A stretch of DNA of 64,000 bases from Tricholomella constricta (taxonomy: Eukaryota > Basidiomycota > Agaricomycetes > Agaricales > Lyophyllaceae). Positions within the stretch are counted from its first letter, which is position 1, and the number at the start of each line of letters is the position of its first letter. The notes under the pieces were generated by a model. That model was not told the origin of the DNA, did no database searches, and saw only the letters and a program-made list of their open reading frames with translations. A program made the translations under genes and the position numbers. Where the stretch lies: the NCBI GenBank assembly GCA_013368375.1, contig JAACJP010000020.1:1-64000 (forward strand), written 5' to 3'. Positions 1 to 64,000 of the stretch are shown here, piece after piece.

Positions 1-904
1 CGGGAGCAGACTACGGCAGCGAGGAAGGCCGCCGCCGAGTTTAAGTGGCTGGAGCGACTAGAGGAGTTCAAAGTCGCCCACCCGAACCACTTCATCCGCG
101 ACGAGCCGGTAAGTTGTCGTGTGCTTCGTCGGGTCGGTCGCATTCTGATGAACTTCTAGTGCGATCGCTGCGCAGACACCGCCGTGGATTGTTTCCAGAA
201 GCCTGAGGGCGGGATCTGTGCACGGTGCAAGATCTTCTCCAAGCGGTGCGAAACGGTGAAATACAAGACCGACGTGGAGGTTGGCAAAAAAGTCGCGCCC
301 CCGGAGTCGTCGTCGCGTCGCCTCCAAGTCCGTTGTGGAGGACTCAGAGGAGGACGTGGAGGTCGTGTCGCCCACTGTCGCGCGTTGCCGAGCGCGTGAC
401 TTAACGGCGCTCAGTGACGAGGACTTCGGGCCGACTGCAGGTGCTTTTCAGTCCGCCCAGTACGCCGTCGAGGGTTCGGACATGGGCGCCAGTTTCGTTC
501 ACGGCGGACGCGTACCCCGCGGTACTAGCCTTCCTCGTAATCGCGATTTGGATGGCCTGGGATACGCGACCGATTTGTCGCGTGTCGCCTCTCTTTCCCT
601 GGGGGACGTCGACCGGGCCTTGCCGTCGCGTAACGCACTACTGCGGTCGCTAATCCAAGAGGCGCAGCTATGGGAATCGCGTCAGGAGATCGCCCGCTGG
701 GGCCTCATACGGGTGCGTGAGCAATTCGCAGGTACGGCGAACGCGATCTCTGCACTCCGTAGGCGACGCGCTGAGTTGATGCGAGCGGCTGGCGTCGAGT
801 TCTCGGAGAGCGACAGCAGCGCGGATTCGGAGGAAGAAGTAGTGGAGACGGATGAAGAGGACGACGAAGAGGAGGTGGGAGGTGACTTGGAGGTTGGGGA
901 GTAG
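1..904 (+). CDS. Zinc-cluster-like Cys-rich protein, 3' part (frameshifted)
   Basis: Partial at the window edge. Positions 1-108 are open and end at a GT donor. The intron runs 109-159, and exon 2 starts at 160. Exon 2 encodes six cysteines spaced C-x2-C-x6-C-x8-C-x2-C-x6-C, like a fungal binuclear zinc cluster. Proteins of this kind are common in transposon-rich parts of agaric genomes; whether they bind DNA is not known to me. About 40 codons later the reading frame changes at a run of six A (near 285-290). Coding continues in the next frame through a basic stretch, a helical Arg/Leu-rich region (about 620-800) and an acidic Glu/Asp tail, ending at 904. The change is either a one-base indel (gene decay or sequencing error) or an intron I could not place. 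It resembles the interrupted gene at 8965/62479. Confidence 0.55.
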
Positions 905-1274
905 TTGTAGGTTGGGGTCGGCGTCGTGTCCGAACTCTTCTTGGTGTCGTGGTTGCGTCGTTCCTCCGCTAGAGGCGTCGCACGTATATATCTTGTGCTG
1001 TGGACTTGTCGGTGCCCGTAAATGGGCTTTTCTTTTAAAAATGTAATATATGTCGTGTGGTTCTCCTGCGGAGTCTGGTATTAAGTGTGTGATCTTGGAA
1101 CTTGAGTGGGGGTTTAAAAGAACGAAAGGAAAGACTGTCGTTCAGGGTGTTTGAACTTCGCGAACGGTCGGGTCATGGGACGTTGGGTAGATTTAGGGCG
1201 TGAAGAAACCAGAGAGGGATAGATATCGAAATGTTATTAAAAGAGGGGTATACGAGTAGCCGGGAGTCGAGCAG
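905..1274. other. Spacer between zinc-cluster-like gene and Pol 3' end
   Basis: No gene seen. If the Ty3/gypsy element had a 3' LTR it should lie here, but I found no match by eye between this stretch and the region upstream of Gag (7727-8964). An A/G-rich run on the minus strand near 1022-1035 could be a polypurine tract, but this is weak. Confidence 0.4.
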
Positions 1275-4200
1275 CTAGTTTTGCTCGCCTTCCGATTCGG
1301 AGTCGTCGCCTACGACTTCGGGTCTGTCTTCGTCCTCGGTGATTGTCGTTGCTTCCAGTTCTCTGAGTCGCTTGGTGTCTATGTCCAAAGCGCTGTCGGG
1401 TAGGAGGATGTTATTTCGCGCGAAGTAGGGAGCGAGTCGGAATGCTGCTACAGGCTGATGTAAGACGGTGCCATCCAGTTCGCAGAGGATGTAAGCGCCT
1501 CCGCGGTTGCGTGAGATCACGACGAGCGGTCCTAGGTATCTGGATCGCATTGTGCGGTTGAGCGACTTCTCAATTTTCGTGTTGCGCATGAGGATGAGGT
1601 CTCCGCGTTTAAAGTTATAGTCGCGTAAGGTCCTGGCGTGTTTAAGTTCGAAGCGAATCGCCGCTTGTCGTCGCGCTGCGTATACGTCTGAATGCAGTCA
1701 TTCTAGGTCGGTCGCTCGTTTCTGCAGGGCGATCGCGCGACGTGTCAAGAGGTCGGTGGAGGACAGGATAGAGTCGGGCGGTGGTTGTAGGTATGTGGCT
1801 TCGACGATATCGAGTGGCAGAAGGGGTTGGGTTCCTGTCGCGGCGTAATAGGGGGAGCACCCCATTCGCTTGCGGATCGTGACGCGTTCAGCCCAGAAGA
1901 CTGAATACGCGGATTGTGACCATTTACTTTCGTTTCCGTCGGCGGCTTTGAAAAGGGATTGTCGTACGTCGAAATGGGATCGCTCGACGAGCCCGTTGGC
2001 TCTAGAGTTATAGCCCGAGATTCGAATATTGTGTATGTGGTATTTCTTTGTGAGGTGTTCCGCGGCTTTGATGAAGGCTGGACCGTTGTCGGTTACGATT
2101 TCGCGCAGTCCGCCCCACCGGCAGATGACATCCTCGTACATCCAGTCGCCAAGGGTGCGACTGTTCTCTTTTCGGAGCGCGCGCCATTCAGGAAAGTGGA
2201 TTAAGGAGCAGCGCCCTTGTACGATGTATTTAAAACCGTTCGACGCCGGTAGGTGCATAGTGTCGATGTACATTTTCGCGAATAGTGGCGCAGGCGTCGC
2301 AACGACCGGGGGAATCAGGACCTTGGTCGTTTGCTGGATCTGGCATATGTGACATGTCTTTACGAACCACACGACGTCGGCCTGAACATTAGGCCACCAG
2401 AAGCGTTCGAGCAAGGTTGCGCGGGTCGCGTAGAAGCGTTTGTGTCCGAGGTTGTCGTGGACCGATCGTAGAATCTCTAATCGCGCGCTGGGGCGGGCGA
2501 CTAGTTTATGTGTGCCTTGGCTGTCTCTTCTCCAGAGTCGTGTTCCGTCTAGGAAGAATCCGGTGGCGTATCGAATGAAAGTGGCGTATTGATCGTCGGA
2601 CATGTCTTCTGGTCGTTCTAGGTTGGTCAACCATTGTCTAACAGCGTCTATGCGTTGGTCTTGGGCTTTCGCGACGTCGGTTCTGGGTACGTCGTCGTAT
2701 GACAAGTCGGTCGAATTCGCATTTGGGTCGGTTATTCCTGTATCGTCGTCGGTACGGATTCTGGGTTGTCGTGGGGGGTCGACTGCGAGTTTGTGAGTCG
2801 TTGAGTCTGGTGGTACTGCGTCAGTGTATACTGCCACCATCTCCTCCTTACTTGAGATCTGAGCCATAGCGAAGATCTGGCCCACATGCAACGGCGATGG
2901 CGGTCGTGGCAGCGGTTGAATAATGTGCATGAGTCCTTGCATCCGGTCGACCCAATCCTCGAAGTCGGCTTCTTCTGCGTCGTAGTTGTCGGCCGGGTCG
3001 TCGGGTTGTCGCGGGCGACGGGATAAACCATCGGGCCCGTGGAACGTGCCTTTAACGTGGACCAGCTCGAAGTGGAACATGAGAACAGATACGATCCACC
3101 GGTTTATGGAAGCTGACGGTTGGATGTCGGGGTTGGAGAGCATGCCTTTAATGTAGCGCGCGTCGACTTCGACGACCAGGTTGCGGACGCCTATAACGTA
3201 CAGTCGTAGCGCGCCAAGCGCCCGGAATAGACCATAAAATTCGAGTTTGGGTTGAGAGAATCGTGATTCGCGATCATTTAGGGTGATGGAACCGAACCGA
3301 TTGTATCTGCGTCGTTTCCGATCGACGGGGTCGGCTTGACAGAGGTAGAATCCGACTGCGATGTGTGAAGTGTCGACGGCCAGGATAACTGGGTCGTCCG
3401 AGGTGTAGTCGATGGGTACGAGGGGTTTAGCTTCTGCGATCGCTTCGACTATGTCGCGCTGTGCCGCGATTTGGTCGGGTCCGAACTCGAAGACGGCATC
3501 CTTGCGAGTCAGTTTTACGAGGTGGTGTGCACGATGAGCAAAGTTCTTGACGAATATCCTGAGCACGCCGACCGTTCCTAAGAACGCGCGCAATTCCGAT
3601 AGGGTGGCGCACGACTTCCAATTACGCAGCAAAGCGAGTCGGTCCACGTCGGGTATGCGGCCGTCGGGCGTGCAGACGTGTCCGAGGACTTTAAATTGCG
3701 GGGCGCATAAAACGAGCTTCTTGCCAGAGAAGGTGCCTCCGCAGTACTTCATGCGCTGAAGGATTCGATTGACGTCGTTGAAGAATTCCCAGATCGCGAA
3801 TCGCACGTCGGCATTGTCGGGGTGTGTTTTTGGTAATCCTGTGTCTGGGTCGGGATACCAAGTTGCAGGTCCCTTTATAGCAGCGTCATCGATATAAGGC
3901 AGCGTATAGTCCGGGATCTCCGGTTGTAGGATGTGCGTGACGTCGTCGTGGAAGATTGGGACAGAGTTGGTCCAGCCCATGGGTAAGGTGACTAGGCGTA
4001 ACGCGCCGAAAGGTGTTTGGAAAGTGGTAAGGTCGCGTGACGACGGTGCTATTAGCCGTTCGTCGTAGCCGACAAACAGGTCTAACATTGCGCCACAAAT
4101 GCGACCGGCGAATTGCTCAGCGACATGGTCTGGTATCGGAGTGACACCCGAGTGTCGGATTGTTACACGGTTGAGTGGTTCCAGGCTGTGGACGAGGCGG

Positions 4201-5117
4201 AACTTGCCATTCTTTTTCAGCGTGCAAAACCAACGCGACCGGTAGCTGGAGTTGGACGGTTCGTAAACGCCAGCGGCGAGCTTAGTTTTGATAATGTCGC
4301 AAACTTCTTCGTAGATGCCAGGTGGTATGGGGATATTGCGCTCGATCCAAGGCGTGTGCGCCACAACCGGTATGTCGATGGGGGGGAAGAAATCCGACCG
4401 AAAACTACCGCGCTCGGAATCGTCCCATGCGAACGCGAGGTTCTGTTTACACATGAGGTCGTGCATAATGGCGCATTCGGCGGGTGTTAGGAAGTCCGGG
4501 TGTTCGCGGTCTAGGTCTTCCTTTCGTTCTAGGGTGTAGCGGCCTGTGGGCTGAAAAGGTGACGGGTTGGGAACCAAGGTCGGCATGTTGGCAAGAGGAT
4601 CGCCTAATATTTTGCGTTCGATTCGGAAGTGGTCGGGACAGCTTGCTATGATCGATCGCACTTTTTGTGCTACTGGTTTGTACTTCTTTTTGGTTTGTAC
4701 GCCTTTAATCTTCGCAACGAAGGCGTCGGTGGCGGCGTTGGCCAGGGATTGGGTGTGGCGTCCACTATGGCGCTCGTTGTTCGGTAAAATAGTGCAGAGG
4801 GTCGTTCGTTCGAGAGGGGTAGAGCTGGTATTATCGGATTGGCCGGCGATTGCTGGTGTGGTTAGTTCGGATGCCGCGACGTAGAGTGAGGCTAGTTGCG
4901 CATCGTAGGTGGCGTCGCTATTAAATTCGGTCGGTAGTTCGCAGAAAGAAAGGACAGTCGGGGTATAGCTTAGTGGGTCGTACTCGAGGAGGAGTGCAAG
5001 ATCGCCGTGATCTCGACTTATTTCCTCGAGAGTATACGAAAATTTACGTCGGTCTTGGGGCGGCGACGTTGTCCGCGCGCGAAGGTTGGTATCGCGATGA
5101 CCTCTCGAGTGTTCGGG
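1275..5117 (-). pseudogene. Pol (RT-RNase H-integrase) with one in-frame TGA
   Basis: The frame is open from 5117 with no need for its own start, as expected for frameshift expression. The RT domain carries the YIDD active-site box (TLPYIDDAAI). RNase H has a VDTS-type first Asp. Integrase has the HHCC zinc finger (H-x-n-H then CHICQ) and the core motif TDNGPAF. The domain order and the N-terminal KYKPVAQKV motif are typical of basidiomycete Ty3/gypsy. At 1698-1700 an in-frame TGA interrupts the integrase C-terminus. The same frame then continues through a GPY/F-like module (YLGPLVV) to a TAG at 1275-1277. The single stop looks like a recent point mutation, so the element is probably defective but young. 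Confidence 0.88.
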
Positions 5118-7726
5118 TCAGTGATGGTTATGATCGTATCGTCGGCGGATCTCGTTTTCACGTTAGAGCAAGTAAGTACGTCAAACGGGCGGCCGAGGAG
5201 TATATCGTATGCAGGATTGCGAATGACGTGCATTTGGAGGTAGAGCGTGACCTCTCCTATCGTACAAGGTACGTTTCGTGCTAGACCGAGCGACGGGTCG
5301 GTTGTTCCGTTCGCTGATTGCATCTGCAGCACTATGGTTGGGTCGTATTTGACCCCTAGTCCATGGCAAACTTCTTCCGACATGGCTATGATCTGGCACC
5401 CGCTGTCGACGATGCTTTCTATCTGTTCTCTCGCGTCGACCATTATCATGATCGATCTGAGTGCATGCGATTCCATTGCGACGATCAGTCGGTCCGGATG
5501 CTCGCCAGGTAGTAGTGTCTGGTAATACGTGTCGTAGATGTCGCCGGTGACTAGCGCTCCGGGCGGTGGCGTCGCGTTGTCGCTGTTGGATTCGCAAGGT
5601 AGTGCGTCGAGTTCCTCAATGAACGCCGACGTGGAGACTTCTTGGTATACCGTTGTGAGGTTGCCGGCGACGATACGCTTCGGTGTATTAGCTTCCCTAA
5701 ACTTTCCGCGAACCTCTGGCGCTACCCCGCAGAGTTCCCGAACTGTGACCGGTATGGTGGCGTCGAGTGCGCGTTCGAATAGAGTCGTTGATTTGGTTGG
5801 ATCTGTAATGGGCGCCTGCGTGCGGTACGCACTGTTGGCTTTCGCCTTCTCCGTGGCGGCTAAGTTTCGCGTGGTAGGGGGGATGTATCGGTTCTCAGGA
5901 ATGTTAGAGAAAGGGTGTACTGGAGTCTGGTCGCGGGCCTTGCCTGTGGCGTCAGTCTTGGTACTGGGGATCAGAGGTATGTTGGACGGTGGCGGGGGAG
6001 CCTTGGCTTGGCCTGTCGTCGCGTCCGAGACGGGCTGCGACGCGGGCGCTGACTTGTTGACTGGTGCGATCCTTGGTTGGTCGGCGTCTTGAACGGTTTC
6101 GACCGTGACGGGTCGCCTTCGCGGTGCGCGGCTAATAAGTTCTACGCCGTCGAACACCTCTTTCCTTGCGCGCAGGGTGTTGAGTTCTCGTTCTAACACG
6201 ATCATGCGATCCTCGATTTTCAGGTCATGGTCGGTGACGTCGTTAAACTGTAGTATTTCCAACATCATGCTTTCGGTCGGGTTCGCGTTCGCTGATAGCT
6301 GTCCTGTCGCCATTTGGCCGGGGTTGCGCCTGTGCCACTCGTCTAACTTGTCTTTTATGTATCGACCTGGAGTTCCCGCCAGTATGCGCGCGCCGCTTGG
6401 TAGGCCTATCTTGTTGTCGTCGGTTCGTCGGCAGCGTCCTTCGGTCGCGTATGTTTGATGTATGGGACAGTTAGGAATATAATGTCCTTCACCACCGCAG
6501 AAGTGGCAGTTGTCATTAGGTGACTGATTCGGTCGGCCGCCGTCGCCTCCTTTGTCTTGTCCTAAGCGTTGGATATGTTGTTCCAACAGGTTGATTCTTT
6601 CGTAGAGCTCTTCCAATTTGAGGGGCTGTCCCGTGTTAGGCGACTTGGTCGCGCCCGTTAACGACCCGCTTGGCGCGATCGTAATTTGTGGGGGCGCGCC
6701 CGGTGGCGCTTCCTGTCGTTGGCCGGCGTTTGTTCCGTGGAGGATATGTTCCGCCGCAGCGCGAACGGTTTCCGTGGCGTAGGGGTCGTCGGGATGGTGG
6801 TTTGGGTTTAGGATCTCGAGCCTGCGATGGATCTTTGACCATAGATCGGACTGGAACGCGCGACGGAATTGGCGGTCGCGTTCGTTTATCGAAAGTCGGT
6901 TTTTGCTGACAAGGAACTGGGTAACAGAAAGGAACTGTCGGTAATATTCCCCGAGGTCACTATTCGACTGGATCCCGAGTCGGTGTCGTTCTCTGATCAG
7001 GTAGTCGAGGTCGGCCATTGAATACTTTCTTTCTTCGCTTGCGCCTGGGTAAAGCGCCATTATCGCTTTTCGCCAATCTTCGTATGTGGTACCGACTGCG
7101 AACTCGTCAAGTTGCTCCCACAGATCCGCGGTATCGATGTCGGTGTATCGCGTAGTGTGCGTTTTCTTCTCTTGTTCATCTACGATGTTACACTCGATGA
7201 AGAGATGATTTAAGTCCGAGAAATATCGGCGCAGTTCACGTGCGCGTTCGGGCACGAACGTCGGCGCCGAGCTTTGTCCGCGTGCGGGCATCGGCTTTAT
7301 AATGATTGGTGGTTGTGCCATGATAGATGGTATTGGTTTCGGGATAGGGGACGGGGAGGGGGAATACGATGGTGAAGAAGAATCTGAGATTTCTGGGGTC
7401 GCGGGCGATAGATAGGGGAGTCTAAATTCAACTCCTTGATCGGTGGTAGGAGGTTCCGACGCAAAGGGGTCGAAAGCTAGGTCGGGTTGCGCGGTTGGTT
7501 CGGGGAGCGGTGTTTGATCGGTCGGGGTAGGCGACGGTAGTGTCGACGAAGGGCTATAGAAGAGCGGGCTGAGGTTGTTATGGATCGCGCGGTGTGGGGT
7601 TACTGAGCGGAAGAACGGGGAGAGCGATTCTGAGTCGGTGTCGGCTTGTCCGAGAGCAGCGCGAATTTTGGCACGGAGGGTTCGGGCTTTAGCTTCTTGT
7701 CGGGTTGCGGGCGGAATGGTCGACAA
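5018..7726 (-). CDS. Gag-protease polyprotein of Ty3/gypsy element
   Basis: 902 residues. The N-terminal third is Pro/Ser-rich and disordered. It is followed by a helical Gag region, then a zinc knuckle (C-x2-C-x4-H-x4-C, CHFCGGEGHYIPNC) at about residue 410. A Pro-rich linker leads to a retropepsin-like domain near the C-terminus, with the catalytic motif VDSGCQII (DSG instead of the commoner DTG) and the flap-side motif DILLGRP. Gag packages element RNA, and the protease would cut the polyprotein. The frame ends at 5018, overlapping the upstream-open Pol frame by about 100 nt. The start is the first ATG of the open frame at 7726. Confidence 0.88.
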   Translation of the reverse strand: MSTIPPATRQEAKARTLRAKIRAALGQADTDSESLSPFFRSVTPHRAIHNNLSPLFYSPSSTLPSPTPTDQTPLPEPTAQPDLAFDPFASEPPTTDQGVEFRLPYLSPATPEISDSSSPSYSPSPSPIPKPIPSIMAQPPIIIKPMPARGQSSAPTFVPERARELRRYFSDLNHLFIECNIVDEQEKKTHTTRYTDIDTADLWEQLDEFAVGTTYEDWRKAIMALYPGASEERKYSMADLDYLIRERHRLGIQSNSDLGEYYRQFLSVTQFLVSKNRLSINERDRQFRRAFQSDLWSKIHRRLEILNPNHHPDDPYATETVRAAAEHILHGTNAGQRQEAPPGAPPQITIAPSGSLTGATKSPNTGQPLKLEELYERINLLEQHIQRLGQDKGGDGGRPNQSPNDNCHFCGGEGHYIPNCPIHQTYATEGRCRRTDDNKIGLPSGARILAGTPGRYIKDKLDEWHRRNPGQMATGQLSANANPTESMMLEILQFNDVTDHDLKIEDRMIVLERELNTLRARKEVFDGVELISRAPRRRPVTVETVQDADQPRIAPVNKSAPASQPVSDATTGQAKAPPPPSNIPLIPSTKTDATGKARDQTPVHPFSNIPENRYIPPTTRNLAATEKAKANSAYRTQAPITDPTKSTTLFERALDATIPVTVRELCGVAPEVRGKFREANTPKRIVAGNLTTVYQEVSTSAFIEELDALPCESNSDNATPPPGALVTGDIYDTYYQTLLPGEHPDRLIVAMESHALRSIMIMVDAREQIESIVDSGCQIIAMSEEVCHGLGVKYDPTIVLQMQSANGTTDPSLGLARNVPCTIGEVTLYLQMHVIRNPAYDILLGRPFDVLTCSNVKTRSADDTIITITDPNTREVIAIPTFARGQRRRPKTDVNFRILSRK
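5039..5045 (-). promoter_or_regulatory. Programmed -1 frameshift slippery site AAATTTT
   Basis: On the minus strand the Gag-PR frame reads GTA AAT TTT CGT, so the heptamer A AAT TTT sits in the X XXY YYZ phase. Slipping back one base gives AAA TTT TCG, which enters the Pol frame. Pol is open from 5117, so the site falls inside the overlap. A few nt downstream CTCGAGG can pair with CCTCGAG about 35 nt later, a possible stimulatory stem. No other in-phase heptamer was noticed in the overlap. Confidence 0.7.
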
Positions 7727-8964
7727 GTCGTAGGTTTTTTATGAACAAGAGGAATGAGGTTGCGTGTTCGGCGGTGGCTTTTAAACCCCTCGCGGTGGGC
7801 TCCAGAATGATAGAGCTAGAAGGCCTGTAGGTGCTGTGCACAACAACAAAACAACTAACAACTATGGGGGCGAGAAATGTTAAAAGTTCCCAAACACGCG
7901 AGTGTGCAGGGTTTGAAAGTGGTGGTTTGATGAAAGTAAAGACGATCCGACTCGTAATTAGTCGAACCGACGGCGATGCGATAGAATACGATCGTTCCCA
8001 GGCGGAACGGGTCGTTAACCGACCTTTAGTGTCGGTTGTGCGACAACGAGGCGAACGAGGTTTATTACGGAGAACTCACGGGTTCGGGCGACGAGTACGA
8101 GACGACAGAGACGGCGGTTACGATGTTTACGACGGTGGCGACGGTTTATACGATGAGAACGGTGCAGAGACGGCAGAGACGACGGTTTTGAGCTATTAAC
8201 TCTGAGAGTGAGGGAAAATACGGGCTGTAATTCACTGGGGGAAGTAGGTAATACATGGGTATGTTTTTATACTACACGACCGACTCGCCTCGCGCGAGCC
8301 GGCGAGGCAGGTGTTTTACTGGTTTATTAGGAGAAGCACCGCCAAGCTTGGTACCGCGCGACGCTTTTTAGAGAGTGTGGCGCTCTTCGGTTCGGCAAAG
8401 GGGCTTTTGATCGGCTCGAGGCGTCGGGTCGGATGTATGATCGGTGGTGGCTTTGCGATCGGTGGCTCTTGGGTGCGGAACTCCGTGGTACGGCCGGATC
8501 CTTCCTGCGACTGGCTGGGCAACGGCATTTCCTAAGATCATTTCAAATCGGGTTTGGTTGTCGCCGGGTTGAGAGCTTGGCATACAAACGTGCGCGGTTG
8601 TCGACAGGTTATACGGTGTTCTGTGCTCCGTGCGCCCAGAGAGGAGAACTGGCGTTCCAAGTTACTTTGTCTCTTGGTCGGTGCGTCGGTCGTTTGGTCG
8701 TATTGTCGGTCGGTCGGTCGTATTGTCAGTCGGTCGGTTTAACGCTTTGATCGCATTCGGGGCCGTGTTCGTCGTGGCGCAGCGGTTGATGTCCGTATTA
8801 TGGGCAGGTTCGGTGTACAGCGCGGGACAGTGCCCATCAGCGCGCCCGAAGATCCCGTGACGCATGTTGATGAAATTTTTTTCTTCTCCTGCCACCTACT
8901 ACTTGTGATCCGTTCGCGCCTCCCCCTCAATCCGCACTCAACCCGTGAAGAACCCGACTGAAAC
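7727..8964. other. Upstream of Gag / upstream of interrupted zinc-cluster-like gene
   Basis: No convincing gene. Just upstream of Gag, on the minus strand, TGGAGCCCACCGCG (about 7792-7805) begins with TGG like a primer-binding site, but I cannot name a matching tRNA. 8100-8190 holds degenerate GACGACGG repeats. 8690-8745 holds GGTCGGTC repeats. The expected 5' LTR was not recognised. Confidence 0.4.
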
Positions 8965-9353
8965 ATGGACTCCAAACGCGTCATCCGAGCCCTCCAAAAT
9001 ATGGACACCGAACTCCGGGAATGCCTCCGCTACAACAACAGGCCTGGGTTGATCAGGCTGTACGAGTCAGCAGTAAGATTTTCATTGTCTACTTCTGATT
9101 CCAAACTGATTTCAATCTAAAGGGACAATTGTGGCCGCAATTTCAGGGGGCCTCAGCGGAGTTGAATCAACTCCGGAAGCAGTCGCAAATTGCGCGAGCG
9201 CTTCCGGTTTTGAAAATGCTCGCGGCTAGGCAGATCGATATGTCGGCCCTGGTTGCGGAACTTACCATACGGCTTGGGCTCTCAGTCCCCCAGTTCTCTG
9301 GCCAACCTGACACAAGCCCGTCGCCAAATGCTGCTCCCGGTTCCCGGTCCACC
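8965..9353 (+). pseudogene. Zinc-cluster-like protein gene, 5' half (interrupted by giant element)
   Basis: ATG at 8965. Exon 1 is 8965-9072 (36 codons), with a GT-AG intron 9073-9122. Exon 2 starts at 9123 and is open up to 9353, where the CACTG end of the 53-kb element begins. The protein part is helical (MDSKRVIRALQNMDTEL at the start, then a Leu/Gln-rich stretch) and turns Pro/Ser-rich before the break. The last codon before the element is ACC (9351-9353). The same triplet follows the element at 62479-62481, where the frame resumes with CAC CCG ACA. This is therefore the N-terminal half of the gene whose second half lies 53 kb away. Confidence 0.8.
9351..9353. repeat. Target site duplication ACC, left copy (giant element)
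   Basis: ACC, a full codon in the host frame, directly before CACTG. It matches ACC at 62479-62481 directly after CAGTG. Confidence 0.8.
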
Positions 9354-10525
9354 CACTGCGGGCGGCGGTCCATGTTTCCGTGGGAAACATGGAAAGGAAA
9401 GATGTTTTTCAACTTCCAAAGAAACATGGATAAGAAACGGGTAATATTTTTCTCAGGAAACACTTAATTAAAATGTTTTATTTATCCCAGATTTTTCTTT
9501 GGAAAAATATATCATTTTTCTTTGACTGTTTCTCCAGAACCATGACAGGTGTTTCCCAAGTGTTATGTGGGAAAAATGAGGAGTTTTTCTTTCACTGTTT
9601 GCCAAGAAACATGAAAGATGTTTCCCATATGTTTCCTAGGAACCACAAAGGGTGTTCTTTCACATGTTTCTCTGGTAACACAAAGGATTTTTCTCAGATG
9701 TTTCCTGGGAACCACTAAGGGTGTTTTTTCACATGTTTCTCTGGTAACACAAAGGATTTTTCTCAGATGTTTCCCCCCGTCCATGAAAGATGTTTCCTAT
9801 CAATGTTTCCCAGGATAAATGTTAAGTGTTTCCTGAGGGAAAATAAAATTAAGAAATATATTTTATGTTTCCGGTGAGTGCGCGATGAGTGAGCAGTGAG
9901 ACCGCGATGAGTGAGCCGTGAGTGAGCCGTGAGTGAGCCGTGAGTGAGCCGTGAGTGAGCCGTGAGTGAGCCGTGAGTGCGCGGTGAGTGTGCAATGAGT
10001 GCGCGGTGAGTGTGCAATGAGTGTGCAATGAGCCGGAGAGTGCGGGGCGAGTGCGCGTGATGAGCGCGCGATGGGTGCGCGATGGGTGCGTGGGGGGTGC
10101 GCGGAGGAGTGCGCCGGTGAGTGCGAGGTGAGTGCGAGGTGAGTGCGCAGTGGTCGCGTCAATGAGCGCCTCCTCTTCGCATTCAACTCACAAAATAAAT
10201 ATACTGACTCAACTAATTTTGTTAATGAGGGTGAGCGCGCCCTGGACCCCAGACAGAGCGCGCACTCAGACGCGCTCATTTCTTTCAATGAGGGTGAGCG
10301 CACTCTGCACTCCTACCAGGTAGCTCACTCGATTCAGTACATGAGGCGATGAGTGCGCCCTCAGTGCCTTACGGACGACCCGAGCACTCGGCTCACCCTT
10401 TCTAACCTAGGTAGGTTGTACAAATCAAATATTAGCATTGATATTTAGGTGTATAGTATCCCGTATAATGCATAGCCCACTCCTCTATCATTCCCATCAG
10501 AAATTCTAGTACTTAGTCCATAATC
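9354..10525 (+). repeat. Left terminal inverted arm of giant element
   Basis: About 1,172 bp matching 61304-62478 in reverse complement. The match stops abruptly after TTAGTCCATAATC. The outer part (9370-9870) is full of scattered GTTTCC/GGAAAC motifs and two near-copies of a roughly 75-bp block, probably subterminal transposase-binding sites. The middle (9870-10150) is a degenerate array of about 11 bp units (GTGAGTGAGCC type) that differs in length and phase from the right arm. The inner part (10180-10525) is unique-looking and nearly identical between arms. Long open frames here are repeat artefacts. Confidence 0.9.
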
Positions 10526-10765
10526 CCCAGTCAACATCCCATGTATTAGCTAACTTTTTTTAACATTCACAAACATAACGTCCATTATCACGCATTAATC
10601 TAACATTATACTGCCTCTCACCACCTCTCGAAAGTCACGATTCCATTTAGCTTTGTGACGAACTTTGACAAAACAATGCAACAACACGTTTCATCACTTC
10701 AAACGCGTGAGATAATAACATCATCATTTCGTCTGACTTGATCATTTCTGGCCACAAACACCGAC

Positions 10766-10972
10766 ATGCAACCACGCAACTCATCGACTGCAAAGCGCGC
10801 CGGTTATAACCAGGAACTTCAACAAGCTCAGGACGACTCTCTAGCGGCTTTCCTTGCAGGCCGTAATCTACCTGTTCCCCCGGCCCTCCTTGGCACAAGA
10901 TCTGGCTTCGATGGACATGAAAGGCGTGTTAGGCAGAGACACGAAAAGAGAGGAAGGAATATGGATACCATG
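10766..10972 (+). CDS. Unrecognised small ORF beside left arm
   Basis: ATG at 10766 opens a Gln/Arg/Ser-rich, basic reading frame (MQPRNSSTAKRAGYNQEL at the start) that reaches a plausible donor after ATGGATACCATG. Possible further exons up to 11300 include a short CGRC-containing segment, but I could not splice them without a stop. I do not recognise the family. It could be the 5' part of a decayed gene. Confidence 0.3.
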
Positions 10973-11363
10973 GTGCGTTTCATACTAATTCTGTTGATTT
11001 CGGATGCTCACATGAAACTCACAATGCTACCAATGAAGGGACCTCGCTGCCGGACGAAGTCCGACCGCCACGTCACATGAAACTTCGAAGGTCAAGCTAA
11101 GGCTGCGGTACGTCTTTTGTTAATCATACATTGGGGTCTTGTTGATGCCTGTCGTTGTCTTAGAAAAAGGTCGCAAGATCGGAGAAGATTGCAAAGTCGA
11201 AATGTGAGTTTTCTGTCCTCGGCTTGCGTGGTTGGACTGACACATTCTCTATAGAGAACGCGAGTATGAAGCTCAATGTGGCCGCTGTGCAGTGATGAAG
11301 GTCAGTCCCCCCTCAAGTAACTTCATAATGTATAATGTATAATGCTAATGTTAAACACCGCAG

Positions 11364-12000
11364 GCGTACAGGGGCCCGAACGGCGAACCCCGCCTCTTCC
11401 GCCCCAAACTGAACATGGAGGGCCTCGCTCGGTCCGCTGAACGCGTCGCTCTGCCGGTAAGTACCAAATCCTTCCGTACTGAATCTGTTTTTAATGGCGC
11501 GCAGCCCTTTGATACGGACACCGTGCTAACGCTGATCAAACGCCTGGTGGCCATCGACGCGCGCTGGATCCCCACAAAGCCAGGGCACAGCCTGTACATC
11601 CGGCCTACTATCATCAGTATCTGCGCAGGTCCGTGTCTCCCCCTTCCCTTCCCCCCCTCCCCCTCCGTCTTCTCCCTTCTTCTCCGCACACTCCTAATCT
11701 TCTCGCACCCACAGCCCTAGGAGTCGCCGCCTCAGACAGCGCGATGCTCTACGTAATAATGACGCCCACGGGCCCATACTTCAACACCTCCACCACCAAG
11801 GGCATCCCCCTCTGTCAGCACGACAGTACGCTCCTGGCCCGGCGGCACGGGCGGGCACAAGCTCGGGCTCAACTACGCCCCGGGGTTCCTCCCCCAAAGG
11901 CTGGCGGCGCGGCAGTGGTACAGCCAGGTATTGTGGTTGTTGGGGGATGAAGGGGATACGGGCAGAGGAGGGGAGGGGGGCAAGCAAGCGCAGGTAACAA
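11364..12000 (+). pseudogene. Branched-chain aminotransferase fragment (broken)
   Basis: Three exons can be followed: 11364-11456, 11505-11628 and from 11715, with introns in frame. The peptide has fold-type IV aminotransferase landmarks: LFRPKLNM, then SLYIRPTII, then LGVAASDSAMLYVI, then TPTGPYF. About 11800-11825 the frame slips, and the next segment (VRSWPGGTGGHKLGLNYAPG) is in another frame. It contains the Lys that binds pyridoxal phosphate in this family, and VLWLLGDE follows. The N-terminus and the C-terminal third are missing. The intact enzyme would catalyse the last step of Leu/Ile/Val synthesis or the first step of their breakdown. This copy cannot be functional. It looks like a host gene fragment captured next to the left arm. 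Confidence 0.82.
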
Positions 12001-12173
12001 TATTCAGTAGCATCAGTCAATGTTGTAGAATGGTCGATGACATATTCAATGACATTACATTTCTTACAATGGGACATAAAGTTGGAAAATGTTTCTGTGT
12101 CTATTAATCCTCTACTGACAGGTTATCTGACATTAGGAGATAGGTAATGTGGGGCAATTGGAAAAAAAGTTAG

Positions 12174-13527
12174 CTACACATCTACAAGGTGATATAGACC
12201 ACAGTCCCTCCAAATACTGCTATGGGTAAAGTGAGGAATACCAATTCGCTGGCCTCCTGTCCAATCTTCAATCATGTGGAGTAATACACGACCTCTCAGA
12301 AGGACAAAATCTCCAGGCTCCAGTCTGATCCGTAAATTGAGTTGAGGTATGTAGATATAACCACCTTTAAAGGATCCTGCTGCAAAGAGGCCTGCGTAGG
12401 CCATCTTGGGATCCTGGGAGTCAGTATGCAGACCAGACTTCCTGTTGAAAAGCAGCTCCCTGCCTTCAAACAACAATGGATCTATTGCATTCAATGCTTT
12501 CATGGCGCTGTACCTGGTGTTTTGACAATCGCGCAGTCGAGAGATATTTTCGTGGAATGAGGGGTCTGCGAGGCGAATCGCTTCGTTGATCCGTTGAGAA
12601 AGGGGTGTTAATGCGTCATATAAGGCGCAAGTGGTGGAGAACACTGTGCCGGTGGACATGCTATCCTTGGAAGGCATGACCATGCCTTTTTTCTGACAGA
12701 CCTGTTAGACTTTTGTGATGTGGTGGTCATAAGAGAATGAATTACCTCCTGTCCTAGGGCATGCCATCCCCTGGAGAGTCTGATCTCACCAGCTATTTCG
12801 TCAGGTCTATGCTCGTAGAGGCCAACCTTGTCCTGGCTGGTAGCAGATTTGCCAATGTGTGGCTGAACTACAGCAGCATAGTCCATCAGTATCTTATTAA
12901 GTGTGGCCTAAACAGAGGTCAGTGACATGGCTAGAAAAAATAATTGGTCTCTGACCACGCCCCGCTCCTTGACAAGCTTGGGAAAATAAACAGCCAGCGT
13001 ATATCCATCTGAACTGACCACCTTTCTTGGACAATCGTCATCCCAAGTCATGGGAAGGGGCGGGACATCTGTGGCTAGTGGTTTGAGGCCCCCAGCTGCC
13101 CTTGCAAAATTGAATGGGACGACAACTAAAATAGTGAGCCAGGCAGGAGTCAAAGTTGTAAGCTCACACACCATGATTAACTTCCAAAGATGCAGCCATG
13201 TGTCGAACGAATCGAATGTTGTCAGAAGGTCTGGACACCTGCGGTTTCCGTCGGCGTTTGGAGTGTTTCCGGTTCGAAGGGGTAGCGTCATCATCAGTGA
13301 GAGGTCCGTCAAAAGCGTCAGCAGCAAGATAGGCCAATTGCTCTTCTGTTAGCTCGTTGGTATATCTGAATGTCGAAGGGAGGGTTAACTCATGACCAAC
13401 TTCCAGGCAAGGGTCCTACCGTTCAGTATTCACATCGACCCCCCGGGTACGCCGATCGAGTCGAGCAGCCACAGCACGAGCAACAAGCTTGGGTGGAGGA
13501 GGAGCATTCTGACCAGTTTGGAAACTA
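12174..13527 (-). pseudogene. TET/JBP-like 2OG-Fe(II) dioxygenase, main part (split by nested transposon)
   Basis: Minus strand, several exons: 13527-13420, 13365 to about 13250, about 13180-12951, 12907-12746 and 12701-12174, with introns such as 12702-12745. The N-terminal part has a basic stretch (KHSKRRRKPQ), likely nuclear. The catalytic half has the metal-binding HxD (HTD at 12419-12427), a GGYIYIPQL strand, LRGRVLLH (distal His) and a downstream GQRIGIPHF Arg, the double-stranded beta-helix pattern of fungal TET/JBP-like proteins. TET/JBP enzymes oxidise 5-methylcytosine or thymine in DNA, and in agarics such genes are expanded and travel with transposons. The 5' end lies beyond the nested CACTA element, at 21137-21199. 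Apart from that insertion the reading frame looks intact. Confidence 0.72.
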
Positions 13528-13530
13528 GTA

Positions 13531-13607
13531 CACCGGAGGCATTTGCCACGGCATGTTGAACAATATGAATTCAGTTCACTTGACATGTACATCAAGTGGC
13601 ATCACGC
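13531..13607 (+). repeat. Left TIR of nested CACTA element
   Basis: Starts CACCGGAGGC; about 77 bp match 21060-21136 in reverse complement with a handful of mismatches. Target duplication GTA at 13528-13530. Confidence 0.82.
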
Positions 13608-14128
13608 AATTGATTACATAAAATTGACTTTTTGGTAGTCGGTAGTCGGAAATTCGGCAAATTTCGGCAAACTAGAATCCGAGTACCGGATTTTGGAATT
13701 TTGAAATCGAACTCAGAATCAAACTCGGAAATAGGCTGCACGCTCACAATCACTCATAATCAGATTAGTTCTTTTCTCAACCTTCAGCCTTTACTCTCCC
13801 CTTGTCCCCACATTGTGAGTTCTTGTCATAACTTTCAATTCATTTATTTCATACTGATACTGATGCAGTTTGCAACTTGTAAGGTGGTAGGTATACAATC
13901 AAATAACCCAGTATATCCGATCACTGATTATTTTTCTCTTATCTACAGATCTCAACAGCTGCATCCAGATTCTCTGATTTCTGGCATCTCTATCTGGTCT
14001 TTGAGAGCCTGAGTTTTGATTTCTGGTGTCTGGTCTGGTCTTTGAGAGCTTGAGTTCCAGTCTTCTGGATATTTTTGGCATCTGCTCTGCTTGCTTGTCG
14101 CTCTGGTCTTTTCTGGGTATCTGAGAAA

Positions 14129-17100
14129 ATGAGAAAGGTCCTCTGCACTTGCAGCAAGTGTAATCAGTATACTTGTACTGATCATGGACATCAAGTTTCT
14201 GGGCAAAAAGTCAGTACTCAAACACGTAGAAATCATGAGCTTCAAGATCTACGATTTCCAAGAAATCGAGATAGTCAGAGAGCAAGAAATCAAGATAGTC
14301 AGAGAGTTAGATCATCGTCTCCGTCTATACATTCAGAAAGGATTGGATCCTCTTTTACATCAGCAACGCTGTCATCTCAGACTGCACATGTACTAGATCT
14401 TGCTGAAGTTGCTGCACCTGTTCTTGATCTCTGCTGTATTGTAGTTGCTTGGCTATCCTTGCATGCTGGAGTTAGCAGAAACACAGCCAATACTATGCTA
14501 AAGGCTTTTAGTTTCATCATTACAACGATGCTCAGGCTTATTCAGATTGCACTCAGATCGACTGGAGTAAATGTCACCGTCACTCAGAAAAAACTCGACA
14601 ATTTTCCTTTGGATATCCGAACAGTTTATTCTTATAGCCAGCTCAACCCAGTAATTGTACGAACTGTCTGTTGCCCTCAATGTTTCAAACAATATCCTAT
14701 AGGTGTAATTCCTATACGGTGCACATGGAAACGCTCTCCACGATCTAAACCTTGTGGTACTGAGCTTTCTGTTGAACGGCAAACTCGAAATGGAACTCGC
14801 AGAGTTCCGAAATGTCTTTTCAATACTCAATCATTCGAATCCTGGCTTATCTTTTTACTTTCTCGGGCCAATATTGAAGAAAGTTTACAACAAACGTTTG
14901 CAAAAACTCAGCACCTTGGCAACACCACTCGAATGCATGATATTCATGATAGTCCTATTTGGAATTCACTACGGCCCTATTTACAATCTTGTCATCATCT
15001 GGTATTTGCTATTTATATTGATTGGTTCAACCCATTTACCAACAAAATTGCTGGCAAGGTTGTATCATGTGGTGCAATTATACTCTACTGTTTGAATCTG
15101 CCATTATCAATCAGATTTCTTCGAGAAAATACTTTTATCATTGGCATGACTCCAGTTCCTCATGCTCCAAATGTTTGGACAATTTCTCATATTCTTCATT
15201 CAATTCGAACTATGATAATGGAATTTGACCTCCCTGGAAAATTATTACCAACACATCAGCATCCTGACGGTACTGCAGTTGCTGCTCGGATTATTCCTTT
15301 AATTGCAGATCTGGGAGGTATAAAAAAGGTGACTGGGTTCTTGTCTCATGGAGCTGGTCCTTTTTGCTCTTTTTGTAAATGCAAGAAAAAAGATATAGAA
15401 AATCTGAACTATCACGAATGGGAGATGAGACAAGGTGCAGAAGTTCGAGCTCAAGCTGAACAATGGCGAAACCTTGTTACAGTCAAAGATAAAGAAATTC
15501 TTGCCAAGCAAACTGGTGTTCGATGGACACCTTTACATGATATTCATTATTGGGATCCAGTCCGATATGTTCTTCTGGGTTATATGCATAATTTTCTAGA
15601 AGGAGTCCTTCAATATCAACTCCGTGTTCTCTGGGGTATTGGTCGTACAAAAGCAGCACTTAAAGCAATTGCAGATTCAGAAAAGGATGACAAAATATCT
15701 GATACCACTTCCATATCTGAAGAGCTAGATAATGAAAGTGATGTTGAAAATGCTGAAAATGCTAGTACATCAGGGCTAACAGCTGATTTTGATATGATGG
15801 ATATTGATGAAGAGTTTATCCAATGGAGTTTGGACAACAGTAATACTCCTACTCCCAGTGCTCCAACTACCCCTGCTCTTGAAAATATTGTATTGATGTC
15901 ACCTGAAGATGAAGATGAGGATATCGATAATCATGACTATGAAAATCTCACAGATGCATTTAAATTTACGGACCAGGAATTACATATAATTCGATCTTGT
16001 ATATGTGAAGTTCAGCTTCCAACATGGGTTCAAAGGCCACCAGGAAACCTTGGAGAAGCTAGTCATGGAAAACTCAAAGCGCATGAGCTACTAGTCCTTT
16101 TTTCTGTTATATTCCCTCTTGTCATGCCAAAACTTTGGTGGAATAGAAACAATCATAAAAAACAGCTACTCGAGAGTTTTTGTGATTTAGTTTGTTCTAC
16201 AAATATCATTGCAGCATACTCTGTCACAAATGCTGAAGCAGATGCATATATGAATCATTACATCAAATATCGTTCTTCAATGCAAAAGCTCTATCCTATT
16301 TTTCATTCAAGGCCTAATCACCATTATGCCATGCATAATGGTGAGATGTTGAAAGTTTGGGGACCTCTTTCTCTGTTAAGTGAATTTCCTGGTGAACGTG
16401 TAAATGGTGATATGGGAAGAATTAAGACTAATCGTCGTCTCTGTGAGTTTTTATACTAAAAATCATTTAACATCTATTCATTTAAATCATAGATCAAATG
16501 GAGTTGACAATGCTTCAACAAACTGCACGTCGAGGACGTTTAGAAGCATTTCTCCATGATAACAATTTTAAAACTACTGCAGAATCTGAACTAGCTAAAA
16601 TTCTGGAACCTGACAACTTTCAGTCTAAACCTACAAGTGTTCTAAATGACATGGAAATTGCTAAGGCTCATGCCAGTGCAATTAGACTAGATGAAAAGCA
16701 TTATCTCATGCTTCTCCAATATCTCAAATTGATTGTACGAAAAGATTATCATTCCGTATATGAAACTATTCCTAAAGTCTTGGGAACACTTATTCTTCCA
16801 CCTTCAGTTAAAAAACCACATCAGATTAACTTTGAAAATCGTACATACAGCCGAAACGATAGTCATACAGGAAACAGTCATATTCAATTTTATATTCCAG
16901 GAGCATCAGATGATGTAACAGAAACAGGATATATAGAAGCAATTTGGGAACTTCCACTCGAAGGAATTTGGCAATCATTTCTTCTGATTCGACAACACCG
17001 AGCACTTTCTCCAACTCAATTAAAACAAAGCCCTTATACATATGAGCCATGCTCAAATTTGCAAACTAAAATTGTAAACTCAGAACCATCTATTCAGGTT

Positions 17101-17223
17101 TTTATTATTGAACCTCGACACATTATATGTCATCTTGCGAGTATCAAAAATCCATCTGGTACATATGGAATTATCGGAGAAACACTGACAATATGCTGGG
17201 GACTAAATCGAAGACGTAGATAG
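14129..17223 (+). CDS. CACTA/CMC (Tnp2-type) transposase, nested element
   Basis: ATG at 14129. Exon 1 is 14129-16442, with a GT-AG intron 16443-16492. Exon 2 runs 16493-17223, giving about 1,010 residues with no internal stop. The N-terminus has a Cys-rich start (CTCSKC). The middle carries family landmarks: CCPQCFKQYP (zinc-binding pair), YIDWFNPFTNKIAGK with the conserved Asp, FCSFCKCKKKD, and YWDPVRYVLLGYMHNFLEG. An acidic insert lies near 15680-15950, and a GRIKTNRR segment spans the intron. The C-terminal domain ends in a basic tail. The protein would bind the element's ends and cut DNA for cut-and-paste transposition. It is AT-rich in codon use compared with the cargo genes. It looks complete and may still be active. 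Confidence 0.88.
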
Positions 17224-17245
17224 ATACAAAAGAGATACTTTAGAA

Positions 17246-18162
17246 TTATTTTGATTGCTTCTTCTTTTCCTTTTTCCTCCTCTCCCTTTCCTTCTTTGCT
17301 TTCTCTTTTTTTAAAACCAATTTTGCTTTTAGCCAAGCATGATACCTTTTTTCTGCATGAAATTCCATTTTTTGACCTCGATGGCCTTGCAGTAACAAAG
17401 CCTTTGCTGTGACCTTTGCTGCTCGAGGTTTTCCTTTACGCCCAGTTCTGATCTATCAAAAGAATACGATCAGATACATAAATCAATAACCAATTGACAA
17501 ATACCTTTGATGGACGTCCACGATAGATAATGCTCTTTATTTCCTTCATGTTGACTCTGTTTAACACCGTCTCATGAAATTGAGCTGGACCAATTGTAGT
17601 TGAATATGAGAATGCTGAAATGTCTTTGGTAACTTCCTCCTAAATAGAAACAAATTAAATTGACCAGAATAATGAGGAAGAAATTGACCTCTTTGCCATC
17701 GAGCCATCCAGGAGGTCGCTGAGCTCGAATGATTGTATAGAAAGGTGAAAGTGCTTTGATACGGACTACTTGCACTTTTTTTGTTGTGTGTTGGCATTTG
17801 CAAATCATTTCAGAAGGATATGGTTGGCCTGATATTTCATTTTCAATATTTAAATATAGTGAAAAAGCTTCTACACACGCACCTATAACATAATTAGGAT
17901 CCAATAAACCTTCCGATGCATATTTGTCATATAATGCTCGAGGAACTATTACTGAAGCTCGTCGAAAAATGTCGACATATTTTGAAAGATATATGCGATT
18001 GGAATTTTCGTTGAATTCGAATGGGTTGTTGGTGTTTGGAACTGTAGTTTCATCTTTCAAAAATTCTTCAGAAGAAAAACGCGCCATAAAATCATGCAAA
18101 GCAGCTTTGAATGGGTAGTAATGCTTCTTCCGACCGTCGCCCCACATACCTACCTTCATCAC
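17246..18162 (-). CDS. Accessory protein of nested CACTA element (unknown function)
   Basis: Minus strand: exons 18162-17689, 17639-17505 and 17452-17246, all phase 0, giving about 270 residues. There is a globular N-terminal part (contains KYVDIFRRASVIVPRALY), a segment with HTTKKVQVVRIKAL, an RGRPSK linker, and a long Lys/Glu/Arg-rich coiled tail ending KKEKKKQSK. I do not know the family. Its place beside the transposase and the basic tail suggest a DNA-binding helper, which is inference. The 5' end is uncertain: a 28-bp tandem duplication (18137-18190) overlaps the start region and more exons could lie upstream. Confidence 0.5.
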
Positions 18163-18600
18163 CGTCGCCCCACATACCTACCTTCATCACCTTTATCGTC
18201 GTCCCACACATCATCTCTGTCACTACTGGTATCGTCCTGCCTTCCGTCATCAGTTATCAGCCACCACTCCTTGGTCATCGCCACTCTTGGTCATCGCCAC
18301 CACTCAGCAATGGATGCATGGGATATGGGGGCAATGTTCGCGTCGGGGGGTTGATCCGGGCTTCAGGAGGCAGCACCGACGAGCGCGCTGCCGCTGGCCT
18401 GCGAATCACACTGGACTTCAGTGCTGGACGTCCTCGAGAACGTTCTCGAGGAGGTGGTGATTGGAGGGATGGGTGGGGTAGGGGCGATGTTTGTGTTGGG
18501 GGTTGATCCGGGCTTCAGGGAGGCAGCACTGATGAGCGCGACCCCCACCACTGTCGCTCCATCTTCTCATTGCTTCCACCACCTCTGCTATCATGACCAT
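18137..18600. repeat. Short tandem duplications in nested element
   Basis: CCGTCGCCCCACATACCTAC is present twice back to back (about 18129-18190). Further on, a block of about 65 bp containing TTGATCCGGGCTTCAGG is present twice (18325-18390 and 18468-18545). No gene seen across 18200-18650. Confidence 0.6.
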
Positions 18601-18650
18601 TTCTATCAGTGTTCTATATAGCATAGCATAATATCATATATTTTCATGTA

Positions 18651-19104
18651 TGGTGCCGGGCGCCTAGAGGCCGCTACTTTTGTACAAGCACCGACGGCTA
18701 TTATTGCATAAGCATTTCTCACCCTTTTTCTTAGTTCTCTTACAGAAATGCTTGAATTGATGAGAGGAACAAAACTGTAAAACAGCTTGTCAAAATTTTC
18801 AAAACTGACGGAGTTAATAAAATTTGGTCCCTTCAGGTTGGCCATATTACTATATATGGTCGGATTTGTCACTTGATAGTCACGCCCTGTGACATTCTGT
18901 CACCCCAGGTCACCACCTTCAGGCCGAAATAGACAGTGAGCACACAGACTTAAAGGCATCAAAAGTGTAAATTTGGAGGTGCCAGCATATCCTGATCAAC
19001 CTCCTTAGACAACTTCGTGAAAATCCTAAATAATTTTTTTTGTTGGTCGCCCACCCCAAGTTGGCCGCTGTACAAAAGTAGCGGCCTCTAGGCGCCCGGC
19101 ACCA
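18651..19104. mobile_element. 454-bp MITE with TA target duplication
   Basis: It begins TGGTGCCGGGCGCCTAGAGG and ends with the exact reverse complement. The inverted repeat is about 36 bp, running to TTTTGTACA. TA flanks it on both sides (18649-18650 and 19105-19106), the pattern of Tc1/mariner-type elements. There is no transposase inside, so it is non-autonomous and needs a helper elsewhere in the genome. Confidence 0.82.
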
Positions 19105-19315
19105 TAGCATAGGTAAGATGGTTTGAATATATGAAGTAGGATGAATCATATTGGACATAAAACTTTTGCGAAGAAGGAGGAAGAGCATGAAGGAAAAAAA
19201 ATGAAAAGAAAATGAAAACATCATAATCGAAATCTGTGAGTATATTAAGCTGGAGCATTCACAAGATATTTGGTCAGACGTACCATGCCATCAAGTCCAT
19301 TTGACTTGTTCCAAT

Positions 19316-20818
19316 CTACAACATGTCCCCATCCTCATCCTCATTGTCCTTGTTATCCAAGTTCAACAGCTCTAATTCTTCCTCTGTCGGAAGGTTATAG
19401 AGTGCTTTGACTGAATTTCCATACTTTGTCATGAACTCGTCTTCGGGCATCTTCTTCCAGTCCGGAGTAGGATTTGAGTCACATGCGTCTTTGAGAGGAA
19501 GAGCGATCGGAGCTTTGATATAGAGGGCACGGAAAGTAATATCCATGCTGTTGAAATAAGCAGGAGAGAACCAATCCAAAGGACAGTTTTGAGGTAAACG
19601 TTCGGATATCCGGCTCGTCCGACCTTCAGGATGGGGAATTCGAGGCTCTTCACGCCGAGTGTTACGCTTTTGACCACGAAACAAAGGGGTTCCAGTTTGT
19701 CGACGAGAATCGATTGTGTGAAGGAAATGGGTGATGTGGATGTTACGAGCAGGTTTGTTCATAATAAGAAATCCAGGTCCAGTGGGATTGTCTTCCTGAT
19801 CCGAGGTACATTCTGGGTCAACAGCAAGGAGCCGAACACGATCATTCCAACCATTATCATGGAGGTACTTGTGGCGGCGATTTGTTAGCTGTCAAAAAAT
19901 AATAAGAATAGAATTATTGTAGAAATAAGCAATCTCATACCTCCAGACGATGTTTATAAGCCTTGTTCTCCTGTTTGGCTCGAACAAGGCTTCCAGGTTC
20001 CTTCTGTTCCTTCAGAACCAAATCCTTCATATATGACCACAGAAAGTTACGATACAGCTTCTGTATCATGATCGTATCCTTGAGGTAGCGAAGATTTGGT
20101 GAGAGATGTTGGTAAGCAAAAATGGACGCAGATTGCTCGAAAGTCCATATAGCAATGGATTCGAGAGCACCGTTATAGGAAGATGTTGGGGTACCACCGA
20201 TGAGGTCAGGACACCATGAAGAAAGACCAAAGGAATGAATCGTGCCAAACAGCATGTGAAGAGCATTTTCTGGAACTCGACCAATAGCAAGAACGATTAA
20301 AGAAGTGGGATCAGTGGCGCACTTGATTCGAAGCTCTCTGATAGCATTCAGTGCCAATTGGTCGACAGATTGGAAGCTCGTGTGATTGCCTTTCAGCAAC
20401 CGATCAACCTCGCTAGCAATGGTGAACCGCTGCTCAAAAGTCCGGATGGCATGCACATCAGGTTGCTCTGGGACTGAAACATTGGTAACAGCACCCAGAA
20501 GTATACGAAGGTGTGTCTCTAAAGCAGTCTGCAACATAATATAATATTAGTTCAAGACAAAGACAAAGACAACGACAAAGACAAAGGTAAAGGCAAAAGC
20601 AAAGGCAAAAATGCAAGAAATTAAGAATTTACCTTGAAGCCTCTAGCATCATCTGGGATATCCCCTTTTTTCAGATGATAGACGTTTTGCCTAAACCTTG
20701 AAGAATCAGTATCAGGGGGTATGACGCCTCATTTCTTCCGCGGTGAATCTGGAGAATTCTTGAAAGAAGAAGTTGTTCTCTTTCGCTTGGGTGTAGACGG
20801 TCCTGCAGGGGAAGACAT
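19316..20818 (-). pseudogene. Transposon-associated protein of unknown function, one nonsense codon
   Basis: Minus strand: exon 1 20818-20633, intron 20529-20632, exon 2 20528-19941, intron 19889-19940, exon 3 19888-19316. The protein starts MSSPAGPSTPKRKRTTSS (basic, nuclear-looking). It then has a helical region, a segment NKPARNIHITHFLHTID and an acidic C-terminus (DNKDNEDEDGDML). I know this type only as a frequent hypothetical protein in agaric transposon regions. An in-frame TGA follows PDSPRKK in exon 1, where the family would be expected to have a basic residue. Everything downstream is open, so this looks like one recent point mutation or a read error. Intron 1 holds a GACAAA-type microsatellite. 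Confidence 0.6.
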
Positions 20819-21059
20819 TGAAGAAGAGAAGATGTAACAAAGGAAATATAGGAAGGACAGGACAAAGGTGCACAAAGGTGCGCGTCGACAAGGAACAAAT
20901 GAGGTCACATGCATTTCACATGACCGTCATATTTCACATGACCATAATTTCATGTGACCATTCCCAATTCCAAATCCGATATCTCGCCGTTCCGATTTCC
21001 AACTACCGAAAAGGTAGAATTGCACTAGACTTTTCATTATGTAATTGATTGACTTTTCC

Positions 21060-21136
21060 TCATGATGGCACTTGATGTACATGTCAAGTGAAGTGAATTC
21101 ATATTGTACAACATGCCGTGGGAAATGCCTCCGGTG
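21060..21136 (-). repeat. Right TIR of nested CACTA element
   Basis: Ends GCCTCCGGTG and is followed by GTA (21137-21139). Further similarity (CAATTGATTACATAA-like) continues inward with gaps. Confidence 0.82.
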
Positions 21137-21199
21137 GTAGTATCCTGCAACATGTGAGGTTTTAGAGTATTTTGAGCAGGTACTGCTCACCTTTGGCAT
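21137..21199 (-). pseudogene. TET/JBP-like gene, 5' end beyond nested transposon
   Basis: Minus strand: ATG at 21199-21197 (codons M-P-K), GT-AG intron 21190-21145, then the first 8 nt of exon 2 (21144-21137) up to the nested element. Joining these to 13527 with one copy of the GTA target duplication gives an in-frame D-T-T-S-F-Q-T-G-Q-N leading into the main part. The start lies directly beside a palindromic satellite (21216-21556). Confidence 0.65.
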
Positions 21200-21215
21200 G
21201 GATTGGACAGTGGAC

Positions 21216-21556
21216 CAGTGCAATCACTGGTGCGCTGAACACAGACCAGTGCAATCACTGATTTCTGTGTTAAAGAGTGCAATCACGCTGAACACAGACC
21301 AGTGCAATCACCGATTTCTGTGTTAAAGAGTGCAATCACGCTGAACACAGACCAGTGCAATCACCGATTTCTGTGTTCAAGAGTGCAATCACTGGTGCGC
21401 TGAACACAGACCAGTGCAATCACTGATTTCTGTGTTAAAGAGTGCAATCACGCTGAACACAGACCAGTGCAATCACCGATTTCTGTGTTCAAGAGTGCAA
21501 TCACTGGTGCGCTGAACACAGACCAGTGCAATCACCGATTTCTGTGTTAAAGTGAC
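21216..21556. repeat. Palindromic satellite, six units of 53/60 bp
   Basis: The unit contains GAACACAGACCAGTGCAATC and then CGATTTCTGTGTT, so each unit has an internal AACACAG/CTGTGTT inverted repeat. Units are 53 bp, or 60 bp when a 7-bp TGGTGCG insert is present, in a mixed order. The array lies within about 20 bp of the TET/JBP-like start codon, that is in its promoter or 5' UTR. Confidence 0.85.
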
Positions 21557-21689
21557 GTGAGCTGTGAGCTGGCAATTTAAACGGTCACGTGTGATGTTGG
21601 ACGTCCGAATGATTACATAATATAACAGCTCCGCCGCATGCTACGCATCACTAACTGTATTACATTCATTTGATTTTTTGGTTGAATCC

Positions 21690-21965
21690 CCGGCAAGCTA
21701 CATAAGTACTGAGCTAAGAAGCAGGGCTAAAGCCAAGAAAGGGTAACGTGAAAAAATAATGATGCACAGTGGATGGTCGGTGGATCTTGTAGTCTCTAAG
21801 TGTGTGGAATATCATACATTGTGTTTGGCACGGATTGAGAAGAGAAGAGAAATGGAGTGGAGTGGTGTTATGTGAGTCAGTATGGAATCAAGGAAGAGAC
21901 AGAAGCGGCAAAAAGAAACATAACAACATCCAGTATGAGATCTTGTATGAGTAGCGCGCCAGCCT
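21690..21965 (+). repeat. Dispersed repeat, copy 1 (inverted partner at 60.3 kb)
   Basis: About 280 bp starting CCGGCAAGCTACAT and ending near GAGATCTTGTATGAGTAGCG. It matches 60337-60628 in reverse complement at high identity. No coding potential seen. Confidence 0.75.
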
Positions 21966-22496
21966 GCGTTCAAGGATGTGCGCGGCGAGCGTAACATTAC
22001 GACAGTGGGCGAGCAGATTGGCTCCTATGAGCATGCGGCGTGTGGTGTCATGGATGGAGATAAAGATCCAATGCATCGTAAGTCAATATACAAGTGGAAA
22101 AAGAAATGTGCGGGGGAGATGATGACGATGATGATGATGATTGGAAAAATAAGATCGTGTTTCGTGTTTGAAGGGGAAGGGAAGGATGAACAAGGTATCG
22201 CGGACTGAGGGAAGGCGAGGGGAGGGGGGGAGGGGGGAATGGGCATGACGTGGTGGTGAGGATAAGAGTGTCCGCGAAAGCATGTAGAAAGCTACGAGAC
22301 AAAAAAAAAGACGAAGAACGGGAGGGGGGGGTCGATGCTGGATGAGAGAGTGCATAAAGATAACATGTGGTGTGTGTGCGTGCGGCGAGCGGGTATACGA
22401 TTGCGATGCGAGACGACGACGAGAAGAGGAGACGGACGAAGCAAGAGACCGGGAGAGAGGTTGAGCACGCTGCAAGCTATGTCGCGAGGCCGCTCT
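21966..22496. other. Low-complexity spacer
   Basis: No gene supported. It contains ATG/GATGATG microsatellites and G-rich runs (22205-22245, 22320-22332). Open frames here are byproducts of low complexity. Confidence 0.5.
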
Positions 22497-23478
22497 TCAT
22501 CCGGCGCTGCGCCCTGAAGAGACGAACCGCACGCGCAGGGAAAGGGCCTGCCATTGGCGGCGCAATGCCTGCGTCCACGTAGGGGTCCATACGGGGTCCC
22601 GCTCGCTATCCTGCGACGGCGTGTACTCGTGGGCGAGGGAGGGCTCGTGATGATGATGATGGTGGTGGTTGTTGATGTTGTTGTCGGAGGAGGAAGGGGA
22701 GGTGTAGTTGGCATAGTTGGTATTGGGAGGGGGTTGCTCGCGCTCTGAGCGGAAGGACGCACAGGAGTGTTGGGAGCGACGAAAAATAGGACTTGTGGGA
22801 GAGGGTGTGGGTGAGGGGGTGGTGGTGTGACGGTGCGAGGAGTGATGCGGCGTCCTCGGGTGCCTCGGAGACGGCGGTTGGTTTGGGGGTTGGGGAGCTG
22901 CTGTCTGTGGATCTGCGGGAGGCGCCGTTGAGGGAACGGTGTTTCTTTGCAAACTCACGTTTGGTGCGGAGGATGATGCCGGAGACGCTGCTGGCCTTGT
23001 CCGCGTTGGTCAACCCTTCGTGCTCATCGTACTCGTCGAGGACGGTCTCGTCCGAGTCGAACGAGTGTGGCGTGTGGTGGTGGTGATGGTTGTGATAGGA
23101 GTAGGTGGGCGTGGGATGGAAGGTGTACGCCATGGGACGCTGCTGGAGGAGAAAGAGTTGGAGTGCGAGTCCCGAGGGTGACGCCGACCATTTATGGAAG
23201 TGTACCTGTCACGACGTCTGGGCATGTAAAGTTCCTCTTCATCCTGATCGTGAACGTGGGCATAGGTGTGGGCGTGCGCATGCCACCGCTGCTTCAGAGA
23301 TGTTGGAACACACTGATAAAGCCGTTGGGAGTCCGTTCGGCTGAGCACCTGCTGCGAACAAATGTGCAGGCGAAGACGCAGCATGGGCATTCATTTGCGG
23401 AGCCGGAGACGATGATGGCACGTTCGGCGCAGAGGATTCTCCTAATACATAAGTTCGGTTAACAAAAGTTTCATACAT
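22497..23478 (-). CDS. His/Ser/Pro-rich low-complexity protein, structure uncertain
   Basis: Minus strand. A best segment begins at 23133 (MAYTFHPTPTYSYHN), passes a His run, an acidic DETVLDEYDEHEG stretch and a basic KREFAKKH segment, then a Ser/Pro-rich region. Near 22790 the more protein-like frame shifts by one at a short T run and continues with a Gln/Asn/His-rich part. Upstream, 23134-23478 has open minus-strand frames that could be earlier exons. I do not recognise the family and cannot settle the exons. A frameshifted pseudogene is possible. Confidence 0.3.
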
Positions 23479-24060
23479 GAAAATCTAAGCTCTGCACCTT
23501 GACAGATGTCAACTGACAGCATTCATATCGCGTTGAACACTCGACATCGACACCAAATGTTGAGGCAACCCATGTTCGTGTACTATGTCTCATATATCAT
23601 ACACACCCCACGTCGCCCATGTATCCTATGCTCACAGTGCTCGTCTGATTCCTCGGACGACAAGGTGACTTTTTGATCACGTGTTCAACTGATTTCTCGG
23701 GCGACCACGTGATGTTCTGTCATAAAAACTGTCTCAAAACTGATCATTAGAGAATATAAGTACGTATGAAAGGTATACCAAAAAGGAATCAGTACCGAAC
23801 ATTCGAGAATGTTCTAATGCACAAAATAGGAAAACGGAAGCAATTTCGTGCGCGCGCAGACTTATCTAAGCTCAGGCTGGACGTGCGCAGGCTTACGTCG
23901 CCTTAGCAATCGGTGACTTTTTTGATCACGTGCTCAACCGATTTCTCGGGCGACCACGTGATGTTCTGTCATAGTCCACGGGCCACTGGCACTACTAAAG
24001 TAGCAGGAACAAGCATCGTCTACACTGGAAGTATGTACATGACAAACGATCTACAAGTAT
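23479..24060. promoter_or_regulatory. Intergenic region with two CACGTG modules
   Basis: Two direct copies of a module of about 65 bp (23655-23722 and 23912-23974): GGTGACTTTTTGATCACGTG, then an AACYGATTTCTCGGGCGACC stretch, then CACGTGATGTTCTGT. Each has two CACGTG palindromes about 30 bp apart. The same module occurs inverted at 35371-35437 and in degenerate tandem form at 43570-43690. Those copies lie between or upstream of gene starts, so a shared regulatory site is plausible; alternatively they are transposon remnants. Confidence 0.5.
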
Positions 24061-27000
24061 TTAGGATAAAGTAGCATTTGAAAAGTCATGGACGGAATCA
24101 TGTAGAACAGGGAGCTCCACCACTGGACGTGGTGAAAGCTGTCGTTTAGAGTCTCGGTGCGCCATGGCATCTTTCCACACCGGATTATACCAGTTAGTGG
24201 GTAGCCTTGCCGGGATCTTCTCTCGGGTGCTGTGTACAGCAACATACCTGCGCCGGTGGGGCTGAGCACCAGGGCGCTTGTTTCCAGAAGCATTGGTGGT
24301 CCAGCGATGGCTGTCAATGAATTGGAGAAGACGCCCAACATCGGGGTGTCGCCACTCTTGCACTTTGACCTTGTAATCGGGCCCATCACTGTAATCAGAA
24401 CTCTGACCATCATCTCCCAGTGTCTCGACCACGTTGAGTAATTGATTCCACGATGGATCAGTTTCTCGGCCTTCACCGAGACAAATTTCCCTCCGAACTT
24501 GGCGAAGCTGCATAGCAGGTGAGTCAGTTCTTATACCTCCAGTACACAAAGTGGACTTACTCCTCGCTGACGGTTCCTGCGACGGTTCTTTTTCTCCGTG
24601 TTCTTCAACCGTCCGTCAACACGTCGGATGTGCTCATTGTCAGATTCTTCTGAAAGTGGCGCACGTCGCAGAAGCACTTTCCGGATGTTGTATACCTTCT
24701 TAATGAAATACGCTGCCACGTCACCGAGTATGTCCTCTGCTTCTTCGTCATTTGTACCCTTCAAAAATGGGTAGGGTTCGCCATAGCGATCCACGATGCG
24801 CTGTGCAAACTGCCAGGAAAGCTCCAAATTCCAAAAAGACTTTGGCTCGTCGAAGTGGATCAGTGGGTTTTCGATGTTGGGAGGATCAACGTCATCATCC
24901 TCAAGCCAGGCCTCCACATGGGCAGGGTCGACTATCTTGGTGGCAGTGAGCTGTTCTGCATCTTCATCCTTCGATATTCCCAGAAGCGCCAGCACCTCGT
25001 TTCTGGCAATATTCATCATTAGCGTTCGCTGAGGAGATTGAGGTCGCGGATTTGCTGGGAGTGTATAGGGAGCATGTCGGGCTCTCTCTGACCGGGAGTG
25101 CCCTGGGAATCTTCTTCTCATCGCCCGCAACTCCCGTCTTATATCTTCCATGTCTGCCAAGGAGTCATCGCTCTCCTCTCTCTCCTGAGCAGTAGTCTGG
25201 TCCTCTGCTGGAGGGCGTCTGGGCGTGAGCGGAGGCTGAGAAGCTCGGGTGTGTGCTGGTGGAGGGCGTTGTGGGGGGATTCGGACTGTTGTGTCCCGAT
25301 CATGAAGAGGGGACTGGGATGGGGATCGATGTCGCAGCTGACTGGGTGTGGGGCCATTGAGACGAGTCGAAGGATGGTGGGGAGTTGATAACAGTCGAGA
25401 TCCATAACGAGCTTTAGGTACATCTCTTCTTGTCCAGGGAGTAGAGAGTCGCGATGGTGATGGGTTAGAAGCTCCAGGATGATTGTACCCTGCTGACTGG
25501 CTTGGCCCAGGAGTTGGCTGCCTGGGTGCAGCGCTGGGCCCTGGAGTTGGCTGCCTGGATGCACTGGGCCGGGGAGTTGTATTCCTGGATGCACTGGTCC
25601 GGGGAGTTGTATGCCTGGATGTAAAAGTCTGGTATATTGATTGGCTTGTGGCGTGGCTTGTGGCGCGGCTTGTGGCGTGGCTTGTGGCGCGGCTTGTGGC
25701 GTGGCTTGTGGCGCGGCTTGTGGCAGGCTGAAATTGAGGGAGTTCATCCTGTTTCAGAAGTGAGTGAGGGGCACATCGGAGAGGATCAAAGGAACCGGCC
25801 TGATGGTATGTAGCACGCTTTTTTCCACGCGCCCTTGGAGTCATCGATGCATCGTCGTCCAAGTCCATTTCATCATCTGCCTCCTCTTGGTCTATGTTAA
25901 CTTTGGTTTCAAATTCTTCGATGCGATCCTCGAGTGTCTGGCCAGTGAGTGAATAGGTGATCTGATAGTTTATCAAAGGATTTACCTGGATTCTGTAATT
26001 GGCATGGTCTCTCTCCATCTGGACAATGGAGGTCAGAACAATTACGCAACATGAAAGTATGACTATTGATTACTATAAGGTTTTCGGCGGCGTCTCTGAG
26101 TGACTGGAGGTCACTCCTTAAGGATTCAGTCTCTCTGGAAAGGATAGCGCACTCATTCTTTGCCTGTTCAGATCAAGTCAACACCAATACATAGGTAATG
26201 GTCTGTCCTGTACCTTTGTTGCATCAGCAACGGCTGCGTTGCGTTCCCCCTCAATCTGGAGAATCTTCAATTGTCTAGCAGAATCTGTCTGGGCGGCAAG
26301 TTTAAGCCTGTTCTGCGCCCCTTGTAGAGAGTCTTCCAGGTTCTAGGTGGAATTGAGGCATCAGATTTACAGGCAGAATAGAGATCGACATGACACGTAC
26401 TTTTGCTTTCTCCGAAGCAGTTTTGGAGGCCTTGTCCAGGTCCTGTAAGCGACCGTGCAAGTCCCTGAGCGATTTCTGATGTTTCTGGTCCCCCCAGGAC
26501 CAATTTCAGTCCCTAGCACGTACAGGAATGGATGAAGACATACTTTCTCTGTCTCGGAGATCACTTGGTCACGTTTGGTTTCCACATTCCGTAGCCTTTG
26601 ATCATATTCTTGTTTCGAGGCTTGGAGGTCCTGATGGCCAACGACAGTTAGTGCAAGCTTAATGTCACAAAAGCCCCCTTACTTTTTCTGCAGAACCTTT
26701 TGCAAGGCGGGCCTCGTGGAGCTGACTTTCTATCGCAGACAAGTGCGCTTGAAATCTCTGTTCAGAATCTTTACAACGCTAGTTGGGGGAATAAGTCACA
26801 GAACCTCTCATGGTGGCGGTACATACTTTCTCAGCATCAGATTCGACTTGGGCGCGCGTTCCTTCAATCTGCTGAAGTCTCACTTTCTTAGAGTCCTTGA
26901 GAGCTTCCTCAGCATCCTTGAGCCGACATTGTAATGTTCCGACCGTCTGAGGTGAAGTAAGTGGACACTAAGGAGATATCTAGGAACTGAATATACGCAC

Positions 27001-28800
27001 TGTGGTCGCAGCAGCCAGGGCTGCATCACGTTGAGCCTTGGCGGCAAGAATCTCATCGCGATGAACTCTTTCGACCTCATCCATACGATTCTGGAAACCA
27101 AGTTGGGAGCTTTCCAGTTCCTAGCAAATAACGGTCAGAGATATATCCCATCACTTTGGGGGAAAAGCATACCAGAGCTGCATCTTGAGCAGCTTTTCTT
27201 GCGTCGTCCCGTTCCTGCTCTATGTCTGCCAGATCCTGCGTCATCCGGTCATCATGCTGAACCAATGTTTGGGTAACGTCCTGCTCCTCTCTTAGCTGTT
27301 GCACGGTAGCACGTTCCGCCTGGAGCAGCGTCGCCAAAGTGTGGATCTGATCGTCAAGACGCTCCTTGTCAGCAAGATTGACACGCAGTGTGATTGTTAC
27401 AGCTTCCAAGGTTAGCTTGGTGGATCTAAGCTTCTCACCAGTGATGGTGAGAAGCTTCTGCATCTCTTTAATTTTCATGGCATGTCTCTGAACACAGCCC
27501 TGGAGATTCCCGACCTGCTCGACAGAGGCCTCCCAGTGCGTGTCATAATTGTTTTGAATGGTTAAAAGGCGTTCTTCCAAAGAGGAAATCGTGGCTGCTT
27601 GCGAGAGAAGTGTTTCCTGCGCGTTCAGCAGTTGTGGCAAGGCGGTGTCCAGTTTGGAAAGGGCGGTGCTAGAAATTTCTCTCTCAGCCTCCAGGTCACG
27701 GTGTAGTGCCTCTATTTCACTCTTCTGGCGTTCTATTTCTTCAAGCAGGGTCTTTGTCTGTTCTGTGCTCTTCTATCAAAGTTTGTTAATAACCACATAT
27801 GAATCAAATGGCACATCACACACCGTCATCATGTCTTCTGCTATTTGACGAGCCTCATTTGCTGCCGTTTCAGCTGATGTTGCCGAGGCTATCTGGGATA
27901 TCACAGAGACATGTGAGAAGCAGTAACAGATAATACAAAATGGCAGACCTTGGCTTTCAACTGTCTGACTTCATATGTATCCGTCATGACCAACGTCTTG
28001 CGGCTCTGAGACTGAGAAGAAATCAATCAATGGCCAGGTCGTGAACAAGAAACGTACCGGTCCACCATTGGTTTCTTCATCCCTTCCACGTTTATTCTGA
28101 ATGAAGTACATCCATTTGTTCACGTTGGCAATAATAAAATCAAAACGTACCGAGGCTGGTGCAAGGGACTCCTTGCAGCGTTCGGGACGAGAACGGCCAG
28201 AGGTATGGAGATCAGTTGCTGGCATGTTATCATTTTGCACCGTGACTGGTGGAATTTCTGAATTCTGAACAGTTCCTGCCACCTTCTGACCCGTTCCTGT
28301 GTCATTTTTTGATACAGATCTCAGAGAGATGGGAATATACTTGGGTGAAACGGACCGCCGAACGTGTACTGGCAAGTGGCTTGGTGCGGGCCTGTTCAGA
28401 TGTTCCAGACCTGGTTCGTCCCAGCTTTGGCGCAGTTGACTGCATGAAGATCAGAATTGGATTGAGTGTAACATGACAGACCACCTACACCAGACGACTT
28501 CATTGCAATATCTTCGTCTGCTGAACCTGTGAGCCTGGACCTGGTTCGTCCAAGCTTTGGCGCAGTTGACTGCATGAAGATCAGAATTTGATTGAGTGTA
28601 ACATCACAGATCCCCTACATCAGATGACTTCATTGCAATATTTCCGTCTGCTGAAACTGGGACCCTTCTAGACGTGGTGCGTTGTAATTTCTTGGTGGGC
28701 TGTATGACAAGTTATGAGATGACTATCGAAGCACAAAGTGTAGAAATACCTTTGGAGTGGACTCCTGCATCTCGACATCAGGGTCCTTCTGAGATGGCAT
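24061..28800 (-). CDS. Multi-exon coiled-coil protein with transposon-associated C-terminal domain
   Basis: Minus strand, ATG at 28800 (MPSQKDPDVEMQ), stop at 24061-24063. Many short exons from 28.8 to 26.0 kb encode heptad-like Leu/Gln/Glu segments; the largest is about 27640-27170. The exon 25971-24568 follows, with an acidic part, a Ser/Arg/Thr-rich repeat region (coded by 24-bp GCGGCTTGTGGC-type repeats at 25650-25740) and a globular region. After a GT-AG intron ending at about 24513, the last exon has LGDDGQSSDYSDG and RHPDVGRLLQFIDSHRWTTN. This resembles in layout the C-terminal part of the gene at 19316-20818. I know this ending only from hypothetical proteins next to agaric transposons. 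That the coiled-coil exons and the C-terminal exons form one gene is inferred from strand and spacing. I saw no clear stop in the joins checked. Confidence 0.5.
28409..28665. repeat. Tandem duplication of about 131 bp
   Basis: The block containing CTTTGGCGCAGTTGACTGCA and CATTGCAATATCTTCGTCTG occurs twice in a row near the 5' end of the coiled-coil gene, with few differences. Confidence 0.75.
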
Positions 28801-28999
28801 GCTTTCAGAGCGATCAAATTCTGGGCCAGTGAGCGCAGGAAAAAAGACAACGAGGGAGGTGGTGAGATGTGAGCCAGTGGAAGAGACCTTTTAAACCGCC
28901 AGAAAAACACCTCCGGCAAGCGACAACTCAGGGGCAGCTCGATAACATGTAATGGGATCTCTTTGAGAACAATGTCAACGTAACTTGAAAACGTCATTG

Positions 29000-30002
29000 A
29001 ACGTTATTTGTTCTTTTGAGCAGCATTTCTCTTCCAAGCAAACTTTGACGGAAGCGTGCCTTTGACGATGAGAGTGCCTGTGACGATGACAGCGGATGAC
29101 AGTGCCTTTGACGATGACAGTGCCTTTGACGAAGACAGTTTCTTTGAAGACGCTACTGCCTTTGACAACGAGAGTGACCACCAGAGTGCCAAGTTTGAAG
29201 TTGAAAGAATGTTGTGATCCTTTGACCTCGAGTAGTCAACTGAGTAAGCAGGGGAATGATTAGAGTTCACAGAGGCGCGGAGATGTATTCATTGCGCTAG
29301 AGCAACCGTCTAATGTCTAAGTGGGTGGCTTCCTGGAGGAGGGAGGAAGGGTGGAAAAAAAAGTTCATCAACCATCCTTTCGGGCGTCCAATCAATTACG
29401 TAAGCGGTTGTGTATGGGAAGGAAACGGGAGCTTTCATGGGACCCCTCGATGTCATGAAAGGTTTGTGATCAGGCGTGTTTGACGATGAGTGCGCCTTTG
29501 ACAATGAGTGCGCCCTTAACGATGAGTCTGCCTTCAACCATGTAAGGTGATTGATTATGACCCTGAAACGAAGCCATCGAACTCTTTGAATGGTCAAGAA
29601 CAAAGTCCCTTGATAGATGTACCTGGCCTTTCAAAAAGTTTATCAACCATCCTTTCGGACGTCCAATCGATTACGTAAGCGGTTGTGTACCTGGCCTTTC
29701 TTTTGGGCGTCCAATCAATTACGTAAGCGGTTGTGTATGGGGATGTCATGAAAGGTTTGTGATCAGGCGCATTTGACGATGAGTATGCCTTTGACGATGA
29801 GTGCGCCTCTGCCGATGAGTGCGCCCTTAATGATGAGTGCGCCTTCAACCATGTAAGGTGATTGATTATGACCCTGAAACGAAGCCATCGAACTCTTTGA
29901 ATGGTCAAGAACAAAGTCCCTTGATAGATGTACCTGGCCTTTCAGATGTAAGGGACTTATAATGAGCAAGAAAGTGCTTCCAAACGCTCATTTCTGTCCA
30001 CA
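29000..30002. promoter_or_regulatory. Repeat-built 5' region with GACGATGAGTGCGCC units
   Basis: 29040-29180 and 29480-29850 are made of degenerate units of about 15-18 bp (GCCTTTGACGATGAGTGC type). A longer block starting with GGACCCCTCGATGTCATG or GGATGTCATG and ending TAGATGTACCTGGCCTTTC occurs at about 29448-29641 and 29735-29943. A third copy lies at 53521-53739. The second copy continues to TTATAATGAGCAAGAAAGTG and the start codon at 30003, so it looks like a promoter plus 5' UTR. GGACGTCCAATCRATTACGT motifs lie at 29385, 29660 and 29705. Confidence 0.55.
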
Positions 30003-30577
30003 ATGGTTACCTCGATGCCCTCGTTCCAGCCCACAACCCGGGTAGGTCTATCCGATTATTTATTTGATCCCTTCAGCTCTAACTACACGATATCCAGGAC
30101 CGTAATGTTCTTCTTCAGGGGCTTCTGTACAGGACAGCGTCGGTGCGGCCGGTATTGGGCAAGATACACACACGAGTTGGGCCAGGGGGAAGACGTCCCC
30201 ATCTGGAACACGTACTGGGTGAACATCGCAGCCACCCCTGGATCCATGATGCAATCGTCACCATCATCTCCAACGGCAGGGAGACAAGATGGCATATTTT
30301 TTTCAAAAATCATTCCAGACTCCGACCAAACAACACTATCGACATTCAGTTTCAACGACATTGGCTGGGAGATGTGCTGGTGATGAAAAAGGGGGTGAGG
30401 GATGACTTCGTCAATACGAGAAGGGCAGATTCCTTTTTGGCTGACGTTGCATTAGGGTGGTAAGTCTACTGTGATTTTACTTACAGAATGCCCATTGACC
30501 GATTTGATAGCTTCTTGACACGAGTCAGGCAACGCCGATGGGTCTATGTGCCCGTCTCCTTACGTTTGGAGCTTTGA
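30003..30577 (+). CDS. Small basic protein of unknown function
   Basis: ATG at 30003. Exons are 30003-30041, 30098-30456 and 30487-30577; all joins keep one frame and give about 162 residues. Visible segments are GKIHTRVGPGG, SHPWIHDAIVTII, a Arg/His-rich stretch (IFFKNHSRLRPN), WLGDVLVMKKG and a final DSFLTRVRQRRWVYVPVS. I have an impression of similar hypothetical proteins in agarics but cannot assign a function. Its 5' flank is the duplicated repeat module described for 29000-30002. Confidence 0.6.
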
Positions 30578-30973
30578 CTATGTACGTATTTATTGAATGC
30601 TTCCCCTTTATCTAATCTCACAAACGACTCCCTTTGATACCTCATCAGTTATATACCTGCGCGCGCGGTCACTGAGACGTATCGTTGTCTCACACTGCGC
30701 TCGCAGGTAAGCCTCCCTTCTTCCTATCTCACTTCGTCGTCTCACACTGCGCTCGCAGTTTACGTTAGATTCTTTCGTCGCGATCCGTTTTATATCCCCA
30801 CCCACCATCCCTACTACATCGTCATTACACTCCTATCACATCCACGTACTACTACTCCTTCCTTACAAGTCCCTCGTAGTTAGCTTGAGTTCAGCCCCTT
30901 CGGGGCGTCGGATTGGAGAACTAAAACATATTTATTTGAACACTGCTAGCTATATACCAGTATCAGGAAAGAT
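30578..30973. other. Spacer between convergent genes
   Basis: No gene seen. A short duplication, GTCTCACACTGCGCTCGCAG, occurs at about 30688 and 30749. Confidence 0.6.
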
Positions 30974-33900
30974 CTAATTTCGACGAGATTTCTTAGCCGG
31001 CGGAGCATCTACAGGAACAGCAATGAGCGGAGGGGAGAGAAGTGGATCCAAGTAATTGTCTATACCTTGAGCTAATTCATGTGCCCGAGTGGGTTTCTTG
31101 CTGGGACCGGGCAGGGAAGATGCAGGAGACAAATGATCGTCCTCAAAGGGTGATGACAGGACCATGTGGATGTATCGTTGGTCTTGATATGTGAGGCCGT
31201 CCATTTCAAGGTTTACTAGACTCAAATTAGCAAGAGTAGCCTAGAATGGGACTTGCTTCACAAACCTGGGGTGGGTCTCTTCCTGCGCTCCACTGTGTAC
31301 CAGTGGCCTGTCCAAGCGAATGTTTCAGAAGGTCTGTTGAACCCCTTGAACATTTCAAATGCTGGACCACCAAAGAATGCCTGGAAGAGAGCACGCTCAA
31401 GGTTGTCAGGTGTACACTGATCAGCCTCCCCTCTGATACCTATGTTCCAGACAGCTCTTTTGTACCTAAGGAGGGCATGTCCCTGGGATACAAGGTGAGC
31501 ATGGCCGAGGTTAACCACAGCATCGTCCAAGACAGCCCCTTGTTGATCTCTGAAGTCGTGGTTGTCGAGCACCCATCGAGCAAGTTGCCTGGCTTTTTGT
31601 CTGTTCCTGATTGTTCGCCCACTGTTCATCGATTGGTGGGAATAAGGCTTGTACTGAGAGGGTGACAAGACGTTGTGTAACTCGAAGTAATTGGCGAGAT
31701 TGAGAACGTCGAGGACACCAGAAAAGCTTGAGAGGTCAGGAACATGTGCCATCTCCAGACCTGTTGGGGGTATATGAGACTGAACGAAGGGCAAAAAACC
31801 ATAAAACTGGCAGTACACACCGTCAAATTCTTTTTCAACAAAAAAGCTATACCACAATGCCAAAATCCGAGTGAGAAGCAGGTGGGAAGCTTGGAAATGG
31901 TCAGCATTTGATATCCAATGGTTGGCAATGAAGGCGTGGAAGATTCCGTAGATCGAATCGCTGATAGTTGTGCTGGCATAGGCATGACCGCCTCTGCAGA
32001 TGGCGTTCTCTGCAGTCACAACCAGGTGGATAGTATTTGGCCGCAAAATGCTATCAATGTGGTTCAAACTACTGGACTAGAATGACGGTTGAAAACTTAC
32101 AGTTTGACCCCAGGAACCAATACGATCAACTCGAGACACCACCGCTCTGGATCCAAGATTTCTTGATGGAACGATGGCCCAAGAATGTCGATCCGAGCCA
32201 TCAGGTGGCCAGGGCCAGGATTGGAAATGTCCATGTCACTCGATTCTGGACCTTTTGGAGTAGCGATGACCCAGAGTTTGACGCCGGCTATGATCTCGAG
32301 GAAGCTCAAAAAGCCCCCAGTATCGATGTGTGGTTCATGATATGCCCCGGATGTGGCAGCGAGACCCCACCTGATTGCTGTGGTGGGAAGTTGTTCGCTC
32401 CCAGGACATAGATCCCCTTCAATCATCTCTCTCCAGGCCACACCATCTGTGGAGAATTTCTGGACGCCGAATGGATCGCTGGAGATGAGAATGTCGAGAC
32501 AGTTGAGCGTCTTGGGATGGGGTTCTTTCAGGGAATCTAAGAGATCCTTCAAACAACCAACCCTAGCTCGAGTAGTATTTCCTCCATCAGAAGCTGTCGG
32601 GGCAGATAAATCTGCCCCCAGATTTCAGAGAAATGTAATAAAGATGGATCTCAGGCAAACTTACCATACACAGTACACTTCCTCCGTAACGAACCAAGCT
32701 CACCCAAAGCCACCACATCAAACTGCTTGTTCTGGTGTAGGCAGTCATATATGAGGATGTGTTTGTTCCCAAGCAAGTCGAGGACCTCTCGGTCAGACAT
32801 GGCCATGTATTGCCCTTCAGAAATGGGGGCGACAGAACTCTGAGCTGGTCGGGAAAGATACAAGGGAAGGCCATCTTGGTATTGGGCTCTAACAGCTGCA
32901 TCCACTGCTTGCCACATTTTTAGGTCTTTCTCAAACTTCCGATGAAGTGAGAAATGTGATCAGAAACATGGGACAAAAACTCACGTGGAAGGCAGGAGTG
33001 TACTCGTATGGATAGGGCGTAGAGCTCATCACCTGGTATTTGAGGGTAGTGGGAGAGGACAACTTCTACAATGGAAAAAAATGTGAGATGGACATGAGAT
33101 ATGGACGTCCAAAACATACCTGGCGCCCACCAGCTACATCCAAGTCTTTGATATCCCAAGATCGTTTCTTCGGAGCAGTGTCAGTCCTTGAATCATTGCT
33201 GGTCTCAAATTACACTCACAGAGAGCACCGCAAGGTCGACCACCTGAGTTTCCCGGAAAACAGTGAAAGCTTCATCGATAGGTTGGGGAAGCTGGGGGTA
33301 AGTATGGGGGGGTGCTCCGCTCTTCGTGGTGGTGGGTCTCTGCTTCTTGGGGGCACCTCGCTTGCTGAGAGATGTGATGGTCAGCTTCGGCTGCTTGTCC
33401 TTCCCCTGTAGCCTCTCCGACAGTCTGCGCTTATCTTTATCCCCCTCCCTCTCGTCCCCCCGCTCCGACTTATCCCCCTCCCTCTCGTCCCCCCGCTCCG
33501 ACTTATCCCCCTCCCTCTCGTCCCCCCGCTCCGACTTATCCCCCTCCCTCTCGTCCCCCCGCTCCGACTTATCCCCCTCCCTCTCATCCCCGGGCTCCGA
33601 CTTATCCCCGGGCTCCGACTTGTCCCCGGGCTCCGACTCATCCCCATCCCCGAGATCCGACTGGTCCCCACCCTTCGCCATGTCCTGGTCTTCGCCCCCT
33701 GGACCTTTATCCCCCTGATCATCCTCCCCGTCTTCCCCGCTCTCCATCCCGTCCCTCGATTGGGTCTGCTTCTTGCCCTCTCGACCTTTATCCTCTTCAT
33801 CATTGTCGCTCTCCTCCTCGCCCCCCTCCTCCCTCTGTGACCTGTCTTTATGGGGAATCAGATCCTGATTCGTTTTCTCGCTGGAAGAGGGGAAAGGGTC

Positions 33901-35229
33901 GAGGTGAGGAGTAGACAAACGAAGGACGGGACCAGGACCTGGAGCTTGGACAGCTGGAGCTTGCTGCGCAGAGACAGTGCCGTATAAGGGAGTAAGCCAG
34001 TGTAGGTCGCTGGACGAAGATGCCAAAGTCTGCAGTATTTGGAGTGTGTCATGCAGGGACTGATTGGGATCAGAGCCTTTCGCAATCTTGAAAACCAACG
34101 ACCACATCTCTCGCTCAGCCTGTATCACCAACTGCGGTCGCTTAAGGGAGCCGATTGCTTGCCAGTGCTGCCGGAAAACGTTAGTACTGTGTAGGACGGA
34201 AGACGTGTACTGAAAACCTACGTGTAGGAGATGTTTGCGACCCACTGAGTCAGATAAGTTCTTAGTGAACAAAAGGCACAGAGGGGAGACTGCCAGGGCA
34301 GTCTGAAGTGGAGCCCGAAGCTTCTGGAGGGAAATTTTTGACGAGACAGGGAAAGGTTCCACATTGTCAGGATCCCTGTAGCTGTGATATCAACACTGCG
34401 AAATAAACAGAAGATAGAACAACGGAACCTCTGACGGAGTTCAGCTTCAAGGTCGGATAACTTGCTCGGAAAGTCAGTATTTCCCTATGGGACGGGTGAG
34501 TGGTTGACTGAGGGTGAAATGAACAACAGACCTCAATGAGCCAATTCAAAAACAATGCAGTGGTCTCGAGATTGTAAAGTACGCGGTTGAGGTCTGCCTG
34601 GCCCTGCCTCTTCCAGATAGAGATGTATAGAGCTGAGAACGACCGTCCAGTGGTTGTGCTCGGGGCTGAGCTGTCTGCTGTGGGGGCTGAATTCTCCATG
34701 ACGGTGCTGAGAGCTTCGCCGAGGTCGCAGCAAGTCTCCTGGATGAAAGACCTTATTTCACCGAGAGAGGTGAGGGGCTATTACGCTGTCAGCATGAAAT
34801 GAGTGAACTACAACAATACTGACCAATCTTTTGTTGGTAGGAGGTTGAAGACTTGCAGGCCACACAGGGATCTGCGATGATTCTCCCAGCCTCCACAAAC
34901 CTACATCTAATAGCCGATAATACATCAGGGCCGGAAAAGCTGCCTCCTTGACAGAGTCTGATTCATCGCCGCTGAGCCACTTCGCAAGTGCGCGTTGATC
35001 TACACGAGCGGTTGACGACAGTTCAGCCTTATAGATGGCTTGGGCAAAGGGCTGAGATGAGAACGCTGTGAACTGTCTTTCCCATCTTCTAGCCGTCAGA
35101 ACTTACGTGGAGTTCATGCCCAGCTGGAAATGATCTGAGAAGATCAGTTTCCGCGAAGTTGGGAGTTAGCCATGGAAGGCCGGAGAACGTGGTCGAATGG
35201 AGGTCACGAACAGACCGAGATGTATTCAT
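30974..35229 (-). CDS. JmjC-like dioxygenase 1
   Basis: Minus strand, ATG at 35229, TAG at 30974-30976, about ten or more exons with short introns. The parts I joined stay open. Order: an N-terminal helical domain (MNTSRSVRDLHSTT, ALYISIWKRQ, LQTALAVSPLCLLFTKNL); a charged linker coded by 33400-33830 made of SERGDEREGDK repeats; a QVVDLAVL motif; a catalytic region with IRWGLAATSGAYHEPHIDTG (HID iron ligands at 32322-32330), GVKLWVIATPK, then RPNTIHLVVTAENAICRGGHAYA with the distal His and Gly-Gly; a helical C-terminal domain; and a basic end (PPAKKSRRN). This fits a JmjC-type cupin, a family that usually demethylates protein lysines. The substrate here is unknown. It is divergent from the Ulp1-like gene and paralogous to 44264-48947. 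Confidence 0.78.
33400..33830 (-). repeat. Charged repeat linker inside JmjC-like gene 1
   Basis: Tandem 36-bp units (CCCTCTCGTCCCCCCGCTCC on the plus strand) encode DKSERGDEREG repeats, then GDKSEPGDK units. They occupy the same place in the protein as the Pro-rich repeat of the second JmjC-like gene. Confidence 0.85.
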
Positions 35230-35370
35230 TGCGATCCAGTAGTATCGTCTAAGTAGGTGGCTACCTGGGGAAAGACAAAAAAATCCAACCGATTATGTAA
35301 GACGTCTATATTATGTAAGCCTATAGAGGCGTCTGAGGCAAGTCGGGAATAGGCGTGGGTACGTGAACAG

Positions 35371-35437
35371 AACATCACGTGGTCGCCCGATAAATCGGTT
35401 GAACACGTGATAAAGAAAAGTCACCTTGTCGTGAGGA
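35371..35437 (-). promoter_or_regulatory. CACGTG module between divergent JmjC-like and Ulp1-like genes
   Basis: Inverted copy of the modules at 23655 and 23912: ACAGAACATCACGTGGTCGC, then a GATAAATCGGTTGAACACGTG stretch, then AAAAGTCACCTTGTCG. It sits between the two start codons (35229 minus and 35512 plus). Confidence 0.5.
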
Positions 35438-35511
35438 TCGCACGATACAGGCGAACAAGTCAACACCGCTTCTGAATCTTTACTCAGATCTCAAAGTCGT
35501 CGATTTAATCC

Positions 35512-36867
35512 ATGGGGAAACGGAAACAAAAGAGCTCTAGATCTGCTCCTCCCAAACAGCCAAGGAGTAGTGGTGACCTTCCGTTCCAACTCTTTAGGTG
35601 AGTACATCGTTGATCTTCCAAGACCCTCATCCAACAATCGTCCAGCACCCGAGACGAGGAGCAAGAATTCAAGTCCTTTCGCCTCGCACACCAGGATCGA
35701 GCTGAATCTGCGTCGAGCTCTGGGCTCAACACACACACTACCGACCACGAGGAGCCACCACCGGCGGATCGAGCTGAATCTGCGTCGAGCTCTGGGCTCA
35801 ACGCACACACTACCGACCACGAGGAGCCACCGCCGGCGGCGAGTGATGATGAACCTGTTGCTGCAGACAATCTCGGAGAACATGGGAGTCCTGGGATGAA
35901 ATGGCGGGTGGTGTCCTACCCGGAAACCTCCCATAGTGCCGTTTGGACGTCCAGATTGGAGGAACGTTTGACCAGGGTACGTGACTTTATTACGAATGTT
36001 CATGCGCCGGGCTTCATAACCATCCCAGGCCGTTGATCGTGCATGTAGCATCGCTCCGTTACACAACCTCCCTCGCAAAGCGATCGAACGTCTTCGAAGT
36101 GGCACCTGGCTTTGCGACGACCTCGTCGACCACTTCATCCAGAATCCGATAATCCCGTACGACAAGCGTCGAACTCTTTGTCTCTCCCCCTTCTTTTCCA
36201 GTACGTTCATCCTGAAGTTTCCCTATTGCAGCTGGGATGGCATTTGGTCTTGGAACAAAGGGCAGGTAAGTCATGACACGGTCGGCTTCCACGCACCCTT
36301 CTGAAGTGCTGCATCAGATTTCTGCTTGCATCGATACAGCAAAGAGAATTCTCATCCCGACCAACCTGAGCTCCCACTGGGTTCTCCTCTCGATCGATCT
36401 CTCCACGCGACGCTTGCGAATATTGGACTCTTTGAAGTCCCGTCACAGGTCAAGCGATAAGAACATTCAGGAGGAGAAAATGAGGTTGATCGGGGTATGT
36501 TTTCCGTTCATGCGTTCATGCAGTGTGCTTATGTACTCATTCTAGGCAATGACAATGTTCGTGGTGAAACTGGGTGAGAAATTGGGTGGACCTTTTCTGG
36601 GGGCAAGGGCGTGGAAATTCGAAGAGAACGAAACGGTAGGTCCCATGTTGACTCCTAGAACACACCAATGGACTCTGTCAGGTCCCCTTCCAGGGCAACA
36701 TGCATGATTGCGGTGTATATACCATATTTTACGCCCGACATCTGCAAACTGGGGACACGGTCAACCACAAAAAGATCATAGACGCGTTCAGAATCCCTTC
36801 ACACTGCCCCAACGTCGATTTTCTTCGCATGCAGCTCGCCTGGGAACTGTTGAAGGGTCAAGACTAG
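35512..36867 (+). CDS. Ulp1-like SUMO protease (C48 peptidase)
   Basis: ATG at 35512. Exons are 35512-35597, 35646-35976, 36029-36265, 36318-36494, 36546-36635 and 36682-36867, in one frame, about 368 residues. The N-terminus is basic, then Ser/Glu-rich with a perfect 21-residue tandem duplication (63-bp repeat near 35696-35825). The catalytic domain has GTWLCDDLVDHF, the His in SSHWVLLSIDL, the Asp in LRILDSL, and Gln plus Cys in PFQGNMHDCGVYT, the full His-Asp-Gln-Cys set of Ulp1/SENP proteases. Such enzymes mature SUMO or remove it from proteins, mostly at the nucleus. It looks intact. Its last 30 bp are duplicated at 37078. Confidence 0.85.
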
Positions 36868-37077
36868 ATTTGCGATGATACATCCTACCATACCCCACTC
36901 ACATACTCATATCCCCGTATTTCTTGACATGTATATATCCATATAATTGACATAATGCATAGTGCCCAGTAGTTGTTCCTCCACCCGACTTATGTAAGCA
37001 CTTGGACGTCCAACTCCCTTACCTGAGTTGCTGATGTAACGTAGTCGGGAATTAAAATCTCATCTCAAGTAAGTATG
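36838..37077 (+). repeat. Tandem duplicate copy 1 (empty site of Helitron)
   Basis: A segment of about 240 bp starting CGCCTGGGAACTGTTGAAGG (end of the Ulp1-like gene), repeated from 37078. This copy reads through CTTGACATGTATATATCC without interruption, and so shows the pre-insertion state of the Helitron target. Confidence 0.88.
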
Positions 37078-37174
37078 CGCCTGGGAACTGTTGAAGGGTC
37101 AAGACTAGATTTGCGATGATACATCCTACCATACCCCACTCACATACTCATATCCCCGTATTTCTTGACATGTA
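37078..37174 (+). repeat. Tandem duplicate copy 2, left part
   Basis: Matches 36838-36934 and is broken at CTTGACATGTA by the Helitron. The right part resumes at 39570. Confidence 0.88.
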
Positions 37175-37323
37175 TCTATTATAACAAAAACGCTCGGTTC
37201 CACTCCTGCACCATTCCCAACGCCACATCCAACTGCCCCTGGATCCGAAAACCAAACACCAGCATCGCAGGTATGTTCCCTTCCACTATTTACATGCCAG
37301 AGGGATTTACTGTCCGTGTTGCA

Positions 37324-38248
37324 GCCCAATGCCCGGTCCTTGGCGCAACGCAGACGTCGAGAGCGGGAACGCCAAGAGCGAGAGCAGAGATCAACGACTA
37401 CCCAGGTGAGTTTTCTTTGCAATCTACATTTTCGATAATTTGACGCTGCATCTTTCAGGGTCCCTCGAACTACCAATCCTTGGAGCAACAACGACAGCCT
37501 CAACCTCGCAAACAAGATAGTTGGACGCGACATCCACCTACTCCCCAGTCCACCCCTCAACCCCCAGCTTTGAGCAACAGTACTTTGGCTCAACAACGGC
37601 GGCGGGAACGCGAGCGTCAAGTTCGCCAGCACAGCCATGCGCCCTACCCAACCCCTCCTTCGACGACACAACATCAGCCGACCATCCCTGATTCACCGGA
37701 AGAAGATGACAATGCATCACACCACAACAATCGATCCGAAGCCCAACGAAGGCATCGTCAGCGAGAGCGGGAGAATGGTTTGATTGGCCACGGTACGTAC
37801 TGGCTTTTTTCTGTTGTGAAAGATAGCTTTGAGCTCACAGTGTGCTTTGTAGGCTCGAGGTCACGACGGAATGTTGCAGGAGCAGTGTCGCAGGCCCGAG
37901 ACATCATTCTTGAGGACGGTACGCATGTCTGGAGTTCCTACGTCTGAATGCTACTCATATATACTTTGAATAGCCCTCTTCAAGGCTGCACGACGACCAT
38001 ACCGCGATCCCCCCATGCGCCATGACCTCAGGAGAATGAACATTGAATGTCGACACTGCCGCGCTCTGCACTGGATTGACGAAAGACTTGCACAATCCTC
38101 AGTCACCTCCCCCCGCTTTTCAACCTGCTGTGATCAAGGACAAGTGCAGATCCCACTTCTCGAAGACCCTCCAGAGCCCCTCCGTAACCTCCTGTTATCC
38201 GATAGTGAAGAAGCATCTGTATTCCGTAAACATCTCTCCAGAAGATGA
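37324..38248 (+). pseudogene. Helitron RepHel N-terminal fragment (truncated)
   Basis: Exons carry Arg/Glu/Gln-rich LAQRRRRERERQ segments (twice), a Pro/Ser-rich linker and then RRMNIECRHCRALHWIDERL. That last part is the Cys/His pre-domain I associate with the N-terminus of fungal Helitron RepHel proteins. LLEDPPEPLRNLLL and FRKHLSR follow, ending at a stop at 38246-38248. The replication initiator (HUH) and helicase domains are missing, so the element cannot move by itself. Confidence 0.7.
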
Positions 38249-38706
38249 AGTAGAATGTAGAGCACTCAATGTCGTATACCCAGAAGTACTGATAGATTAG
38301 ATATGTACTCATATCAGATGTGTGACTGAGAATCTGTATACTATCAAAACACGATGGTGGCAAGTGTGTAAATAGGGACTAATCACTGTGGAACCCACAA
38401 AATTCCGGGCGAAGACCAGAGATGCAGGGAATCATGAGACATCGAGGCGGCGTCACGCGGTCACATGAGCACCACTCACTGAAGCGCGACTATCAGCGCG
38501 TAGAAAGTTCGGGAATCGTCGCAACCCTCTGTGCTCAACGAGATGACACCAACGACAAAAGAGAATGGGGAGCGAATCTTCGAGAAGCTTCCTGAACATC
38601 ATCCGTCAGGAAAGAGGTCCACACCTAAATACAACGCACTCGCTCCTCCTGCACAATTCACCAATAACAATATCTAACTCAGCCTCCCATCTTCTACCCT
38701 CTCCCA

Positions 38707-39494
38707 TGACAAATCTCAATAAGGGCCGTGTTACGCTCTCTACCCCCATCGTTCTTGAGAACGGGCGCACACTGAACAGCAAGAGTGTCTACAACCACCT
38801 GTTTGACGGGCATCTATATATTCCCGTTCCGGGCTCTGAAGACGCTCTGGGAGCCTTCCGGTACTTCAGTTCGGGTGAGCCTCTGGAAAAGCCGTATGCG
38901 TACTTTGTAACAGTGCAGGTATGTGTTATCCAACCATTCGAGTCACTCATGAACTGAACTTTCATTTAAAGGTCGCCTTTTCGCAGGCCCGCTGGAGTTT
39001 CCTCAAGGACCCGAAGAAACGAGCCTCCTTCATCAGGCAGGGAGGATATGTCTCTGTGGAAGGTGTACTCGAGGGGTTAGAGGTCGTGTGCGATGATCGG
39101 CACGGTAAAAGTGTTGTCTTGAACGTGCGAATGGAGGATGTTACGCTTCTGGGACGTGCTCCCTTGCCCTCCATGGATACCATTGAGATTTCAGGTGAGG
39201 ATCTTTAAGTGTTCTTCAACAGAGTTGATATTCATATGTCTCATAGATGACTCTCCTTTGAGATCGCGGGGAAAAAGTTCTCCATTGCCTTCAACCCCCC
39301 TCAAGTTCAGCTTTTCCGGGTTCTCAGCAACCAGCCGTCCCTTGGTAAACGTCGCCGCACTGAAGAACGCACTGACGAGAGTCCCGAGCCCAGTTCCTCG
39401 CAAACCGCTTGACTTGCCATTCAAAATTGCAATTCAATATTCAGTCTTCGTAGTACCTTTATCCCTTTGTATTTTAGTTGTTCTCATCGAGTAG
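38707..39494 (+). CDS. Helitron-borne gene of unknown function
   Basis: ATG at 38707. Exons are 38707-38918, 38972 to about 39194 and 39247-39494, all in one frame, about 227 residues. It contains TLNSKSVYNHLFDGHLYIPVPG, FSQARWSFLKDP, FIRQGGYVSVEGVLEGLEVV, and near the end a hydrophobic stretch (VFVVPLSLCILVVLI) that could anchor it in a membrane. The middle could form a beta-rich OB-like fold, which is a guess. It ends 75 bp before the Helitron terminus. Probably captured cargo. Confidence 0.5.
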
Positions 39495-39569
39495 TACCAA
39501 TATCCATTTGTGTTCCCGTTCGTTGAGATGAGATCTTGATTCCCGTGCAAAGCACGGGTAATCAGCTAG

Positions 39570-39704
39570 TATATCCATATAATTGACATAATGCATAGTG
39601 CCCAATAGTTGTTCCTCCACCCGACTTATGTAAGCACTTGGACGTCCAACTCCCTTGAGTTGCTGATGTAACGTAGTCGGGAATTAAAATCTCATCTCAA
39701 CTCC
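39570..39704 (+). repeat. Tandem duplicate copy 2, right part
   Basis: Continues copy 2 from TATATCCATATAATTG with one substitution and a small deletion relative to copy 1. Confidence 0.88.
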
Positions 39705-39776
39705 CCAAAGTATGATCTCATCCTCGTCTTTGGACCTCTACCCAGTTCACGACACTGGCTACTCCTAAAGGACAAC

Positions 39777-40881
39777 TCACACCAGTGGACTCCCCCCCCT
39801 GACCGGAGCTTTGGCCATTTTACGTCGTGATGCCTGACACCCGTACTTCAATACAAGTTTCAACATGCCGCGCACAGGCCAGCATTGTGTATAGTCTCCT
39901 AACTCAGGCCATCGCTCCTCCATCTGAAATGTTGAGTCTAGTAAGTGGAGAGCCTATCAGCAATGATCATGTAATGACTGACCTGGTCACATATCATGTC
40001 AACAGCAGCTGCACTCTGCCGGCTATAAGTCGTCTCCATACTCAGAGTCTTACGCGCCTCCTCTCTCACTGCTTCCTGTAATTTTTTTGTGCTTGGTCAG
40101 TTTGCCTTCCAATCATTCAACTGAGAGACCTTACATTTAATTCCTTGATAGCATCGCTAGACCATCCATAGGACAACAGTTCATCATCAACACAGTAACC
40201 ACCTGATTTGGGCCTCCCAGGCTCGCCTGCTGGCTTATGTATCTTCTTTCCCTTCCAAAGACGACGTCCAGGTGTCCGTGTGCCTTGTTCAGTCGATGGT
40301 CCAGCGTGACGCCCAGAGTCGCCAGTGTGAGCGTCTTGCTCGTGTGGTGTGATCTCTCTTTGACGACGTTGAGGAATGTGTTGCGTAGTCAGTGGGGAAC
40401 CGTGACGTCGACGAATGTGGATTTGGTCTGGGGATGGTGTGACAGATTCTGTCTCGCTGTACGCTCCTCTGGGTTGCGATGAGACAGACTCTTCATCGCT
40501 CCTGTCTTCTCTTGGTGAGGCGACTGGGCTATGTCTGGGGATATGCTCAGGTGGCGGTGAGCTGTCTTCCCTAGGTAAAGCGGCTGGTCGACGTCTAGGG
40601 ATATGTTCCGGCGACGGCGACCTGTGTTGTCCGGCTGGTCGACGTCTGGGGATATGTTCCGGCGGCGGCGAACTCTGGGGTGAATAGCGTACCGGGATTT
40701 GCTCAGGCGGTGGTGAGATAGACCCTCGGTCGCTGACGTCTCCCCCTCCAACGCGTCTAAAGTCCGTAGCAGTGTACTCGACTCTGGGGGTAATGATGGG
40801 GAGGGCAGGTTGACTGCTGGGATGAAAGTTGATGCGGGCCGTTATGAGAGGGAGGTAAGAGACGTGATTGCAGGGTGGCAT
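39777..40881 (-). CDS. Pro/Arg-rich protein of unknown function
   Basis: Minus strand, ATG at 40881. The first exon runs to about 40134 and two more exons (EAVREEARKTLSMETT, MEERWPELGDYTQCWPV) lead to a TGA at 39777-39779. The first exon contains five or six degenerate PPPEHIPRRRPA units and a basic GRRLWKGKKIHKPAG segment. The C-terminal exons (QSAAAVDMICDQ, MLKLVLKYG) look globular and resemble, in my memory, the ends of hypothetical proteins found near agaric transposons. Function unknown. Confidence 0.55.
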
Positions 40882-41038
40882 TGTTAACTGTGTCGATCAT
40901 CGCGCCTTCAGCGACATATTATATAGTCCCTGATTGTGGACTTGCGCTCTCATAGATGTCGCTCAAATTCCCTTTCTTCTCTCAGAGTCTTCTTTGACAC
41001 AAAGACCCTTTTTTCTGTGCATTCAAGAGTCCTTTCTG

Positions 41039-41184
41039 CAGGTCTTTGTGTATAAGCTGTCGCTTTTATCGCCATGGCACCTTTCATGGCAGCTTTCTGA
41101 GTGCTCAACAGCAGGTCTTTGTGTATAAGCTGTCGCTTTTATCGCCATGGCACCTTTCATGGCAGCTTTCTGAGTGCTCAACAG
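41039..41184 (+). repeat. 73-bp tandem duplication
   Basis: The block AGGTCTTTGTGTATAAGCTG ... GAGTGCTCAACAG occurs twice in a row upstream of the WD40-like gene. Confidence 0.85.
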
Positions 41185-41362
41185 TCCTTTCAACTTTTCA
41201 GACGTCATTTGATTGGTTTTCTGGCTTTGACATCACGTCAGGGGGCCTTTGTTCAAGCTGTGCTCCAGATCAATTCTTTGTTCTTTCCCTTGTCGTGAGA
41301 AGAGTCGGGCGGGGCTATTCATAAAAGCATGGCCATTTGGCAACGTTCTATCAACAACATCG

Positions 41363-42919
41363 ATGGCAGCCTCAGTACGTCCTCAACAGGTAGCCAACGG
41401 GAAAATGCTGATGTTCAGTCCTCTAGTATCGACAAGTCAGCCATTTAAATGGTGGCACTGGTGCAGTTAACGCTCTTTTGTTTCTGCGGGAAGGGTCAAT
41501 CTTAGTCTCTGGAGGTACGTGTTCCAACTCAACTCTGTTCTCACAACTCACTTACGATCCATCAGGGGACGATGGTTGTCTACGTGTCTGGTCTCTTGGC
41601 GACCCCCCCAGATGCGAGCAAACCATACATCAACAGGAATGGGGCCAGATTACCGACATCAAATGCATGCAAAATGAGCCTGATGGAACCATCTCAATCG
41701 CAGTCGGAACAGGAAGAGGGTTGGTTTATACTGTTTCGCTAGTTAGGGACGTTGTTATTCCTGTGCGTAAATCAATTTGCCTTGCCTCTTTATTATTGCT
41801 TCTGATCCTCCTGAACAGTGGTTTGCCCATTTCGACGCCCAGACCTTCTGCGCATTCACCTACGATGTACCGATAGAAAGCTTGGCCTATGACAGGTTGA
41901 ACCAGAGGGTCGCTGTAGGCAGTCAAGATCACCAGGTGCTCTTGGCCTCAGTGAGAGGCAGTAAGTTTCTGTTATTCCGGATCGCATACAAACTCACTGA
42001 CGCTTTCAAGTCACTCTGTACCACATGTACAAGATTAGTGTGGGCACAATTCCCCGGAGCCTTCACTTTGTCGGAAATACCAATGCGCGATTTGTGGTCT
42101 TTGGTTTGAATGACGGTGTCATGTATGTGATATCTAACATTTGTGGATCCAACTCCTCTTACCATGTCCGCAGGAAATGTTTTTATTCTCAGACTGGAGG
42201 ATCATACAAGCCCCACACAACAGCTCTGGGCGTTGGTGGAATGTGCGTTTTCTGTCTCTCTACACTGATACGATCTGACCAGGTTTCCAGTGGGAATGCA
42301 TGCCTCTCCCCCGACAGACGCCGTCTTATCGTCAACAACCTCAACACAGGTGCTTTCGACCTTTATAAATTCCCTTCCCGGAGTCCCTACGCTTCTTCTA
42401 CCGTCACTTCCGTGCGCCGTTGGGCCACTCAATGCACATTTGCTGAAACCGCCGCATATAGTGTGGGGGGCAGTGATAACGGCAGAGTCGTTGTTTTCGA
42501 CGTGACTTCTGGCAAAACCGTGGACACCTTGATTGCCCAAGTGGACTCCACCAATATCAGTACGTTTTTTGAGCCCAACTATGTGGTATCAGGCTGACCT
42601 CAATATACCCCCCCAAGCGGACAAAATACAGACCGTCGCATCAGTTTCCATTCCGGGCGGTGCGCATATCATTGTTGGGGGCACTACTGCTCAATCTTCG
42701 CGTATATTCATATGGCGCAAGGATGTGAGTAACACACTCTTCTCCCGTACAACTCTCTGATTGCTTTGAAAGCCGCCAGTTATTATCCCACCCACTCAAT
42801 TTCAGGAAAGGAAAATCGCCCAGCCATCTTTGTACAGCAGACTGATGAACGTGCAAAACGCATTTACTCTGACGATCTTCCTGGTCATGGCCCTCTATAT
42901 CCACTTTGTGACCACCTAG
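41363..42919 (+). CDS. WD40-repeat protein with C-terminal membrane helix (possible frameshift)
   Basis: ATG at 41363 (M-A-A-S), intron 41375-41426, then exons from 41427, 41566, 41819 and 42012 onward. The chain shows beta-propeller blades: LNGGTGAVNALLFLREGSILVSGGDDGCLRVW, FCAFTYDVPIESLAYDRLNQ-type, ARFVVFGLNDG, NACLSPDRRRLIV and GSDNGRVVVFDVTSGKTV. A last exon (from 42769) ends in a hydrophobic helix (AFTLTIFLVMALYIHFV) before a TAG at 42917-42919. At about 42565-42600 the blade frame and the next open frame (IPPQADKIQTVAS) cannot be joined by any splice I could find; a one-base loss in a T run is possible. Function unknown; a scaffold role is likely for this fold. Confidence 0.6.
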
Positions 42920-44263
42920 CTTTCCTCGCCCTTGCTTCTCACCGCCAAATATCATTGACAGTACAATCAGTCTCTAGAGCACTCTTCTGCTGTAATTTAT
43001 GGGCTACTCATACACGTAGATTTAGTCTATCAGTAGTATTGTTTTTACCACCAATTCAAAGCTGATCTGCTGGGAAGTTAGACTGGTGCGCGACAGGTGC
43101 GCGACAGTTGTGTGAGAGCTGCGTTAGAGTGCCCGACAGCTCTTCGAGAGCAAGAATTGCGTAAGAGTGCGCAAAAATCTCTCGACAGCCGGGCGAGACT
43201 GCACAGCGGGACTGTGATGGTCTGCTTCGCGATGTGGGCGGCGCGGAGGGGGCGGGTCATGCCCAAGGAGGTGAGGGAAGCGACGTGGGAGTCGGGCCTG
43301 CTGAGACTGGGGATGGAGAGCGTGATGAGGGCGAGATCGGTCATCGAAATGACCTGTGTTAGAGGCAGCCTGTGGTGGCATAATGTGCAGTTTTGATCAG
43401 TGGAGCTTACTGGCTTCACCTCAAGGCTCGCAAACTTTTGCCCAGGAACATTGCCAGCTTTCTTGATAATGGTAAGCTGACGAGCCTTTACATACTCTGA
43501 TGTACTTATATACGACAGTTGCTGCTATGTCTGTAGCGCCTACTCTTTCCACTCATTTTCGTGCCCAACCGATTCCTTGGATGATCACGTGCCCAACTGA
43601 TTCCTCGGGTGATCACGTGTCCAACCGATTCCTCGGGTGATCACGTGTCCAACCGACTCGGATGACAACGTGACGTTCTGCGGGCGACCTCCCTTGCCTC
43701 GGACGCTTCTATGGTTCAACATCCCTCGGTGATCTTCGCCGTTACCTATGACGGCAGTATTCTCACCAGGTCTCTCGCGAACTTCTGCGTTCATTTTCAT
43801 TTTCATTTTCCGGTTACTTTTTTTTTATCTTTCTATTTTTAGATTTTGCCTGCCCTAAACTATCAAAGCGTATATAATCAGCCACCACATTTGCTAACAC
43901 CTTTTTCCTCCGTCCCATTACAATACCCGTTATAATCAGATACACAAGTACGGTTACGTCGCCGCTTCGAGCTATATCTGCTCACTAAACCCATTTAACA
44001 CTCCTACTTTGCTTTAATACAATTTGACTACGCCCTAGCTTGGTAGTGCAGCTTTCCAGACAGACAAAAAAGAACAAAAATCTTTATACCAAGTATCATC
44101 CGCAAACTTCGCCTCAACGTGAGTCATATACTTATGATCTCGGTGTCGTCCAAGCGATCGGACGGGCACGCGAGTCATAATCACGTTACAATTTCAACCG
44201 CGCGCTATACTGATCTTATTCACAGTCTTTCCTTCGTGTCGCCTGTCGTTATCACTCCTCGTA
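42920..44263. promoter_or_regulatory. Upstream region of JmjC-like gene 2
   Basis: No gene supported; ORFs at 43078-43419 on both strands are GC-rich overlaps without recognisable features. 43570-43690 has three GATCACGTG sites in tandem units with AACYGATTCCTCGGG spacers, a degenerate form of the 23.6/35.4-kb module. 43849-43905 has GCCTGCCCTAAACT, then TATAATCAGCCACCACA, the same order of motifs found in the 50.7-kb palindrome. Confidence 0.5.
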
Positions 44264-47200
44264 ATGTCTGCACCCTCCCGCGCTTCCCGTGTCGCTCTTT
44301 CTGAGGAGTTCGAATGCTTGCCGTGGATTTCGGACACCTTCGAAGGCTGCGCCCCTCTGAGTTCTGTATTTCCACCTGGGCACCTGCTCAAAGTAAGTGA
44401 CTTACGTTGAGTGTGGCGTTTATGTCGTTTCCTTCCTTCGTCTTTCTTTTCTGTCTTATTACCTTTTTGTGTTGTTGCTTTATTAACGTGCCTTGAAGGA
44501 CTACGCAGACCGCGTGTTGGAGAGCGAGATCGATTCCAAGTCTGCTGCGGAAGTCGCTCTTACCCGCTACCTGAAGGGCGAGCGGCTTGACAAGCGTTCC
44601 CTGAGGACGGTTTTTGCTCGCCTGATAAGTTATCGTGTCCTTGACGTCGCTGTGATGACGGATTCGATGCGTCATCTTCAGCGTGTTGGGAAGCCTGACA
44701 TGTGCGTCCCCACAAATCGCCTTGTACGCATTTCCTGTGTAGTCTTTATCCTCTGTGTTTAAACCACCCTATTTAGCCTTTGAAGTTATTGGTGAATTGC
44801 AAGGCCTTTGTAGGAGAGCGCTGCAGCACCCTTCGTCGTGGCCTGCAGAGCACAGAGGTCAACAATTCTGATGATGTTTCTTCGTCTGGAACTCTTCGGA
44901 ATTTGTACAACACCATTTGGAAGAGGGATCGGCATGTGCAGCTGCAATCTGTGCTGTTAAATGTGGAGGTGGCTGCATTCCAACTGGGATATCTGATGCA
45001 GGTATGTTGTTCTCTTTTTTTCTTTTCTGTTATTGCCTTGTTCTCGCTACGCGTTCGTTAATCCCAGTGTAGGGTCATCTGGACCTGCCTTCTAAGTTTT
45101 CAGAGCTCAAATTCGAAGAGTGAGAACACGATTCTATTTCATGCCCTTATCAGCTACCGTTAACTTATGCTGTATTCTCAAAGGGGCAGCGACAATCACT
45201 GGGTTGTTCCCAATAACTATACCATGCAAAACTTCAGGCTTCCTTTGCATGTTGCTCTGGCGGTGTCTCCTCTTTGTTTGTTGTTTTCTAAAAACTTGAT
45301 GGATGGACCTAGTCGTGACAAGTTGTTCGATGTCAGGTATTTCCACGTGAACGTTGTGCAGTCACTGATTCTCCCTCTATTTAGTTGTGGAATACGATTG
45401 GCTTTGCTCATCGTCCATCTTCCATTGTGGCTGCTGAGAGAGCCCTTTGGTCTATGTTATTTAATGTTGCCCGAGGCGAATCTTCTGTTTCCTCTTTGCA
45501 GACGGCTCTCGATTTCCTGTCGGGGTTGGAAATCGAGTCTGGAGATTGGCTTTCAGTTGAAGATACTTCTATGCCTGCCGTCGGTGCGTCTGGTCTAGAT
45601 GACGCAGATGCTTCTCTTCCTGTGCTAGCAGGACCTGTCTCCGGTGCGCTCGCCCCTGCAGATTCCTCTTCACAGACGTCTACGCATTCGCCTGCTCGTG
45701 CGCCTTCGCAGCCCCGTTCACCCTCGCAGCCTCGTACGCCTTCGCCCTCGCAGCCCCGTTCTCCCTCGCAGCCTCGCACGCCCTCGCAGCCTCGCACGCC
45801 CTCGCAGCCTCGCACGCCCTCGCAGCCTCGCACGCCCTCGCAGCCCCGCACGCCCCAGCCTCGTACGCCCCAGCCTCGTACGCCCTCGCAGCCCCTTTCT
45901 CCCTCACAGCCTCAGACGCCCCAGCCTCGCGGGCCCTCGCAGCCTCCGGCGCCGCCCTCGCAGCCCCGCACGCCCTCGCAGCCCCGCACGCCCCAGCAGC
46001 CCCGCACGCCCCAGCCTCGTACGCCCTCGCAGCCCCTCTCTCCCTCGCAGCCCCGCACGCCCCAGCAGCCCCGCACGCCCCAGCCTCGTACGCCCCAGCC
46101 TAGTACGCCCTCGCAGCCCCTTTCTCCCTCACAGCCTCAGACGCCCCAGCCTCGCGCGCCCTCGCAGCCTCCGGCGCCGCCCTCGCAGCCTCCGGCGCCG
46201 CCCTTGCAGCCCCGCACGCCCCAGCAGCCCCGCACGCCCCAGCAGCCTCGCGCGCCCTCGCAGCCCCGCACGCCCTCGCAGCCTCGTACGCCCTCGCGTC
46301 CGCATCCGCCTCTTGTGACTGACGACGTCGACATGGGCGATGACACAGTACAGGGGCCGTCGCGTCCTCGAAGGTCTAGCCGCATAAGTATCGTCGACGC
46401 GAAAAAAAATGGCCCAAAACCTAGTGCGAGGCCTTTGTTGCTTGTCAAGAGGAAGCGGCGCGGTCACCGCTCTCGCACAGGCAATGACATGGACCAAGAC
46501 GAACCAACTGTGGAGTCTGAAGACGACGACGTCGCCATACTTGCGCCATCGCGCATTTCAGCGCACCACTTGGCTGTTACAGAGGTCATTGACCTTACGA
46601 CGTTCACAGTACGTCACTCATATAGAATTTCCGATCTATTTGCCATGCTAAAAAAAAAATGTGTTCCCTGCCAGGACCAAGACTTTGATTCTGCACCACT
46701 TGGGCTGAAATCTACTCCGGTTTGTAACGTTCTCTTTTGTTCCCTCTTGGTTTGTCTCATTCGATGATACTCAGAAGGTGCAAGGCTCTCGCGAGTTTGC
46801 ATATCACTATGTCGGTGGCTCCGAGCCGTATAAATATATTCCTTCGTTCCACGTAAGCCATCAATTCTTCCTTCTGGTTATGTTTATCTTTACAATTATC
46901 TTGTGTGTTCTTGTAGTCTCAGTCAGACGTCGATTGGTGGAATAGGATGCACGACATCGTCGTCTCAGGCTACGTGAAGGACCGTCCACCTCATTTGTTA
47001 GCCGATGAAGGTTCTTCAATCTTCGCCATCGAAAACGCAGGGATGGAGCTCCTCACTGAAGCTGAAGTACTGAAAACGTTGAGGCACCAGCATATCCTTG
47101 TCTACGATATGCCCTATAGACCGTCTCAATTCGATTCTTCGGCTTTGAAGCGTTTGGGTGCGTTGCGAAGCCCTCGTACCTTCTATGGTGCGTCTTACCT

Positions 47201-48947
47201 TTTGGTGTGGTTTTTTTATGTTCTGTTTCTTACTGATAATATATCTCTCAAAGATTTATCTGCTCTTTCCAATCGCAATGTCGGGAACAGGCAACGAGCA
47301 CGTGTTGGAACCTCTCTTGACGTCCTCGAGTGTGTCAAGTCTGGCTACTCCCAGTCCATCAATGGATTGGATTACCCGCTGGCGCTCGATCCTTTCCCAG
47401 TGCAGCCGTTCTCTACGGATATGGAAGCATGGACGTACGCTCTAGATTTTGCCTTCTGTCGACGGACAGAGCAGGTGCCTGTGACAGAGATACGGTGGGG
47501 ATTGGCTGCCACCGCTGGAGCATCCCACAGGTTTCATATCGACTCGTCTGGATTTGGGACCTTTGTGCAGGTTGATGTCGGCGTGAAGCTTTGGCTCATT
47601 GCGACTCTCAAAACACCGAAGCCCTACGAATCCATGGCCGACGTTGATGTCTTCCTGGACCTATTTGACTTAGACCTTACCCACAGCACGAAGTGGCAGG
47701 TAGAGCTCCTGGTCCTCAAACCTGGCATGAAGCTGTAAGTTTCTATTTTTCAATTTCCAGTAAAATAGTCCGTGTTTGACCTATAAATTCTTGCAGGATT
47801 ATGAGGCCAAATACCTTACATGCCGTCGTTTCGCCGGAGAACGTCATCTGTCGAGGAGGGCATTTCTACGCCTCCTCCACATTGCTGGACACCGTGTATG
47901 GCTGCTATCATACATTCGTCATATGCCACCGTATCACGAATTCAGAACATTCTGCGGCTTCTGAGCAGCTGCTCACTCGCATCCTGTTCTTCTTACACAG
48001 CCGTTTTACGGGATCCGGTCTCGAGCACGAAGGTGAGTCATTTTTGTAGTGACTGTTGCCCTGATACCTGGGCCTGAAGATTTTCTTTTAGAAGTTGATG
48101 CTTCTCACCTCCCGAATCTCGAAACGTTTGACGGCGTATTGCAGGTATTGACTCTCGCCAGCTTTTTCGAGCTGTCAAATGCATTAGCTCCGTGGAGTTA
48201 CGACAGTTCCTGTCATCGTCATTCCGAACGGGTGCGCGCGGTATCGAATCGTCGGAGAGCACGTCAGCTGGTGGAATGGATATTTTGCAACTTCATCTTC
48301 CATGACGAAGAAGACGCGGTTATCAACTCTAAAGTTATGATGAATGAGCTGTACTGCCGTCATTTGGCTAACCAGGCGAAGGCGCTTTTGGACTATAAGC
48401 ACGCCGCGACTGCCGCCAATGTCAGCGGACTGCTTGCGGATTGCACCCCGTATCGGCTTCGGAGAGCGTTGGATCTGACCTTCCAAGAAGGTTGTGCTCA
48501 GCTTGCGTGGAAGGCGGTGTCAAATGTCAAGGTCGCGTCGTTTGCATGGTCGGGTCCCTCATACAAGGTGGAAAGGCGAGCTGAACGGGTCTCGGGTACG
48601 TTATTGTTTGATCATGTGGTTTTCCTTGTTTATCTAGGCCTTATTATCTCTTTATTGCAGTCAACGACACCATAGACGGATATTTGGTGGAAGACAACGC
48701 ATACTTTAGTCGTATCAAGTCACAGGACGCATCCGCTAGCTCTTCGTCGCACATCGATACGATCTCTGCTGTACGCGCTTCGAAACAACGTGCAGACCTT
48801 GATTCTTCCGCAGCTGGTTTGGCCGCTGATGAAGAATCTAGTGGTAATGACGATGACATGTCGGGTAAGCTGTTCAAAGTTATCGTTCGACCATTTCGCT
48901 AATGTATTTCTACAGATGAAAGGCCCAGCAAGAAGTCCCGCAAATAG
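44264..48947 (+). CDS. JmjC-like dioxygenase 2
   Basis: ATG at 44264 (MSAPSRASRVALSEEF), TAG at 48945-48947. Exons followed include 44264-44392, 44499-44723, 44777-45001, 45073-45119, 45184-45346 and 45385 to about 46610, then seven or so shorter ones. Every join I checked is in frame. The layout is as in JmjC-like 1: N-terminal helical domain (LYNTIWKRD, LHVALAVSPLCLLFSKNL), low-complexity linker, EVIDLTTFT motif, then EIRWGLAATAGASHRFHIDSS (HID at 47535-47543), VKLWLIATLK, MRPNTLHAVVSPENVICRGGHFYA, a helical C-terminal domain and a basic end (ERPSKKSRK). Likely an iron/2-oxoglutarate oxygenase acting in the nucleus; substrate unknown. The gene appears complete. Confidence 0.8.
45700..46305 (+). 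repeat. Pro-rich repeat (SQPRTP units) inside JmjC-like gene 2
   Basis: About 600 bp of 15-18-bp units (TCGCAGCCTCGCACGCCC type) encoding SQPRTP, PQPRTP and SQPPAPP variants. They lie between the N-terminal domain and a basic NLS-like KRKRRGHRSR segment. Confidence 0.9.
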
Positions 48948-50669
48948 CTCATTTCATGCTTAGCGCGGCCAAATACCCAGTGCTGAGTCGATTGTTACAT
49001 CTCGATTCAGATCGCCCTATATCCGCATGCTTCTGCAATTCTCCCGCCTGACAGCTGATGCGTCGACTTCCGCTTTGGGTATCCCGACGTTCTCCCTTTT
49101 CCAGGCAGACAGAACTCTAGAGATTTCACGCTGAATGTATGAGGTCTAAAAGTATTGTTTGCAACTCAAAATCAGAAAGGCATCATTGTGAATTTTAGAG
49201 TGGTGAGCCTAAGAGGGTAATGACATCGATTATGATATTCTGGTTTGTTCGGCAGTGGTCATTCTCGTCAAGCCTGTGAGTCCACGTTTGTTGTTTACTA
49301 GTTCAATTTCTCGCAAGGTGCATCTTTCGCCCTTGCAGCATACACACATTTACATAAAATCTAAATACACCAGTGCATCGTCGCCGTCGTGTACCGATTT
49401 TCTCTTGTGTTTCTGGCACTTTACGGAGCAGTACAAATTTCGTGAAAGTGTAAAGGCTCTTCTGAGTCCAAAAAATGGAATTGTTGAGGCCATCAAGTTA
49501 ATAAGGATATGTCATTGAATTTAAACCGCTGCCGGTTGCTTTACTTATGCGCATGAGTGTACGTTGTATTGCGTTAACACTACAAGATGGTCCCGCCGCC
49601 CGTCGCGTTTGTCCCGCCTCGTGCCTGCTTCTATCCCGTTTTGGTGGCCTCGAAGCTCCGACCCATCGGCGATCTGAATCGAGATGTAACAATCGACTAC
49701 AGACTCCCAAATACCACCTGTTCCCTGCTTTAATCTCTTATATGATGCATAGTTTTTTTTGCTCTTCTTGTCGTCACAACATTTTTTGCCTTGAGCATCT
49801 TCTGTATTGAACCTCCTCTGCGTCCGTATAATGGATTAGCATTGTGTATAATGTTAAGTAAAAAAATAAAGAGAATTCCGATGAACCCTGTCCACCTGCT
49901 TTGCACCTTAGGTCATCTGACTGATTACAACAGCATGGCACAGAGCTTCGGAGCAATAATCTGGTTTCACGACGATGGTCTTGCGTTCGCGTGGACGTCC
50001 GAGCAATCAGACGAACACGTGAACAAAATAGATGCGGGAAGCCGGTGTCAGGCTTGCGCTGAACTGATGGACCTTGTTCACAGCTTCGTCGACTTTCCTC
50101 TCGTTTAGCTTTTGATATCGTTCGTGACAATATTGACATTGACTTTTCGCTGAATATACGGTCTGAGGGCAAAGAATCAACAGCTTACAGCCTACAAGGA
50201 GTCATCTATCATGGAAACGACCATTTTGTTTGTCGTATGGTCTTTCCCGATGGTTGAGTGTGGCAACACGACGGAATGGCGCGAGAAGGCGTCCCCTTCC
50301 TTGAAGGTTCTTTTGACAGTCCTGACATGTCGTCTGCTGGAGTGCGTAGGGCCATCACTGCCGTATACACAAGATGCGCGTAAGACAATGGTCGTGTTGA
50401 TGGTGACTATAGTTCAATTTTTACTGCTGCGCAAGCTACACTGCAGAGCTGACGTGCAAGGCGTAGCCAAATGATAGCGCCTCGAAATATAAGTTTGCAT
50501 GTTGGCTCCAGCCGAAACATGTCAGCGACGTTAATTAGACTAGAACAATAGTGACAAACCCTTTGTCTTTGCTGTGGCACATTCTCTGCGTGCATGAGCC
50601 GATAGGAAGAGGTCGCTCGATTCAAATGACTACAATGATTCCAATCTACAGACTTGGACAGCATCAAGA
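48948..50669. other. Gene-poor spacer
   Basis: About 1.7 kb with only short open frames on both strands, none with a recognisable family or clear splice pattern. I see no gene here. Confidence 0.5.
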
Positions 50670-50809
50670 TGGGAAAAGTTGTTTAGACTTGTGGTGCCAG
50701 ATTATAACGGGCGCGGAAGTTTAGGGCAGGCTCAAATTGCTTATTGAGCCTGCCCTAAACTTCCGCGCCCGTTATAATCTGGCACCACAAGTCTAAACAA
50801 CTTTTCCCA
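50670..50809. promoter_or_regulatory. Near-perfect palindrome (66-bp arms, 8-bp centre)
   Basis: Left arm 50670-50735, centre ATTGCTTA, right arm 50744-50809. I found no mismatch between the arms. Each arm contains GAGCCTGCCCTAAAC and TTATAATCTGGCACCAC, as in the upstream region of JmjC-like gene 2 (43849-43905). The right arm points toward the Spt5-like start at 50864, about 80-100 bp downstream of its TATAATC. Confidence 0.85.
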
Positions 50810-50863
50810 ACTTGTTCCCCACCACCACCATTAGTCTAGTTACATACATATAATAGTCGAAAT

Positions 50864-53440
50864 ATGGACAATGCTAATGAAACTTCCAATGTAAGGTAGC
50901 CAAAAATTCTCGTCAGCTATCTGCAAGGCCCACCTGACACCTGCGTCGTAGAGATCTTCTAAGCCAACCAAGCGGTCTCGAATGGAGGTACGAAGATGAA
51001 CCTGTAACTCGTCAAGTAGAATCTTACACATTATTTGCTAGGCGCAAGATGCTCGTATGTTTTTGAGTTTAGAAGCGACGGTCGACGATGTCAGCGAGGA
51101 TGACGACGATGGCGATGAAGATGGTTTGTGGATGTAATAATTGTGATATCTTCTCGAATTGACTGGGCCCAACTAGATGGTTTCATCCAGGATGATGATG
51201 AAGATGATGGCGACGAACCTATCCCCCTGGACCGGACACGTTCACACCATCTTCTTTTGCTTGAAAACACCCGTGCTCAGGAGGATGGATGGGATTCCTT
51301 GCTTGATCGCGCGCGTGCGCGAGGGCGCTCTAATGATGTGCATTATTCTCCTCCTCATGATTTGCCTTTTGTTGTTGGCAGCCCGCATCTGTGGAGGGTT
51401 GCCGTGAAAGTGAGTGACACCACCAATTCAACGCAATCGATACTGACATAAACCCAGCCTGGGTGTGAGGAGTCCGTGGCTTTCGTCTTGATGACAAAAA
51501 TTATGTTTGGCGACGTGTCTCGCTGGCCGATTCAGTCTATCATTGGTCGAGCCTCTCGGCCTGGTTGGATTGTCGTGGAAGCGACCAAAGCCAGCAGTGT
51601 TCAGGAGTTGTGTCTAGGTGTTGCTAATGTTTTTTGCAAACAGGTACACGTCGTTGATCCAGAAGATGGGCCGTCTTGGCTCAAAGAAAGTGTTTCCTAC
51701 TCGCCCTCCAGTCCATCTTGGCTTCGCTTAACCAAATACCCATATCGCGGCGATCTGGCTTTTGTCCAAGACTCCGGCACCTGGGGAACGGACGTCATAG
51801 TTGTCCCTCGCATCGATTTTCAGCGCCGGAAGTCTAACCCTGGAAAACGTAGACGTACCAGCAGTCTTCCTCGAATTGGAGGAACTACCCGTCCCCAGCA
51901 AGCCCTCTTCGATGTCGACAAAATAAAAGAGATTTGGGGACACGAGTCCGTCGAAACTCGAAACCAGGCTTTTCTTTTCAGGGGCAAACTCTTCCTCGAT
52001 GGATATTTATGCTTACAGACGGATGACTTCCACCCTGACGCAGCTATCCCGTCGCTCGACGAAATAGCGCTCTTCAGACACTGGAAGTCTATTCCTAAGG
52101 AGTTCTTAGCACACACATTGGAAATCATGGCAGCGCGTCGCCTGTGTTCAGGTGATCCCGTCAGGGTAGTGACAGGACAAGCTCAAGGTGCCTCTGGTAT
52201 AGTTGAAAGCATTATTGACGAGGAGGCTGTCGTCCGTTTATCGTCTGACAATATGCAGCTCACGTTGCCCGTCGACTCGCTGCGAAAGAAGGTCACAATC
52301 GGGGACGAAGTCATCATCGCAACCGGACCCCACGTGGGCGTTCATGGGTGGGTCATATCAAATGTTCGAGACACGCTTGTAGTCTACAGTCACCAAACTG
52401 CGCAGGAGGTAGGCTCTCTCGTATGTCATTCACAACCAGGGTATTGATGTCGAGCCAGCTGGTTGTTCCGTCTCACTCCGTCAATTTTTCAGAGTCGAGT
52501 TTCAAGCATCGTAGACCGAATCACGAGGTACAAATTTTCCGCCGGGATACCGATCCCAACATTGGACGACAAGTTCGGATCATCGGTCACGGTAGATGGA
52601 AGGACTACACAGGGATTATAAAGTCAGCCGAATCCGGTAACGTTTTTGTGGTTGAAATTCAGGCCACAATGCGGCGGGAGCGCTTCCAACAATCGAATCT
52701 GGTCTTACTGTACGTCTTGATCTTGTTTCACAAACCTGACCGGTCTCAGTTAGATCTTATGCAGGGATGATCCTGACCTGACTCCGTTGGGCTCCACGCA
52801 GACTAACTCCTCCACGAAACCTAAACCTTCCAGCTCATTTCTAGGGTCGGGTGCAAGGATGAACATTGGACCATCGGCCCTTCCTTTGACGCCGTCAACA
52901 CCTCTTCCTCCCGCCTCCAGTGTGTCATTCAGCCCAGCTTGGAACCCCTCTTCTCGGACCCCGAACTCCCTTTCTGCGTTCCGTAAGTTTCTTCTGGATA
53001 CATATCACTGAGTAACATTGAACAGTTTTGTGCCTGTCGTATGTATAGCCTACAACCCGTGGATGGAATCACCCTTTCTCGCAGGAAAACGAATCAAGGT
53101 TCAGTTCAAGGACACCAAAGCCGTCCTTCGTGACCCAGGCTGGAGCCATGGAGACTACGAAGGTAAATCCGGACTTTGGGTTGGAACCGAGGCATCTTTG
53201 GCCAAGATTGTGCTCGGAGTGCACTCGACACTTCTAGTTCCGGAGAGATACGTCCGACCCTTGGTGCCAAGTGTAAAAGGTCAAAACGTCATTGTCCTCG
53301 ATGGTGATGCCTCAGGGGCAATGGAATATTGTGTTGTCAGTGTTGGGGCTACCGATTGCGTTGTACGCAATCGACACGGAAAGCCCGACCCAAAGGATAG
53401 AATACATTTGCCTACGAAAACCTTGGCTGTCATCGCCTAG
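50864..53440 (+). CDS. Spt5-like transcription elongation factor homologue (NGN/KOW)
   Basis: ATG at 50864. Exons are 50864-50890, 50952-50987, 51042-51123, 51177-51409, 51458-52410, then 52492 to about 52709, about 52765-52981 and about 53049-53440, in one frame. The N-terminus is small and basic (SSKPTKRSR), then an acidic stretch (DDDEDDGDEP) as in Spt5. Next is an NGN-like domain (GWIVVEATKASSVQELC). At least three KOW-like motifs follow (DPVRVVTGQAQGASGIVES, GDEVIIATGPHVGVHGWV, RQVRIIGHGRWKDYTGII), then a Ser/Pro-rich part and a C-terminal beta domain. Spt5 with Spt4 keeps RNA polymerase II processive. This copy is shorter than typical Spt5 and is carried by a transposon, so it may be a specialised paralogue. 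Confidence 0.8.
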
Positions 53441-53520
53441 TTGGCTGATCTGTTCTATTTTTTGTTACCCTGTAATTGAATGGTCTGAATATAGTACATA
53501 ATCCTATTGTATTGGCAGTT

Positions 53521-53810
53521 TCATGGGACCCCTCGATGTCATGAAAGGTTTGTGATCAGGCGCGTTTGACGATGAGTATGCCTTTGACGATGAGTGCGCC
53601 TCTGCCGATGAGTGCGCCCTTAATGATGAGTGCGCCTTCAACCATGTAAGGTGATTGATTATGACCCTGAAACGAAGCCATCAAACTCTTTGAATGGTCA
53701 AGAACAAAGTCCCTTGATAGATGTACCTGGCCTTTCAGATGTAAGGGACTTATAATGAGCAAGAAAGTGCTTCCAAACGCTCATTTCTGTCCACAATGGT
53801 TACATCGATT
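53521..53810 (+). repeat. Third copy of the 29-30 kb 5'-region module
   Basis: Nearly identical to 29735-30010, including GACGATGAGTGCGCC units, TTATAATGAGCAAGAAAGTG and the following ATGGTTAC. After the ATG the frame stops within seven codons. A promoter copy without its gene, about 290 bp upstream of the RING gene. Confidence 0.82.
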
Positions 53811-54100
53811 CTTTGACTGAAAATATTCACCAGTGTCAACCGTCCTTTCGGGCGTCCAATCAATTACGTAAGCGGTTGATCAACGGCCACACCTTACCTA
53901 GTGACGACCTGATTCAACGTCATATTAGTCAGCTCAGTTTCTTTCAATACGCACGTCTGGTTTCTTTCACCCAGTCCTTTCAAAATTACCTTTCAGAGTC
54001 ATCTTTGAAGGACGAAATGCTGTCCCTGCTCAGTCTTTGAATTTTCCTCTATTTAAGGTCGCTCCTGCTCCATTGTATCGACATCATCTTTCTTTGAATC

Positions 54101-55299
54101 ATGCCCCCAGCTCACACAGTCAGACAGAAATCCAAGCGCTACACCATTTTCGAATCCTTTCGCCAAAGGCGGCTTGGTTGGACGCAAGATGAACTGCATA
54201 TTATGACTGTCCAGGATGGCATTGAAGACTTGAATCGAAACATCGCGACACAGGCTGACCACGACAGTGACGCTCCCAACAATGCAAGTGTTTCGACTTT
54301 CACTCGTACCCTTTTGTTGACTTTTTTTACAGACCCATCTGGTAGAACTGCTTAAGTTAAAGGCTGCCAGTGAAGAGGCAGAAAAACAACACATCGCAGA
54401 AGTTGTTCAGCTGCGAGAATCGCTGGAAGAACTCCGAACTAAGTTCGACTGTGTACGTCATCCCACTTGAAAATCATAACGCTTTTTAAATATTTTGCAG
54501 GAGGCGGCCGCTCGGAGTTCGGAAAACAGGCTTACCCAAGGTGCGTGTCAGAATTCGTCTCACGAATCGAGGATGTCAATCGGTGCCCTACAGCTCATGA
54601 GGCACTTTCAGCTTCGATTCTTTCTTCGCTTCAGGCAAAGAAGACGTATCAATCAGTGAGCTCAATCGTTTCCATCCCATAAACTCATATCATTGCCTTT
54701 AGGAACTGGAAGGGAAGGATGCGCTCGTTGAGGTCAGTTTTGATCGTCCAGTGTCCGTGACTGATAGTTGACCTGTCATAGGACCTACAAGGCGTTATCG
54801 ATGGTCTGGAAGCCAGGAATCAAGACTTGTCGGAAAGGGTATGAGAAAACATATCAGTCTCCAAATATCGCTCACCGAGAGCTTCTACTCACCAACTTCC
54901 CAACTTGAAGCTCAATCTTGCCAGCCAAGAACGGCAGAACATACTTCTTCCGGTGCGTAGTTGGAATTTTTGTGGTAGCTTGATGCTCGAGTTCTGATAA
55001 ATCGTTCAGATCGTCAACGCTTCCTCCAATTTGCTCTCATGCCCCATTTGCCAGGAGCGTGTCATGAATCCGGTTGTGTGAGTGACTCCCCACTTGTTAC
55101 GCCAGGGAAAAGCATTTATGAACATCCACATCGGCTTAGGCTTGGATGTCAACATATAGCCTGTGCCAGCTGTATAAAGAGATGGTATAGCCACAACCCG
55201 TCCTGCCCGTTTCGTTGTAAGGGCGGTCACAAGTCCAAGAAGCTTGTGATGCCTCACCTTGACGAAGTGTTGGAGGCCCTCCAGGGTTTCGTTATTTAA
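54101..55299 (+). CDS. Coiled-coil RING-finger protein (putative E3 ubiquitin ligase)
   Basis: ATG at 54101 (MPPAHTVRQKSKRY), stop at 55297-55299, several small exons. The N-terminal half has coiled-coil heptads (LVELLKLKAASEEAEKQ, LRESLEELRTKF). The C-terminus has a RING: CPICQERV, then after an intron CQHIACASCIKRW and CPFRC. The first intron opens only with a GC donor (AAT|GCAAGT at 54285) and AG acceptor; a GT donor in the same place leads to a stop. One middle join (54540-54660) is not settled. RING proteins hand ubiquitin to targets; the target here is unknown. It could work with other cargo genes, but nothing in the sequence proves it. Confidence 0.68.
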
Positions 55300-56056
55300 C
55301 CTGTAGCTTACAAGTTATACTAGTTGTGTTCCCCAGCCTGATCTTTGTTCTCAACCACAGCCCACCAAGAGCTTCAATCTTGGCACACCTGCAAGTCGAT
55401 GAAGGCGCACTCAGAGGGCGCTCCGAGTGCGCCTTCCTATTTTGGATCCAGGCACTTGATTGCTTCCCCTTCTGGAAGCGCCACCGATTTGTAAGCACTT
55501 GGATGTCCAACAGGTACAATGCGCTCAGCCAGAAAAGGGCATACATTCATCCAGTGGTTATAACCTTTCTCTATCCAAAATTCAGATGTCCATACCCTGT
55601 TTATTAGTACTGGTGTATAACAGTCGGTGCAGTCGTCAGCGCTCTTATTTGTACGATGTGCTGTTCGCTGCATTGTTAGAGGTACGCCGCCTGCTCCTGA
55701 TATCTCTGGTATCATTATTCTTATGACCCGCTTTCGTACGGTCGGATTTGTGGTATCCACGAAAGGGAACCTTGAGGGGAGAATAAGGGAGGCCCGGACT
55801 ATAGAGTCCCGAAACGGAGCCAGGGATGTCTTGAACAACGGAGACCCGGACCACATAATCCCGATGCGGAGCGAGGGATGGCTTGTTAGGAGGTACTTGA
55901 ATGGCTCTGAGTCCGACAGTTCGTACTTGGTTGAAGTTCTAGAAGATAACCTTGCAATTGTGTGGGTTGATCTATCAAGACGTCGGCTTATTCCGCCGGG
56001 TTCCCTCGGCCCGCTTAACTTCTCTTTGTTCTCAACCACAACAGCCCTCCACTTGT
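55300..56056. other. Spacer before second CACTA transposase
   Basis: Open frames on both strands (55627-56056 plus, 55437-56090 minus) have no recognised features. TTTGTTCTCAACCACA occurs at both 55344 and 56026, which could mark a short duplication or old insertion. Confidence 0.4.
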
Positions 56057-59000
56057 ATGAATCGCCCGTTGCAGCTATGTACTTGCACATCTCATGGTTG
56101 CAAAAATAACACCACCTCGGATGGTAGAGCTGGCTTCCTTGTCAATCAGCGCACTCTTGCTGCACACACAAAGCTCGACAAGCAAACCGCTGCCATCGGC
56201 CACATTAAGGCCCGCGATGCTGGAGCAAAACTCCACCATGATGCTACTCTTGCAGCTGCAGTAGATCGGATTTCTGCCTCCACTGACGCAGCCAATATTC
56301 CAGGCGCTGTTGGGACACCCACTCATCGTGGTCGTTTTGCGATTGAAAGGTCGCGAAAGATGGTGCAGCATGCCAGTGATGCGCTAGAGGCTATAGAGTC
56401 CCTATCCAAACAGGCGGAAACCGTAGGAATGTCCACCGCTACTGCACAGGATCAGCACATTTTGGAAAATCTCCAAGCTCTTGGAGGTCTCCAGCAGCTC
56501 CTTGACACAGAGTCTCTCAATCTTAGTACCATTTCCAAGGTCACAGTCCCTGCAGTTTCAGCGGTGTATCAGCAGGCATACGAGAGGCTCAAATCAACTA
56601 AGGCATATATAATCAGCTCCCAGGATACCTGGCAGCAAGAGGCTCAACGACGGGTTGTGGAACGCAAGCATGGGACTTCTGTATACGACACTAGTGAGTG
56701 GATTTGGAGACCTGATTCTTTGATTTTCTGTTGACCACCGGTAATCGATAGAGGAACACTTCCGTCCAATCTTCGAGAACACACTTCCCGTGGTTCAACT
56801 GGTGTTTCTGATGATCACTGCTTGCCACTTGATCCTTCGCCTTCCTCGCCGCGGAACCCGCTGGCTATTCATCATGTGCCATCAAGTCATCATGTGTACA
56901 CTGTGCATGGTGAAAGCCATCCTTCCTATCCGTATTACCGCCACTCTGGACAAATTTCCCCGTGACATACGGGCTGTCATAGATGGATTTCATCTGGACA
57001 GAAAATACACGGTCTACGCATCCTGCCCTCGCTGTCACCACATCCATGCACCCACAATCATAAACTCCATCCCGCTGTATCCCGAACGCTGCCAGTCCCG
57101 TCGTTATGGAAATTCCTGCAAGGAACTTCTTGTCCGTCCACAGACCACGGGAAAAGCAAGGATCAGGATCAAGGTGCCGATTCGCCAATATATTGTCTTC
57201 CACTTCAATGATTGGCTCGGGGGCTTGCTATCACGTTCCGGCTACGAGGAGAAAATGGACAGCGCCTGGGACAAACTGGCGCTCCCCGCTGATGGGCGGT
57301 TGACTGACCTATTCCATGGCTCAATGGCCCAAAGCTTCAAGGGCCCTGATGGGAAGCACTTCAGCCGGTCTGGCAGCCTACATGCCGGGCGCTATCTCTT
57401 TGCGCTCAGCTTTGACTTTTTCAGCCCTGACGGGGTGAAGGTCGGGAAAAAGCAAAAGTCGGTTGGCCTCATCACTCTCACCTGCCTCAATATCCCCATC
57501 ACAGAATGATATCTTCCTGAAAATACATACACCATGATCATTCCTGGTCCACGAGAGCCAGCTCTTGACGCTATAAACCCCTATCTCAAACCGATCGTTG
57601 ATGTGTTTGAACATTTGTGGACCGGCGTCTTCTTCGAAAAAACCTGCAAGTATGCTCTAGGGCGGATGATCCTTTGTGCAATTCTCCTTGTCATCAGTGA
57701 TCTACCAGCTGCACGGAAGATCGGGGGCTTTGCAGCTGCTTCAGCAAATCTCTTCTGCTCGAGGTGCTGGTGCACCCTGGCCAAGGACACACATGCGGAC
57801 TACCAATACGACAAATGGAAAATGCGCACAGGGCCTGAATGTCGATCATGGGCTGGGAAATTTGCTGGAGCAGCATCTGCAGACGAGGCAGCGCAGTTCT
57901 TCAAGCAATCAGGTTTGCGATCCACCGAACTCCTGCGTCTTCCATACTATGACCCCACCCGCTTTCTAGTAGTGGACCCGATGCATAATCTCTATCTGGG
58001 TCTGATACATGAACATGTTGAGAGGATCATCGGTTACCCTGGAAAACACAAGCATTCCGATGGACCCCGTCATGGCGTACGCATTCATATATCCCCATCC
58101 GACTCCAATCCATTGCCAGGAAAACAAAAGGAACAAACCAGTATCCGCAGGTTGATCTCAAAACTGTCCAAGCCGCTGGATTTTGATCAACCCGTTGGTC
58201 CTAAATTCCAGAAAATGGTGGATCGGATCGCAGATTCTACTCACTTCAATTCTTTGCTGTATATTTCCCGTGGCCTCGGCTGTGAGCCACGGCAGCGGAA
58301 AGTTCAGGCCCTCACAAGAAAGGCCTACAGTGATGTTATCCTGCGATGGGTAAGCTCAGAGTGTCTTCCTGAATTTGGCCATTCATTTACCCCCCATTTT
58401 CTACAGCGATTGCAGCAAAAGGAGGAACCCATTGTTTCCAGCCATGGCTGCTTGTTCACGAAGGAGGAGATGACTTTTATCGGAGGTGTCATCCGAAGAA
58501 TTGATAAACCCTCGTGGTTGACGCGCATACCTCCAGAGTTGTCCTCTAGAGGTCAGAAGCTTAAATCTGACGAATGGCGTATAGCAGGACTTCTATACCT
58601 CCCTGTGGCCCTTGTTTGCCTCTGGTCACAACAGGCGAAAACCAGGGCACTCCAGATCTCAGCTGGTGACATCGATATCGACGAATTTTCTTTGAATGGT
58701 GATCCTCATGATCAGAAGCCCCTCCCACTCTATCCTTCGGACGAGGAGGTTGACCGTGTGGAGCTACTTCATGCAACCCTCCTCCTCTTTTCAGCTGTCA
58801 GCGTAGCTTCATCTCGGGAAACATCTGCACGTCACAGTGCTCGTTACCTGGAGCTTATGATGGACTACCGTAGGATCTTACAAGAGATCTTCCCAGACTA
58901 CAAACCGGCCCAAAATTACCACATGGCCATGCACGTTCACGAGTTTTTGGAAATGTATGGTCCCGCCCCTGGATGGTGGGCATTCCCATATGAACGTTTG

Positions 59001-59916
59001 ATCGGGATGATGCAAAGGATTACCACCAACTACAAGCCAGGTATCTTTCAACTTCTCCTGTATGATCTTCTGATGCCTGATCTCTGCCGTGTTTCCCCTA
59101 GGCGAATACGAGGAGACAATTCTACGGACATGGCATCGTACAGCGAATTTCAGGGGCCTCTTCCTGAAATCAACCACGCCGGAGGTTATACGTCAAAGAG
59201 CCCACCTTTTCCAGGAATTTGTCCGCCTACAGGATCACGGAATTCTGTCTGCAGACCTTTTACTACCGACCGATGACGCTGATGATGAGGCCAATGATGA
59301 TTCGGAGACGTCTCCCGCTATCAACAAGACCAGCATGCCAGGAGATATCAGTTCTGCTCTGAGCATCCACGTCGGCCACAGCAAGCGTATTCCGCACACT
59401 ACTCAGTTTCGCACTTTCATCCACCATCACGGGGTTATCTATACGACCTACACACGCCACCAAGGCAACGGTTCTGTGTTTATCAAAGGATGTTCTGTTC
59501 CGTGCATCATCACTCACATCTTTGAACTGTGGAATACCCATTGGGTTGCCTTGAGTGGCCGCCGGCCTGCCAGTCCCGACGTTTCGGATCCGTTTTTGCC
59601 ATATCCAGAGCTGAAAACGCAGCTGTGGAGCACGGAATTCCACGAGGAGGTTATAGTGCGAGAGATATCACAAATTACTGGGCATTATGCAACCTATGTT
59701 GCGCCCGAGTTGGGACACAAGCAGGGGATTGTGATTTCCCTGCAAAAATATGGGAGTCCTGACTTGGATGAAGAGATGTCTGTCGACTATGACGATTCTG
59801 ACATGTTGGTTGACGAGAGCGATTTGGTGGATGATAGGATGTCGATTGACGGCGAGGAAGGGATCAATCAACGTGTGTTTCTTTCCTTCCTCTTTATTTT
59901 GGCTTGGACCATCTGA
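56057..59916 (+). pseudogene. CACTA/CMC (Tnp2-type) transposase 2 with one nonsense codon
   Basis: ATG at 56057 (MNRPLQLCTCTSHGC). Exon 1 ends 56693, intron 56694-56751, exon 2 56752-59040, intron 59041-59101, exon 3 59102-59916. Landmarks are a Cys-rich start, a helical region, YASCPRCHHIH, the FSPDGVKVGKKQ segment where the conserved Asp lies in LSFDFF, FCSRCWCTLAKD, YYDPTRFLVVDPMHNLYLGL, a GEYEETILRTW segment spanning intron 2, and a C-terminal HYATYVAPELG domain. An in-frame TGA at 57508-57510 falls between CLNIPITE and YLPENTYT; a CGA (Arg) there would restore the frame. It is otherwise open over more than 1,240 codons. Close to the right arm, it is the best candidate for the giant element's own transposase. 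Confidence 0.85.
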
Positions 59917-61303
59917 GCCGCATTTTCAGAGATGGGTCGCTGAACACCTGACTAAATTCGTCGCCCTTCTGTCAAAGTATGCGGTTCATGATCCTGTGCC
60001 AGGACATATATGTAGGACGGTGGTGCACGCTCGTATACCAGGCTAGATTCCAGATACACAACACCTCATCAGTTGTGAGAATACACTGCATCCTATGATC
60101 GACCTTCACCCCGCAAGATCTCCTCCTTCCGAACCTTTGTCCCTGTAAATATTCTGACTGGTCCCACTGTTTAACCGCTATAATGACGATAATGTTGGAA
60201 TCGTTTCTCAAATCCAACTCTCGAGAATAAGATGGAAAAACATAGTCCACAAAAACGTCAGTCCCCCTTTGGAGGTCCAAGTGATGACAAATCAATTGAA
60301 GAAGTTGATGAAGGTCTCCTGAATCCGAGGAGAGCGCGCCAGCCTGCGTGGCCTCGCTATTCATACGAGATCTCATACTGGACGTTGTTATGTTTCCTTT
60401 TGCCGCTTCTGTCTCTTCCTTGATTCCGTACTGACTCACATAACACCACACCACTCCATTTCTCTTATCTTCTCAAAATCCCTGCTGAACACAACGTATG
60501 ATATTCCACACTGCACTTAGAGACTACAAGATCCACCGACCATCCATGCATCGTTATTTCTTCACGTTACCCTTTCTTGGCTTTTAGCCCTGCTTCTTAG
60601 CTCAGTATGTAGCTTGCCGGCAGTAAAATTCAAATTCATCATCATCATCATCCTGTATCAGTGTATGTCAGATCACGCAACAAGAGTAGTTTCTGGTATG
60701 GGTGAGAGTGAATGAGAAGCCTTGATATCATAAGGTACATCTGCACCTTAAGGCCACACTTCGGCATGTTCCATAATCCTCGCTCACGCTATGCTCAACA
60801 CATCTCTCGTTTCCATGGACTGGACAAGTTCGGCACTCCAGATCATGCTATGAGCGCGCAGGCGGGGTCTTCGCATTGAACGTGCCATTCCTGCAGTTCA
60901 TGCGGTCTTTGACCAGTATCAAGGTGACCTTGAATGCCTCAAGATTCAGAACCTCGTATATCTGTAATTATTTATTTTTTTCTATTGAGATACAGCTATT
61001 TTAACATTTAGAGGACTGAAACTCACTCGTACGACGAAAACACCACACATCATACACTTCGAGCATTTGATCAAGATGGTGCAAACGTCTTGACATTCCA
61101 TATGGACTTGGACAACCCAGAGAGTGACAAAGTATATGAAAACCTTTTCACCCCGGGGGTACAACTACCGAAGATTAAGTTTTTCATGGTCTACTGGCGA
61201 TGATGTGCAGTTAACGGAAAAATTAGCTGTAATGCGATAATAGAAATTTGACTGTGGCCTGTGTATTGCATCTGTATTTAATCTACCTAACGGTTGATTG
61301 GCT
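59917..61303. other. Spacer before right arm
   Basis: No gene supported. It contains the dispersed inverted repeat 60337-60628 and a short CATCATCATC run (60638-60652). The rest shows no family or clear exon. Confidence 0.5.
60337..60628 (-). repeat. Dispersed repeat, copy 2 (inverted partner at 21.7 kb)
   Basis: Reverse-complement copy of 21690-21965, lying between the second CACTA transposase and the right arm. The pair is placed like an inner set of inverted repeats. Confidence 0.75.
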
Positions 61304-62478
61304 GATTATGGACTAAGTACTAGAATTTCTGATGGGAATGATAAGTAGAGGAGTGGGCTATACATTATACGGGATACTATACACCTAAATATCAATGCTA
61401 ATATTTGATTTGTACAACCTACCTAGGTTAGAAAGGGTGAGCCGAGTGCTCGGGTCGTCCGTAAGGCACTGAGGGCGCACTCATCGCCTCATGTACTGAA
61501 TCGAGTGAGCTACCTGGTAGGAGTGCAGAGTGCGCTCACCCTCATTGAAAGAAATGAGCGCGTCTGAGTGCGCGCTCTGTCTGGGGTCCAGGGCGCGCTC
61601 ACCCTCATTAACAAAATTAGTTGAGTCAGTATATTTATTTTGTGAGATGAATGCAAAGAGGAGGCGCTCATTGACGCGACCACTGCACACTCACCTCGCA
61701 CTCACCCGCGCACTCACCCGCGCACCCCCCACGCACCCATCGCGCACCCATCGCGCGCTCATCACGCGCACTCGCCCCGCACTCTCCGGCTCATTGCACA
61801 CTCATTGCACACTCACGCGCACTCATGGCTCACTTCTTGCGCACTCACCGCTCACTCACCGCTCACTCATCGCACGCTCACAGCTCACTCATCGCGCGCT
61901 CACAGCTCACTCATCGCGCGCTCACAGCTCACTCACCGCTCACTCATCGCGCACTCACCGGAAACATAAAATATATTTCTTAATTTTATTTTCCCTCAGG
62001 AAACACTTAACATTTATCCCCGGAAACATTGATCAGAAACATCTTTCATGGACCGGGGGAAACATCTGAGAAAAATCCTTTGTGTTACCAGAGAAACATG
62101 TGAAAAAACATCCTTAGTGGTTCCCAGGAAACATCTGAGAAAAATCCTTTGTGTTACCAGAGAAACATGTGAAAGAACACCCTTTGTGGTTCCTAGGAAA
62201 CATATGGGAAACATCTTTCATGTTTCTTGGCAAACAGTGAAAGAAAAACTCCTCATTTTTCCCACATAACACTTGGGAAACACCTGTCATGGTTCTGGAG
62301 AAACAGTCAAAGAAAAATGATATATTTTTCCAAAGAAAAATCTGGGATCAATAAAACATTTTAATTAAGTGTTTCCTGAGAAAAATATTACCCGTTTCTT
62401 ATCCATGTTTCTTTGGAAGTTGAAAAACATCTTTCCTTTCCATGTTTCCCACGGAAACATGGACCGCCGCCCGCAGTG
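61304..62478 (-). repeat. Right terminal inverted arm of giant element
   Basis: About 1,175 bp, the reverse complement of 9354-10525, ending CCGCCCGCAGTG. It differs from the left arm mainly in the GCTCACTC-type simple array (61690-61960) and in a few substitutions and small indels. The arms have therefore drifted independently only in their unstable repeats. Confidence 0.9.
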
Positions 62479-62481
62479 ACC
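62479..62481. repeat. Target site duplication ACC, right copy (giant element)
   Basis: ACC directly after the CAGTG end; partner of 9351-9353. Host coding continues with CAC at 62482 in the matching frame. Confidence 0.8.
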
Positions 62482-62489
62482 CACCCGAC

Positions 62490-62685
62490 ACCCGCACCCG
62501 CACCCGCACCCGCACCCGCACCCGCACCCGCACCCGCACCCGCACCCGCACCCGCACCCGCACCCGCACCCGCACCCGCACCCGCACCCGCACCCGCATC
62601 CGCACCCGCACCCGCACCCGCACCCGCACCCGCACCCGCACCCGCACCCGCACCCGCACCCGCACCCGCACCCGCACCCGCACCG
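62490..62685 (+). repeat. CCCGCA hexanucleotide array (about 30 copies)
   Basis: A nearly pure array, in frame as Pro-Ala repeats of the interrupted zinc-cluster-like gene, starting within 12 bp of the giant element's right end. Long open frames in other frames and on the other strand here (Arg-Thr or Gly-Ala repeats) are artefacts. Confidence 0.92.
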
Positions 62686-63222
62686 GTCCCACTCCCCCCA
62701 GCGAAGAAGTCAACGCCTGCCTCCAAGCCGCATTTGACGGGTCCCCCCCCGACAGCGCAAAAGAACAAGGGACGGGCAAAAATACCCCCCCGGATCGAGG
62801 TCTTGGTCCCTCCGCCTCCCACCAAGCAACTCCCTGCCCCGGAAGCTTCCCGGAAAAGAAAGGCCCCCACTGACCGCCCCCAGCCCCGCCCCACCAAGAA
62901 GCCAAAGACGTTCGCTGATCTCGCTGCGGGGGAGGAATCGGTGCAGCCCACAGGGGACCCGTTTGCCCAGGACACGGAGATGATGGTGAGGGAGACGGGT
63001 CCGGGCAAAGAATACTGGGTCCCTTGTGAGCGCTGCAAGGAGAGGGGATTCCGGTGCGTCCGGCCGCTCTCTGGGCTGGTCTGCATGAATTGCCAGGTGG
63101 GGAAGGTGGGCTGTGAGTACTCGCTCTGGAAGATGGGCAAGACTCAGCCAGTGTTAGAGGACGTCCGGATGGGCGGAGGCGAGCGACGAGCTACAAGCCG
63201 GCGCGAGCCAAGAGAGTCCTGA

Positions 63223-63600
63223 ATGCGGTCAAGTGAGCAATCAACAGTGCGAAACGTGAGGAGGGCGACGAGAGAGCAAGCTAAGAGTTGATCAATGTAT
63301 AAACCCGAAGATACTGTTATTGTTCAGGTTGGAGATATTCTATCTCCAACCCAGGCTTATATACTACATCGCCGAGCCAGTGACTAAGGCGGTATGTAAA
63401 GGCGCTGACTACGGATGAGTAACAATTGTCCAGCTGACTGATAGGAATCTAAGTAGCGGTGTCGGTGTGGGAGTAATGGCTACGAAAGGGGCGTAAGAAC
63501 AGTATGGCGGTCAGCAAGTATGTCTAAGGCGGGGGCCATGGGGGCCGATGACAGAGAACGAGAGACTAAGCGATAATAGGAGTGGGCGCACGGTGCAGCC
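63223..63600. other. Non-coding stretch inside the 3' half of the interrupted gene
   Basis: No coding signal. It includes a perfect hairpin GGTTGGAGATA-TTC-TATCTCCAACC (about 63334-63358) followed by CTTATATACTACA. It could be a long intron or a small insertion such as a solo LTR. I could not find a clean target duplication. Confidence 0.4.
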
Positions 63601-64000
63601 CCTTACAGCCAGGAGGTGGAAAGAAGAGCCGGGCAAAGAAGGACAAGGGGAAGGCAAAGGCCGTTGTGCCAGATGCACCCGGTAAGTTTCCTTCTCTATT
63701 ATGTGTTCCATTCAACAACTGAACCTCAACCAGTTGCTGGTCCTTCCCGGATCATCCGCCCTGCGCCATCTCAAGCCCGGCCTCCCATTCCTGCTGCCCC
63801 AGCCGGGCCCTCAGCTGCCCCAGCCGGGCCCTCAGCTGCCCCAGCCGGGCCCTCAGCTGCGCCGCCCGTGCCCTTCTCGGCTGCGCCCCCGGCTACGAAG
63901 ATCGATAAGGCGGCGCGTCGGGCTGCGGCATTGTCCCGCCCGGCAATGTCCCCCGAGGACCTGATGACACGCCTGGTGGCTCTGGAAACCGAGCAAAGAG

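Follow-up and report, generated by a model that had tools for sequence, protein, structure and literature searches.

A 53,125-bp insertion (9354 to 62478) within a host gene of the mushroom Tricholomella constricta has probably moved as a unit by means of a RAG1-like CACTA (tnp2) transposase of its own family, and its TET/JBP, JmjC-like and SPT5-like cargo would probably help it to escape silencing. The window, i.e. the whole stretch of DNA analysed, comprises 64,000 nucleotides (assembly GCA_013368375.1, contig JAACJP010000020.1, positions 1 to 64,000, forward strand), and all coordinates refer to it. C-numbers (C51, C59, C42 and others) denote other sequences of the same T. constricta genome. 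An overview of the features is given in Table 1.

The element begins with CACTGCGGGCGGCGG at 9354 and ends with CCGCCGCCCGCAGTG at 62478. The CACTG...CAGTG ends, the ACC on both sides and the inverted arms of about 1.17 kb named in the original prediction were all confirmed at the positions listed, and the arms are 96.8% identical across 1,170 aligned positions and 98.6% identical in the outer 510 bp. The first 530 bp of the left arm contain 12 copies of TGTTTCC/GGAAACA (expected 0.24; maximum of 3 in 2,000 shuffles). Removal of the element and one ACC yields the host sequence ...GSRSTHPTPAPAP..., and the host reading frame that had been proposed to become continuous in this way is found uninterrupted, its two halves joined and with one ACC, in a second copy of the gene (C59:94201-96200; other haplotype or duplicate). 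This copy is identical to the rejoined host gene at 568 of 574 bp and aligns gap-free through the junction. A CACCCG repeat is entered by 59 bp right of the host junction; the next 526 bp past the repeat match C59 at 98.5%.

Table 1 Features of the giant element and its insertion site in the window
Feature	Position	Strand	Remarks
Host gene, 5' part	8965..9350	+	Gap-free alignment over junction to uninterrupted copy at C59
Target-site duplication ACC, left	9351..9353		
Left terminal inverted arm	9354..10535	+	1,182 bp; CACTGCGGGCGG end; TGTTTCC sub-terminal repeats
TET/JBP dioxygenase gene, partial model	12174..12886	-	Exons 12746-12886 and 12174-12692
Nested smaller CACTA	13531..21136	+	7,606 bp; 74-bp inverted ends; GTA duplication; not original to giant element
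Predicted gene, no Pfam family	24061..26018	-	Kept in C51
Predicted coiled-coil gene, no confident family	27077..28575	-	Kept in C51
JmjC-like gene A, several exons	31258..34389	-	Kept in C51
WD40 beta-propeller gene, rough model	41329..43035	+	Kept in C51; Pfam beta-propeller E 6.4e-8, under family cut-off
JmjC-like gene B	45385..48675	+	Related blocks at C19, C42, C9
SPT5 homologue	51036..53440	+	Acidic N-terminus, NGN and KOW; Pfam Spt5-NGN, PDB 7nky
Transposase gene	55943..59916	+	Upstream exon 55943-56731; core 56745-59273 with one premature stop; end to 59916
Right terminal inverted arm	61293..62478	-	1,186 bp; ...CAGTG end
Target-site duplication ACC, right	62479..62481		
Host gene, 3' part	62482..63151	+	Pro-Ala repeat and cysteine-rich end; 98.5% identical to C59 past repeat

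A second giant element of 81 kb is located on C51 at a different site with its own 3-bp duplication; it is the sole other giant arm pair found in the genome. The original prediction had proposed a search for further copies with the same arms, and, in support of it, the C51 element shares an interior of 24,650 aligned bp with the window element at 98.2% identity. CACTG...CAGTG ends are present in the window, C51 and C57, and all three of these two-ended copies show 3-bp duplications (ACC, ATC, TTA). The inverted arms of the giant elements span 0.9-1.2 kb. Both giant copies have a nested history, other transposons having landed inside each. In the window copy this is a smaller CACTA with the termini CACCGGAGG...CCTCCGGTG, whose site is empty in C51 with one GTA. 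Its transposase (14054-17223) was considered as a second transposase of the giant element and rejected, as it belongs to the nested CACTA; 801-aa frames of equal or almost equal score are found at C15, C42 and C27. Two gypsy elements are nested in the C51 element, within which a KDZ gene is also nested. A gypsy element at 1701-7738 of the window is located outside the giant element. The earlier view of a single mobile unit of about 53 kb thus holds in that there is one insertion with a shared-cargo relative, but the 53 kb are not all original, since the 7,606-bp CACTA is nested inside.

The transposase core of the window copy is interrupted by one premature stop, and the frame is open in the C51 copy. 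The open C51 transposase matches tnp2 (PF02992) with E 6.8e-6, which is under the Pfam cut-off, and the homologue P0001 matches it with E 5.6e-14, over the cut-off. The homologue search returned 98 matches. D224 and D319 are invariant in 35/35 aligned transposases, and in the C(2)C motif C338 is kept in 35/35 and C341 in 34/35. The predicted fold is RAG1-like, at a sequence identity to RAG1 and Transib of only 10-13%; the rows for Hermes, P element and ISCth4 in the fold comparison are well under RAG1. For the main transposase frame (57510-59273), dN/dS is 0.44 (19 and 13 changes), a range also shown by chance frames of the opposite strand, and the values of 0.2-0.9 of the other conserved frames likewise fall within the range of chance frames. 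Together, the profile matches, the conserved residues and the fold model support a predicted tnp2-type DDE transposase with the C(2)C motif.

CACTR ends and 3-bp duplications define CACTA/CMC elements, and the plant CACTA elements have sub-terminal repeats as well as a second gene of the TnpA kind. The giant element ends in CACTR...YAGTG inverted repeats flanked by a 3-bp duplication, has short repeats in its sub-terminal regions and encodes a predicted tnp2-type transposase that shows the C(2)C motif and a RAG1-like predicted fold; these traits support its assignment to CACTA/EnSpm. Transib, in contrast, makes 5-bp duplications.

Among the cargo genes, the TET/JBP model matches Pfam Tet_JBP with E 2.1e-5, under the cut-off, and the CcTet structures PDB 8jkk/7vpn with E 1.5e-6 and 1.7e-6. 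Its HxD and second H align to CcTet, with HTD opposite the His-x-Asp of the latter, and the gene is kept in C51 at 98% identity. The JmjC-like genes A and B are 43% identical, with HxD and H conserved. Gene B matches KDM7 (PDB 3n9l) with E 0.007, and a two-sequence profile of A and B has the lysine demethylase KDM7 as its best, weak PDB match (E 0.013), with no gain over the single query. The search with the JmjC-like model found no homologue at E 0.001 among 7,998 scored candidates. These similarities point weakly to a JmjC identity of both putative proteins.

The SPT5 homologue matches PDB SPT5 7nky with E 1.3e-30; the Spt5-NGN match (E 1.5e-10, over the Pfam cut-off) was obtained in P0004, whose residues lie exactly at this locus. 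A search with a 331-aa SPT5-like piece found no homologue at E 0.001 among 1,344 candidates, the piece being too short to reach full-length SPT5. Related blocks are present at C46, C4, C74, C62, C59, C42, C38 and C9. Neither the SPT5-like gene nor gene B has a match on C51, so they are not required in every copy. In other lineages, too, SPT5-like genes lie close to genes for CACTA-type transposases. Six of 24 SPT5-like loci lie within 20 kb of a transposase locus (34 loci; expected 0.74), or 4/22 when counted by locus (expected 0.68), with three of the six at C9, one of the four being the window, and both expectations assuming uniform placement, which transposons do not follow. This recount took in all loci; the first set (23 SPT5-like, 28 transposase loci) had 13/37 SPT5-like rows merged with rows of the same locus, the weak row C9:43855 dropped and six lone transposase fragments omitted. 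Convincing element ends were not found within 10 kb around the SPT5-transposase pair at C47.

The insertion with its one-ACC empty site, the second giant copy, the open transposase in C51 and the nested histories are the observed steps of the proposed mechanism. The transposase would bind the sub-terminal TGTTTCC repeats, pair both ends and move tens of kilobases by cut and paste; the window copy, with its prematurely stopped gene, would depend on protein made elsewhere. The TET-like enzyme may then oxidise methylated bases, the JmjC-like proteins may demethylate histones, and the SPT5 homologue could favour transcription of the element. Several observations speak against this explanation: the premature stop in the window transposase core, the tnp2 and Tet_JBP matches under the Pfam cut-offs together with the weak JmjC assignment, the dN/dS values within the chance-frame range, the two homologue searches with no match at E 0.001, and a C51 copy that has neither the SPT5-like gene nor gene B.

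An unlikely alternative accepts the same giant CACTA and regards the cargo as passive, decaying passengers, acquired via nested insertion and recombination and with no anti-silencing role. Cargo indeed varies between the copies: a module of the window element (43.4-53.5 kb) is missing in C51, which in turn holds about 40 kb of mostly private sequence including a transporter gene with no known role in silencing. Several frames drift (dN/dS 0.4-0.9), and one of the gypsy elements breaks a C51 TET copy. Mere passengers are harder to reconcile with the SPT5-like genes near CACTA-type transposases of other lineages, with the JmjC-like and SPT5-like blocks, which at C42 and C9 have the same order and orientation, and with the recurrence of TET/JBP genes in unrelated fungal DNA transposons (PMC12730594).

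It is distinctly improbable that a small CACTA inserted and grew in place to 53 kb, with no unit of that size ever moving. The nested insertions are in line with such growth, as is a 1.2-kb derivative with both ends present in the genome, but growth alone is countered, and largely refuted, by C51: two unrelated sites, each with its own duplication, hold the same interior between the same arms, which implies that at least 24.6 kb travelled together. Single or broken arms do occur at C15, C48, C1, C111 and C35, but a chance flanking of host DNA by two unrelated end fragments or short elements is ruled out for practical purposes: the empty site at C59 spans the junction gap-free with one ACC, one duplication is common to both ends, and the same interior recurs at C51.

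Movement of the giant element as a CACTA unit can be compared with known systems. Starships are giant elements of ascomycetes moved by a tyrosine recombinase captain. The elements described here resemble them in giant size and variable cargo, and differ in having a RAG1/CACTA-like transposase. A Pfam scan of the 44 frames of at least 150 aa inside the element (E limit of 1 in the two initial runs and of 0.01 thereafter) found a tyrosine recombinase in 0/44 and a KDZ transposase in 0/44, and a Starship identity was rejected, as no recombinase is among the frames scanned. In basidiomycetes, Starships of 42-606 kb are reported from Tremella fuciformis in the available part of PMC13066641.

Mushroom EnSpm elements carrying TET have been reported (Kojima 2025, PMC12730594). 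According to the available text of that source, they share with the giant element CAC...GTG ends, a 3-bp duplication, a tnp2-type transposase and a TET/JBP gene aboard. They have the HxE that is the hallmark of PE-type TET in Agaricus transposons, whereas HxD (HTD), not the PE-type motif, is found here, along with arms of 0.9-1.2 kb and JmjC-like, SPT5-like, WD40 and host-derived genes. The lengths here are 53 and 81 kb. The KDZ (Kyakuja-Dileera-Zisupton) mushroom transposons of the same text also carry a TET/JBP of the HxD kind beside the transposase, but make 7-8 bp duplications with a KDZ transposase; a KDZ identity was rejected because the duplications here are 3 bp. CNIRT6 of Cryptococcus neoformans is likewise a basidiomycete CACTA with CACTG ends, active and with demonstrated movement; giant cargo is absent from its description in the available text of PMC12810828, which mentions an annotated gene of about 6.9 kb. 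The original prediction knew of no described basidiomycete class of this kind. Neither a giant CACTA nor SPT5 as transposon cargo was found in the open-licence papers searched, but the statement calls for caution: TET-carrying EnSpm, CNIRT6 and the Tremella Starships are published.

The giant cargo elements known in fungi are Starships, moved by a tyrosine recombinase. CACTA elements of 53-81 kb together with an empty site show that the ends of a RAG1-like cut-and-paste system, too, can enclose tens of kilobases, with genes common to both sites in this mushroom. Tentatively, mushrooms may have a kind of giant, cargo-mobilising element of their own, in which a RAG1-fold CACTA transposase takes the place of the Starship recombinase. 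Such elements would gather host genes and reopen their own chromatin with a self-derepression kit, made up of a TET/JBP enzyme that oxidises DNA, demethylases of JmjC-like type and an SPT5 elongation factor private to the element. The set of DNA oxidase, demethylase-like proteins and SPT5 suggests a concrete, testable way in which a large element might remain active. Since C51 carries a host-type gene, such elements would also be relevant to how genes move within mushrooms and perhaps from one mushroom to another.

At its left boundary in the window, the giant CACTA-type element is preceded by ...GGTCC and ACC and begins with CACTGCGGGCGGCGG; at the right boundary, CCGCCGCCCGCAGTG is followed by ACC and then by CACCCG. 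ACC is thus seen on both sides of the element, as claimed in the original prediction. The element and one ACC were removed by script, and the joined flanks were aligned to C59:94201-96200, a place on another contig of the same genome with a second copy of the host gene. The junction is crossed without a gap and 568 of 574 bp are identical, in agreement with the predicted continuity of the host frame. The C59 copy, be it a second haplotype or the product of gene duplication, shows the uninterrupted state of the host gene. The first 59 bp right of the junction end in a CACCCG repeat; past this repeat, the right flank matches C59 at 98.5% over 526 bp and at 100% over a further 160 bp. An extra insert of 454 bp (63152-63605), with CAGCCAG on each side, separates these two pieces of the host gene's right-hand part and is missing from the C59 copy. 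Part of it matches stretches on contigs C111 and C35 at 79%. Next to the insertion, the CACCCG repeat of the host gene (62487-62690) is far longer than its counterpart on C59. Outside the giant element, directly to the left of the host gene, is a gypsy-type retroelement with integrase zinc-binding, RNase H and protease domains (1701-7738).

The genome (44.1 Mb, 118 contigs) was searched for the arms, yielding 18 matches for the left and 13 for the right arm, the queries' own places included. Three copies have both ends and a duplication, so that the proposed search for further copies with the same arms returned two, on C51 and C57, each with its own duplication. The arms of the window copy, predicted at about 1.17 kb, are 96.8% identical over 1,170 bp, those of the C51 copy 99.8% over 911 bp. 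Between different elements, full-length arms are less similar (93.2 and 94.6%) than their outer 510 bp (97.3-97.5%). The first 530 bp contain 12 occurrences of TGTTTCC or its complement, against a mean of 0.24 and a maximum of 3 in 2,000 first-order shuffles.

Copies and ends of the giant element in the Tricholomella constricta genome
Copy	Location	Duplication
Window copy	9354-62478	ACC
C51 copy	C51:68242-149281 (81,040 bp)	ATC
C57 copy	C57:28807-30019 (1,213 bp)	TTA
Single or broken ends	C48, C15, C1, C111, C35	

Arms with no shared cargo would speak against a mobile unit; the C51 arms enclose an interior common with the window copy, namely nine blocks with 24,650 aligned bp at 98.2% identity. 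Relative to the block of the TET/JBP dioxygenase gene (TET), eight of the nine are inverted. Near its opposite end, C51 has another TET copy, which lies on the opposite strand and is interrupted by a gypsy element; recombination between such inverted TET copies would explain the flip. Divergence is 0.0-1.0% per 500 bp in the 30.0-33.0 kb tract (30000-32999, over JmjC-like gene A) and 0.6-6.9% in the remaining steps; exchange between copies may underlie this tract. A nested CACTA element of 7,606 bp (13531-21136; 74-bp inverted ends, duplication GTA) occupies a site that is empty in C51, with one GTA. Frames equal or nearly equal to its 801-aa transposase frame are present at C15, C42 and C27, and close relatives at C57 and C5. 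Two gypsy elements are present in the C51 copy; the sequence shows 5-bp duplications at both, and the end repeats are 99.8% identical in one and 100% in the other. The C51 copy also includes a gene for a KDZ transposase (PF18758, E 4.5e-36). Later growth therefore accounts for part of the size of both copies, and the 53 kb of the proposed unit are partly due to nested insertions.

Between window and C51, frame 56745-57506 differs by 1 non-synonymous and 3 synonymous changes, frame 57510-59273 by 19 and 13 (dN/dS 0.44), and the TET frame by 3 and 4 (dN/dS 0.22). Other frames, chance frames among them, range from 0.1 to 2.8. Constraint on the cargo is neither shown nor excluded by these ratios.

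Gene models of the cargo are approximate. All 44 frames of at least 150 aa inside the element were scanned with Pfam (E <= 0.01); many overlap and cannot all be genes. Matches comprise tnp2 (E 2.2e-5), Tet_JBP (E 2.1e-5, below the Pfam cut-off) with the related TauD (E 0.0012), SPT5 NGN and KOW in one frame together with two marginal matches, and, for a low-complexity frame, a collagen model. A joined gene model matched WD40-type propellers (E 6.4e-8). The public T. constricta protein P0004 (D9615_008694) is found in exact stretches of the forward frames for 1,253 of 1,257 residues, from ~51.0 to 57.5 kb, and ends at the premature stop of the window, which identifies the host as T. constricta (Agaricales, Lyophyllaceae); residues 4-436 of P0004 match SPT5 (7nky, E 1.3e-30). 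The TET-like protein matches CcTet (E 1.5e-6) and the Naegleria Tet-like protein 4lt5 (E 5.3e-6), with HxD in register and, in the CcTet alignment, also the later H. JmjC-like genes A and B are 43% identical and conserve HID and NT[LI]H; KDM7 matches (gene B, E 0.007; A+B pair profile, E 0.013) weakly suggest a JmjC assignment. The C51 copy also carries a nucleotide-sugar transporter gene (C51:111908-112825; PF04142, E 3.6e-44) that is 74-86% identical to exons at C12:503662-504488 and looks like a host gene captured by the element.

SPT5-like genes have multiplied strongly in the genome (37 matches, merged to 24 places); the native SPT5 of the host may be the match at C5:1383895 (31%). Four of 22 SPT5-like loci, the window among them, have at least one of the 34 transposase places at a distance of up to 20 kb, with ~0.7 expected under uniform placement, a null that transposon clustering would break. 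On C47, such a pair shares a 10-kb stretch, in which convincing element ends were looked for and not found. The window SPT5 block recurs on C46, C4 and C74 (91%) and on C62, C59, C42, C38 and C9. The JmjC-like B block recurs on C19, C42 and C9 (88-89%), and on C42 the 43.4-53.5 kb module is kept in the same order over ~40 kb. None of the arm matches listed from the genome search is located at these recurring loci. In the window, the SPT5 block starts at a near-perfect inverted repeat of 71 bp with a loop of 8 bp (50665-50814). Its relatives on C46, C4 and C74 also have their start at this point, each with a further inverted match ~6.5 kb off, as if a separate element of ~10 kb also carried SPT5.

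The original view that no such basidiomycete class has been described stands in part. Fungal EnSpm elements with TET genes (PMC12730594) and a mobile CACTG-ended CACTA in Cryptococcus (PMC12810828) are already known, but neither a CACTA of 50-80 kb nor SPT5 or JmjC-like genes as CACTA cargo were found in the open-licence literature. The TET of the giant element is of the HxD type, whereas the PE type in Agaricus transposons is HxE according to PMC12730594.

The best reading is cut-and-paste transposition by the RAG1-like CACTA transposase, which would act on the long arms with their repeated putative binding sites. The window copy would now need transposase protein from another copy, e.g. C51, because its own frame is broken. 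As predicted from sequence, the TET-like protein would oxidise methylated bases and the JmjC-like proteins would demethylate, joined by the SPT5 homologue; together they could plausibly form an anti-silencing kit. Such a role for transposon TET genes was proposed by Kojima (PMC12730594); its putative extension to JmjC and SPT5 is a proposal of the present analysis.
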